Below, in pieces: positions 1 through 64,000 of a stretch of 64,000 nucleotides of DNA. The notes under the pieces were generated by a model. It was not told the origin of the DNA. It made no database searches and was given only the letters and a program-made list of their open reading frames with translations. Made by a program: the position numbers and the translations under genes. Position 1 is the stretch's first letter; the number at the start of each line of letters is the position of its first letter. The stretch lies in assembly GCA_903813345.2 (NCBI GenBank), contig CAIIXF020000004.1:536513-600512 (forward strand). The letters run 5' to 3'. Origin of the DNA: Owenia fusiformis (taxonomy: Eukaryota > Annelida > Polychaeta > Sabellida > Oweniidae).

Positions 1-731
1 TGTGCTATAGTATTCCCACACATCTCTGAGGATGTCTGTATTGTTATCGGTAGTTCTATGATTTTAACTTACGTTTTCCTATGTTGTGCTATAGTATTCC
101 CACACCTCTTTGAGGATGTCTGTATTGTTATAGGTAGTTCTATAATTTTAACTTACGTTTTCCTATGTTGTGCTATAGTATTCCCACACCTCTTTGAGGA
201 TCTCTGTATTGTTATAGGTAGTTCTATAATTTTAACTTACGTTTTCCTATGTTGTGCTATAGTATTCCCACACATCTCTGAGGATGTCTGTCTAGTTATA
301 GATAGTTCTATGATTTTAACTTACATTTTCCTATGTTGTGCTATAGTATTCCCACACATCTCTGAGGATGTCTGTATTGTTATCGGTAGTTCTATAATTT
401 TAACTTACGTTTTCCTATGTTGTGCTATAGTATTCCCACACATCTCTGAGGATGTCTGTATTGTTATCGGTAGTTCTATAATTTTAACTTACGTTTTCCT
501 ATGTTGTGCTATAGTATTCCCACACATCTCTGAGGATGTCTGTAATGTTATAGGCCATTCTATAATTTAAACTTACGTTTTCCTATGTTGTGCTATAGTA
601 TTCCCACACCTCTTTGAGGATCTCTGTATTGTTATAGGTAGTTCTATTATTTTAAACTTACGTTTTCCTATGTTGTGCTATAGTATTCCCACACATCTCT
701 GAGGATGTCTGTCTTGTTATAGGTAGTTCTA
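1..731. repeat. 84-bp tandem array copying the exon 18 end and its donor
   Basis: About 8.7 copies. On the minus strand each unit carries the 3' part of exon 18, the GTAAGT donor and about 20 bp of intron. The rightmost copy is the real exon. 84 is a multiple of three, so the plus strand shows a spurious 170-residue ORF. The array continues past base 1. Confidence 0.95.
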
Positions 732-810
732 CAACCCCCTGGAAGAAGTGACCTGCTGAGTAGCTTATGTTTACTGCAGTTTCTTCTTTGTCCCCAGTCA
801 ACACCCATAT
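662..810 (-). CDS. ATP11B: Flippase exon 18 (P domain, TGDK)
   Basis: Starts [20 protein letters not shown] and ends HRKT at GTAAGT. Its last part plus donor is the unit of the 84-bp array that fills 1-731. Read-through past the donor meets TAA at once, so only this donor fits the frame. Confidence 0.92.
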
Positions 811-3800
811 CTAGAAACATAAATAGCAAACACATTAATCTTAGGGAAATAAGAAATGATGCACATTGAAAAATTAAACTGAAAAGTAAGAATCTTTCAA
901 ACGAAGTATCATAAGTGACCTTTTTACCACATCTTTTAAAAGAAGTATCACCAGTGACCTCTTCAATTCCCTAGGAATTTTTAAAATGAAGTATCACAAG
1001 AGACCTCCTAACAACGTCAATTTCCTAAGAATCTTTCAAATCAAGTGTCACCAGTGACCTTTTTACTTCATCAATTTCCTAGGAATTTTTAATGAAGTAC
1101 CACAAGTGACCTTTTTACCATATTAATTTCCTAGGAATCTTTGAAATGAAGTATCACCAGTGACCTTTTTACTTCATCAATTACCTAGGAATTTTTAAAT
1201 GAAGTACCACAAGTGACCTTTTTACCATATTAATTTCCTAGGAATCTTTAAAATGAAATATCATCAGTTACCTTTTTACTTCATCAATTTCCTAGGAATC
1301 TTTAAAATGAGGTATCACCAGAGACCTTTTTACCACATCAATTTTCAATTAAAAGTGACATTTTAATTGATCAATTTCCTAGGAATGTTTTGAATGTTTT
1401 GCAAAAATAGATGTTTTACAAAAATGTTCTTACAATGACATTTGCAGATATTTGAGAGAATATTTTGCATATAGAATTCTTAAGGTTAGCAATATTAATT
1501 TATAAAAACTACCATGGAAAGTATGACTGGTACAACAACATGAACTTGATATTAAGAAACCTTGAATAAAAAAAACTACCGAGAGAATATCAAAGGCATA
1601 AAGTGACCTTTTACCATTAACATTTTTAAGATTGGTAAAGAAAAAACAGCTTAAGTGCATAAAAATCAATAGCCCTATTTGAACAAACACTTTATGCACA
1701 TATCACAATATCAGGTAAGCCTGCACTTTATTGATCCAGTCAAAACAAATTCAATGGTTGCTGCTAACTGTGCCCCAATATTTACACTTCATGATTCATC
1801 ATTTTAAAAGGGAGTCAATAAGCAACTAATGTATTGCGACATTTACAAGAAGACAGAGGACCTGGTGCAGCTCAAACATCCAAGGGGAAATCATATAGAC
1901 AGGTAATAGATCAGTCCAATTATGGAATTATATCTATAAACATATATATATAAGGGAGTTAATATATTAAAGGGTAGTATAAATATAATATGTTGTAGGT
2001 AATATATATATATATAGATTTAGTAGGTAACAGAGGTTCATGAAGGACTGATGATATATCATTCTGAGTGAAAATATATATTATAAATTGCGTAGTTATA
2101 CTCGTATATATAGGTATTAGTATTATAGGTATTATATATAATTTGACATATTGTTAATATATAAATAAATTTGGTAGCTAATATATAAAGCTTCATAAAT
2201 TACTAGTGATATATCATTCTGAATGTTTGGCAAAATGACAAACAACAAAATAAGGGGCTTCTACATAATGAATTTGAAGTTGAGTTTATTTTGCTGCTTA
2301 TTAGATGAAATATTAAACCCGTATACTGGTGATATGTTCAAATTAAGGTGTAATATGGAACAATGTTGTATATTTTAAACATATATGACTTAAATAAAGT
2401 AATAATGAGGTAATACTGAAGAAAATGAATCATTTACTAAATATAAATTAACCCTTTAACTTAACTCACATTGCATTTCCTGAAGTTTTTAACAATGAAA
2501 AAACTGCAGTACTTTTGGCTTGTCAATATTTGCATCAGAGAGCCAAAGCGTACTTCATGTTTATATAGTAACATAATAGTAATACATCATCCTGACATTA
2601 TGCACTGAGCATTAGTTGAGATGCTGGTAACAAATTTGATGATAACTTTGTTCTAATGCCTTTCTGGTTTTCCCCAGTACAGTAATCTTTTTACATGTCG
2701 AAATAATGTTTTGTTTGGTTAAAAAAATCCAGATTTATTCTCATATTGTACAAATAATTCTGTATTTATTTACAGAAGTTTCGTCTTCACATCTACAGGT
2801 GAGGCATAAACTGAATCATGGAGAACCAAAGTTACGCTAATCAGAAGAAAAATGCTGAAAAACCAGTTGGTCAGTCACCAAGTGGCCCAACAATGACACG
2901 TGCAGTACTTCCACCAATAAACATCACACCTGGATTGCATGGGACACAGCAATCAATGAATCAAGCATCAATACCCCAGCAGCCAGCATATCCAACACAA
3001 CCCCAAATGGGATATGTACCACCAAGAGCTGCATACACAGTGCCACCTACTGTTGCCCAACCATATGACCCAAATCCCGATTACAGCAATGGTCCTAGGC
3101 CAGCATGGGCCCACAATTGCGCATTGGTACTCAGCACTCTCCTCATCATTTCTGGTATGATCATGTTCATCATGAACATCGTTGGTTTGGTGGTGGGTGT
3201 CAAATTTGCCGTAGGTGGAGCAGGAATATGGGGAGGCCTATTCATGATACTCACTGGAGGAATTGGGGTATGCGCATCAAAAACAAAAACAACCTGCAAA
3301 ATTGTTAGCCTGATGGTCCTTGCTATTCTACTTGCAGTGTTTAGTTTCTGTATATTTGGCGCTCATGTTTCCGGCACCATAGTGGCATCTATAGGTAACT
3401 GGGATTACATGGATAAAGAATATCCATATCACTATGACGACTTCGATGATTACATGCCATCACCATCACGCGAATATATATATGATTATAACTGTACACA
3501 TCCTTATGAGACTGTAAATGGTGTATACTGTGATGGGTTTACAGCATACAGAGAGGTGTATCCTGAGACTGCTAAGACCAGTCCAATTAGAAAATATGTG
3601 GATGATGCCAAACCAGCTGGACAAGGTATAAGGATCGCTTTCAATGCAACTATGACAATATTTGCTCTTATAGTATTTGTAGCATGTATCGTGGCATCTG
3701 CGTTATCCTGCCGTGCAGTGTGCTGCCGATCTCGGTCAAACGTGATTCAAGTTGTGTATGTTCCTGCTACAGGCTCCTGTCAGATGAATCCTATCTCACA

Positions 3801-6800
3801 GGGAAACAACCTCCAGGTTTGCTTCTTTTCTAATCTGTTCCCTATTCTTAAGTCTCTTTTGGCTACTGTATTTATTAGTTTCATACATAACAAATCAGTT
3901 GTAAAAAGTAGTAATCTTCAGAGAGTTAAAACAATTATCAGAATAAAAGAATAATAATACATGTATTTAAATGAATTATCGTACATTTTCATTGTTTTGT
4001 TCTTTAACCAACAGGTTGTCTCTGTTGCTCCACATGGCCAGCTTCAACCCCAGTATGTTCAGAACCAAGGAATGGTACAATCGCAGAACATGGCATTCTC
4101 TCCGCAGAATGCAGCCATTGATTACAACCAGGTTAAGCCAAATGAAACAGGTGGACAGGCTAGGAATGCAACTGGAGGGGATAGTCCTCCACCTGCTTAT
4201 GAGCCTTATGGGAGAAATGAAATAACTGCTGTTGAGGACTAATAGATTCTCATTTCAAGATTTCACTATACAATAAAACCTGTACATTTGAACACTTCCT
4301 TCATCTGGACACCTCTCAATATGAACACTTTGAGGACAAACAGATTCTCATTTCACTATACAATAAAAAGCCTGTATATCTGAACACTTGCTTCATCTGA
4401 ACACCTCTCAATATGAACACTTTTAGGACAAACAGCAAAACAGGTATATCTGAACACTCTTCTTATCTATACACCTCTCTATGTGAACACTTTTTGGTCC
4501 CATTTTTTAATCTGCCATAGACTACTGTATTTAAAAACTTTAAATATGAACACCTGCTAATCTGAACACTTTTGGCTGCTCCTTAGTGGCATTCTGATTA
4601 GACAGGATTCACTTACAGTTGTACATAACAACAACCAAAGAATGAGGACACTAGTACAATTGAACATGGAATGGAATGGACGGACAGAAAACTGTGAATA
4701 CTGAGATTATAACGTCTCGCGTAAATAAATGCTTATTCAAATAACAGATGTAGACCATCAGCTGATACGAAAGATATTGCAAAAAGTGAATAACCAACTG
4801 ATGAAATACTGAGGTTAATACTAACAGTGATTATATGCTAGATCATGCAAATCTCTGATCAGCTTTGATTAAAGATAATTTTTATACTTATAGAGATTAT
4901 TTATTAGATCTTGTAGCTTACATATATTTTACATCAGTTAATGGTGGCCTAAAACCCAGTTTATTTTTTTTCGTGAAGCCACTCAGTAAAATTACGATTT
5001 CTCTGCACCCTGATGTCCAATCAAGATCATTTGAGTATCTATGTGCAATTTACTAAGTGGCTTCACGGAAAAGTAAACAGGGTTATAAGCCACGTTAATC
5101 AAACAAAAACTGTAAATATCAATGGTAAAACTTTTAACTTAAATTATGGCAAATGCTTATGTAGATAACTAGATATATATAGTCTATCAAACACCAAAGT
5201 GGGATGGACTATCAATTATTGTATAATACTTTAGTAAGTATAATGTAAAAAGTGTGAGACTTTAATAAATATTTTACTAACAATGTAACTCTGTTGATCA
5301 GAAAAGAAAAATAGCTTGGCATCATACTCAAGATTTTAACCAAGATTTTTAAAAATTACTCAATATAATTTATAAATGTATAGTATGTTCTGTGTGTTTC
5401 ATTTGGAACCCTGTATGTTTACATAGTACATGTATTCTTGAAGCTTTAAAGTTCATAAAATATAAATTTGTGTATTTTGTATATAATTTCATTGTTTTGT
5501 TATAGATAATTACTGATTGGTGCACATGGGATAGAACTTTAAAGGCAGCCTCTTGATTTTGTGAGATTCCAAGTCAATTTAAGGTGTTACAAGTTATAAC
5601 CAGGGCATAATAAAGCTTGTAGAAAATTAAAAGCAAAACTGTGAGAAGCAAATTTGCCATTTCATGGTATTACAACCAAATTCAGGGTGAGATTAAAAAA
5701 ACAGAACCCACAATCTTTTTGGGTCAACCTGAATAATCTAAATCAGATCATGGACACCTTCTATCAATTTATTATTATCACAACTTTTTGTAGTTAAATC
5801 AAGTTACCTTAATCCCTGCTGTCCTTAAAGCAGCTATAGTCTCAGGGACACCTGCCTGTAGTCTGTCTTCCACTGCTGTAGCACCAAGTAAGGTAAGATT
5901 CTGTTCTATTGCACTGAAAGCCTCCACCAGCTGAAATATACATGATGGGTCATAAAAATGGGACAATTTGCAACATAGAAATATCATATAGATAAACTGT
6001 GTGCCTGTAGTCTGTCTTCCACTGCTGTAGCAACAAGTAAGGTAAGATTCTGTTCTATAGAACTGAAAGCCTCAACCAGCTGAAATATACAGGGTGGGTC
6101 ATAAAATGGGACAATTTGCAACATTCTTAAAATATCATATAGATGAACTGTGTGCCTGTAGTCTGTCTTCCACTGCTGTAGCACCAAGTAAGGTAAGATT
6201 CTGTTCTATTGCACTGAAAGCCTCCACCAGCTGAAATATACATGATGGGTCATAAAAATGGGACAATTTGCAACATAGAAATATCATATAGATAAACTGT
6301 GTGCCTGTAGTCTGTCTTCCACTGCTGTAGCACCAAGTAATGTAAGATTCTGTTCTATTGCACTGAAAGCCTCCACCAGCTGAAATATACAGGATGGGTC
6401 ATAAAATGGGACAATTTGCAACATTCTTCAAAATATCATACAGATGAACCCCATTGGCAGCATAATGTACCAAAAAATAAAAGGAATTTTGGCCGATCAT
6501 GTATACATGTATTATATGAAGAAAATATGATAATCTAAAATCCAAGAGTTTTTTCTGACAGTTGAGCCTTTAAATTATACTAAAGTAATTTTGTACACAT
6601 GTATAAAGGAAGAATGACAAGAGGGAAATGCTACAATATAACCGCATAATGGAGCATGTGGCTCATAGCAAAATGGAAGTTACCTTTTCTTCTCTGTGTT
6701 CTAAAGATTTCCTAGAGTCTTGGAGTATTTTATCATAATATCTAAATTCTTCTACTGTAAATCGTCTTATGCCAATCACCAATGTACGGAGTCCCAACTG

Positions 6801-9800
6801 AAAACAAGGTACATTATCATATGCAGAAATTTGATTACTTATAACATTAAGTAGTAATATGTAGAAAAATCTGATCAGGAGTTTTCATGCGAATGCAGTG
6901 TCAAAAACAGTTTTTACAGTTTCCGGGCAAAACTGGATTTATTTGTTAATTATCAAAATATTTTGACAAATGAGTTTGCGAGCTTACTACCTACTGAAAC
7001 TAAGTTTGACATCATTAATCTCGCCAATTTCTGGGTTCACAAAAAGGGCACAGGGTTATTGGAAATGTAAATTTATCACTTAATCTGTAAAATCAAGATG
7101 TACTTACAACAGCATAGTCATTAACATGCCTGAGTATTGTGTCTTTATCACCCCCAGTTGCCCTGGGCAACATAGTGGCCTCAGCACCTTTGCACAATAG
7201 ATACACGTCACCTAAAATGTAGAAGTTGACTAGAAAATGGCAGTTATATGGAAAAATTATTTATGGATGAAACAAAATAGTTTGGTTATTCAAAATTCTT
7301 TAGAGTTTATTGTGAGAAAATTTTGAGTTGAATCATTTATAACTTAATAAAAAGGTACTGGAAAAGGATTAGTGACGTGTTATATCCAGGCTACTTAACT
7401 TTATATTTGAAAATGTCTTAGGAATATTAAAACAGTCAGAAAAAACATAAATATAAACATCTTAAAGCGGGACATGGGATATAAATAGGAGGCAGACTAA
7501 TGGAACAGCCAGAATAGCTGAATTTTTGATATTTTCACAAAGCTAGTCAATTTTCTCAAATTTCATTGTTGAGACCCTCCTACTTATACAGTTAACAGAA
7601 AGAACAGAACATAACTACACCTCATTTGGCCCCATATGTTCTTGAAATAACTTGTGAATAGTGAATAAATCCAAAAGAAAATTGAATACATGTGAATAAA
7701 ATATATACCGTATACAATTCTCATAGCGTCTCATTTCACCATTAAATGACACTTCTATATACTTAATATATACTGTATATATAATTCATTCCACCTACCA
7801 CTTTGGTCCCTAATGATGACACTCATTCTCTTTCTATTGGCATCAAACTCCAGGATGTGTAGAGGCTCATAGCGTCTCATTTCACCATTAAATGACACTT
7901 CTATATAGTCATCTTTCATGCCATGGAGCACAACTCCATACCTAATATGGGCAAAAAGTGTTATCATTAAATGACACTTCTATATAGTCATCTTTCATGC
8001 CATGTAGCACAACTTCATACCTAATATGGGCAAAAAGTGTTATCATTAAATGACACTTCTATATAGTCATCTTTCATGCCATGGAGCACAACTCCATACC
8101 TAATATGGGCAAAAAGTGTTATCATTAAATGACACTTCTATATAGTCATCTTTCATGCCATGGAGCACAACTCCATACCTAATATGGTCAAAAAATGTTA
8201 TCATTAAATGACACTTCTATATAGTCATCTTTCATACCATGTAGCACAACTACAGGGTGGTCCAAAAAAATGGGACACTCGTATTTCAAAAATAAATAAT
8301 GATTTTCTTTTTTTTTCTTTTTTTTGTAGTATTTATTTTATTTCAGTTTAAAACTTCTTACATTTTACATTTTAAAGCAACCTCCAAACATTCTTCCTTT
8401 CACACCATACATTCTTACCCATCCATACCCACTCATCTTTCATACATCCCAGTCAGACACATGCATACTGTAAATGTCACATAAATATAGAGGAAAAATC
8501 ATGCCATAAAATAAAGCATAGAACGCTATTTAAAGTTAGAAATCATAATTATCTAATTTTGAGCCCTCGGAAAGATACGCCCTATACCCCAAGTATGATA
8601 TAGGTTCTCTTCTAAAAATCTTCGTATGCACATAATACTTGTAAATTAAAATAGCAAAATTGAATTCTTTGAAAAGTAAGTTCCCAAAATATCCCACTAT
8701 TACGTGCTGTTCCTTTAATTCTATACCCTTTGGCTCCCAATGCATTTTCATGTTTTTAATGAGAGGTTGTACATTTTTGCAAATCCAGAATCGGTGCTGG
8801 ACAGTTTCTTCCTCCCCACAAAAGTCACACGCGCCATTTTTCCTTATCTTTACTCTTTTCAGATACAGGTTTGTCGCGTAAATATTATTAATGATTTTAT
8901 ACTGCAGCTCGCGAAAAAAATTGTTCTTTGTTACTCTGTAAGCCATCGAACATATGTCATTTACTGAGACATTGAATTGCGAGGCGCTTTGTTGCACACT
9001 TTTGGATAAAGTAAAATTATTTTCATTTATACACGACTGAATAAGCTTTGTGGTCAGCTGTGAAATATCGAAAATCTTACCTGCAATATGGATAGATTCC
9101 AATCTGGGCTCATAGTTTGATACACTTATCATTGTGCGGTCGCTTTTTAATAAGGAGATCCACTTCGATGGAATAGCTGATATAATTCCCATATAGTCTA
9201 GAAAGTTAATATTTATCGTGAATTTCAGATTGAAATCCCGATGGCTTAAGAATTTGCCCTCTTCGTCTAAAAGATCTCGTATTTGGACTATTTGTTTTTC
9301 AAATAGATCCTTCCTGAAAATTTGCTTACCCTCCCTTAATATGTTCTTGTTATTCCACAAAAATTCGTTCTTAACTTCAGCACTATTCCGTGGGTCATCA
9401 CATTCATTGACTGAAGAATAATACCGAAGCATGTCCTTATAAAACTCCGGAATGGGATATTTGAAATACAGGACATCATAGCGACATTGCAAGATAAAAT
9501 TTAAGCCTCCGAACTGTGCAAAGTAAATTGCAGGGATAACCTTCCAATGACTTTTGGATATGTCAAAGAAGCGTTTTATCCACATAATTTTTAAAGCTTT
9601 TTCCATTGAAGTCAAATTTAACATTCGAATTCCGCCATCTTTAAAATCACCAGATATGGTATTACGTTTAATCTTTTCACTGGATCCTTTCCAAAGAAAG
9701 CTATAGATCAGCCAGTTTGCTCGCGTAATAACGTGATCAGGGGTGGCCGTCATAGACATAGAGTATACCAGTTGTGAGACAGCTAAAGATTTGATTATCA

Positions 9801-12800
9801 TCACACGACCGTAAATTGACAGATTACGCTTAAATTTAAGATCCTCTCTAAAGAGACAAGTTTAGTACCAAAGTTCGTTTCATCATTTATCTTTCGATTA
9901 TAGCATATACTTACTCCCAAAAATTTACTAGGGCGCTCCACCCATTTCAACCCCTCGATTTTACTAGTGTCCCCTTTCGATGCCCCAATATAGAAACATT
10001 CAGTTTTTTCCCGATTCATTTTAAGACCTGACACCCAATAAAACTTATCAAAAATGTTAAGGGCTGCTCTTAAAGAATTTATATCATTTAGAAAAAGGGA
10101 AATATCGTCAGCGTATAGGGTTATTTTCTGTTCATGGCCATTCAGGTTAATACCTTTCACGTTTTCATCCTGCCTGATTTTCAAAGCAAGGACCTCTATA
10201 CATATTATAAAAAGGGAGCAGCTCAATGGATCCCCCTGCCGGACGCCCCGGTTCAGCTTAAACCATCCTGTAGAATGACCATTGTTAGTGACGCAACTGT
10301 TAATATCTGTATAAAATAACTTCACCCACCTGATAAGTCGTTCTCCGAAGTTGAAATAACGCAAAGCATAATCAATGTAACTCCATTCCAAACTATCGTA
10401 TGCTTTTTCAAAATCAATTAGCGATACTACACCAGGGATCTTTTTATCTCTCGTATATGTAAGAAGATCCTCCATAAATCTAATATTTTCACCAATCAGT
10501 CTGCCTTTTATAAAGGCAGTCTGATCCGATCCAATAATGGCTCCGAGAACCGATTCAATGCGCTTACTAACGACTTTCGACACAATTTTATAATCTATAT
10601 TTAAAAGGGAGATGGGGCGCCAATTTTTTAATAGCGATATATCTTTACCCGATTTTTCTATCATGCAGATGACCCCTTGCCGTTGGCTAACCGATAAAAG
10701 CCCTGTTTCAAAAGAAAGGTTAAAACTAGTTACAACTTCGGCCGAGATATCATTCCAAAAAAGTTTAAACCATTCCGCGGTAAGGCCGTCACTACCCGGG
10801 GTTTTGTTTGTCTTAAAACTAGAAAGCACTTTAAAGCACTCACCTTCAGTGAGAGTCAATTCACAAGATTCTTTTTCCTCCGCATTCAATTTCCGTGATG
10901 TAATATTTTCCATAAAAGAATCGCGATCGTGTTGTCCTGGGGACACCTTAGAGGAGTATAGATCTTGATAGAATTGCTTTATTTCTTTTAATATACATGT
11001 ATCACCTTCGACGTTCTCCTCGCCTACCTTTAATTTGGTGATATGCTTTTTCGCATGATTAGATTTTTCAATATTAAAAAACAGAGAGGAACATTTCTCT
11101 CCCTTTTCATAGTACTCTATCTTTGATCTTACCATATGACCTTCCGCTTTATACATATATATATTCTCTAATTTGGATTTTGCTTTCTGATAAGCGTTGC
11201 ATACAGCCTCGATAAGAGTGTGTCCGTCAGTAGCTATCAATGATTCGAGATGTTCAATCTCTTTTATGAGTTCAATTTCAATTTTCCGATTTTCCTTACA
11301 CTTACGTTTTGAAAATGCAACGGTAGTACTTTTGATTTTATATTTCATAAATTCCCACAAAGCAATTCTATCTAGCTCGCGGTGCTCGTCCCGTATATTA
11401 GTAATGAGTTGTTTTATACATGCTTTATATTCTTCATCTTGTAGAAGGCTATTGTTAAATTTCCAGAAACCTGGGCCCCTAGTCTGCTGAGTTGTAAAAA
11501 TTTTTAGTTTGACCAGTTTATGGTCAGAGTGAACGCTAGGTTCTATAAAACATTCACAATTTTTTAAAATTCTACGTTCAATAAACCACATGTCGATTCT
11601 ACTTTTAAACAAAGAATTCTTCAGAGCATCTTTTGCGCATGATTCATATGTGTATTGAACGGTTGCAGGATTTAACATCCTCCAAACGTCAACCATATTT
11701 AAGGATGAAAGCATATGCGCTACTACTTCGGCTGATTCTGAAGCTTTATACTTAGTGATACCGTTAGAATATCTGTCAACATTTGAATCCAGAACCATAT
11801 TACAATCCCCTCCCATAATCAAATGATCCGACGAAAAGTGAGATGTTACATGTAGATGAATATTTTTAAAAAATGTTTTGTTCTCCTTACCCTCGTTAGG
11901 TGCGTACATGTTCACTAGTGTATACGTGTCATTACCAATCGCACACTTAACAATAATGTACCTACCTGACGGATCGGCATCCGAATTAATAACTGATACA
12001 CACGAGTTCTTTGCTAATAATATCGCGACCCCCCGTTCATTACGTTTAGGACCATGGGCAAAATGAATATCTGACCCCCATTCCCGTTTCCAATGATCTT
12101 CGTCAATTCGGCCGGTGTGTGTCTCCTGAAGAAAAACGACATCCAGGCGTTTTCTCTTAAGGAACAAAAAAATAGACGCTCTTTTCTTATTATTCCTTAG
12201 CCCTTTAACATTAAAGGACCCAAGAGTGAAAGTGCGTTCTCTAGTCATGTGTGTCGTAAAAGACTACATTGAAAATACATACAATACAAATGAATACAGG
12301 TGAATACATGGCATGGTTTACAAGATCACAAAGATACACATTTACATACTGTCGACCCCTACAATAATAACAAGTCGGGTAAAACCTATTCAATACAAAA
12401 GGCGTGTACGCACACAATGCATTCAGGTGCGACACACTCACACTCACGAATGAGTTTATTACATAAAGCTTTTCAAAATCAAAAGGCATACAAACACAAA
12501 AGACAATCAGATACAACACACTCACGCACATAAAAGCATACATTGTCGTCAGTAAATACATGACATGGTTTATACGGTCACTTAAACATACAATCATACC
12601 CACCCATTCAAGACTCATATCGTATTTAGCCGAAGCAATACTCATTTACAAAACACAAAAAACACCGCTTCGAAACCTTGTAATGGAAGTCAGTTCTAAT
12701 GTAGCGGTAAAAAACTTCACAAGGGAATTTACTTATCTTTAATTTGGTATATCATAAGTTCAAATTTATTATAATATCTGTCAACCAAAGTCCATTATAT

Positions 12801-15800
12801 AAATGACGTCATTCTAGTTTCAAAACGGGTTTTCGAAAACTTGCAAATAACAAGTTTTTTGTCAACTTTTTTTACACAAACAGACGTTCAATATGTCCAT
12901 CATTTTGATCAATTATAGCCCTCAATTTTGGCCTTAACTGGTCAAAAACATCATTGATATTCTGTTGAGACAATGGATTCCACTTCACAACAAGTCTATC
13001 CTTAATAAGGGACTGAGTAGATGTAAGGGGTTCATGATAAACCAATTCTGTTAGTTCTCCCAATACGTGGTAGTCGCAGACGTTGACATCGCATTATCCA
13101 ATTATGTTGTTTTTAGACCATCCTGGTATGAGCTCATTCTCGAATCATTACATTTTCCAACAAGATGGGGCTCCAAGCAATAGATCTCACAAGAGTGTCA
13201 AATATTTAAAAGAAATGTGCCTAGATTCATCTCCCTATAATCACTGCCTCCCCCCAGATCATTAGATTAACCAACGTCTGCGACTACCACGTATGGGGAG
13301 AACTAACAGAATTGGTGAACCATGAATCCTTTACATCTATTCAGTCTCTTGAGAACAGAATTGAATTAGTGAGAAGTGTATTTCATTGTCTTTAACAGCA
13401 TATCAATGATGCTATTGGCCAGTTTAGGCCAAAATTGAGGGGTACAATTGATCAAAATGGTGGACATATTGAACGTCTGTTTATGTAAATAAAGTTGACA
13501 ATAAAACTTGTTTTTGCAAGTTTTGTAAAACCCGTTTTGAAATGAAAATGACATCATTTATATTATGGACGCTGGTTGACAGACATTATAATAAATTTGT
13601 ACTTATGATATACCAAATTAAAGATAAGTAAATTCCCTATCCACTGGTATATAATATGACATGTTTTCATCAAGAAAATCAATATTTATTTTTGAAATAC
13701 GAGTGTCCCATTTTTTTTGGACCACCCTGTACATACCTAATGGGTAAAAAGTGTTATCATTAAATTACACTTCTATATAGTCATCTTTCATGTTATGTAG
13801 CACAACTCCATACCTAATATGGGCAAAAAGTGTTATCATTAAATGACACTTCTATATAGTCATATTTCATACCATGTAGCACAACTCCATACCTAATATG
13901 GGCAAAAAGTGTTATCATTAAATGACACTTCTATATAGTCATCTTTCATGCCATGTAGCACAACTCCATACCTAATATGGGCAAAAAGTGTTATCATTAA
14001 ATGACACTTCTATATAGTCATATTTCATACCATGTAGCACAACTCCATACCTAATATGGGCAAAAAGTGTTATCATTAAATGACACTTCTATATAGTCAT
14101 CTTTCATGTCATGTAGCACAACTCCATACCTAATATAAAGTGTTATCATTAAATGACACTTCTATATAGTCATCTTTCATGCCATGTAGCAAAACTCCAT
14201 ACCTAATATGGGCAAAAAGTGTTATCATTAAATGACACTTCTATATAGTCATCTTTCATGCCATGTAGCACAACTCCATACCTAATATGGGCAAAAAGTG
14301 TTATCATTAAATGACACTTCTATATAGTCATCTTTCATGCCATGTAGCACAACTCCATACCTAATATGGGCAAAAAGTGTTATCATTAAATGACACTTCT
14401 ATATAGTCATCTTTCATGCCATGTAGCACAACTCCATACCTAATATGGGCAAAAAGTGTTATCATTAAATGACACTTCTACATAGTCATCTTTAATGCCA
14501 TAGAGTACAACCTAATATACCTAATATGGGCAAAAAGTGTTATCATTAAATGACACTTCTATATAGTCATCTTTCATGCCATGTAGCACAACTCCATACC
14601 TAATATGGGCAAAAAGAGTTATCAATAAATGACACTTCTATATAGTCATCTTTCACGCCATGTAGCACAACTCCATACCTAATATGGGCAGAAAGTGCAG
14701 GGCTTGCATTAACGGCGTCCCTTACATGTAAGTGACGCAAAAAAAAATTATAGGACGGAAAAATAAAAAATATTTCCGTTTTTGGGACGGAAAAAAAATT
14801 GAGTCAAACTTTGAACATTTTTTGAAAATCTTGAAAATCTCAATAGTTGATCATGTTTGACTTCTTTGAGGTGTATATTAAGATCAAAATATGTGAGATT
14901 TACAACTTTATTTTGAGTAAAAAAGAAAAAGAATGCAGAAAAACGAACTATTGTAATGGGCGATAATAGGTTATCAGTTTGCATGTGACATATTTTTCTC
15001 ACTGAAAAGCTGATATAAAACCTTCAAAATGAGTTCAATTGTACAAATGATGCATACTTACCTAGGTGAAGTAGTCTATTTGTGATTATATAACGTCAAA
15101 ATGGTCTAATTTATGATATAAATCAGAGGATTCTGATCATGTAGAAAATGTAGTGCTACACTAAATTACTGAGCGTCAGACAAATGCATACTAAAAAATG
15201 TTCTTATTTTTTCAAGCAGTTGTTCAGTGCAAACAGCAAGTATAAAGATAATCACAGTATAATAGTACTTACTATAACAGGCTGGAGGTTACATAACATA
15301 AGTGAATTGAATATAAAGAACATGTTTAAATCACAGGGCACGAATGGCAACATTTTGAAAACACATAAGACATGTATTAAAGATCAAGTCATGCACATTC
15401 CAAAATAGCCCATTATAGCTAATTTAGCTAATTTAGCTTATATATTGGAGGACACGCTTTTTTCTGTCGGGACTCACTTTTTAAATTTTTTTCCTTCATT
15501 GGGACTCACATTTTTCAGAGCCTAATGCAAGCGCTGAAGTGTTATCATTAAATGACACTTCTATATAGTCATCTTTCATACCATGTAGCACAACTCCATA
15601 CCTAATATGGGCAAAAAGTGTTATCATTAAATGACACTTCCACATAGTCATCTTTCATACCATGTAGCACAACTCCATACCTTATATGGGCAAAAAGTGT
15701 TATCATTAAATGACACTTCAGTCATCTTTCATGCCATAGAGTACAACCTAATATACCTAATATGAGCAAAAAGTGTTACTATTTTTTCTTATCTATATCA

Positions 15801-18800
15801 TTATTTCTTAATATGGAATTTCTTAATGCCTACTATTTTGGTGAATAACTTCACTGTTCAAATTCATGGACTACCTATGGTTCATCAAATCAGTATTCCA
15901 TTTAGAAAGGTTCATTTTCCATGAGTTGTTTTCAGAGTTGTTCGACTTTACAAGTTTTACTGTAGCTAATAAGCTAATTCATCAAAATCAATAATACATT
16001 AGTCACTGACATCAAAATTTCCATATTACGATCATGATATAGTTATAATCATACATTCTCCTCCATGCCACTGTTCATGACATGGCTTATTGGAAATGTG
16101 ATTTTAATATGAATATTATTGAAAGATTCGTGAAAACAACAGGATTTGTGTTAAAACAACAATACACTAATGAAGTAATAATTATGCAATTGTAATGTAT
16201 TATCATGTACCTCCTGCATGCCTCTATAAAAGCTTTCTCATCTGGTGATGGAGCCTGGTATTCATATTCAAAGCCAGTTTCACTGTAGCTGCCAATGGCT
16301 GTGTTATCCTTCTTATCAACTCTGACTGTATGACATAAAGACAGCACCATCAAGAATTCTTCAATTTCAGCCTGTAATATAATACAAACAATGATATATA
16401 CTGTGTGACACTATAGCTGCCAATGGCTGTGTTATCTTTCTTATCAACTCTGACTGTATGACATAAAGACAGCACCATCAGGAATTCTTCTATTTCAGCC
16501 TGTAATATAATACAATGATATACTGTGTGGCACTATAGCTGCCAATGGCTGTGTTATCTTTCTTATCAACTCTGACTGTATGACACAAAGACAGCACCAT
16601 CAGGAATTCTTCTATTTCAGCCTGTAATATAATACAATGATATATACTGTGTGACACTATAGCTGCCAATGGCTGTGTTATCCTTCTTATCAATTCTGAC
16701 TGTATGACACAAAGACAGCACCATCATGAATTCTTCTATTTCAGCCTGTAATATAATACAAACAATGATATATACTGTGTGACACTATAGCTGCCAATGG
16801 CTGTGTTATCTTTCTTATCAACTCTGACTGTATGACATAAAGACAGCACCATCAAGAATTCTTCCATTTCAGCCTGCAATATAATACAATGATATATACT
16901 GTGTGACACTATAGCTGCCAATGGCTGTGTTATCCTTCTTATCAATTCTGACTGTATGACATAAAGACAGCACCATCAAGAATTCTTCAATTTCAGCCTG
17001 TAATATAATACAAACAATGATATATACTGTGTGACACTATAGCTGCCAATCGCTGTGTTATCCTTCTTATCAACTCTGACTGTTTGACACAAAGACAGCA
17101 CCATCAGGAATTCTTCCATTTCAGCCTGTAATATAATACAAACAATGATATATACTGTGTGACACTATAGCTGCCATTGGCTGTGTTATCTTTCTTATCA
17201 ACTCTGACTGTATGACATAAAGACAGCACCATCAGGAACTCTTGTATTTCAGCCTGTAATATAATACAATGATATAAACTGTATGACACTATAGCTGCCA
17301 ATGGCTGTGTTATCCTTCTTATCAACTCTGACTGTATGACATAAAGACAGCACCATCAGGAACTCTTGTATTTCAGCCTGTAATATAATACAATGATATA
17401 AACTGTATGACACTATAGCTGCCAATGGCTGTGTTATCCTTCTTATCAACTCTGACTGTATGACATAAAGACAGCACCATCAGGAACTCTTGTATTTCAG
17501 CCTGTAATATAATACAATGATATAAACTGTATGACACTATAGCTGCCAATGGCTGTGTTATCCTTCTTATCAACTCTGACTGTATGACATAAAGACAGCA
17601 CCATCAGGAATTCTTCCATTTCAGCCTGTAATATAATACAATGATATAAACTGTGTGACACTATAGCTGACAATGGCTGTGTTATCCTTCTTATCAACTC
17701 TGACTGTATGACACAAAGACAGCACCATCAGGAATTCTTCTATTTCAGTCTGTAATATAATACAATGATATAAACTGTATGACACTATAGCTGCCAATGG
17801 CTGTGTTATCCTTCTTATCAACTCTGACTGTATGACACAAAGACAGCACCATCAGGAATTCTTCTATTTCAGTCTATAATACAAACAATGATATATACTG
17901 TGTGACACTATAGCTGCCAATGGCTGTGATATCTTTCTTATCAACTCTGACTGTATGACACAAAGACAGCACCATCAGGAATTCTTCTATTTCAGCCTGT
18001 AATATAATACAACAATGATATATACTGTGTGACACTATAGCTGCCAATGGCTGTGTTATCCTTCTTATCAACTCTGACTGCATGACATAAAGACAGCACC
18101 ATCATGAATTCTTCTATTTCAGCCTGTAATATAATACAAACAATGATATATACTGTGTGACACTATAGCTGCCAATGGCTGTGTTATCTTTCTTATCAAC
18201 TCTGACTGTATGACACAAAGACAGCACCATCAGGAATTCTTCTATTTCAGCCTGTAATATAATACAATGATATATGCTGTATGACACTATAGCTGCCAAT
18301 GGCTGTGTTATCTTTCTTATCAACTCTTTCTGTATGACACAAAGACAGCACCATCAGGAATTCTTCTATTTCAGCCTGTAATATAATACAACAATGATAT
18401 ACTGTTTACTGTGTCACACTATAGCTGCCAATGGCTGTGTTATCTTTCTTATCAACTCTGACTGTATGACACAAAGACAGCACCATCATGAATTCTTCTA
18501 TTTCAGCCTGTAATATAATACAAACAATGATATATACTGTGTGACACTATAGCTGCCAATGGCTGTGTTATCTTTCTTATCAACTCTGACTGTATGACAT
18601 AAAGACAGCACCATCAAGAATTCTTCAATTTCAGCCTACAATATTTCAAACTTTGGTTATTTCCCCATGCTTGGTTATCGTCTGAGAGGTTCCCATATTG
18701 TGAAATGTTTGTATTTGCAAAGTTTGAAAGTTGACAGAATAAAACTAATATTTTTTCCAATAATATCATGGAGTGTGACCAGGGTAACTGGACAACTCAT

Positions 18801-21800
18801 CCCTGGACAACTCATCCCCTAGACAACTCATCCCTGAACAACTCATCACCTAGACAACTATTGACCAGGATGGATACAGCTGTATGGCCACACATCAGCA
18901 AAATATACAGAAATATCCACCCCAGTCCATTCCCACAGGTTATGCACCTAAAATATCTCTATGTACGGAATACATATAACATGTTCCTTTAATCGAGAGG
19001 CAGGTTAATGATAAGATGTGACTTACTGTAAGTTGTGGAACAGGGGCTGGTTGAACATCTGGAATGTCAGGCTTAAAGCAAAGCATTCCACCAACTTCAA
19101 TGTACTTCACTCTACCTATTGAGCACTGGCGGAACTGCATGTCATTTTCAGTCAAAGTTCCTGTCTTGTCTGAGAACAGGTACTCCACCTATTGAGAAAA
19201 AGCAACTGGTTTTACATCAATATAATTTTCAGTAACTAAATTTTAAGAAAGTGTATATCCAAATATTTAATAGAAATAATCCTCTGATTAACAATCCAAT
19301 TAGAATTCAAATCAATTAAAGAAACCCATCTTTACAGTGAAAGATATCATGAATCTTAATTTATTTACATACCTGTCCAAGTTCCTCATTGAGATCAGAA
19401 GTGTTTGCCTTGGCTCTTTCATTTACTTCACTATCATAAAGCTCAAGATCCCAACCCAGTAACATTGAACCAAAGAACTTCATCAGCTCTGGAAAATACA
19501 TGAAGTATACACTCTTCATGATTATACAGTTAAACCTATGTAGGGGAAACAATTAAAAATGTTCCACTCATGGAGATGTTCCACATCACATGTTTTACAG
19601 TATCAGTATTTTTTATAAATTGAGTTGATAACTAAAATAAAAAAAATCTTATTGTTCACCTACCTACAGTGACATACATGGAGATGTTATTGCAATGAAT
19701 TATAGTGAGCTGATAACTGGAATAACAAGAACACAAATGTGTACAATATGTCCCCACCTATGGGTGATCCCGTCAAATGGTTATCCTAAAAATGAGTAGG
19801 CAAGACTTTACCGACATAATTTGAGGACGGAGAATCCAAAATGGCCACATTAAAATTTACAAAGAATGCCAAAAAAGTTAGTCAGTTCTAGATTTTCATA
19901 CTAAGAACCACCCCTGAAAATTTGAAATTGATCCGTCACACAGTTAACCAGAAAACATGTAAACAAGACTTTACAGACAAGATTTGAGGACAGAAAATCC
20001 AAAATGGCTGCCTTGACATTTATCCAGAATGCCAAAAACTAATCTGTTCTAGATTTTAATACTAAGAATCATCCCTGAAAATTTGAAATTGATCTACCAA
20101 ACAGTTCACCTGGAAATGTGTAGACAAGACTTAACAGACGAGATTTTAGGACAGAAAATCCAAAATGGCTGCCTTGACATTTACCCAGAATGCCCAAAAA
20201 TTAATCAGTTCTAGATTTTCATACTAAGAATCATCCCTGAAAATTTGAAATTGATCTAGCAAACGTTTCACCTAAAAACGCGTAGACAAGACTTTACGGG
20301 CAAGATTTTAAGACGGAAAATCCAAAATGGCTGCCTTGACATTTATCCAGAATGCCAAAAAACTAATCAGATCTAGATTTTCATACTGAGAATCATCCCT
20401 GAAAATTTGAAATTGATCTACCAAACGGTTCACCTGAAAATGCGTAGACAAGACTTTACATACAAGATTTTAGGACGGAAAATCCAAAATGGCTGCCTTG
20501 ACATTTACCCAGAATGCCCAAAAACTAATCAGATCTAGATTCTTATACTAAGAATCATCCCTGAAAATTTGAAATTGATCTACAAAACGGTTCATCTGAA
20601 AATGCGTAGACAAGACTTTACAGACAAGATTTTAGGACGGAAAAATCCAAAATGGCCGACAATAAAAAAGTGATTATGAGTTTTTGCTGAAATCTTTTTA
20701 CAAAATTATCACATATAACTACTGTTAACAATAACATAGGCTTTTACAACAAAGTACACCTGAAATTATTTATAAAGCTACTAAAAAGTTTAAGTATGAA
20801 AACTGAAAAACACCATTCAATATGATACAAAGTATTATCGTGCGCTAACTTTTCTTAAAACATTCAAAATGGCTGACATGACTGAGCTAACAGGTCCAAA
20901 ACCTAATCAGATCTAGAATGAAGTGAGCTGAACAAGATGTTAAAGTTTTAAAAGCAACGGTGATGCCGTTTTTCTTAAAGTTTGCAGACAAGGATTTTAG
21001 CATTTGACTTCAAAATGGCCGACAGGAAGTAGGTATCGAGTTAATTTTTTTTCATCCACATCTGTATGCACTCATAAGTTATCCCTGAAAATTTGAAGGT
21101 GATATCTGTAGCGGTTTTGGAGAAAACTGCCGGACGTACGGACGGACAGACAGACGGACAGACAGACAGACAGACAGACGGACGGACAGACGGACGCGCC
21201 TAGGCCGACAATATGGCCCCACACTATGTGGTGGGGACATAAAAAGTCTGATATATCACTTACCTACAGTTACATACATGGAGATGGGGATGATATAGTT
21301 GAGCAAAACCATGAAACTTAAGAACTCCTCAATAAATACCAGGGCCTGAAAATAACATAATGCATAAAGCATAAATAAAAATAAACACAAAGAAAATGGA
21401 ACAAGACACTGAAAATAGGGGTACAGTAAAAAGGGCAAATAAGCATGTCAATAATCAATAATAATGTTTATAACGTTTAATTGATACATAAACATAGTTT
21501 AAGAAGTAAAATTTATTTTTACAGAAAACTAATATTTATATTATCAATTCAATGCTGAAATATATATATATAATGTCCAAAAACATCCTCAGTTTTCATG
21601 CAAAGTACAGCCCTGAAAATTTGAAATTGATCTACCAAACAGTTCATTTGGAAACACATAGACAAAATTAAGTGGGACAACTCTCTACTCACCCACCTGT
21701 AAGGCAAACTGATCACAACATTTATAGCACTATTGAGGGTGTGATAAAAATGTACTACTTACTGTAAGTGAGTGTTCTCCTACGACGTACCAGGGCTGAC

Positions 21801-24800
21801 CTCCTGGCTGGGAAATGTACCAGCGCTTTAAACCAACCAACAGTCCTGATTCTATACACAAGAGCAGTAGGAATATCAGCAGAAACTTGTTCATAGACCT
21901 GCACATAAAATTCAGGATGTATACATAAATATACAAAGGTTTCATTCCATAAAAATTGATATTTAACATATGTGAATTTACTGTGTGTGTCAAGTGATTA
22001 TTAACTCATCTTTAAGATCATATGACCTGTCATGTGACACATATCAGTCATGCCATGGTCAAATTTGCTCCGATTTTTCTATGGTGCCCGGCCGATTGAG
22101 TATTTTGTTCAAAATTGAATAACAAAATACTCATCGGCCGGGTGTATTCAATTTTGAACAAAATACTCATTGGCTGAAAATCAGAGCAAATGTGACCATG
22201 GCATCAATCAGTCAATTTGCAACAAAGTTTCTCTGTTCAATTGCCATTGGCTTAAGACACAACTATGAGTTTCAACCAATGTTCCAATTTTAATAATGTA
22301 TGATGTTAAGTCAAGAGGACGAAATAACCCAGAATTCCAAAATGAACCTGCACACATCTTCATGTATTAATGAAGCTGGAAGTACATCTTAATATTCATC
22401 TTTGAAATCTGGGTTATCCCTCTGTTATTTAGGGAGATATCATTTTACTTACTTCTGAAGTCAAATAAACATACCTCTCAACTCTTGAAAACTTGTGAGA
22501 TTTAAACTTTGAGTTCAAGGACATCTTGGTGTCTTTGCCTGTATATACTGCACAACCTTTAATAAGAATTTGTAAAAGTTAATCATTGGTGTCTTTGCCT
22601 GTATATACTGCACAACCTTTAATAAGAATTTATAAAAAGTTAATCATTGGTGTCTTTGCCTGTATATACTGCACAACCTTTAATAAGAATTTGTAAAAAG
22701 TTAATCATTGGTGTCTTTGCCTGTATATACTGCACAACCTTTAATAAGAATTTATAAAAAGTTAATCATTGGTGTCTTTGCCTGTATATACTGCACAACC
22801 TTTAATAAGAATTTATAAAAAGTTAATCATTGGTGTCTTTGCCTGTATATACTGCACAACCTTTAATAAGAATTTGTAAAAAGTTAATCATTGGTGTCTT
22901 TGCCTGTATATACTGCACAACCTTTAATAAGAATTTATAAAAGTTAATCATTGGTGTCTTTGCCTGTATATACTGCACAACCTTTAATAAGAATTTATAA
23001 AAAGTTAATCATTGGTGTCTTTGCCTGTATATACTGCACAACCTTTAATAAGAATTTATAAAAAGTTAATCATTGGTGTCTTTGCCTGTATATACTGCAC
23101 AACCTTTAATAAGAATTTATAAAAAGTTAATCATTGGTGTCTTTGCCTGTATATACTGCACAACCTTTAATAAGAATTTGTAAAAAGTTAATCATTGGTG
23201 TCTTTGCCTGTATATACTGCACAACCTTTAATAAGAATTTATAAAAAGTTAATCATTGGTGTCTTTGCCTGTATATACTGCACAACCTTTAAAGAATTTG
23301 TAAAAGTTAATCATTGGTGTCTTTGCCTGTATATACTGCACAACCTTTAAAGAATTTGTAAAAAGTTAATCATTGGTGTCTTTGCCTGTATATACTGCAC
23401 AACCTTTAAAGAATTTGTAAAAAGTTAATCATTGGTGTCTTTCCCTGTATAAACTGCACAACCTTTAAAGAATTTGTAAAAAGTTAATCATTGGTGTCTT
23501 TGCCTGTATATACTGCACAACCTTTAATAAGAATTTATAAAAAGTTAATCATTGGTGTCTTTGCCTGTATATACTGCACAACCTTTAATAAGAATTTATA
23601 AAAAGTTAATCATTGGTGTCTTTGCCTGTATATACTGCACAACCTTTAATAAGAATTTATAAAAAGTTAATCATTGGTGTCTTTGCCTGTATATACTGCA
23701 CAACCTTTAATAAGAATTTGTAAAAAGTTAATCATTGGTGTCTTTGCCTGTATATACTGCACAACCTTTAATAATAATTTATAAAAAGTTAATCATTGGT
23801 GTCTTTGCCTGTATATACTGCACAACCTTTAATAAGAATTTGTAAAAAGTTAATCATTGGTGTCTTTGCCTGTATATACTGCACAACCTTTAATAAGAAT
23901 TTGTAAAAAGTTAATCATTGGTGTCTTTGCCTGTATATACTGCACAACCTTTAATAAGAATTTGTAAAAAGTTAATCATTGGTGTCTTTGCCTGTATATA
24001 CTGCACAACCTTTAATAAGAATTTATAAAAAGTTAATCATTGGTGTCTTTGCCTGTATATACTGCACAACCTTTAATAAGAATTTGTAAAAAGTTAATCA
24101 TTGGTGTCTTTGCCTGTATATACTGCACAACCTTTAATAAGAATTTGTAAAAAGTTAATCATTGGTGTCTTTGCCTGTATATACTGCACAACCTTTAATA
24201 AGAATTTGTAAAAAGTTAATCATTGGTGTCTTTGCCTGTATATACTGCACAACCTTTAATAAGAATTTGTAAAAAGTTAATCATTGGTGTCTTTGCCTGT
24301 ATATACTGCACAACCTTTAATAAGAATTTATAAAAAGTTAATCATTGGTGTCTTTGCCTGTATATACTGCACAACCTTTAATAAGAATTTATAAAAAGTT
24401 AATCATTGGTGTCTTTGCCTGTATATACTGCACAACCTTTAATAAGAATTTGTAAAAAGTTAATCATTGGTGTCTTTGCCTGTATATACTGCACAACCTT
24501 TAATAAGAATTTATAAAAAGTTAATCATTGGTGTCTTTGCCTGTATATACTGCACAACCTTTAATAAGAATTTATAAAAAGTTAATCATTGGTGTCTTTG
24601 CCTGTATATACTGCACAACCTTTAATAAGAATTTGTAAAAAGTTAATCATTGGTGTCTTTGCCTGTATATACTGCACAACCTTTAATAAGAATTTATAAA
24701 AAGTTAATCATTGGTGTCTTTGCCTGTATATACTGCACAACCTTTAATAAGAATTTGTAAAAAGTTAATCATTGGTGTCTTTGCCTGTATATACTGCACA

Positions 24801-27800
24801 ACCTTTAATAAGAATTTGTAAAAAGTTAATCATTGGTGTCTTTGCCTGTATATACTGCACAACCTTTAATAAGAATTTGTAAAAAGTTAATCATTGGTGT
24901 CTTTGCCTGTATATACTGCACAACCTTTAATAAGAATTTATAAAAAGTTAATCATTGGTGTCTTTGCCTGTATATACTGCACAACCTTTAATAAGAATTT
25001 ATAAAAAGTTAATCATTGGTGTCTTTGCCTGTATATACTGCACAACCTTTAATAAGAATTTATAAAAAGTTAATCATTGGTGTCTTTGCCTGTATATACT
25101 GCACAACCTTTAATAAGAATTTATAAAAAGTTAATCATTGGTGTCTTTGCCTGTATATACTGCACAACCTTTAATAAGAATTTGTAAAAAGTTCATCATT
25201 GGTGTCTTTGCCTGTATATACTGCACAACCTTTAATAAGAATTTGTAAAAAGTTCATCATTGGTGTCTTTGCCTGTATATACTGCACAACCTTTAATAAG
25301 AATTTATAAAAAGTTAATCATTGGTGTCTTTGCCTGTATATACTGCACAACCTTTAATAAGAATTTGTAAAAAGTTAATCATTGGTGTCTTTGCCTGTAT
25401 ATACTGCACAACCTTTAATAAGAATTTGTAAAAAGTTAATCATTGATGTCTTTGCCTGTATATACTGCACAACCTTTAATAAGAATTTTTAAATAGTTAA
25501 TCATTGGTGTCTTTGCCTGTATATACTGCACAACCTTTAATAAGAATTTGTAAAAGTTAATCATTGGTGTCTTTGCCTGTATATACTGCACAACCTTTAA
25601 TAAGAATTTATAAAAAGTTAATCATTTGTGTCTTTGCCTGTATATACTGCAAAACCTTTAATAAGAATTTATAAAAAGTTAATCATTGGTGTCTTTGCCT
25701 GTATATACTGCACAACCTTTAATAAGAATTTGTAAAAAGTTAATCATTGGTGTCTTTGCCTGTATATACTGCACAACCTTTAATAAGAATTTATAAAAAG
25801 TTAATCATTGGTGTCTTTGCCTGTATATACTGCACAACCTTTAATAAGAATTTATAAAAAGTTAATCATTGGTGTCTTTGCCTGTATATACTGCACAACC
25901 TTTAATAAGAATTTGTAAAAAGTTAATCATTGGTGTCTTTGCCTGTATATACTGCACAACCTTTAATAAGAATTTATAAAAAGTTAATCATTGGTGTCTT
26001 TGCCTGTATATACTGCACAACCTTTAATAAGAATTTGTAAAAAGTTAATCATTGGTGTCTTTGCCTGTATATACTGCACAACCTTTAATAAGAATTTATA
26101 AAAAGTTAATCATTGATGTCTTTGCCTGTATATACTGCACAACCTTTAATAAGAATTTTTAAATAGTTAATCATTGGTGTCTTTGCCTGTATATACTGCA
26201 CAACCTTTAATAAGAATTTTTAAATAGTTAATCATTGGTGTCTTTGCCTGTATATACTGCACAACCTTTAATAAGAATTTATAAAAAGTTAATCATTGGT
26301 GTCTTTGCCTGTATATACTGCACAACCTTTAATAAGAATTTTTAAATAGTTAATCATTGGTGTCTTTGCCTGTATATACTGCACAACCTTTAATAAGAAT
26401 TTATAAAAAGTTAATCATTGATGTCTTTGCCTGTATATACTGCACAACCTTTAATAAGAATTTTTAAATAGTTAATCATTGGTGTCTTTGCCTGTATATA
26501 CTGCACAACCTTTAATAAGAATTTTTAAATAGTTAATCATTGGTGTCTTTACCTGTATATACTGCACAACCTTTAATAAGAATTTATAAAAAGTTAATCA
26601 TTGGTGTCTTTGCCTGTATATACTGCACAACCTTTAATAAGAATTTGTAAAAAGTTAATCATTGGTGTCTTTGCCTGTATATACTGCACAACTTTTAATA
26701 AGAATTTGTAAAAGTTAATATTTTAAATAACAGTTAAATATTAAAAGTAAATCAATAGACTTTTCCAATAAACCCTGCCACCTTTTGGAATATCAAGCAA
26801 GCTATGATATATTGGCTAGAATGATGATGTCATTGGTTGTTCTTCTCAAAAATTAGCAATAAGTTAATCCTATTTTTGCTTGGACAGATTGCAACTTGTG
26901 CCTATGACATCATCAAATTAGCCAATATATCATAGCTTCTTTGATGGAACAAAGGGTGACAGGGTTTATTGGGAACATCCCTCAAGGTTCAGATAATAAC
27001 TCTGCAATGACATTCATATTAAACATCATTCATTGGCTGTATTTTGAATATTAAATAGATTAAAAAATTCTGCTTCATTTTATCAAAGTCATATAGAGAC
27101 CAATAAACAAACTGATTTAATTTGGGGAATCTCAATTTCATTAGTTATGAGTTTATATACAAGTAATACATGAAGGTAATTATTTGTTTGATAATATGGA
27201 TTTTATTCTATGGGCCAATATGACTTAAGTGTCAATTTTGATATTTGCTGAAGTTAATGTCATATCGTCCTTCAAATAAATTCCATATTCTATTCTTAAT
27301 ATCAATGACCTTTTCATTCTATGAATCATATGAGATTCAATGGATGGATCCAGGATTTGGATGAACATGGGATAAATTACAGGATTTTCAAATATCAATT
27401 CTAATTTATTATGAAGGTAGCATCCAGGGAAAAATGGAATTATTTTATGGAATAAATTCATTTCAACTAGAAAACTGTGAAAGACTTCCTTAGAATTTTT
27501 TGAATGACAGCCCACCCAAGTGATGGACTAAACATGTGGGTACTAAAACAACAGATATGGAATGGGCAAAGATTTCTTAGTAACCTTCAAAGAAGTAAAA
27601 CTCAATGTAAGACTTTTAGAAGCAAAGAAATGTTATGTTAATATCCATTTTTTACAAAATCAGGCTATTATTTAAGCAGTTATAAAGGGGGACGGAATGT
27701 TTGTCAGTTCCAGGAATCCTCCAAACAAGGTTTATAAACATTTATATATCTTTGGGATAGGGTTGGCATAACTGAATTAGTTTTTTTCTTCAAGTTACTA

Positions 27801-30800
27801 AACTTCTAAATAATATTCTACTCACCAATTACTCATTTATTTTCAGAATATACTCAGTCCTACTTTACTTACCAAGTCACACTTTTGTGTTATTGTTTTT
27901 ACTAGAATAAGTATTTAATTGCTTTTAATTAAAATTATGAATTCAGTAAAACCTGAAAAGCAGCACACAAGATGTGTTTTACTTAAACAGGTCTTACTGT
28001 ATGTACTTTTATTGACTTTAATATGTTTTGTACAGGTTTCATCAAACACTACCTTAAAACCTAGTTCATTTTACAATAATGAGTACTGAAATAATTAATG
28101 CGATTATACACTTGGAAAATGTATGAGTTTCTTTTTCGATTACAGAAGTGTGAAATGTGTTAAGTCTTAAATGTGAAAAAGTAGAAACAGTTCATGATAT
28201 TCAATTATAAACATCTATTTACCAATTTAAATAATTAAAGAACAATAATAAAATATTTGTTCACAATTGTGTTGCATCTACTTACCATATATAAATGGAG
28301 TGTTTTTCAACCTTGCACCTCTAAGTAAGACATTTTCGTGACATAAAGATTTCACAGTTTTCTCATCGCCATCTTGGATTTCAATACGTCCAACAAACTT
28401 ATAAAGGTCTGTGATTGGTTGTTGACATTCTATGATTCCGCGAAAAGATTCAAAAGTGTCCGAGGTCTGAAGATGACGTGTCTCAGGCACACAATAGAAT
28501 GTCTGCAAAATAATAATATGACAATCCAAATTAGAAACTACATTGTGCTATACAGTATTGCTTTATTTTTAAAAATCATGACTTTCTCAAATTGTTTTCC
28601 AAAAAGTTATTTCTATGCTGAAATTATGATTTCTTCGAATTTAACCTGTTGATTTCATACATTATGCTTGCCTGTTGGAAATTTTAATGAACATTTACAA
28701 CATATTTGTTTGTTTCTTCATACATAACACACAACTCAAGAAATACCTTTAAGTTGGTCTCTCCATCTAAGTTGGCTGTAGTGATGTAACACTCTCCGTC
28801 AGGGTCATGCGATGACATCATAACCAAGTCACATGGCAACGGATGGTTCATCTGGACTCTTAAGACATCACCAACCTAAACAATTATTAAGGTGGGTGTA
28901 GGGATATATTTTACATGAGGTTAGTAAATAATTATATGGATAAATCATTCAATTCTGCCTACCTTAACTATTACCAGAGAGTAGATTCTTCCTCACTAAA
29001 AAGTAATGTTTTTATCTAAAATAGCCATTACTAACAAAACGATATCATTTTCTTTCAAAATGCTATGAGCAAATCTAAAAAGCTTTTTATCTACTCTTTC
29101 ATATTATTCATTCACAAATATGATAATGTATATAATTTGAAGAAATTTGATCTAAAAATCAGAATTAGTTGAATGATGTCAGATGTTTCATATAGTACTC
29201 AGCATTCATAGAAATCTTTCTAATGGTTATGGCTCCTGGTAGACTTACCACTATTTCATGGGACTTGATTTCTCGCAACTCGCCATTTCTCACTACCCAG
29301 CATGCTCTATTGTTGACTTCATTGTCCGCTTGGTGACGTAACCAATCCTCATAACCCTACAGATTTGAAAAGTAGAGATAAGTCAGAATATTGTGATAGA
29401 TCAATATTACACATGTTGCTTGCAATTTCCTCACCCACCCCCCCCCCCCCCCCCCCCCATTCTCTAATACTGCCTTTAAGGAATCATTAAAAAAAGAATT
29501 AACAACTGGAAAACCACTGGAAAAGTATAATGATGTCATACTGAGATAGATCAATATTACACATGTTGCTTTCAATTTCCTCACCCCCACCCCCCCCCCC
29601 CCCATTCTCTGATTCTGATTCTGATAAAACACATAAGTCAAGAATTCCTAAATCCAATGTTGTAACCTTGGATATAATAACCTTGGATATAATGATGTCA
29701 TAGTAAGAGAACAATGGCCTTGAGGAGTCTTAACCCTCTCTTATATTTCACTCTTCCTACTAATGAATACATTACTTCAAACTTACTTGTTTTATTGCAG
29801 TTACTGTGATGACAAACACCAAATGGACTATACTTACTTGTTTAATTGCAGTAACTGTGATGACAAACATCAAAGAGGACTATACTTACTTGTTTTATTG
29901 CAGTAACTGTGATGACAAACACCAAGGGGACTATACTTACTTGTTTAATTGCAGTAACTGTGATGACAAACACCAAGGGGACTATACTTACTTGTTTTAA
30001 CTTGCTGTAACTGTGATGACAAATGCCAAGGGGACTATACTTACTTGTTTTATTGCAGTAACTGTGATGACAAACACCAAGGGGACTATACTTACTTGTT
30101 TAATTGCAGTAACTGTGATGACAAACACCAAGGGGACTATACTTACTTGTTTTATTGCAGTAACTGTGATGACAAACACCAAGGGGTCTATACTTACTTG
30201 TTTTAATGCAGTAACTGTGATGACAAACACCAAAGAGGACTATACTTACTTGTTTTATTGCGGTAACTGTGATGACAAACATCAAAGGGGACTAAACTTA
30301 CTTGTTTTATTGCTGCAACTGTGATGACAAACACCAAAGGGGACTATACTTACTTGTTTTATTGCAGTAACGGTGATGACAAACACCAAGGGGACTAAAC
30401 GTACTTGTTTTATTGCTGCAACTGTGATGAAAAACACCAAGGGGACTAAACTTACTTGTTTTGTTGGTGCAACTGTGGTGACAAACACCAAGGGGACTAT
30501 ACTTACTTGTTTTATTGCTGTAACTGTGATGACAAACACCAAGGGGACAATACTTGTTTTATTGTAGTAACTGTGATGACAAACACCAAGGGGACTAAAC
30601 TTACTTCTTTTATTGCTGTAACTGTGATGACAAACACCAAGGGGACTATACTTACTTGTTTTATTGCTATAACTGTGATGACAAACACCAAGGGGACTAT
30701 ACTTACTTGTTTAATTGCAGTAACTGTGATGACAAACACCAAGGGGACTATACTTACTTGTTTTAACTTGCTGTAACTGTGATGACAAATGCCAAGGGGA

Positions 30801-33800
30801 CTATACTTACTTGTTTTATTGCAGTAACTGTGATGACAAACACCAAGGGGACTATACTTACTTGTTTAATTGCAGTAACTGTGATGACAAACACCAAGGG
30901 GACTATACTTACTTGTTTTATTGCAGTAACTGTGATGACAAACACCAAGGGGTCTATACTTACTTGTTTTAATGCAGTAACTGTGATGACAAACACCAAA
31001 GAGGACTATACTTACTTGTTTTATTGCGGTAACTGTGATGACAAACATCAAAGGGGACTAAACTTACTTGTTTTATTGCTGCAACTGTGATGACAAACAC
31101 CAAAGGGGACTATACTTACTTGTTTTATTGCAGTAACGGTGATGACAAACACCAAGGGGACTAAACTTACTTGTTTTATTGCTGCAACTGTGATGAAAAA
31201 CACCAAGGGGACTAAACTTACTTGTTTTGTTGGTGCAACTGTGGTGACAAACACCAAGGGGACTATACTTACTTGTTTTATTGCTGTAACTGTGATGACA
31301 AACACCAAGGGGACAATACTTGTTTTATTGTAGTAGCTGTGATGACAAACACCAAGGGGACTAAACTTACTTCTTTTATTGCTGTAACTGTGATGACAAA
31401 CACCAAGGGGACTATACTTACTTGTTTTATTGCTATAACTGTGATGACAAACACCAAGGGGACTATACTTACTTGTTTTATTGCAGTAACTGTGATGACA
31501 AACACCAAGGGGACTATACTCACTTGTTTTATTGCTATAACTGTGATAACAAACACCAAGGGGACTTTACTTACTTGTTTTATTGCAGTAACTGTGATGA
31601 CAAACACCAAGGGGACTATACTGGTAACAGGACTAACTGGACTGTCAATGACAACCTAAGTAAATATAAAAATCAAAATCTTTAGAGCTTAAACATGAAA
31701 CAAATGAACTAAAAGTAGCTTATTTCCCACTGACTGGAATAAGCAAAAGTTTTGAGATGAAGACAATCCTCTTGGGTCATAATCTGACATTTAAAATTGA
31801 GGTTCTCCTAAATATGTGTAACTTTAATCTTAACCGTTTTAATATGAGGAACATACTTCTATTCATGGAAAATAGTTCTTATAAGGTCCCTATTTAAACC
31901 AATGGAGAGGGAGGGGCAAAATCTCTCGAGTGATAATCTGAAAATTCACATATCCGTTCTCCCAAATATGTGCAATTTAAAAGTTCTAATATGAAAAACT
32001 TACCTCTATAAATGCGATACACAGAAAATAAAAGTTGGCCACCCTCTGGAACTGTTCAAAAAGATTCAGGAACAAGAAGTTCCATGCTGTGTACTGCAAC
32101 AAGAAACATATAACTTGTTAATGAGATAAATATTACAGAAACCTCTATTGGCATTTAAATTTTACAAATTCGGATATTTGTGATATTACTAAGCATTTGT
32201 CAAATTGAGTATATATTTCCAATATACCAGCAAAATAATAGCACTTTGACTGGGGTTTAAAGATCAATTTAGCGTACATTTTCAAAGAATTGCCCTAAAG
32301 TAGAATGCATAGGCTTATGGTGATAGGACATGTGTTCACTAAAGATGGCAGTGTAGTCAAGTGGTTTGTCTTCATATCTTGTCTACAGGAAAACCATTGC
32401 GATAGCCGCGCCCCCTTTGTCTTTATCCTTCCAAAGTGAACTCGCAAACGGCAGATAAGAGGGGCTCTGGCATACCAGAATGCAGGAAAACCACTTAAAT
32501 ACACCGCCATCTTTATATCAGCCTAAAACTATAGTAGAAGATTGTCTTATTATTTCATGAAAAACTGATCTTCAACTATTTTAAATTATCTTTCCAATTG
32601 CCCATCTGAGAATCTGAGAGATTGCCATATAAGGATTAACATTACATTACAATATATCGTCAGATTATTTCATATATACACAATTGCAGTTATAATCAGC
32701 TACTATATCTAGTATTCATTTTCATAAACACTATACTACTATAAGACAAAATTATCTTGTTTTCAAACACAGTAGTTATCAGAAAACCTTCTTGTTTCAA
32801 CAATCTACAGTTATCTCTCTCAAGACTTACTTATAACCATGTTTCTATTCTATATATGTTTATGCAAGTCAGCTCAATGTGAGTGATTCTGATTTATACA
32901 TAGGTCATTATAACTTGTTTTCGTACACTCATTTGTATTCTTAATACACCCATGTAAATATATCTACAACCAGTTAAATTCTGTCAGGCCTTAATTATTT
33001 ATCTGTTGTGTCTTACCGTGCCCCTCCAAGATGAGACGAGACTCGAAGACGAGACGAGACTAACAGAATCAATAAAAGAGTCTTGGGTCGGCAGAGTTTA
33101 TGAATAGGTGTATAGCTAGTATAGATATTTGACAATGATTTTCCAATTAAAACTGTGAAAATTATACTCAATATAAGAATAATATCAAAAGGCTGTGATT
33201 GATAGTTACTGTAGTTTAAGAGCTATTTTCTGTATACTGCTATAGAAGCTCATCAATGTAAAATGTTCATAGGCAAGGAATATACAATTATTGGACTTGT
33301 TATCACTTAATTCAAAACATTACTGTACCTTTGAAGTTGTAATTCGGTTGTTGGGGAATTTCTCTGCGACATACACTTCTCCCGGCGGGTGCTTGTTATT
33401 GATATACACTGAGCGATTTGGTGGACGGACTTTTTTACAGCAGTTCTGAAATTGTGAACATTTTTAAAACATTGGTCATGTATTTAAACATTCAAAGGTA
33501 GAGAAACTGTATTTAAAACATAAACAATCTATTTAGCTTACATTAGTTCATGGCGACCCAGTTAGAGAGTGAGGAATATAACAGTGAATAATAAAACATT
33601 TAGGACAATCTACTTTCAAAAAACCTATCTCACAATCAGAAATAAAGTATTGTATTACTTGAAAAGATGCACAGAAGTCTCATAGTTACACGCTTGTGCC
33701 CTCCCCCCCACAATGCACACCACCGCCACAGGTCAAGAGGGGGGGGGGGCCTCATTGCTTTTTTAACATCCTTTGAGAAATATTCCTCTAGCAATGAAGA

Positions 33801-35395
33801 AATGTAAATTAATCTATAACTTTTTAAACTTGAATAACTTTTTAAATTTATATTTAATCTTAAATCATCAATTTTTATTCTATTGTGAACAATATCATTA
33901 TTACGTAGTAGGGGTTATCATTGTGTTCTTCTTTTGCCAGGCAAGCAAGGCACTAGATTTGGAAAGCTTTTTAGCCTCGTTGCTTTTGTCTTCCTGGCTA
34001 TGTCACTGGAAAGTATTAGTTATGTTTAATACGGTAAACTGTCAAGGTAGTAACTTAGTAAGACAACTTCCACACCAAAGATTGATGTTAGACTCAGTTA
34101 CCTTATTCTTCGTCCACAGTGTGGGCCTCACGCTGATCATAAAGCCCTGTTTGTTTTATTGCTTTTTATGCTATCTCTTATGGACTGTTGCTATTAATGA
34201 ACTAAAATGTAATAACTGAATTTATTTCTAGAAATAGAAAAAAATGAAAAAAGAGATCTTTTTTCCTTTTTATGTCCACAATCTTGTTTCAGACAATCTT
34301 TCTAATTTTCAAAGCTCCTATCATTTAAAGCAATATATTGGGCACATTTTACAAATAAGTTTGTATAATGATAAAATGAAGAACTTACAATATTATTTTT
34401 TGTATATTGTCCTCTTACTGAAGAAATTCATAAAATGTACAGACGCTTCTTGTAGTGAAGGCATTGATTAGGTCAAGCCATTTTGGCAATTCAAATTCTC
34501 ATGATATAACAAGATTTAACTAGTGTCGTCAGTCTATCTGTAAACAAATAACATGTGGAGCTGGCGGGGCAACATTTTAGGAAGCGTATTTGTAAATTCG
34601 CCAACTTGGCATCAAGGGTCATTACAATCTCAATTTATTTTTCTCCAGGATAAACCTTTTCACTAGTGCATGGTGGTCTACATGCCATGTATTCTAGCTA
34701 AGCAATTTTGGCTAGAGACTCGAGTAAAGACTGAGTATATTCTCATGAAGGTTTGTTTGTTTGTTTATGTCCATCTGTAATAGGTGCTTTGATGCCACCT
34801 TTGTTTAGTCTCTGGTGCTTGTTTTCCACACTGTGCTATCACTTGTAAGTTTTACACTGATGGTTTGTAGAAGTCTCTTTTTTTTTTTTTTTTTAATTTT
34901 ACTTAAAATCCTTATCTAGTTGAACTAACGTATGTGTTTTTTAAAATTTTAAAATCTTTTGCTCTTTATGGTAAAAGTTCTGAATAGATCGTTCAGTTTC
35001 CTGTTGATTTTGTTGGGGAGTTTTTGATTTTCTCCGGCCAGGGTTTTCAAGTCTAGTGTGTATATAATTTCACACTCAAGTAAGATACAGACTGCATCGT
35101 GAAGCAGGTTATGTTAGGGTGTCATTTTCATTCATGTAAACACCAAGCCTTCCATTCAGCCAACAACCCAGTAAGACTAGTTGATTGAACTATAAGGAAA
35201 GTATGTTTTCCTCATCGTGATGCTTTTAGCAACTAATATTTCCACCTTCCTTCAATCCAACTCCAACTTCATGTCCTCAATGAGTCAAACCAAACAAACA
35301 CTGAATTGAATTCAAACGTCGTTTGAAACGAGTCAGAAAAAATCTATAAATCTACTTACTATATATTTGGCGATTATCTGGATGATATTCCCCAT
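662..35395 (-). CDS. ATP11B: P4-ATPase, class VI phospholipid flippase (ATP11B-like), 18 exons, 3' end outside window
   Basis: P4-ATPases with a CDC50 partner move aminophospholipids to the cytosolic leaflet. I joined 18 coding exons with consistent phases: 35360-35395, 33329-33445, 32004-32093, 31575-31655, 29249-29356, 28747-28875, 28286-28502, 22475-22556, 21763-21898, 21264-21345, 19373-19488, 19027-19188, 16211-16371, 7799-7941, 7108-7211, 6684-6797, 5808-5930, 662-810. They give 2,150 nt (716 codons plus 2 nt). Visible motifs are DGET (about residues 181-184, A domain), PISM (about 352, where PISL is usual), DKTGTLT with the phosphorylated Asp near 405, KGAE near 561 and TGDK near 672. 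The SxxAGHF stretch after TGDK and the [10 protein letters not shown] and KxxEHREEKL regions resemble ATP11B more than ATP11A/C. TM5-10 and the C-terminus lie beyond base 1. Several introns are inflated by arrays that copy exon borders. Confidence 0.95.
885..1390. repeat. About 54-bp degenerate intronic tandem array
   Basis: Roughly nine copies around GTGACCTTTTTAC and TTTCCTAGGAAT. No exon similarity seen. Confidence 0.85.
1391..2771. other. Intron 17 / upstream of nested gene; AT-rich, no gene seen
   Basis: TA-rich tracts at about 1930-2180. A possible 5'-UTR acceptor (TTTACAG) for the nested plus-strand gene ends at 2775. No promoter is recognisable. Confidence 0.6.
2818..4242 (+). CDS. 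CD20/MS4A-like four-TM protein, nested in a flippase intron
   Basis: Two exons, 2818-3816 and 4015-4242 (phase 0; CTCCAG then GTTTGC, acceptor AACCAACAG), give 408 residues. The first 100 residues are Pro/Gln-rich and cytosolic. Four hydrophobic segments lie at about 101-128, 134-153, 161-185 and 273-297. The [13 protein letters not shown] region of TM2 resembles the CD20/MS4A family. A long acidic, Tyr-rich second extracellular loop (190-270) has an NCT sequon near 225. A Cys cluster (SCRAVCC) follows TM4, and the tail has a PPAY motif near 392-395 that could bind WW domains. The gene lies on the opposite strand inside the flippase intron between exons 17 and 18. It has its own intron, so it is not a simple retrocopy. 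Family assignment is moderate; other tetraspan families are possible. Confidence 0.8.
4256..4620. repeat. Short tandem 'TGAACACTT' repeats in the 3' flank
   Basis: Three degenerate copies around ATCTGAACACTTGCTTCATC and CCTCTCAATATGAACACT, probably a fragment of a DNA transposon end. AATAAA at about 4272 could be the poly(A) signal of the MS4A-like gene. Confidence 0.6.
4944..5093. mobile_element. 150-bp MITE with near-perfect terminal inverted repeats
   Basis: Arms of about 47 bp begin GTGGCCTAAAACCC and end GGGTTATAAGCCAC, with GTTAAT on both sides as a likely target duplication containing TTAA. Confidence 0.75.
5094..5807. other. Intron 17, AT-rich, nothing recognised
   Basis: No ORF with family resemblance, no repeat and no paired inverted repeat seen. 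Confidence 0.5.
5808..5930 (-). CDS. ATP11B: Flippase exon 17 (P domain)
   Basis: 41 codons with [14 protein letters not shown] and [13 protein letters not shown]. Four 149-bp copies of its acceptor side lie at 5854-6447. Confidence 0.95.
5854..6447. repeat. 149-bp tandem array copying the acceptor side of exon 17
   Basis: Four copies spaced 148, 151 and 149 bp. Each has the acceptor and about 75 nt of exon 17 (LVEAFS to EDRLQA) and then intron; only the leftmost copy continues into the full exon. In-frame stops follow in the extra copies. Confidence 0.95.
6684..6797 (-). CDS. ATP11B: Flippase exon 16
   Basis: 38 codons, [18 protein letters not shown] to SLEHREEK, the conserved GLRTL region between N and P domains. 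Confidence 0.94.
7108..7211 (-). CDS. ATP11B: Flippase exon 15 (N domain, KGAE)
   Basis: 34 codons with [16 protein letters not shown] contacts nucleotide in P-type ATPases. Confidence 0.94.
7720..8252. repeat. 79-bp array copying the acceptor side of exon 14 (left part)
   Basis: Starts inside exon 14 (about 7890) and runs for about 4.6 units to the mariner insertion. A detached fragment of exon 14 interior at about 7722-7762 lies on its donor side. The unit holds the ATTAG acceptor and the [16 protein letters not shown]-coding stretch, then stops in frame. Confidence 0.93.
7799..7941 (-). CDS. ATP11B: Flippase exon 14 (N domain)
   Basis: Encodes [15 protein letters not shown] and [18 protein letters not shown]. 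The next 79-bp repeats copy its acceptor and first third. A fragment of its interior also lies on the downstream side at about 7722-7762. Confidence 0.93.
8536..9804 (-). pseudogene. LINE ORF2, C-terminal part after a frameshift
   Basis: 422 codons overlapping the upstream ORF by 4 nt. Residues before its first Met (in the shifted frame) continue the RT thumb region. It ends with a Cys/His cluster, CDFC near 326 then H337 and C342, typical of L1-type ORF2 tails. Together the two parts have the normal length of one ORF2 (about 1,240 residues). Confidence 0.9.
9801..12248 (-). CDS. LINE ORF2, N-terminal part: APE endonuclease and reverse transcriptase
   Basis: 815 codons. The endonuclease/exonuclease/phosphatase domain shows QETH (41-44), GGDCN (146-150) and SDHKLV (241-246). 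The RT domain follows, with WRPISLLN near 543, DQTAFIKGR near 575, RQGDPLS near 670 and the YADD box at 712-715. The style of the RT blocks suggests the L1/Tx1 group. The frame breaks near 9,845, just before a conserved segment that continues in the next ORF, so this copy is probably dead. Confidence 0.92.
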   Translation of the reverse strand: MTRERTFTLGSFNVKGLRNNKKRASIFLFLKRKRLDVVFLQETHTGRIDEDHWKREWGSDIHFAHGPKRNERGVAILLAKNSCVSVINSDADPSGRYIIVKCAIGNDTYTLVNMYAPNEGKENKTFFKNIHLHVTSHFSSDHLIMGGDCNMVLDSNVDRYSNGITKYKASESAEVVAHMLSSLNMVDVWRMLNPATVQYTYESCAKDALKNSLFKSRIDMWFIERRILKNCECFIEPSVHSDHKLVKLKIFTTQQTRGPGFWKFNNSLLQDEEYKACIKQLITNIRDEHRELDRIALWEFMKYKIKSTTVAFSKRKCKENRKIEIELIKEIEHLESLIATDGHTLIEAVCNAYQKAKSKLENIYMYKAEGHMVRSKIEYYEKGEKCSSLFFNIEKSNHAKKHITKLKVGEENVEGDTCILKEIKQFYQDLYSSKVSPGQHDRDSFMENITSRKLNAEEKESCELTLTEGECFKVLSSFKTNKTPGSDGLTAEWFKLFWNDISAEVVTSFNLSFETGLLSVSQRQGVICMIEKSGKDISLLKNWRPISLLNIDYKIVSKVVSKRIESVLGAIIGSDQTAFIKGRLIGENIRFMEDLLTYTRDKKIPGVVSLIDFEKAYDSLEWSYIDYALRYFNFGERLIRWVKLFYTDINSCVTNNGHSTGWFKLNRGVRQGDPLSCSLFIICIEVLALKIRQDENVKGINLNGHEQKITLYADDISLFLNDINSLRAALNIFDKFYWVSGLKMNREKTECFYIGASKGDTSKIEGLKWVERPSKFLGVSICYNRKINDETNFGTKLVSLERILNLSVICQFTVV
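12249..12720 (-). repeat. LINE 5' region with two degenerate ~251-bp monomers
   Basis: The segments at about 12300 and 12551 both contain AATACATG(G/A)CATGGTTTA, suggesting 5'-UTR monomers. No ORF1 is visible. Confidence 0.55.
12872..13063 (-). pseudogene. Mariner transposase C-terminal fragment, left inverted copy
   Basis: 63 residues ending [10 protein letters not shown], matching the degraded C-terminal coding sequence on the plus strand at 13280-13490 (GGHIERLF). It is an inverted duplicate. Confidence 0.8.
13083..13493 (+). pseudogene. Mariner transposase fragment, C-terminal part
   Basis: The open part (13083-13265) has [20 protein letters not shown], the block around the second catalytic Asp of Tc1/mariner DDE transposases. 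Frameshifts and stops follow, then [20 protein letters not shown]. The N-terminal DNA-binding part is missing. Confidence 0.8.
13730..14697. repeat. 79-bp array copying the acceptor side of exon 14 (middle part)
   Basis: About 12 units with few differences between them. Each contains the exon 14 acceptor and its first ~60 nt. Confidence 0.93.
14698..15536. mobile_element. 839-bp TIR element (hAT-like or other), no transposase
   Basis: Ends are CAGGGCTTGCATTA and TAATGCAAGCGCTG, inverted with one mismatch. AAGTG flanks both ends (14693-14697, 15537-15541), a possible target duplication. The interior is AT-rich with no recognisable ORF. Superfamily uncertain. Confidence 0.7.
15537..15775. repeat. 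79-bp array copying the acceptor side of exon 14 (right part)
   Basis: About three units, the last degenerate. Confidence 0.9.
15776..16210. other. Intron 13, AT-rich, nothing recognised
   Basis: No repeat or ORF of note. Confidence 0.5.
16211..16371 (-). CDS. ATP11B: Flippase exon 13 (N domain)
   Basis: Encodes LSLCHTVRV and [17 protein letters not shown]-domain motifs. Its acceptor and 5' half are repeated about 18 times upstream in the transcript (16287-18640). Confidence 0.93.
16287..18640. repeat. About 125-bp array copying the acceptor side of exon 13
   Basis: About 18 units besides the true exon. Each has TTACAG acceptor and the code for [20 protein letters not shown] to IGSYS, then runs into intron with in-frame stops. 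No copy has a donor, so they are not usable whole exons. Confidence 0.95.
18641..19026. other. Intron 12 with a short GGACAACTCATCCC repeat
   Basis: Four or five degenerate copies of CTGGACAACTCATCCC lie at about 18789-18860. Nothing else seen. Confidence 0.7.
19027..19188 (-). CDS. ATP11B: Flippase exon 12 (catalytic DKTGTLT)
   Basis: 54 residues beginning [20 protein letters not shown]. The Asp of DKTGTLT is the P-type phosphorylation residue. Confidence 0.96.
19373..19488 (-). CDS. ATP11B: Flippase exon 11
   Basis: Encodes [18 protein letters not shown] then [11 protein letters not shown], the stalk that leads to the phosphorylation site. Acceptor TTCCAG, donor GTATGT. Confidence 0.93.
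19658..19686 (-). repeat. Stray copy of the exon 10 end and its donor
   Basis: Codes for ISMYVTV followed by GTAGGT, as at the end of exon 10 (21264). It sits in the next intron, within a short direct duplication around GATAACT(A/G)(A/G)AATAA. Confidence 0.75.
19747..21239. mobile_element. Non-autonomous element with internal ~156-bp repeats and TIR ATGTCCCCACC
   Basis: Ends are ATGTCCCCACC and GGTGGGGACAT. The interior has about six ~156-bp repeats (19780-20690) around AATCCAAAATGGCTGCC and a (GACGGACA)n tract at 21130-21200. No ORF. A fragment of the internal repeat recurs at about 21575-21670. Confidence 0.7.
21264..21345 (-). CDS. ATP11B: Flippase exon 10 (TM4, PISM motif)
   Basis: Encodes [20 protein letters not shown] then ISMYVTV. 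The TM4 unwinding motif reads PISM rather than the common PISL. A stray copy of its 3' end with donor lies at 19658-19686. Confidence 0.92.
21763..21898 (-). CDS. ATP11B: Flippase exon 9 (TM3)
   Basis: [20 protein letters not shown] forms TM3, followed by a short exoplasmic loop. Starts in phase 2 after exon 8 and ends in phase 0 at GTAAGT. Confidence 0.9.
22051..22203. mobile_element. 153-bp palindromic MITE, TGCCATGGTC family
   Basis: Ends TGCCATGGTCAAATTTGCTC and GAGCAAATGTGACCATGGCA are inverted. It has an inner palindrome of TTTTGTTCAAAATTG and CGGCCG. Relatives occur at 61725, 63027 and 63290. Confidence 0.8.
22204..22474. other. Intron 8, nothing recognised
   Basis: AT-rich intron sequence between MITE and exon 8. 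Confidence 0.5.
22475..22556 (-). CDS. ATP11B: Flippase exon 8
   Basis: 82 nt encoding [16 protein letters not shown] and the run up to TM3. Acceptor is TTAAAG before GTTGTGCAG; an alternative AG nine bases on would drop three conserved residues, so I prefer the first. Its 5' border seeds the 61-bp array at 22529-26716. Confidence 0.88.
22529..26716. repeat. Large 61-bp array copying the acceptor side of exon 8
   Basis: About 69 units over 4.2 kb, very homogeneous, with sub-variants (TTATAAAA, TTGTAAAA, TTTTAAAT; shorter 57-58 bp units at about 23280-23480). On the minus strand each holds the AG acceptor and the GTTGTGCAGTATATACAGGC part of exon 8 and then stops in frame. Confidence 0.97.
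26761..26976. mobile_element. 216-bp MITE with inverted ends
   Basis: Left TTTTCCAATAAACCCTGCCA and right GACAGGGTTTATTGGGAA, with further inverted similarity inside around CTATGATATATTGGCTA. Confidence 0.75.
26977..28285. other. Intron 7, AT-rich, nothing recognised
   Basis: Contains only short chance ORFs. Confidence 0.5.
28286..28502 (-). CDS. ATP11B: Flippase exon 7 (A domain to TM3 linker)
   Basis: 72 codons plus one nt, with [19 protein letters not shown] and [17 protein letters not shown], typical of the P4 A domain. Donor GTAAG in phase 1. Confidence 0.93.
28747..28875 (-). CDS. ATP11B: Flippase exon 6 (A domain with DGET)
   Basis: 43 residues containing VGDVLRVQ, the Pro-Asp-type 'PCDLVMMSS' stretch and [14 protein letters not shown] is the dephosphorylation motif that replaces TGES of other P-type ATPases. 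Confidence 0.95.
29249..29356 (-). CDS. ATP11B: Flippase exon 5 (start of A domain)
   Basis: 36 residues starting [15 protein letters not shown], the conserved sequence directly after TM2. Acceptor TGTAG, donor GTAAGT. Confidence 0.93.
29357..29640. repeat. Duplicated ~150-bp block with poly(C) tracts
   Basis: The segment GATAGATCAATATTACACAT followed by a C-tract (29436-29460 and 29583-29603) occurs twice, about 151 bp apart, next to exon 5. Confidence 0.8.
29782..31621. repeat. 51-bp in-frame array copying the exon 4 end and its donor
   Basis: About 36 units of 51 bp. On the minus strand each reads [11 protein letters not shown] then GTAAGT then the rest of the unit. Because 51 is a multiple of three and the unit has no stop, the exon 4 frame stays open for about five further units (to about 31281). 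A 766-bp block (15 units) is duplicated almost exactly (29997-30762 and 30763-31528). Confidence 0.97.
31575..31655 (-). CDS. ATP11B: Flippase exon 4 (end of TM1 to TM2)
   Basis: 27 residues ending [13 protein letters not shown]. Its last 51 nt including the donor are reiterated about 36 times downstream (29782-31621), so the real donor could be this one or one of several in-frame later copies. Confidence 0.9.
32004..32093 (-). CDS. ATP11B: Flippase exon 3 (NLFEQF motif and start of TM1)
   Basis: 30 residues with [15 protein letters not shown], the P4-ATPase signature leading into TM1. Acceptor TTGCAG, donor GTAAGT, phase 0 at both ends. Confidence 0.93.
32341..32515. mobile_element. 175-bp MITE, AAAGATGGC family
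   Basis: Ends AAAGATGGCAGTGTAGTCAA and inverted AAATACACCGCCATCTTT, in intron 2. Confidence 0.75.
32516..33328. other. Intron 2, nothing recognised
   Basis: AT-rich; a short GAGACGAGAC repeat at about 33032-33060. Confidence 0.5.
33329..33445 (-). CDS. ATP11B: Flippase exon 2 (N-terminal cytosolic segment)
   Basis: Encodes 39 residues including [15 protein letters not shown] and [11 protein letters not shown], the conserved P4-ATPase N-terminal 'FxNNRIxTSKY' region. Flanked by TTCAG and GTACAG. Confidence 0.92.
33446..35359. other. Intron 1, no gene supported
   Basis: Has a G-run (33730-33740) and a poly(T) tract (about 34878). A 148-codon plus-strand ORF at 33773 is AT-rich and lacks any family feature. 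Confidence 0.5.
35360..35395 (-). CDS. ATP11B: Flippase exon 1 (initiator Met)
   Basis: Encodes [12 protein letters not shown] and ends at GTAAGT in phase 0, which matches the phase of exon 2. Chosen as the start because it is the only ATG-led short ORF upstream that joins exon 2 in frame. The start is inferred; no transcript supports it here. Confidence 0.75.
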
Positions 35396-35525
35396 CGTTG
35401 GTGGATTTCTCGTGAAACTAGATAAATTCCTAAGAAACGCTTCACATCTTGTGTCTTTATTACAATTATTACCCGAGATATTTAGTAAAAATAAATGGGA
35501 ACGGACATTCCTGGAATTTTCCAAA

Positions 35526-35533
35526 CCGGAAGT
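35526..35533 (+). promoter_or_regulatory. ETS-type motif CCGGAAGT upstream of flippase exon 1
   Basis: About 131 bp upstream of the inferred start codon. ETS sites are common in TATA-less promoters of broadly expressed genes. Could be chance. Confidence 0.3.
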
Positions 35534-35629
35534 TTTCAATACAGTAATTTCCAGCAACGCATTGCACTTGTTTTACGAACGTAGATTGTTTTAGAATTGA
35601 AATTTGTTCGTAGTTATATGCATTTTAAT

Positions 35630-36110
35630 ATCATGACTCTACATCTACATCAATAATCTGCAAAAGGCTAATAAGCCTAATAAGTTATAATTCATTTCTA
35701 TGCATTTGTAATTTTAAAATGAGTTGTAGACCATAGATCATAGTACAGAGAAGAGCAGCCAGGTTTGTAACCAAATGTCACTCAAGGCCGGAACCAGGCT
35801 GCGTCACCAAAGCTCTTCAAGACCTACAGTGGGAGCCACTGAAGGAGCGTCGAGAGGCTGCTATACCATAGATCTATTTTTAAATGTTAAGGTATTAAAT
35901 TATATTCTATTCAAATTCTATCACTGTTAAATTATTTATCTGCTTTAATATGGGCTTATTAGCCTTTTGCAGATTATTGACATAGACATAGACATATGAT
36001 CTATTTTAAGGTTTAAATTGTATTCAAATTCTATCACTGTTAAACTGCTTTAAAATGGGCTCTATATTAGCCTAATGCAGATTATTGATGTAGATGTAGA
36101 TGTAACATGA
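35630..36110 (+). mobile_element. CR1-like LINE 3' fragment
   Basis: Positions 35742-35864 code for IVQRRAARFVTKCHSRPEP then LQDLQWEPLKERREAA, the conserved C-terminal region of CR1/Jockey-like RTs. Downstream come repeats of GCAGATTATTGA and a GATGTA microsatellite, typical of CR1 3' ends. Heavily truncated. Confidence 0.75.
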
Positions 36111-36852
36111 GAGTATGCAGGCCCCGTAGCCAGGATTTGCCAAGGGGGGTTCTCTTTTGACAATTTTGGTGCAAACTAATTGCAAAAATCACATAAAAAG
36201 TGCTCCGAATGGTGAAAAACTGCATTATTTTGAACGATTTTTTGGCCAGGGTACGGGCCTGGTATGAGTTTAAGCTGCAGACTGATATATATCAGATGGG
36301 CATAAAAAATGGGATCAGAAAGTTGAATGGAAAGGTCCTCGAAACGAAGTCGGTGACCCCGGCGGGCAACCCTCAAAGAATTGGAATTCACATCGTACAA
36401 GCAAATACAAACTTTTGTAAGAAAGGATGAAACGGTTTGACAGAATAAAAAATTCGCTGCAGAAACATTGATGACAGAGAATGTGAAGAAAATTGGTTTA
36501 GACGCGGATGAAAGACTCCATTTAAAAGATGCAATGGACAGATGTACGCCATAGACAGCCGAAAGTGGAACATTCTTGTCAAGAGTCTGCTGGGAAAATA
36601 TACTCTTAAGAAGACTCAGGACTCAACCAGTTCATGGAAAAAACATTTGCGCACCATCTACCGAGAAGATAGAGGACCAATTCATTATTGATCACCTTTT
36701 CAAGTGAAACAAGGAAGGGCAACATGCGTTTTTTACTTTGTCCCATGAATGTAAATTTGAAAAGATGAAACTAAAATTCCATCCGTATATTTAGGACATG
36801 ACGCATTTGTGAGTGTGCATTTTTGGAAGTGAATATAAGAGGGTTATCGAGG

Positions 36853-36983
36853 GAGTTTAAGCTTGCATATGAATTCGAAACGCCAACCTATACGTATGAC
36901 CATTGACCAATCGCCCATACAAATGCATCGCTTAAATATTTTTCGTTCACGTATAGGTTGTGAAAGCAAGCTTAAACTCCCTA
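36853..36983. repeat. Inverted repeat block (MITE-like), copy 1
   Basis: GGGAGTTTAAGCTTGC pairs with GCAAGCTTAAACTCCC, and AACCTATACGTA with its partner. The matching block of copy 2 is at about 43259-43385. Confidence 0.75.
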
Positions 36984-37504
36984 TTGAGTGTCAAAGTACG
37001 TTCCATGTTCATGATGCCCACCCGATATACTACTGCTATAACTTTAAGAGGAAGCATGTTACAACGACCTGAGGCAGGCCTGTCAACTTGGGAACACCTA
37101 ACATGAGTGACTTGGAAATGTTGAACACCTCCCCTCAAAATGTGGACACCTTGGTCCAAATCTGAACACCTTGATCCAAATTTTGAACACATTGGTTTAA
37201 ATTTTATTACATCTTGCCAAATTTTGAACACCTCGTATTTTTGTGTGTAGACGATATTTTTTAGAAAATTTTCTACAGCAAGATTTTTGCTTGACAATTA
37301 CCAGGTAAAATGCGTACTTGCGTGACATTTTCTGTCACGCAAAAATAACTGGCGTGACTTCAAATTCTTCAGCAAATGCGTGACAAATACGCAAATTGCG
37401 GGACAGTTGACAGGCCTGCTGAGGGGAAAGACACTCTTGTCCACTGAGCTGTATGTAACAAGTCAGATACTAGACATGAAAGGGAGTGTGCTAAATCCAA
37501 TGCC

Positions 37505-37576
37505 CGTGCGGGAATCGAACCCAGGACCCTTCCGCTCACAAGTTCGACGCTCTACCCCTGAACATAAGGGCTAGCC
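37505..37576 (-). repeat. tRNA-like relic / SINE head
   Basis: Minus strand shows a D-arm-like TTCAGGGGTAGAGC and a perfect B-box GGTTCGATTCC. The anticodon arm does not pair well and there is no 3' acceptor pairing, so I read it as tRNA-derived rather than a functional tRNA. Confidence 0.6.
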
Positions 37577-38576
37577 ACTACATGTACAGCTGAGACTGTA
37601 GTAGCGACTTGTTATCGAGGGTCATACCCCCCCCCCCCCCCTCCGGAGGACGACCCACTTGTACCCTGCGCGCAGAGTCTAGACGAAGCTCTCTTTTAAG
37701 AAGTGAAGTCAAACGAATGCAAAGGGTAACCCACTTGTAAAGGTTCCTCAAAATTGCCATCCACTGATATGAATAATAAAGAAATATTATATAAAGGTGA
37801 CCAACTGCAACCCACTAGTAAAAGTTCCTAAAAATTGCCAACTTATATATTCTTAGAATGAACCCGAGTAAAGAACATTAAAATTAAAAACCACCTGTAG
37901 CTGGAAAATTCGCTGTTTTTGTACCCTTAATTTTGGATGCTTTAAGATAAAACTGTGAGCTGGGAATGTAAAACTAGGTCTGAATTCTATTCTGAGATAA
38001 GCATCGCTAATGTATTATATTAATTTTCAATTGTTTTCGCCTTCTTCAATCCGAATTCATGTGTATTTAAACGAATGCATCCATTTCACGATGTAAATCC
38101 TGAGATCAAGGCCGGACTCAAAGAAGGATCAAACTGACGTGCTTTATTCAAATAACTCAATATATTCTCTTTGAATAATAACCCAATGTTTATTTATGTT
38201 TGTTGAATTGCTACAATAGGTTTGGACAATATTAAATACGTTAGGTATAGTTTATTTCATAAATTAATGTAAAGTACAGGTAGATGGTTGAATCCATTTA
38301 TTCGAAAATGAAACGCCCAAAAACAGCATATTGTTGACAACGGATACGCTTCAACATATGTTATATTAACCAATCACCAGTCAGAACCAATTCCGCCCTT
38401 GTGATGCATGAAGTAGCTCTTTGTTTCAATTGCCTGAAACATATATAAGGTTATATATCGTTTTGATCACATGCTTTATGTTTTTCTCAAAGTCTCGTTA
38501 TTCTTGCCACAATACTTTGCGCGGTGGACTATGTTGTTTTATTACTTGTGAAAGGTAGAGCCTCCAAGTGCGCTCC

Positions 38577-38815
38577 CTAGTGAAAACCAATGACACTAGG
38601 TGCCTCTAACAGAAACTGAATTTCATAAAGATGCCTATTATCTAACTGTAATGACCCGAGGCTAGGGACCTCGAGGGAATGACTAATGCCAAACAAGGCA
38701 GCAGGTGCAGACACGGAAGAAACTGTGCTCAATGCAACACTCTGTGCGGGAATCGAACCCAACACCCTCTGACCCAAAGCCCGATGCTCTAACAATCGAG
38801 CTAAAAAAAGCTTAA
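38577..38815 (-). mobile_element. tRNA-derived SINE, copy 1
   Basis: Head at 38744-38808: TAGCTCGATTGTTAGAGC and GGTTCGATTCC box B. The body continues with TGTCTGCACCTGCTGCC and GAGGTCCCTAGCCTCGGG. It lies just after the stop codon of locus A, so it would be in its 3' UTR. Confidence 0.6.
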
Positions 38816-38853
38816 ACAATTGCAAAGGTAGCTGTGTTGTAGCTAGCAACTTG

Positions 38854-39174
38854 CTATCGGATCGTTACATCACTAACAGTCATATCTGCAGTGGTTAGAA
38901 GTAATGTAACTGACGTACCAAAATCAGTAAAATCAGTAATACCACCATTGTTAAAACTGACACATTTTCCCGACACCAATGTCTCCCAATATACACACAA
39001 CGAAACACTGACGTCATTGCTTCCGTCAGTGGAAAATTCCACAGTTAGTTGGTGTATGTTCGACTGCAGAACTAGCGCCTGTCCATTCTGCTGAACTGTC
39101 ACTTTGCCGTTGATAGGTGACTCTGGTGTTGAGTAAGTCTTCGTCAAAGGGAGGGCAACTGGCTCACCATTCAC
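38854..39174 (-). CDS. Locus A, last exon: vWD-like domain, second half
   Basis: 106 codons plus stop. Starts VNGEPVALPLTKTY at an acceptor (CTATAG) and includes VYWETLVSGKCVSFNN. The family and vWD-type pattern here is GKCGxF; locus A has Val in place of that Gly. Nearly identical to locus B. Confidence 0.85.
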   Translation of the reverse strand: MNGEPVALPLTKTYSTPESPINGKVTVQQNGQALVLQSNIHQLTVEFSTDGSNDVSVSLCVYWETLVSGKCVSFNNGGITDFTDFGTSVTLLLTTADMTVSDVTIR

Positions 39175-39480
39175 CTATAGTTATAAGTAGAGCAATCATT
39201 AATTCATATTGTCACTCTTGGCTTTAGAATTCTATTTGCTTGTATGTTATACTGTATCATACTACAGTATGCTCATTACCCGTTTCACAGGTAGACTGTT
39301 GTCCATGGCACAAGAAATCAAAGTGCCTCAAAATATAATGCATTTATTTTTAGATTGGTTCTAGTCTATGCATTATGCGACCGTGTCTTGTATCAATCCC
39401 CAATTACGTATACCCCACCGCCCTAAATGTGGTTACGGAAATGTGTTTACTACAAGAGGAAAACAATAAAACAATCCTAC

Positions 39481-39701
39481 TTGTACTATCCCGTTCGCCA
39501 TTAGTGTGAAAATCTCTTTCATCATGGCAACGGTGATTGCTGGAATGGTATCAAAAAATATAATGTCGCTTATACTGAAAGACAGGAACGTCCCTCCTTG
39601 GTAGACGGAAAGTCCTGTTGTGTCGCTCTGGTATGGCTTGTATTCATTTCCATCAAATGTCATCACATTTCCATTCCCACCCCTTGTACATCTACCAAAG
39701 T
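39481..39701 (-). CDS. Locus A, first visible exon: vWD-like domain, first half
   Basis: 221 nt in phase 1-0, coding FGRCTRGGNGNVMTFDGNEY then TFLSFSISD and LMANGIVQ. The GNVMTFDG stretch looks like the start of a vWD domain. No signal-peptide/EGF exon lies upstream before locus B, since the duplication breaks at 39775. So A is either a pseudogene fragment or an alternative 3' module. Confidence 0.8.
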
Positions 39702-40257
39702 CTACAATGGAGAGAGACCATGATAAAAACTGATATTTCCAATAAAGCAATACAAGTATTAGTCTCTAAAGACAAAACAGTCCTGTGGAATGCTACAAGG
39801 ACTGGGTCTCTGAAAATCTCAAAATGGCCATCCACACGCACCAGTGTGGAAAACAAGATTAAATTAGTATCAAACAAAAAGTTGACACCATAAAACAACT
39901 GAAAACAATACTTCTTTAGAATATTTAATAAAAACATAAAGTGGGTCTAATTATTAGGTAATAATTAAATCCCGACGCTGCCACCAGTGTAACAATCGTG
40001 GGCCATGTATCTGCCATACAAGTGTAGCATGGCCTTGGCATAACACAGTCCCAGACTGTTATCTTATTCCCAAAGCAGTATCATTTCAACATTATCATTT
40101 AATAATAAAACAATTACATGTGGGTTTATAAGTCTGTATTAAGTCCGCATTAATATGTGAGAGTAAAGTCACATGTAGTCAGTAAGGATAAGTCAATAGG
40201 ATCATCCTGCTACATACATTGGGGTTATAACTATGTGAAGTCAAGGATGAGAAATGG

Positions 40258-41038
40258 TATTGGTCACCTCACTTGATACCAGAGGGGTGTAGCCCCGGGT
40301 ATAGGGTGGTATGGGGACCCTACTAGTTAGTATAGGGTTGCAGCCTAATGTAGCCCCGGGTATACGGTGGTATGGGGACCCTACTAGTCAATATAGGGTT
40401 GCAGCCCAATGTAGCCCCGGGTATAGGGTGGTATGGGACACCTCACTAGTCAATATAGAGTTGCAGCCTAATGTAGCCCCGGGTATAGGGTGGTATGGGA
40501 CACCTCACTAGTCAATATAGGGTTGCAGCCCAATGTAGCCCTGGGTATAGGGTGGTATGGGACACCTCACTAGTCAATATAGGGTTGCAGCCTAATGTAG
40601 CCCCGGGTATAGGGTGGTATGGGACACCTCACTAGTCAATATAGGGTTGCAGCCCAATGTAGCCCCGGACCAAGGGTGGTATGGGACAACTCACTAGTTA
40701 ATATAGGGTTGCAGCCTGATGTAGCCTCGGACCAAGGGTGGTATGGGACACCTCACTAGTTAATATAGGGTTGCAGCCTGATGTAGCCCCGGACCAACGG
40801 TGGTATGGGACACCTCATTAGTTAATATAGGGTTGCAGCCCAATGTAGCCTCGGACCAAGGGTGATATGGGACTCCTAACTAGTTACTTTAGGGTTGTAG
40901 CCTAATGTAGCCTCGGACCAAGGGTGGTATGGGACACCTCACTAGTTAATATAGGGTTGCAGCCCAATGTAGCCCCGGACCAAGGCTGGTATGGGACACC
41001 TAACTAGTGACTATAGGGTTGCAGCCTAATGTAGCCAG
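40258..41038. repeat. 61-62-bp tandem array, about 13 units
   Basis: Unit around AATGTAGCCCCGGGTATAGG and GGTTGCAGCC. The right half has the variant CGGACCAAGGGTGG. No exon similarity seen. Confidence 0.93.
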
Positions 41039-42449
41039 GGGGGGGCAGCCTGATCACCTATATTCACACACCAATTGTGTAGCCACTTGTAGCTCGTATC
41101 TGGGAAAGTGCGAATGTGAGGGGGTGAGGGACTAGTCACATACAGCAAAATAGCCAGTGTGACTGAGGGAGGGGGAGGGCGTTGATTAGGGGAAGTCTAA
41201 ATGTCACAGTCCGTGTTAATAGTCAATGTTAGTGGGGGGGGGGGTGTATGTATAAGTGTTAATCTCACCAACACATTAAAACAACATAATAAAAGCAATT
41301 AAAGATTAACATTAATTAATTCTATTTCAATTGGAAATCATTCATTAATACAAGTTATGTTACATAAAGAATAAGATCTGACTTATATAGCGTAAAATAT
41401 ACCCGAATACCATGCAACTCCTACATGGCTGCAAATGGCTCCAACTAGAGCCTAGCTACATTTGGCTAGCAACCTGACAGCCACACGCAGCTTCCATTAC
41501 AGTACATTGGGATGGCCTGAATCACCCCAAAACTCACTCCAAAACGGGACCCTGGTACCAATACATGTTCTACCGGTATAGTGGGTATAATTAACACTAA
41601 CAATTAAGCATAATTACCGTAATTAGAGGTAGATTTTGACAAGAAAAGACATGATTTGAACTCAAAGTTACATGGAAATTACATCAAAAGTTTGACTCTG
41701 AATAACAACTGAATCAGTTAACGAAATGCCTTGAAACTTCTTGACCAATTAAATAACTACTTCATAATTACCTTAGAACACCATTCACCCCGTTTAACGA
41801 ACGGAAACTGCTATAAATCCAATGTAATTGAAGAGAAATGAGCAACCTGTTTTCCACCATTTTGAGATTTCCAAGAGACTGATCACACAACATGATTACA
41901 TATCACTACTCACATAACAAGATGAACTACACTTTAAAATAAGACAATTCGAAGCACAGTAAAGTTATGTACATATATATAAACATGTATACAATAAATT
42001 AGACACACTAAATAGCGTACATAGGTCAAAATAATCACAACAAGGCAAGATAAACAATGGAACTATATCCTTAAGCCGAGTAACTTCAGACACTGAAGTA
42101 GTGGACAGGCTACACAGCCTATGACTCATGGTGACTCTTACAAAAGTTAACATACAAAATTCGTACAATTCACAAGGCGATACCTTGTCACTACAGTCTC
42201 AGTCAGCAAAGTACAGATGCACTCTGCATTAACTGTAAACAAAACTAGCATTGGCGCTATGTAGGCGCTGGCCAAAGAATACATGCAAGTACAGGACATA
42301 TATAATACAGTAAAACTCCATACTGGTGAACAATGAAATTGTTAGTTATTTTGACTAAAGCAATGCAATAAGAAGGCTCAGTAACGGCACATCAAGCCAG
42401 ATATAAGCCATTGAAAAGAGTAGACAGACTGATGGGTCGTTACATTTTT
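41039..42449. other. Intergenic, nothing recognised
   Basis: G-rich runs at 41220-41245; otherwise unremarkable. Confidence 0.5.
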
Positions 42450-43564
42450 GACAGAGAATGTGAAGGAAATTGGGTTTAGACACGGATGCAAGACTCCATC
42501 TCAAGATGCAATGGACAGATGCACGCAATAGACAGCCGAAACTGGAACATTCTTGTTAAGAGTCTGCTGGGAACATATAGGCTACACTTGAATCCCCCCC
42601 CCCTTCTCTTGAGGAGACTCAGGACTCCTGAACCAGTTCTAAAACATTTGCGCACCATCTACCGAGAAGAAATAGGACCAATAGATCACGTTTTTCTGAA
42701 TCAAGATGTTTTTTCTGCGGCGGACAAGGAATTTATCGCAACATGCTTCAATGGAAAGGGTTGGAGAGGGGAAAACATTGGGAATGAATTCCTTGGGAAA
42801 ATTGGATAGAAGATTATTAAATAAAGTGATCAGAAAATTCAATGGAAAGGTCCTCTAGAAAGTAAGTTGGTCAATGGATGACCCAAAACTGTTTTCCCTC
42901 AAAGAACTGGGATTGAAATTGTACAAGCAAATGCAAACTTTTTTAAGAAGGGATGAAACGGTTTCATAGAATAGAAAACATTCTTATTAAGAGTCTGCTG
43001 GGAAAATATACTCTTAAGGAGACTCAGGACCCAACCAGTTTATGGAAAAAACATTTACGAACCATCTACCGAGAAGATAGAGGACCAATTCATTATTGAT
43101 CACCTTTTCAAGTGAAACAAGGAAGGACAACATGCGTTTTTTACTTTGTCCTATGAATGTAAATTTGAAAAGATGAAACTAAAATTCCATCCGTATATTT
43201 AGGACATGACGCATTTGTGAGTGTGCATTTTTGGAAGTGAATATAAGAGGGTTATCGAGGGAGATTAAGCTTGCATAAATTCGAAACGCCAACCTATACG
43301 TATGACCATTGACCAATCGCCCATACAAATGCATCGCTTAAATATTTTCCGTTCACGTTTAGGTTGTGAAAGCAAGCTTAAACTTACTATTGAGTGTCAA
43401 AGTACGTTCCATTTTCATGCCCACCCGATATACTACTGCTATAACTTAAGAGGAAGCATGTTACAACGACCTGAGGGGAAAGACACTCTCGTCCACTGAG
43501 CTGTATGTACATGTAGCAAGTCAGATACTAGACATGAAAGGGAGTGTGCGCTAAATTCAATGCC

Positions 43565-43636
43565 CGTGCGGGAATCGAACCTAGGACCCTTCCGCTCACA
43601 AGTTCGACGCTCTACCCCTGAACATAAGGGCTAGCC
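43565..43636 (-). repeat. tRNA-like relic / SINE head, copy 2
   Basis: Same structure as at 37505 with a substitution in the T arm (CTAGGTTCGATTCC). Confidence 0.55.
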
Positions 43637-44567
43637 ACTACATGTACAGCGCTGAGACTGTAGTAGCGACTTGCTATCGAGGGTTACCCCCCCCCCTCCG
43701 GAGGACGACCCACTTGTAAAGGTTCCTCAAAATTGCCATCCACTGATATGAATAATAAAGAAATATTATATATATATATCTATAGGTGACCAACTGCAAC
43801 CCACTAGTAAAAGTTCCTAAAAATTGCCAACTCATATATCTTAGAATGAACCCGAGTAAAGAACATTAAAATTAAAAACCACCTGTAGCTGGAAATTTCG
43901 CTGTTTTGTACCCTTAATTTTGGATGCTTCAAGAGAAAACTGTGAGCTGGGAATGTAAAATTGGGTCTATATTTTTGAATTTTATTCTGAGATCAGCATC
44001 GCTAATGTATTAATTTTCAATTGTTTTCGCCTTCGTCAATCCGAATTCATGTTTATTTAAACGAATGCATCCATTTCACGATGTAAATCCTGAGATCAAG
44101 ACCGGGCTCAAAGAAGGATCAAACTGATGTGCTTTACTCAAATAACTCAATATATTCTCTTTGAATAATAACCCAATGTTTATTTATGTTTATGTGCTAC
44201 AATAAGTTTGGACAATATTGAATACGTTAGGTATAGTTTATTTCATAAATTAATGTAAAGTACAGGTAGATGGTTGAATCCATTATTCGAAAATGAAACG
44301 CCCAAAAACAGCATATTGTTGACAACGGATACGCTTCAACATATGTTATATTAACCAATCACCAGTCAGAACCAATTCCGCCCTTGTGGTGCATGAAGTA
44401 GCCCTTGGTTTCAATTGCCTGAAACATATATAAGGTTATATATAGTTTTAATTATATGCTTTATAATTAAGTTTTTTTCAAAGTCTCGTTATTCTTGCCA
44501 CAATACTTTGCGCGGTGGACTATGTTGTTTTATTACTTGTGTAAGGTAGAGTCTCCAAGTGCGCTCC

Positions 44568-44803
44568 TGAGTGAAAACCAATGACACTAGGTGTCTCTAA
44601 CAGAAACTGAATTTCATAAAGATGTCTATTATTTAACTGTAATGACCCGAGGCTAGGGACCTCGAGGGAATGACTAATGCCAAACAAGGCAGCAGGTGCA
44701 GACACGGAAGAAATTGTGCTAAATGCACCACTCTGTGCGGGAATCGAACCCAACACCCTCTGACCCAAAGCCCGATGCTCTAACAATCGAGCTAAAAACG
44801 ACT
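44568..44803 (-). mobile_element. tRNA-derived SINE, copy 2
   Basis: Same as 38577-38815, just downstream of the locus B stop codon. Confidence 0.6.
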
Positions 44804-44844
44804 TAAACAATTGCAAAGGTAGCTGTGTTGTAGCTTGCAATTTG

Positions 44845-47667
44845 CTATCGGATCGTTACATCACTAACAGTCATATCTGCAGTGGTTAGAAGTAATGTAA
44901 CTGACGTACCAAAATCAGTAAAATCAGTAATACCACCATTGTTAAAACTGCCACATTTTCCCGACACCAATGTCTCCCAATATACACACAACGAAACACT
45001 GACGTCATTGCTTCCGTCAGTGGAAAATTCCACAGTTAGTTGGTGTATGTTTGACTGCAGAACTAGCGCCTGTCCATTCTGCTGAACTGTCACTTTGCCG
45101 TTGATAGGTGACTCTGGTGTTGAGTAAGTCTTCGTCAAAGGGAGGGCAACTGGCTCACCATTCACCTATAGTTATAAGTAGAGCAATCATTAATTCACAT
45201 TGTTACTCTTGGCTTTGGAATTCTATTTGCTTGTATGTTATAGTACAGTATGCTCATTACCCGTTTCACATGTACACTGTTGTCCATGGCACAAGAAATC
45301 CAAGTGCCTCAAAATATAATGCATTTATTTTAGATTGGTTCTAGTCTATGCATTGTGCGACCGTGTCTTGTATCAATCCCCAATTACGTATACCCCACCG
45401 TCCTAAATATGGTTACGGAAATGTGTTGAAATATCATTACTACAAGAGGGACACAATAAAACAATCCTACTTGTACTATCCCGTTCGCCATTAGTGTGTA
45501 AACCTCTTTCATCATGGCAACGGTGATGGCTGGAATGGTATCAATAAAGATAATGTCGCTTATACTGAAAGACAGGAACGTCCCTCCTTGGTAGACGGAA
45601 AGTCCTGTTGTGTCGCTCTGGTATGGCTTGTATTCATTTCCATCAAATGTCATCACATTTCCATTCCCACCCCTTGTACATCTACCAAAGTCTACAATGG
45701 AGAGAGACCATGATAAAAGCTGATATTTCCAATAAAGCAATACAAGTATTAGTCTCTAAAGACAAGGATATTCAGTAAAGCCAGGTCTACAAATACCACC
45801 AGTATTCTCTAATAGACACGCATATCCAGTAAATCCAGGTCTATACATACCAGTTTTCTCTAACTGACACGCATATACCTTAACGCCAGGTCTATACATA
45901 CCAGTATTCTCTGATCCACACGCATATCCAGTAAATCCAGATCTATACATACCTAGTATTCTCTAATTGACAGGCATATCCTTTAAAGCCAGGTCTATAC
46001 ATACCAGTATTTTCTAACTGACACGCATATCCAGTAAATCCAGATCTATACATACCTAGTATTCTCTAATTGACAGGCATATCCTTTAAAACCAGGTCTT
46101 TACATACCAGTATTCTCTAACTGACACGCATATCCCGTAAAGCCAGGTCTATACGTTCAAGTTTTCTCGAATTTTCTAACTGACACGCATATCCCTTAAA
46201 GCCAGGTCTATACATACCAGTTTTCTCTAATTTTCTAATTGACACGCATATCCCTTCAAGCCAGGTCTATACATACCAGTATTCTCTAATTCACACGCAT
46301 ATCCCGTAAAGCCAGGTCTATACATCTCTAGTTGACACGCATATCCTTTAAAGCCAGGTCTATACGTACAAGTTTTCTCGAATTTTCTAACTGACACGCA
46401 TATCCCTTAAAGCCAGGTCTATACATACCAGTTTTCTCTAATTTTCTAATTGACACGCATATCCCTTCAAGCCAGGTCTATACATACCAGTATTCTCTAA
46501 TTCACACGCATATCCCTTAAAGCAAGGTCTATACATGCAAGTATTCTCTTATTTACACGCATATCCCGTAAAACCATGTCTATACATACCAGTCTTCTCT
46601 AACTGACACGCATATCCAGTATAGCCAGGCCTACAAATTCCATCGAGACAATACGAATCTGTGTAATCCAAACAGCCATCACATTGAAACTTGACACCAT
46701 GTTTATCCAAAAACCTCTCTGCAATCGTCTTTGATATCAACACGTCACTACTAATACGAATGACAAGTATCTGGAGCTGTGAGATTTTGTTATGAATTTT
46801 GAACATTTTCGATTTGGCTTTCTTGTTTACCATTTGATCGTAAACTGTCGATAAACTGGTCTCCAATGTTTTTCCAAAATCATAAAGTCCATTAATTGAT
46901 GCATATAATTTCCACCATTTTATATCCTTGTCAAATAACGCCGCAACTTCCTTCAAGTAAGACTCGACATCAGTATAGCCATGGTTGGTGGGAATGTGGT
47001 GTTGAAATGTTGTAAAAATGCGCTCAATAAAACGAAAGTATTGAGAAAACTGTTTGTATTCGTGAAGAATTCCTTTCAGGTTTACACTCAGTGCTCGCAA
47101 ATCTCGTCTCATAGGTTTGGTTATCTTTGCCGCCAGTTCTACGTTCTTCTTACTTAAGCTTGTCACACTGTCGTAAATGTTACTTGTTATATTCATCAGT
47201 GTTTCCAAAGTCTGAAAAGGACCGTCAGTTGGTAACGATTTAACTCTTGCTACTGCGTTTCCAAGCTCACATGATAGTGAGGTGGGCGTGGAGTGGTCAC
47301 GCCAATCGGTGTAGTCATAAATACCATACTCATCGTCTTTATCGTCATCTTTGTCATCATCGTCGTCTTTATCTTTATCATCGTCATCATTTTTATGATC
47401 ATCCGTAACATCTTCACCTTTACTACTATCGTCATCTTTTTGATCATCATCTTTTTCACCATCATTATCATCGTCAGCTTCGCCACTACCGTCATCTCCA
47501 CCAATCGTTCCGCCAGCACCATCTCTATCATTATCTTCAGTATCGCCATCAACTCCGTCATCGCCATTCTCATCCACCTTGTCACCAAATTCAGTATCGT
47601 TTTTCTTGCCAATTACAACCAAGGAAACCATGAAAACACATAATCCTAAAATAAAGATTCGAAACAT
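44845..47667 (-). CDS. Locus B: secreted protein with acidic linker, EGF-like end and truncated vWD-like domain
   Basis: Exons 46590-47667, 45471-45691 and 44845-45165 join in phase (1, 0) to 539 residues. Met at 47667 leads a signal peptide (1-20). Residues 24-115 are Asp/Glu/Lys/Gly-rich. A helical domain follows from WRD and SLSCELGNAVARVKSLPTDG, then a Cys-rich EGF-like end (CDGCLDY to GYACQ, about 328-357). Exons 2 and 3 form a vWD-like domain (GNVMTFDG, then GKCGSFNN) much shorter than canonical vWD, which has more Cys. I do not recognise a named family. Intron 1 is filled by an array of the exon 1 end. Function unknown; extracellular or mucosal structural or defence roles would be guesses. 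Confidence 0.85.
45766..46640. repeat. About 51-bp degenerate array copying the locus B exon 1 end and donor
   Basis: On the minus strand units read YRPGFTGYACQLEKTG with GTATGT. About 16 units, more diverged than the flippase arrays. Confidence 0.9.
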
Positions 47668-47927
47668 TGTGAGCAGTGTTCAGTAGGTTAGCAACTCTGT
47701 GAACAACATTGGAAACATCACCAGGATAGATGATTGCAATAACAGCTTTAATTGCTCTATTAATTAATATGTATATATATACATATATTAATGAATTGTT
47801 TTGTTTTATTGACCTACGAAAGTGTATCAGCTGAAAACATTCTGCTTATAGTCATGCTATGGACACAACGATTGGACGGCGTCCATCACGTGATCACCAT
47901 ATTTGTCCTCACGTGAAATATTGTCTT

Positions 47928-48068
47928 TGTTGTCAATTCGGACAAAGGAGAGAATGAGTTTGATGGATTTAACTACAGTTTATAATGTATAGAAGTACAA
48001 ACAATACATACTGGAGTATCAATATCATAAAATATGTTCAAGTACGCAGTTTGAACATTCTAATATGA
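47928..48068. promoter_or_regulatory. Upstream block shared with locus C (inverted), locus B side
   Basis: Lies 261-401 bp upstream of the locus B start. Its reverse complement matches 49001-49158 over about 140 bp (GAGTTTGATGGATTT, AAGTACAAACAATACA, GGAGTATCAATATCAT). Conservation suggests shared promoter sequence or simply the arm of the inverted duplication. Confidence 0.6.
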
Positions 48069-49000
48069 TTATATTTTATACAGCGTGTCCATAAAGTATC
48101 GCTACAATAAAATACAAACGTCTGTGGAATGTGTCAGAAGACCATATATATTTCAGTGAAATATTTTCCAAGGTGAATATCTTTTTTACATTTTTCATAT
48201 ACATTTCTTTTTGTATTTTGAATGAATAATACACGATGTACCTATTTAATAATACTTGTCCAAGTAATACTATTATTTCCAGATTCATGCAAGTAAACTC
48301 GAAAAAGATGACATCTATTATATTGGTACAATACTTATTCACTTAATCAAGCCACTCTTATTACGATTCGCATCTCTATAGTCTATTGTCATTTTATTGT
48401 GTGGATTTGGTGATTGCTTTTTATTAGAATACAAATCCTCAGATAGATATTTATTAAAATAAGTTGTTTTTAATATCATGTGGTTCCGGAATTGTTTGTT
48501 GTCACATACCATCAGACTATCTGAGTCTAGTTAAAGCAAACACATAATATGTCGTATCCAAATATATAAGCTCACTACGAAGTTGAAATTAAGTGTCTGT
48601 CGGTGTATTTTAAAATATTATTTATTCTCATTTCTATAAGCATTCAAACAACAATCTTTTTTTAAGGTGAGCCCAATACTACACAACACAATAAGACACG
48701 ACACAATACAACATGACACGAAAAAACATATAGCACAACACAATGCAATACAACAGAATGCAATACGACACAACACAATACAGCACAATCCAATACAGCA
48801 CAATCCAACACAGCACAATATAATACAACACGACACCATACAAATACACACAATACTACTCCCAAGACCAATGGACTTATGGACCCGAACCAACGTATGC
48901 CCACGGACCTGAAAGTCCGTGGTATGCCCAATGCTTGAACCAAAGATTTAGGCCATTTATATGATTTCTCATAGCCTTTATCATTAGAAAGCAGCTAATT
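48069..49000. other. Centre of the head-to-head region; simple repeat
   Basis: A single mariner-type end (CAGCGTGTCCATAAAGTAT) at about 48082 has no partner. An (ACAATACARC)n-like simple repeat lies at 48675-48860. No gene seen. Confidence 0.6.
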
Positions 49001-49158
49001 TCAAGTATTATAATATTGGAATGCTCTGTGCACTTGAAAAACATATTTCATGATATTGATACTCCAACGTGTATTGTTTGTACTTCAATACATTATAAAG
49101 TGTAGTGAAATCCATCAAACTCAATCTCCTTTTTGTCTCCACTTTGACAACACAGCCA
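49001..49158. promoter_or_regulatory. Upstream block shared with locus B (inverted), locus C side
   Basis: Lies 184-341 bp upstream of the locus C start; see the B-side block. Confidence 0.6.
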
Positions 49159-49341
49159 ATCTATAATGATGGTGACAGCTTGATAACAGAACTATGTTTA
49201 TGTCTGATTCCTGGCGCGACGGTATATGAAAAATGAAATCATTCATCAAAATATGCTATTTGATAAAATAATTAAATCAGATAATGCACTTCTGTGTTCA
49301 AATTACGTGTCAGGTGTCATCATAAGCCAACGCACAGAGCA

Positions 49342-52300
49342 ATGTCCGTCTCGTTGCGTCTCGTTATTTTGGGATTGAGTCTTTTCCTATTGGCCAAGGG
49401 CGTTGAAGGCCAAGCCGAAGATGGCACCAATGATGGGAACAGCACCGCAAGTGATCCGAAAGATGATGGCAATGATGGCGGCACTGCCAGTGAAATGATA
49501 AGTGATTATTATAACTTTGAATGGCGAGACCATCCCACACCAGCCTCACTTTCGTGCGAACTCGGGAATGCAGTGGCCAGGGCTAGATCATTACCGACTG
49601 ACGGACCGTTTCAAACCCTACCAACATTAATAGATATCACAAAAAGTATTTACGACAATGTGACCAGTTTGAAGGGAAAGAATATAACGCTGGTGACCAA
49701 GCTGAACAAGAAGATGAGACACGACTTGAGGACATTGGTGGCCAATCTGAAGCGTATTCTTCATGATTACAAAGAGTTTTCAGAAGATTTTAATTTCATT
49801 GAGCGTATCATGAAAACATCTCGACACCATATTCCTGCTAATCACGGTTATGCCGATGTTGATGTCTACTTGACGGACGTAGCCGCGTTGTTTCATAAGG
49901 ATATTCTGTGGTGGAAATTGTATGAATCCATAAATGGGCTTTACAATTTTGGAAAAACACTAAAGACCAGTTTATCAACAGTATACGGTAGCATAATGAG
50001 CCAGAAAGCACAAACAAGAATGTTGAAAATTCACAACAAAATGGCAAGTCTTCAAATGTCTGTGATTGGAATAAGCAGTGATGTGTTGATTACGCAAACG
50101 ATTGCAGAACGATTTTTGGATAAACATGGTGCAAATTTTGGATGCAGTGGTTGCTTGGATCCAACAGACCGTTACTGTCTCAAAGGAATATGTAGGCCTG
50201 GATTTATTGGATATGCATGTCAATTAGAGAATACTGGTATGTATAGACATGGTTTTACGTCACGGTTTTTCTCTACATCATCCTTTTGACCCTAAGCATC
50301 CACAAGAAGTAGATGCAATAGCCAGATCTAACCTAATTAAAATTGAAAAATGGTCTGACACCTGGAAATTGGAGTTTAAACCTGAAAAGAGTTCTGAAAT
50401 GATATTCCACTCATCCAGATCTAAAGTCGATAATGTTTCTGTTTCAAAGTTAAACAATGTTGAAATTACCAGAGATCACGAGCACAAACATCTGGGATTT
50501 ACTTTTGACCCAAGCTTATCATATGACAAGCATATTGGAGAAATCATATCAAAAATACGAAAAATGTTGAACCCTTTAAAGAAACTTAAATATAAGTTAG
50601 GTAGTAAGCATCTAGAAACCATATTTAAGTCCTTTATTTTACCCCAGTTTGACTATGGTGCTATCATGTACAGCACAGCCTCAAAGTTCCTATTACAACG
50701 ACTCGACAGTCTTTATTATAAAGCTGCACTTTATTGTTCTGGGTGCATCCAAGGGAGCAGTTCAAAAAAGGTTTTAAACCTACTCAATTGGCCAACTCTT
50801 GAATCAAGACGCAGTATCCAGATAAACAACTTTATGTTCAAAATTGTAAATGGTACAAGTCCTCCCTATGTAACTGATATTTTTGACAAATTTAGAAACC
50901 ATGCAAACAGAGTATTGAGATATAATGAAGCATTTAAAATGCCCATTAGATGCTCAAATAGATTCTCCACCTCAGCAATACCAGCTGCAATTTCAAATTG
51001 GATCAATCTTCCACCTGCTATTAAATCTAAGAATACTCTTTCGAATTTTAAAAAACACCAAAGAGTACATTTCCAAAAAACGCCCTCGATTTTGTCAACA
51101 AGCCAGCTTTATCTAACAAGGGTTCAAGAAATAGTTCTCAATAAAGTGAGAGCTGACCTATACTTCAAAGCCCAGTTCTACGCTCACAACTTTCAGTCTA
51201 TTGACAGCCCTAATTGCACTTGTGGAAAACCACAAACTCTGAAACATTTTCTCTTTCAATGTGACTTACTTACTATACAAAGACAGCAATTCATGGACAA
51301 ACTCACTGATCTCGAACCAAACATCTTCAGTCATAATCTCTCTCAAACTGATTTCATAGCTATTTTGAAAACAGGAATTCCCAAATTAAACATAGATGCA
51401 AATTCCCAAATACTACTTCTCATTGTTAATTTTATCAAAGACAATAGCTAATTCCCTCCTTCTTATCCATCTCTAGTATCCTCAAGTCCCGTCACACCTG
51501 CCCTAGTCCAAGACCCTGCCTGCTCTGCCACTTCTACTTCCACCTGCCCCCTATTCTTATATAATGCCATTGTGGCGATTTAAGAATTTACATGTCTGTA
51601 TTTACATTTTTTGTATTCTATTGAAATAAATTTAATAATAAAAAAAAAAATGGTTTTACGGGATATGTGTGTCAATTAGAGAATACTGGGTATGTATAGG
51701 CCTGGCTTTAAGGGATATACGTGTCAATTAGAGAATACTGGTATGTATAGGCCTGGCTTTAAGGGATATACGTGTCAATTAGAGAATACTGGGTATGTAT
51801 AGACCTGGCTTTAAGGGATATGCGTGTCAATTAGAGAATACTGGTATGTGTAGACATGGTTTTTCTAGATGCGTGTCAGTTAATTAGATAATTCTGACAT
51901 GTATAGACATGGCTTTACGGGATATGCTTGTCAGTTAGACAATACACAAGGGTTATGTTATAGGAGGTTTTGGATATGGGGTCTATCCTGCGGGATATAT
52001 AAATATCTAATCGAGACCCAAGAGGGCTTTACTAGACATGCGTGTCACTAAGAAAATACTTCTTTGGATAAACCTGCCTATACAGGATATGCGCGTCAAA
52101 TAGAGAAAATGAGTATGTTAAGACCTGGCTTTACTCGATATGCGTGACAGTTAGAGAATATTAGTATGTTTAGACCTGGCTTTACTCGATTTGCGTGGCA
52201 GTTGGAAAATATTAGTATGTTTAGACCTGGCTTTACTAAATATGCGTATCAGTTAGATAATTATGGTTTGAATATATTTTGTTTGTATAGACTTTGTTTT

Positions 52301-54145
52301 ACATGATATGCATGTCAATTAACGAATATTATTATAGACTTTGGAACATGTAGTAGAACTGGCAGTGGAAGGGTGAGGACTTTCTCCGGATCTGTATTCA
52401 ATCCGGACCAGAGCGACACGACTGCACTTATCATCCACAATGGAGGGGCGTTCCTATCTTTCAGTATAAGTGACGTTGTCTTTATTGATGATGTTCCTGT
52501 AATCGTAGTCTCCATTATTGAAGAGGTCTACTTCCTTATGGCGAACGGAACAGTACAAGTAAGATACACCCCCTCCCATAAGTTGAGCAACCGGAAATTA
52601 ATGACAGACTTTGAAATGATATCCAATGAAAACATCCGGTTGTCAAACTTATAGAGGGGAGTGAAGTCAGTATGTCTGCCTCTTGTTTGTATTTGCCTGT
52701 CTAGTTTCCATACTTATAGAGGGGAGTGTAGTCAGTATGTCTGCCTCTTGTTTGTATTTGCATGTCTAGTTTCCATACTTATAGAGGGGAGTGTAGTCAG
52801 TATGTCTGCCTCTTGTTTGTATTTGCCTGTCTAGCTTCCATACTTATAGAGGGGAGTGTAGTCAGTATGTCTGCCTCTTGTTTGTATTTGCCTGTCTAGT
52901 TTCCATACTTATAGAGGGGAGTGTAGTTAGTATGTCTGCCTCTTGTTTGTATTTGCCTGTCTAGTTTCCATACTTATAAAGGGGAGTGTAGTCAGTATGT
53001 CTGCCTCTTGTTTGTATTTGCATGTCTAGTTTCCATACTTATGGAGGGGAGTGTAGTCAGTATGTCTTCCTCTAGTTTGTATTTGCCTGTCTAGTTTCCA
53101 TACTTATAGAGGGGAGTGTAGTCAGTATGTCTGCCTCTTGTTTGTATTTGCCTGTCTAGTTTCCATACTTATAGAGGGGAGTGTAGTCAGTATGTCTGCC
53201 TCTTGTTTGTATTTGCCTGTCTAGTTTCCATACTTATGGAGGGGAGTGTAGTCAGTATGTCTGCCTCTTGTTTGTATTTGCCTGTCTAGTTTCCATACTT
53301 ATGGAGGGGAGTGTAGTCAGTATGTCTTCCTCTAGTTTGTATTTGCCTGTCTAGTTTCCATACTTATGGAGGGGAGTGTAGTCAGTATGTCTTCCTCTAG
53401 TTTGTATTTGCCTGTCTAGTTTCCATACTTATGGAGAGGAGTGTAGTCAGTATGTCTGCCTCTTGTTTGTATTTGCCTGTCTAGTTTCCATACTTATGGA
53501 GGGGAGTGTAGTCAGTATGTCTTCCTCTAGTTTGTATTTGCCTGTCTAGTTTCCATACTTATGGAGGGGAGTGTAGTCAGTATGTCTGCCTCTTGTTTGT
53601 ATTTGCCTGTCTAGTTTCCATACTTACAGCTTGGGTGTCAAGGTAACCATTCAAACAATGAAAAATCAATATATAGTAGGACTAGGATAGTAAGGGCTGC
53701 CAACCCAGTAAATACTGACACCTGTATTGGTTATGGTGTAATTCTTTTGGTACCAGGCTAATTTACAAAGAGTCCTTTCAATTTTCTTTATAAACAGTGT
53801 TATCTGCAAAGTATGAACCCATAAGTCAATCCAATACATGCAAAGCACCCTAGTTTTCTTCGTTCTCCAAAGTAAGTCAGGAATTTTTAGAAACTTCATT
53901 TGAAATTCTGATTGTTCCAACTGCAGGTGAACGGCGTGCAGGTTGACTTACCTATGACTAAGATTCATGAAACACCTATCAGGGGTGACGTCACTGTACA
54001 GCAGAAAAACGACGCCCTGGTCCTTCAGTCGAATATACACCAACTTAGAGTGGAGCTTTCCACAGACGGGGCCAATGATGTCAGCGTGTCGTTGAGTATG
54101 TATTGGAAGACACAAATATTCGGAAAATGTGGCAATTTTAACTAA
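49342..54145 (+). CDS. Locus C: secreted protein with EGF-like end and truncated vWD-like domain
   Basis: Exons 49342-50236, 52338-52558 and 53927-54145 join in phase to 444 residues. Met at 49342 gives a clean signal peptide (MSVSLRLVILGLSLFLLAKG); an upstream in-frame stretch from 49294 has no ATG. The linker is short and Gly/Asp/Asn-rich, unlike that of B. The core SLSCELGNAVARARSLPTDG and the EGF-like CSGCLDP to GYACQ match B closely. The last exon ends at GKCGNFN, about 34 residues earlier than B. Intron 1 carries the retroposon and the exon-end array; intron 2 carries a 65-bp array. Confidence 0.85.
50260..51451 (+). pseudogene. Reverse transcriptase C-terminal part of the retroposon
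   Basis: About 397 codons open from the insertion point. Contains HLGFTFDPSLSYDKHI, KSFILPQFDYGAIMY and a C-terminal Cys/His cluster (CTCGKPQTLKHFLFQC), typical of the part after the YADD box. The catalytic RT core and endonuclease are missing, so it cannot act alone. Confidence 0.88.
50260..51649 (+). mobile_element. 5'-truncated non-LTR retroposon (CR1/Jockey-like)
   Basis: 1,390 bp with poly(A) end (51637-51649), flanked by an 11-bp target duplication ATGGTTTTACG at 50249-50259 and 51650-51660. It landed 24 bp after the exon 1 donor of locus C, inside the exon-end array. Confidence 0.93.
51650..52320 (+). repeat. 51-bp array copying the locus C exon 1 end and donor
   Basis: About 12 units, decaying to the right. 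Each reads RPGFKGYACQLENTG with the GTATGT donor. A 51950-52010 stretch is a piece of the MITE family seen at 62223 (AGGAGGTTTTGGATATGGGG). Confidence 0.9.
52651..53626. repeat. 65-bp tandem array in locus C intron 2
   Basis: 15 units around GAGGGGAGTGTAGTCAGTAT and TTGCCTGTCTAGTTTCC. Begins 93 bp after the exon 2 donor but does not include the exon. Confidence 0.95.
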
Positions 54146-56709
54146 TTATTCCGTTGAATCTCTGACTACTACAAAAGAGTATCTCAAAATAATTTAAGAA
54201 ATAAGTGTAGATCAACGTGATGAGACTTTACTTATAATTTTCATCATCATAGTTACCAATAATCATCAATATGATATTGAATGAATGACATAAAAAATTA
54301 TATAACATTGGTCACTGACAATGTCCAAGACGTTTTTCTTTGGTTTATGTAATTTTCGACTGCATCATGTCATCAGGAGGACAATATTAACATATATGAT
54401 CAATATGTTGAAACATTTCCATCTGTTTTAGAGTCTGTGATTTATTAAACATTTTCCCTTGCATTAAAACTATTCTTTGTCAATTGAATCCAGCGAATAA
54501 AGTCAATTTGATTGAATTTATTGATATTTGTTGCTACCATTTTTACACTTTAAGTTAGGAAAAATTATAGCCGAGACCGCTAGACCAAGACCAAACCAAA
54601 TTAGGTGGTTTATCTAACTTAAACAACACACTGTGTACTGACTCTTGTGAAAGGTAAATGGTCCATGGTTCAGTTTTAGGAAAATCTTCAGCTTCGGTGG
54701 ACGGCATGTTACAGGTCCAAGTAGAGTTTGAAATTTGATTTTTTTGTATTTACCACTCATCTATTGAATGAGTGAATAGGGTATAATTAGTTCAGCTCTA
54801 GTGCACTATATGTGGCAGTCATCTTTTGTGCCACTCTGGTTTTGGATAGCTTGCCAAGTGAACTTCCTTTAAAACCAATAGAAAACGAATGTACTTTCAT
54901 TCTATCGTGCTGCTACCTAAATGGGGTTCAATATGAACGTTTTTGGATAATCATATATTGTCATAATTTCATTACACCACCGTAATTTTAGTCAAAGATA
55001 AAAAAACTCTCAAAGTAGAGCATTTGTATCTTCACTTCTTGAACACTCAGTATTCATAGATGACAGCCTTCTGATCAAAGCCGTTAAAACTAGTTTAAAA
55101 GACTATCGTTCGACCTAAGACTGAGTCCAAGCTACGAAACGACCCTAGTAAAATTGTTACGTCAGTGAACGCTTGGCGGAACGTCTTATTCTCGACCTTT
55201 TCAATATCTTCTCGTACAGTGAAACACAGCAAATATTTTCTCATAAATTGTAACATGTATTGTAACTGTGTTATAAGCGAAAGTTAATTTACATTTTATT
55301 ATTTAAACACAAAACCAATTTATTAACAAAGTGTTTATTACAGTTTCTATTTTAATTTTATGACATTAAGACAAACTTATTCAACGTTAAATTAAATTAA
55401 TATGTTGATTGAATATATGATTTAGCATCATACTAGAATAATATTTGCTGTAAAATGATAAATATTAAATACAACTTCAGAAACACTGAATTTGTGTAAG
55501 GTCAATAACAGCCACAATTCTGGATAAAATGCTATTACATAGTTCAGTTAATTCGTGGGAATTAGAGGGTTAACCTTAAGAAACTATTTGAGAAGGTTGA
55601 GGGAGAAGTGGTATCCCCGACGATTTAATCATTTTTATCCCATACTTGGACGTGTTTCAGGTACCGGGTGACACAAAAAATGCCATTCTAATTTTGGTAT
55701 AACTTTCTAAAGTAATGAAGGAATCTTTGTGATTGTTTGTGCAGATATAGTATTCAAGGGAAAAAAGATTGATGTACTTGGATAGCATCGACGACTTTTG
55801 AGATTTTGGAGATATCATGTTTCCGTCCAGGTGTGCACTCGGTGAAACGTCAAAAATGTCCAAAAACACAATTTTCTGAAATTCGAATTTCTGTCTCAGC
55901 CATTATTTGAGTCATTTCTGGATTGCTTTCACTAACTTACACATATATTATAAATGATATGTCATATCTGCACATTTTCTTAAATAATTTCGTTAAAATG
56001 ACTCGCCTAGTGGGTTAAAATTTACGTTTTTGAGTGAAAATGTTAAATGGGTTGGTATTGAAATGCGATAGTATGAGCGATCCATTGTTTTTTTAGCATA
56101 ATTCTGGTCATCGAAAATTGATATCTTCAAAACTAGACTTTCAATACCATTCTACTTTTTAAGAAGTTTTAGACCCCTTGCTGGATAATATTTTCACGCA
56201 ATTAAAGTCTGCAAAGGAAGATCTTCTTTAAAGTAAATAGAACATTTTGAAAAATATGTTGATCTTGGGTCCCTATTCATAATTTTTCGAATTATTCGAT
56301 TGATATTTTTATTAACAATGATAAATTACTTGAAAGATAGCATATTGTGTAAATGTGAAATGTCATATTAAATTGAGAAAGTACTCATGGTAAAATATAT
56401 GACCGTCTAAAATCACTTTCCATACTATATGTCAGGTCCTTCCATTTGCCTTAAACTCATTTTGTGTGTAATTTACAATAATGCAAATATTTCGTTCAGC
56501 CGATGACGAATGTGAATCATGGTCACGTGATGGATAAAATATAGTTAGTGTCGATTGGTGTACATAATAATGACTTTGTTTATAACTAACTGATGCATCG
56601 CGTGTGTAAATAAAATAACGAAATAATTTATTGCTCAATAAAATAATTATTGCTATAGTTTATACAACATGTATACTTTGTATAGATGTTTTCAATGCCA
56701 TAGCATTTA
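54146..56709. other. Intergenic between loci C and D, nothing recognised
   Basis: A possible lone transposon end (GGGTGACACAAAAAATGCC) near 55668. Otherwise AT-rich with chance ORFs only. Confidence 0.5.
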
Positions 56710-59700
56710 ATGCTGGCAACCTGCAGCATGAATTCAATGTTCGCCACAGTTTTTCTGCTCCTGGGATTCTGCCTGGTCGCATCAACCGGAACTGGTAATG
56801 CCAAAGGTAAGGGTAAAGGCAAAAATACTACTCCCACTACTACTACCACGACTGAGAGTGACTACGATTACTTTTTGATCAATTGGCGTGATCCCCTTAT
56901 AAAAAACTCACTGTCGTGCGAACTCGGAAATGCTGTGGCTAAGGCGAGATCATTACCAACCGATGGACCTTTTCAAAACCTTTCAACATTGATAACTGCT
57001 ACTGAAGGTATTTATAAAACATTGACGAATTTGATTGGAAAAAATGGTACGCTGGTGTCCAATATAACAAAACCGATGAGACGCAATCTCAGAATACTGA
57101 CGGGAAATGTAAAGGATATCTTCCAGAAATACAAGGGAGTTTTGAACGACGTCGATTTGATTAAACGCATTTTGAAAACATCTCGACACTACATTATGAC
57201 ACCATATTCCGGTTATGGCAACGTTGGTGCTTACCTGAACGAAATAGATGCGTTATTTAGTAAAAGCACCAAATGGTGGAACGTGTATAAATCAATAGAC
57301 AACCTTTACAATTTGGGGAAAACATTGAAGTTGAACTTATCAGCAAGAAGCTCAATAGATCACCAAAAAGCAAAATCAAAAATGAATAAACTTCACAACA
57401 AAATTGCTAGCCTTAAGATTATTGTTATGGACATAATCAGTAATCTGACCAAATCGAAGAAAAACGCCGAGACGTTTCTGAATGATCATGGCAAGGAGTT
57501 TGTTTGTAAAGGCTGCCTTGATTCTAACGACTCCTATTGCCTCAGTGGAATATGTAGACCTGGCCATTTTGGATACGCGTGTCAGTTAGAAAATGATGGT
57601 GAGTTAGAATATACTCGATTACCAGTTTGATTTTCAATCAATGAAAACTTCATACCATACTAATCCAAAATGGAGTTAGAATAGCATCGTTATCCTCTTG
57701 AATGACAAAATACATTTTAGCTTTACTGGACTAAAGTTGTTTCATTTAGTATGTAATTGAAATGCATTATGTTGTCCACAAACACTGGTGAGATATACCC
57801 TATTATTATATCACTATCTAGCTAGCGACAGTATGATTGGTCAAAACCGGGTCACATGTCGTGGGATATCTGGCGATATTCAATGGCAATGCTAATCAGA
57901 TAAGACAACCGTGAGATATCTAGCGATATCCCACGCTCCCGGGAATTTTCAAAGAATTTGTTTTCTTTCAGTGTAAATAATTTAGTTCAGTCTAAGTCAA
58001 AATGCAGACGAACCGAGTAGATTCAATATATTTCAATGTGAACCTATGACTTAATAATATTAGCGATGTTTAGCTAGACAGTGATATAATAAAACAAATA
58101 TTTCACTCTATTGAGGTGAATACCTGTACATCTTTCACAAGTGATATTCCACGAAGCCCGAAGGGCAAGTGGAATATCACCTTGTGAAAGTGCTACAGGT
58201 ATTCACCGAAAATATATGATATAATAAAACAAATATTTCACTCTATTTTCGGTGAATACCTGTAGCACTTTCACAAGGTGATATTCCACTTGCCCTTCGG
58301 GCTTCGTGGAATATCACTTGTGAAAGATGTACAGGTATTCACCTCAATAGAGTGAAATATTTGTTCAATACTGTCTTTATATCCAGGGGAGAAATACCCT
58401 AATACTGTCTTTATATCCGTGAGAAATACCCTAATACTGTCTTTATATCCAGGTGAGAAATACCCTAATACTGTCTTTATATCCAGGTGAGAAATACCCT
58501 AATACTGTCTTTATATCCAGGTGAGAAATACCCTAATACTGTCTTTATATCCAGGTGAGAAATACCCTAATACTGTCTTTATATCCAGGTGAGAAATACC
58601 CTAATACTGTCTTTATATCCAGGTGAGAAATACCCTAATACTGTCTTTATATCCAGGTGAGAAATACCCTAATACTGTCTTTATATCCAGGTGAGAAATA
58701 CCATAATACTGTCTTTATATCCAGGTGAGAAATACCCTAATACTGTCTTTATATCCAGGTGAGAAACACCCTAATACTGTCTCTATATCCAGGTGAGAAA
58801 TACCCTAATACTGTCTTTATATCCAGGTTAGAAATACCCTAATACTGTCTTTATATCCAGGTGAGAAATACCCTAATACTGTCTTTATATCCAGGTGAGA
58901 AATACCCTAATGCTGTCTTTATATCCAGGTGAGAAATACCCTAATACTGTCTTTATATCCAGGTGAGAAATACCCTAATACTGTCTTTATATCCAGGTGA
59001 GAAACACCCTAATACTGTCTCTATATCCAGGTGAGAAATACCCTAATACTGTCTTTATATCCAGGTGAGAAATACCCTAATACTGTCTTTATATCCAGGT
59101 GAGAAATACCCTAATACTGTCTTTATATCCAGGTGAGAAACACCCTAATACTGTCTTTATATCCAGGTGAGAAATACCCTAATACCGTCTTTATATCCAG
59201 GTGAGAAATACCATAATACTGTCTTTATATCCAGGTGAGAAATACCCTAATACTGTCTTTATATCCAGGTGAGAAATACCCTAATACTGTCTTTATATCC
59301 AGGTGAGAAACACCCTAATACTGTCTTTATATCCAGGTGAGAAATACCCTAATACTGTCTTTATATCCAGGTGAGAAATACCCTAATACTGTCTTTATAT
59401 CCAGGTGAGAAATACCCTAATACTGTCTTTATATCCAGGTGAGAAATACCCTAATACTGTCTTTATATCCAGGTGAGAAATACCCTAATACTGTCTTTAT
59501 ATCCAGGTGAGAAATACCCTAATACTGTCTTTATATCCAGGTGAGAAATACCCTAATACTGTCTTTATATCCAGGTGAGAAATACCCTAATACTGTCTTT
59601 ATATCCAGGTGAGAAATACCCTAATACTGTCTTTATATCCAGTATTTCAGATAAATCAACTATGAAATACAGACCCAGAACTTTACCCTGAAGTGGCATT

Positions 59701-61577
59701 GTGTCTCCTATTGTGCACATATGGACAGACACACAAGTATTTATGTTAATCTATTTTTGTACACCGTGTAGAATTTGGACGATGCACTAGGCTTGGGGAA
59801 GGGAATGTGACGACGTATAACGGCTATGTATACACCCCCAACGAGATCGACACAAATGAATTGACCTTCTACCCTGGAGGGACATTCCTTTCTTTTAGTA
59901 TAAGTGATATTGCCTTTGTTGATGCCGTTGCGGCAATTACAGTTACTCTTATGGAAGAGGAGTACACTCTAATGGCGAACGGGACACTTAATGTAAGAAA
60001 CCTCACGATTGTATTGCTATTAATTTGTATTTTCATTCTGAATTTAAGACAAAAGGCGGCAGGCAGTTTGATTTTGAAATTTGTAATTACAAAATGGAAA
60101 TCAAAATATTTTATAAGCTGTATAGTATATAAAGATATAAAAGAAAACATAATACTTAAAAAATTGAAAAATGAAAATTATTTTTGAACAAAAGAATTTT
60201 AAAAAATGAATTTAAATAAAAAAATAAAATTAAGAAAATGCATTTTTTTAAATTTACCCGGGATAATGTCAGTATCATCCCTGATATCATCCCTCTAATC
60301 CTGATATCATCCCTGATATCATCCTTGTCCTAAATATGTGATTTATCACTTGCTATTATATACCTGATATTGCTCTGCCCATGGTATAAGTATAGGTTAT
60401 TTACTGGTAGGGATTGAATATGGGTTTTATTCGGAGGGACAATATGATATTAACCGAAGGATGATATGATATTGACCGAGGAAGCGCAGCGCCAGAGTGT
60501 CAATATCATATTGCCCAAGGTCAATATCATATTTCCGAGGAATAAAACCCATATTCAATCCCGACCAGAAATAACCTATTTATTCCATAAAACATCCCTC
60601 TAAAATGTTACATTTGGATAATGCAAGCATTATATTAATAAATGCACATAGTTTGAAAAATAAAAATAAATTAATAAAATAACCGGGAAACCAAAAATAG
60701 GTTAATACGCTCCAATACGATTTTTCCCGGGGACAATACGATTTTTTCATGTAATACGCTCCAATACGATTTTTATCCCGGGGACAATACGATTTTTTCA
60801 CGTAATACGATTCAATACGATTTTTATTCCTTCATATTTCCCTTGGAAAACAGTAGTATTATGGAATAATATATTATATCATATTATATTACATTATATC
60901 ATGTCATATCAATAATATTGTGTTTTATTTAAGGAATAAAGACCGAGATTTCATGATTTATTGCACAATATATGACCGAAAATGTTATTTTGTTCATTGT
61001 TAAAAGGCCGAAATCGCGTAGCGATTGAAGTCTTTGGCAATGGCCAGGGTAAAAATTGAGGTCATATATTTGACATAAATCATAAAATCGAGGTCTTTGT
61101 TACGATTCGAATATGATAATAAACAGACAAGAAACACAACTTTTTGCATTTGCAAATTTTAGCGTCATACAAACTCCAAGATAGACCAGTAAAATCAATT
61201 GTTCTAGCTATTGTGACGTCTCGTATGGTATCATATTAGAATATATTATATTATATTATAAATAGAATCGGCGGCGAAAACACCCGCGACCCCCGCCGCG
61301 ACCTAATCCTACTTGAATTCGTTTTATCTAGGTAAATGGTAGGCCTGGTCCCCTCCCTTTGACCAAGACCTATAGAACACCCCAGTCACCTATCAACGGC
61401 AAAGTGGCAATTCAACAGGATGGACATACGCTAGTTCTGCAGTCAAGCATACACCAACTAACTGTGGAATTTTCCACTGATGGGAGCGATGACGTCAGCG
61501 TGTCGTTGAGTGTATATTGGGAGACACTGGTGTCGGGGAAGTGTGGCAATTTTGATAGAACTACTAATCTAGATTAA
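56710..61577 (+). CDS. Locus D: secreted protein with EGF-like end and truncated vWD-like domain
   Basis: Exons 56710-57598, 59772-59992 and 61332-61577 join in phase to 451 residues. The signal sequence lies in residues 1-30; Met at 7 or 10 could also start. The linker is KGKGKGK then poly-Thr, unlike B and C. The core has SLSCELGNAVAKARSLPTDG, and the EGF-like end CKGCLDS to GYACQLEND. Exon 2 codes FGRCTRLGEGNVTTYNG; exon 3 ends GKCGNFDRTTNLD. Most diverged of the family. Intron 1 holds a large palindrome and a 34-bp array, intron 2 several MITEs. Confidence 0.85.
57599..58092. other. Locus D intron 1, left part
   Basis: Contains an imperfect inverted motif GGGATATCTGGCGATATTC / GATATCTAGCGATATCCC (57862-57938). 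Confidence 0.6.
58093..58365. repeat. Palindrome with ~122-bp arms and 29-bp loop
   Basis: Arms 58093-58214 and 58244-58365 are inverted copies with few or no mismatches by eye. Contains nested short hairpins such as AAGCCCGAAGGGC. Directly abuts the 34-bp array. Confidence 0.92.
58366..59642. repeat. 34-bp tandem array with CAG|GTGAGA in each unit
   Basis: About 37 units of CTGTCTTTATATCCAGGTGA plus GAAATACCCTAATA. Each unit contains a consensus-like plus-strand donor CAGGTGAGA, in the sense of locus D. No clear exon origin; the exon 1 end has GTGAGTTAGAATATAC, only loosely similar. Confidence 0.95.
60392..60579. mobile_element. 188-bp inverted-repeat element
   Basis: ATAGGTTATTTACTGG... 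pairs with the inverted ...CCAGAAATAACCTAT; the interior has inverted GATATTGACC motifs. Confidence 0.75.
60670..60835. repeat. Short tandem repeats around CCAATACGATTTTT
   Basis: Three to four degenerate units of about 55 bp with CCCGGGGACAATACGATTTT. Confidence 0.75.
60932..61107. mobile_element. About 175-bp inverted-repeat element
   Basis: AAAGACCGAGATTTCATGATT pairs with inverted AATCATAAAATCGAGGTCTT; AATATATGACC with GGTCATATATT. Confidence 0.7.
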
Positions 61578-61724
61578 ATGCAGCCGGATAATTCTATAAC
61601 TTAGCTTATAATTATATGACATACCTCAGATATATTCTATATAAATGCTGGTGTCTCTCAAGGCTCGTTTTGTTGCTTCGTTTAAAAATATTAAAATATT
61701 AAAATCTTCAGAATTAGGATTTGA

Positions 61725-61854
61725 TGCCTGGGTCACATTTGCTCTGACTCATCGAGTGGCGCCCTGATTTTGTTCAAAATTGTATTCAGTTTTGAACAAA
61801 ATAGTCAATCGGCCGGGCGCAGGCCAATGAATTGGAGCAAATGTAACTCAGGCA
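61725..61854. mobile_element. Palindromic MITE, same family as 22051
   Basis: TGCCTGGGTCACATTTGCTC pairs with inverted GAGCAAATGTAACTCAGGCA; inner TTTTGTTCAAAATTG present. Confidence 0.75.
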
Positions 61855-61957
61855 TTATGCAGCCAAAGTTTGATTAAAATGTTAACTCGTCCCTCATAAC
61901 AATGATGAAAGATCAGACGTTTCCTTTAGATTTGCTCGTAGATGTTATGTATTGAAT

Positions 61958-62220
61958 TTTATCCTATGCCAAGTAGAGTTTTAGGGAGATAAGTTGGTAA
62001 GATATATCCCGTATCCTGATTTGGGGGTTTCCATATCCAGAACCTCCATATCTCCCGCTTCGGTGCATATCTTCCCGCTTCAGTGCATATCTTCCCGCTT
62101 CCGGTAAGTAGTAGAAATGCAATAAAATGACTTTGCATATGAATGATATGTTTATTTTTACACCTTGTACTAATTGAAATGGCCATATGCCCCTGAAAAC
62201 TCTACTTGGTATAGGATAAA
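61958..62220. mobile_element. 263-bp MITE with 25-bp inverted ends
   Basis: TTTATCCTATGCCAAGTAGA pairs with inverted TCTACTTGGTATAGGATAAA. Inside are three TATCTTCCCGCTTC repeats. Confidence 0.8.
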
Positions 62221-62222
62221 GC

Positions 62223-62370
62223 AGTTATGTACGGGTCGGTTTGGATATTGGGTTCATCCCTCGTGAGATATGCACATCTACCTTCGGTCCCTACGGTCCC
62301 TCAGGTAGATATGCATATCTCCCTCTGGATAAACCCCATATCCAAAACCTCCCAGTACATAACCCTTATG
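62223..62370. mobile_element. Inverted-repeat MITE, related to the fragment at 51950
   Basis: Ends GTTATGTACGGGTCGG and CAGTACATAAC; inner AGATATGCACATCTACC pairs with GGTAGATATGCATATCT. Confidence 0.65.
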
Positions 62371-63026
62371 TATCGTATATTTGTTGCCTCATTTATATGA
62401 GAGAATACATTTTAGTATAAATATAATTTACTCGTACATATAAAATATAATATACAAGGATAAGATTTTAATTATGTGATAATAAGTTATCATTTTTAAG
62501 ATTCGAGTTCCTTTTGGGGCATAGGGCTACCTTCAAATAAAAATATTTAATTGGGATATATACATTTGTCGTTTTCAACCCCCTGCCTCATCGCATAGAT
62601 TTTTACAACGTAAAAGCATAGCAACACTATAAAAAGACAAATGAATCTATTTACTTTCAAACTATAAACCAAGACCTTGGTATAGCAATAAACGTTTGTG
62701 TTGATCTAGGTTGACATAATAGGATGTAATGTCTATATTTGGAAGGAAAGTAAGTACAAAATAACAACGAGAGGTCATAGTCCTTTCTAAACCTACCACC
62801 TTTTGCTATACAAGGCATTAACATTAATGTCACCACCTGTCATTTGTTACGACCGTCGAACACCGTCGGAGACTAGAACAATATGCCACCAGTTGTGGTG
62901 AAAAACACACTGGTTTTAAAATACATACATTGGTAGCGCAATAGGAAGGTATATTTGCTCAGAGTTATGAACTGTGTGAAAGTACTGGGTCGATAGAAAG
63001 ATGACAATGTTGTTTGTAGCACTAGT
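62371..63026. other. Intergenic, nothing recognised
   Basis: AT-rich, no supported gene. Confidence 0.5.
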
Positions 63027-63243
63027 TAGGCCTGGGTCACATTTGCTCCGATTCATCGGCCGGTGCCCGACCGCTTGGGTAGTTTTTTCAAAATTAAGGG
63101 TCAAATCTCAAATTAGAGGTCAGGTGTGAACTCCCGAGAACTTGTACATGATGTTAAGTTTGCTCAATTTGAGGCAAATTGAAATCAGTTTTCAACAAAA
63201 TACTGCAATCAGCCGGGTGCCGGCCGATGATGACCTAGGCATT
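63027..63243. mobile_element. MITE of the 22051 family with internal insertion
   Basis: CCTGGGTCACATTTGCTCCG at left, GATGACCTAGGCATTA at right, with a longer centre. Confidence 0.6.
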
Positions 63244-63289
63244 ACAACGTGGATGCGAAAGATGTAAGGATTTTGAAATCTCCTGAAAG

Positions 63290-63440
63290 CCCATGATGCC
63301 GTGGTCACATATGCTCTAATTTTCAGTGACGGTGCCCGGCCAATGAGTATTTTGTTCAAAATTGCATTCAAATTTGAACAAAATAATCGTCGCCCGGGCG
63401 CACCGGTGTTGAAGATCGAAGCGAATGTGACCAGGGCATA
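63290..63440. mobile_element. MITE of the 22051 family
   Basis: TGCCGTGGTCACATATGCTC pairs with inverted GAAGCGAATGTGACCAGGGCA; inner TTTTGTTCAAAATTG. Confidence 0.7.
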
Positions 63441-64000
63441 ATTAAAAGTGTACATAAATTACATTTAATGAGAGATTATGACGTTGCAGGGTCCTTTCTT
63501 GAAGGAATAATTCCACTAGGACTAGTGCGAAAATGTCCTTTTTATGTTTTGGCATAAAGTTTGGACGACGTCATTTAAAGACAAAGATCCACTTTCACGT
63601 GTACTATCTCTCACGGCAATGAGTACCAGTGCAAAGATCTTGTTCCGTGATAAAGAAAAGCTATCAAACATTGTCTGAAGAGCAAATCAGCTCTGCAATT
63701 CTGTATTTTTTTTGTAGTTTTACTGTGGCCACGTTTAGCAAAATCTGTTGGAGCGGAACAACTTTGATAATTAAAGTAGCTCAAAATCACGGGGAATTAA
63801 ACATCAGCTAGATTTTTTATATGCGATAGCACTGAACGAGTTGATCTGCGATTGTCTGTTTGAATGTAATCTTGACTACGCTGCCATCTATTTAAAGTCT
63901 GTGAAATTGATAAAACAATATTATACTTTTAACATTTTACAGTTCTCTTGGAACGTACTGCAAATCAAATGACTTTTTCGATCAATATCATGAAACATAT
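63441..64000. other. Right edge, nothing recognised
   Basis: Only chance ORFs (for example 60 codons at 63629). Confidence 0.5.

Follow-up and report, generated by a model that had tools for sequence, protein, structure and literature searches.

Minisatellites built from exon borders recur in introns of the annelid Owenia fusiformis and carry a coding imprint

Introns of conserved genes in Owenia fusiformis contain tandem arrays whose repeat unit joins the end of a coding exon to the adjoining intron. In 15 sampled genes tandem arrays lie at exon borders far more often than random placement predicts; the excess is concentrated among arrays of high copy number, the border arrays are more homogeneous than other arrays, and their intronic copies display an excess of synonymous variants in the reading frame of the native exon. 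They are interpreted here as 'mirage'-type minisatellites in which the selected exon edge may act as a protected master copy that feeds the array, a reading for which the case stands evenly balanced.

Results

An ATP11-type gene with nine border arrays

The window, the whole stretch of DNA analysed, comprises 64,000 bases (536,513-600,512 of contig C4) of the 498-Mb O. fusiformis assembly. Its minus strand carries a gene for an ATP11-type P4-ATPase (flippase), whose joined predicted exons best match ATP11C structures (E 7e-247). Exons were predicted with a purpose-written spliced aligner, the borders being set by protein homology, GT-AG rules and reading frame. The prediction gave 29 exons, of which two short fillers were removed to leave 27, and a start codon was not found in it. 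Window base 33,427 marks one end of the predicted gene; the other lies 16,761 bp beyond the left edge of the window. A preliminary description of the window had captured only part of this extent (34.7 kb); 16.8 kb more was found to the left, giving 50.2 kb overall. The six arrays which that description had placed beside exons of the gene were recovered by TRF and spliced alignment with the same positions, unit lengths and sides (two donor, four acceptor), its exons 4, 8, 13, 14, 17 and 18 corresponding to exons 3, 7, 12, 13, 16 and 17 here. The features of the gene in the window, with the methods that define them, are the following.

29781..31622, minus strand: 51-bp array, 36.1 copies, donor side of ATP11 exon 3, with 48 bp of exon in the unit (TRF, spliced alignment, sequence inspection)
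31575..31655, minus strand: ATP11 exon 3, source of the 51-bp array (spliced alignment; aligned to ATP11C)
22526..26719, minus strand: 61-bp array, 69 copies, acceptor side of ATP11 exon 7, with 31 bp of exon in the unit (TRF, spliced alignment)
22475..22556, minus strand: ATP11 exon 7 (spliced alignment)
16281..18644, minus strand: 124-bp array, 18.8 copies, acceptor side of ATP11 exon 12, with 91 bp of exon in the unit (TRF, spliced alignment)
16211..16371, minus strand: ATP11 exon 12 (spliced alignment)
7886..8251, minus strand: 79-bp array, exon-proximal block of 4.6 copies, acceptor side of exon 13, with 56 bp of exon (TRF, spliced alignment)
13732..14697, minus strand: 79-bp array, second block of 12.3 copies, unit as in 7886-8251 (TRF)
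15537..15778, minus strand: 79-bp array, third block of 3.1 copies (TRF)
7799..7941, minus strand: ATP11 exon 13 (spliced alignment)
5853..6424, minus strand: 149-bp array, 3.8 copies, acceptor side of ATP11 exon 16, with 78 bp of exon in the unit (TRF, spliced alignment)
5808..5930, minus strand: ATP11 exon 16 (spliced alignment)
1..731, minus strand: 84-bp array, 16.6 copies overall, donor side of exon 17, with 70 bp of exon, extending left beyond the window (TRF, spliced alignment)
662..810, minus strand: ATP11 exon 17 (spliced alignment)
963..1344, minus strand: 54-bp array, 7.1 copies, within ATP11 intron 16, non-border and scored negative (TRF)
19774..20656, minus strand: 162-bp array, 5.4 copies, within ATP11 intron 9, non-border and scored negative (TRF)

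The 5.5 kb separating the blocks at 7886-8251 and 13732-14697 contains a LINE, and the three 79-bp blocks are treated as one array in the counts. The six border arrays together measure 11,277 bp in the window, in line with the first estimate of about 11 kb. To the left of the window the gene holds three more border arrays, with units of 102 bp (donor, 10.9 copies), 41 bp (donor, 5.0 copies) and 47 bp (acceptor, 160.9 copies), the last comprising about 161 units and 7.5 kb as assembled. In total, 9 of 26 ATP11 introns carry a border array and these arrays occupy 20.8 kb of the 50.2 kb; nine of the gene's 16 arrays lie at borders against 2.09 expected (P = 1.7e-5). A 72-bp array (L001:8020-8309) that stops 14 bp short of the acceptor predicted for exon 18 is excluded from the count.

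In each ATP11 border array the native exon end itself supplies the exon-proximal copy, all other copies being intronic. The arrays are read as derived from the exons, rather than the exons from the arrays, because the exon parts can mostly be aligned to the human protein, exon 17 being the weak case. In the right half of the window, whose genes are left out of all counts, two of the five arrays with at least five copies and a period of at least 20 look border-derived by eye. These are the two 51-bp arrays given below; those at 40288, 52647 and 58367 do not have this appearance.

45776..46633, minus strand: 51-bp array, apparent donor side of an exon of an unnamed gene, judged by eye; uncounted (TRF, sequence inspection)
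51651..52261, plus strand: degenerate 51-bp array (TRF rows 51651-51945 and 52025-52261), related to the array at 45776; uncounted (TRF, sequence inspection)

False expansion of the repeats during assembly is highly unlikely as the origin of these structures. Although the lengths are those of the assembly, the copies within an array differ (3 to 32 distinct copies in each of 13 arrays checked), a LINE lies between blocks of the 79-bp array, and two nearby genes carry related, diverged arrays.

Gene sampling and counting rules

The ATP11 gene was compared with a control set of 14 more genes of the same genome, picked by protein with their repeats unseen. Five are P4-ATPase paralogues and nine are unrelated: clathrin heavy chain, VCP, glycogen phosphorylase, Na/K-ATPase, XPO1, UBA1, a UBA6-like gene, importin-beta and part of SERCA (26.1 of about 52 kb). 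Importin-beta and SERCA joined once the count of the first 13 genes was complete, likewise with repeats unseen. All exons are homology-predicted and array lengths are those of the single assembly; exons of the P4 paralogues are incomplete, identical exon sets being used for observed and expected numbers. GC content in the analysed genes is 33-36%. In this genome the annelid haemoglobin-linker family PF16915 has matches above its cut-off at three places, and a COX1 search gave no match.

Arrays were counted if they had a TRF period of at least 20 and had more than half of their length within the predicted gene span, overlapping rows being reduced to the smallest suitable period. A border call required at least 8 bp on either side of the border, after removal of predicted exons shorter than 40 bp and of the two ATP11 fillers. 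Three arrays fall outside the predicted spans and are uncounted: a 67-bp border array of ATP8A (21.9 copies), which enters the synonymous and polarity tests only; a neighbouring 55-bp array (13 copies) whose border is unassigned; and an 86-bp array (9.9 copies) of the UBA6-like gene at the edge of the analysed stretch. Expected numbers were derived from two null models. Null 1 draws a unit at random from the gene as it was before the arrays grew, and null 2 places an array of unchanged length at random within the introns as they are now.

Border arrays exceed random placement in 15 genes

Across all 15 genes, with 244 introns, 28 of 75 arrays span a border against 8.69 expected (P 6e-10, null 1), a result that upholds the preliminary proposal of a recurrent process rather than chance. 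That the ATP11 gene is peculiar in this respect is not supported, since the 28 arrays are spread over nine of the 15 sampled genes: ATP11 with nine, importin-beta with seven, P4(C2a) with three, ATP8A, P4(C10) and XPO1 with two each, and clathrin, UBA1 and SERCA with one each. Border arrays are absent from six of the 14 controls, namely the P4 gene on C6, ATP9, VCP, glycogen phosphorylase, Na/K-ATPase and the UBA6-like gene.

As ATP11 was picked for looking odd, chance combined with reader bias was considered, and it is barely credible. The six controls that lack border arrays are compatible with it, as is the weak signal of the first seven unrelated genes (4 of 20 arrays against 2.0 expected, P 0.12), among which arrays of at least five copies give 2 of 3 against 0.31 (P 0.026). 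Against it, the 14 repeat-blind controls together have 19 of 59 arrays at borders where 6.6 are expected (P 3e-6, null 1), and 10 of 16 against 1.19 for arrays of at least five copies (P 4e-9). The nine unrelated genes give 12 of 40 against 4.96 (P 0.0014, null 1), with importin-beta, a later addition, supplying seven of the 12, and 6 of 9 against 0.80 at five or more copies (P 9e-6).

The excess depends on copy number. In the 15 genes, arrays of 1.8-3 copies lie at a border in 6 of 30 cases against 4.29 expected (P 0.24), those of 3-5 copies in 5 of 20 against 2.15 (P 0.048) and those of at least five copies in 17 of 25 against 2.25 (P 4e-14), or against 1.34 under null 2. Fisher's test links high copy number to a place at the border, with an odds ratio of 7.5 (P 2.7e-4) over all genes and of 6.3 (P 0.004) in the controls alone. 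Because low-copy arrays display no border excess, the first duplications look nearly random, and it is growth or survival that appears to depend on the border. Long introns do not attract the arrays: with arrays removed, median intron length is 366.5 vs 378 bp for the 20 introns with and the 193 without a border array in 13 genes, the two detached 79-bp blocks still being placed among the non-border rows in this comparison. A filter acting mainly through selection against mis-splicing would be expected to leave fewer border arrays than chance predicts, and more are observed.

Composition of the border arrays

Donor and acceptor borders are copied at similar frequency (13 and 15 of the 28 arrays). 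The exon parts measure 9-91 bp in the 20 border arrays of the first 13 genes and end at one border; the unit nearest to a whole exon is that of importin-beta, with 97 of the 102 bp of its exon. The exon fraction of the units averages 0.647, with 0.29 as the lowest value (KS P 0.0024), the 8-bp minimum excluding the lowest fractions. Among arrays of at least five copies, the 17 at borders are more uniform than the eight others (93.1% vs 84.1% TRF match, P 0.0085), and this greater homogeneity speaks for active turnover over mere persistence. GC content is 0.357 in border and 0.327 in other arrays (P 0.053 for all arrays; P 0.84 at five or more copies). GC skew is the same in both classes in the first 13 genes (P 0.87, with the two detached 79-bp blocks still among the non-border rows), and four of the five units tried fold no better than shuffled sequences, the 79-bp unit alone folding better (z -2.5). 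Identity to the native copy follows no consistent trend along the arrays: of 13, three rise with distance from the exon and two fall (nominal P < 0.1).

Counted over 16 array blocks and with the native copies included, 450 of 454 copies have the splice dinucleotide. Selection on the copied splice sites was considered and rejected, as 11 of the 16 arrays are invariant at the dinucleotide against 10.2 expected from shifted windows, and variant cells number seven in the dinucleotide vs 27 in the shifted windows (P 0.085). These figures bear on the mechanism offered in the preliminary description, in which the splice site or intron end as such promotes duplication through R-loops or replication slippage, and on its extension to microhomology at the splice consensus. 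Retention of the dinucleotide in nearly all copies, and its fewer variant cells, agree with such a mechanism. It is nevertheless improbable and not supported, given the donor-acceptor parity, equal GC skew, lack of a border excess below three copies, ordinary folding of four of the five units tried and splice dinucleotides that are not significantly better conserved than their surroundings. What matters seems to be the holding of coding-exon sequence rather than the splice border as such.

That the copies serve splicing or protein variation, as redundant sites or as in-frame units added to the protein, is very unlikely. Three arrays could play such a part, their units being in frame and open: that of ATP11 exon 3, which reads on to 125 amino acids, the 99-bp unit of ATP8A and the 42-bp unit of UBA1. 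They are the only three among the 28 units. For the remainder, use of a distal site would have other consequences, with 21 of 28 units not a multiple of three and 22 of 28 meeting a stop codon. In-frame units are not favoured either, as the seven multiples of three among the 28 are no more than one third, and the conservation of the dinucleotides, as above, gives no significant sign of such a role.

Synonymous variants are in excess in intronic copies

The exon-derived parts of 20 border arrays of at least 4.5 copies were compared after the native copy had been dropped, each distinct variant being scored. In the true frame, 60 of 170 variants are synonymous, 0.353 vs 0.245 expected, with a P value of 0.0017 that, like the others of this test, is optimistic because variants within an array share history. 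Recurrent variants behave similarly, with 34 of 85 synonymous among those found in at least two copies and 22 of 46 among those in at least three (P 8e-4). The wrong frames yield 23 of 167 (0.231 expected, a deficit, P 0.003) and 35 of 166 (0.233 expected), a deficit such as the former being anticipated if true third positions vary most. The weight used for the synonymous expectation agrees with the 136 transitions and 130 transversions observed. When the 18 variant-carrying arrays are resampled, the true frame alone shows an excess, estimated at 0.112 (95% range 0.044-0.195).

The excess is also present where the unit is not a multiple of three (40 of 121 vs 0.239, P 0.025), so in-frame translation of the copies is no explanation for it. 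It is stronger without ATP11 (28 of 70, P 0.003), the ATP11 gene alone being not significant (32 of 100, P 0.10). Exclusion of alleles equal to the native base weakens it to 49 of 157 (P 0.063), with 16 of 39 for variants in at least three copies (P 0.024). The simplest reading is that the selected coding exon is a repeated source of the copies or exchanges sequence with them.

Discussion

A proposed protected master copy and the growth of border arrays

The dependence of the border excess on copy number, the homogeneity of the arrays and the coding imprint in their intronic copies together favour the protected master copy. Under this model tandem duplications would start at near-random places, as the low-copy arrays suggest. 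Where a duplication includes the edge of a coding exon, one copy, the native exon end, would be held by purifying selection. The protected copy would then act as master, with unequal exchange, gene conversion or repeated re-duplication supplying near-identical units, so that border arrays would grow and stay homogeneous while intron-internal arrays, which have no protected copy, would decay. The additional copies are intronic and are expected to be removed by splicing, because a transcript spliced at a copied site would in most cases be frameshifted or run into a stop codon; splicing of the host genes is thus presumed to be normal.

The main point against a simple flow from the exon is the polarity result, as a rise of identity with distance is opposite to what simple feeding predicts. 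Exon chromatin or another exon-linked mutational bias would, moreover, also yield a border excess. The main rival to the master copy is accordingly an amplification directed by the exon edge, in which exon chromatin, transcription or splicing raises the rate of copy addition wherever a unit holds exon sequence and selection on the native copy is irrelevant. It accommodates a border excess found mainly at high copy number, the higher homogeneity and the exon-rich units. However, a synonymous excess among the copies in introns does not follow from it, and the units have equal GC skew, at most slightly higher GC and, in four of five cases, no unusual folding. This rival is considered rather unlikely. 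A broader reading is less likely than not: in this lineage exon edges would form a genome-wide engine of intron growth, in which duplications holding coding-exon sequence are actively amplified and copies exchange with the exon, so that introns and exon ends would evolve in concert.

Relation to known boundary repeats

The likeness to the 'mirages' of amphioxus Adh that the preliminary description noted points to a class described in lancelet genes, where mirages are tandem duplications of exon-intron boundaries in Adh3, the globins BflGb6 and BflGb9, troponin C and PGBD5 (PMC3087553, PMC3902484). As described there, they involve either boundary, carry splice signals in many but not all units and have unit lengths that vary by gene; normal splicing is reported together with allelic and somatic length instability, the BflGb6 mirage having six and three units in its two haplotypes (PMC3087553, PMC3902484). 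The Owenia arrays share with these accounts units that span the exon-intron boundary, in nine ATP11 arrays and in 28 of 75 arrays and nine of 15 genes overall, the copying of either the 5' or the 3' exon boundary (13 donor, 15 acceptor) and AG/GT splice signals in the copies (450 of 454). They differ from the described lancelet mirages in their annelid host, in the number of arrays per gene, which reaches nine in ATP11 and seven in importin-beta, and in size, which reaches about 161 copies and 7.5 kb.

Other systems show partial likeness in their published descriptions. The 31-bp VNTR of human CBS is likewise a polymorphic minisatellite at the exon 13-intron 13 boundary, but it concerns a single gene and is described as non-coding (PMC5188458). 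Human segmental-duplication genes contain internal minisatellite-scale repeats at boundaries that are able to make new introns; there, primate genes of recent duplication have a unit of about 30 bp repeated about four times (PMC2812944), whereas the Owenia arrays lie in conserved genes and are much longer. In earthworm metallothionein genes an annelid intron, the first, is filled with minisatellites, and one clone has exon 4 duplications that are absent from the transcript; a unit spanning an exon border is not stated in the description (PMC12783039). Intron gain by tandem duplication also involves duplicated splice signals (PMC4974935), but in Owenia existing introns are enlarged. Tandem mutually exclusive exons, in contrast, repeat the whole exon with both splice sites in each copy, and the Owenia units end at one border. 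Among the matches listed, as far as their descriptions go, exon-border minisatellites are found in lancelets and human only. The kind is thus known, and the host phylum, density, array sizes, copy-number dependence and coding imprint look new among those matches.

Implications

If the master-copy model is true, selection on a coding exon would shape the intron next to it, sustaining arrays that would otherwise decay and contributing to intron length. The model would also account for the recurrence of boundary minisatellites, provide conserved genes with a route to intron gain and to length differences between alleles, and raise a question for splicing, namely how the correct site is chosen among about 161 near-identical acceptors or 65 near-identical donors.

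Insertions and tandem arrays within ATP11 introns

Features of the flippase gene ATP11 (L001 is the stretch holding its left part)
Window 8536-12263, minus strand: LINE-type element with reverse transcriptase and endonuclease domains
Window 2815-3954, plus strand (opposite to ATP11): long single open frame inside intron 16
L001:8020-8309: 72-bp array, four copies, stopping 14 bp short of exon 18's predicted acceptor
L001:1994-2535: intron copy of a dispersed tandem element

The LINE-type element separates blocks of the 79-bp array in intron 12. The open frame of intron 16 displays a weak CD20-like match (28.4 bits against a cut-off of 27.9) and may represent a retrocopy or a gene nested within ATP11. 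The predicted exon 18 acceptor is positioned outside the 72-bp array. The dispersed tandem element, whose units of about 116-160 bp share sequence, recurs in unrelated introns (of ATP11, ATP8A, ATP9, glycogen phosphorylase and importin-beta), and none of its copies in these genes is located at an exon border.

Repeated and possibly duplicated exons in comparison genes

Tandem exon versions and paired matches in three genes (G000 contigs belong to the same assembly)
L022-L023, G000:C10:26077305-26083731: Na/K-ATPase gene, six tandem versions of one exon
G000:C1:2677966-2678557: VCP, one protein stretch matched twice, close together
G000:C8:17291165-17291826: glycogen phosphorylase, one protein stretch matched twice, close together

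The sixfold Na/K-ATPase exon covers about residues 129-170, and its versions look like mutually exclusive exons. The paired matches in VCP and glycogen phosphorylase are perhaps duplicated exons.

Arrays and gene copies in the right half of the window

High-copy arrays containing no recognised border
Window 40288-41036: 62-bp array, 12 copies
Window 52647-53626: 65-bp array, 15 copies
Window 58367-59642: 34-bp array, 38 copies

No exon border was recognised by eye within these three arrays. One gene is present as three related copies at window 45300-60200, and the single copy tested gave no Pfam match. At what looks like a donor border, two of the three copies have 51-bp arrays that are related to each other, so this array probably predates the duplication of its two carrier genes.
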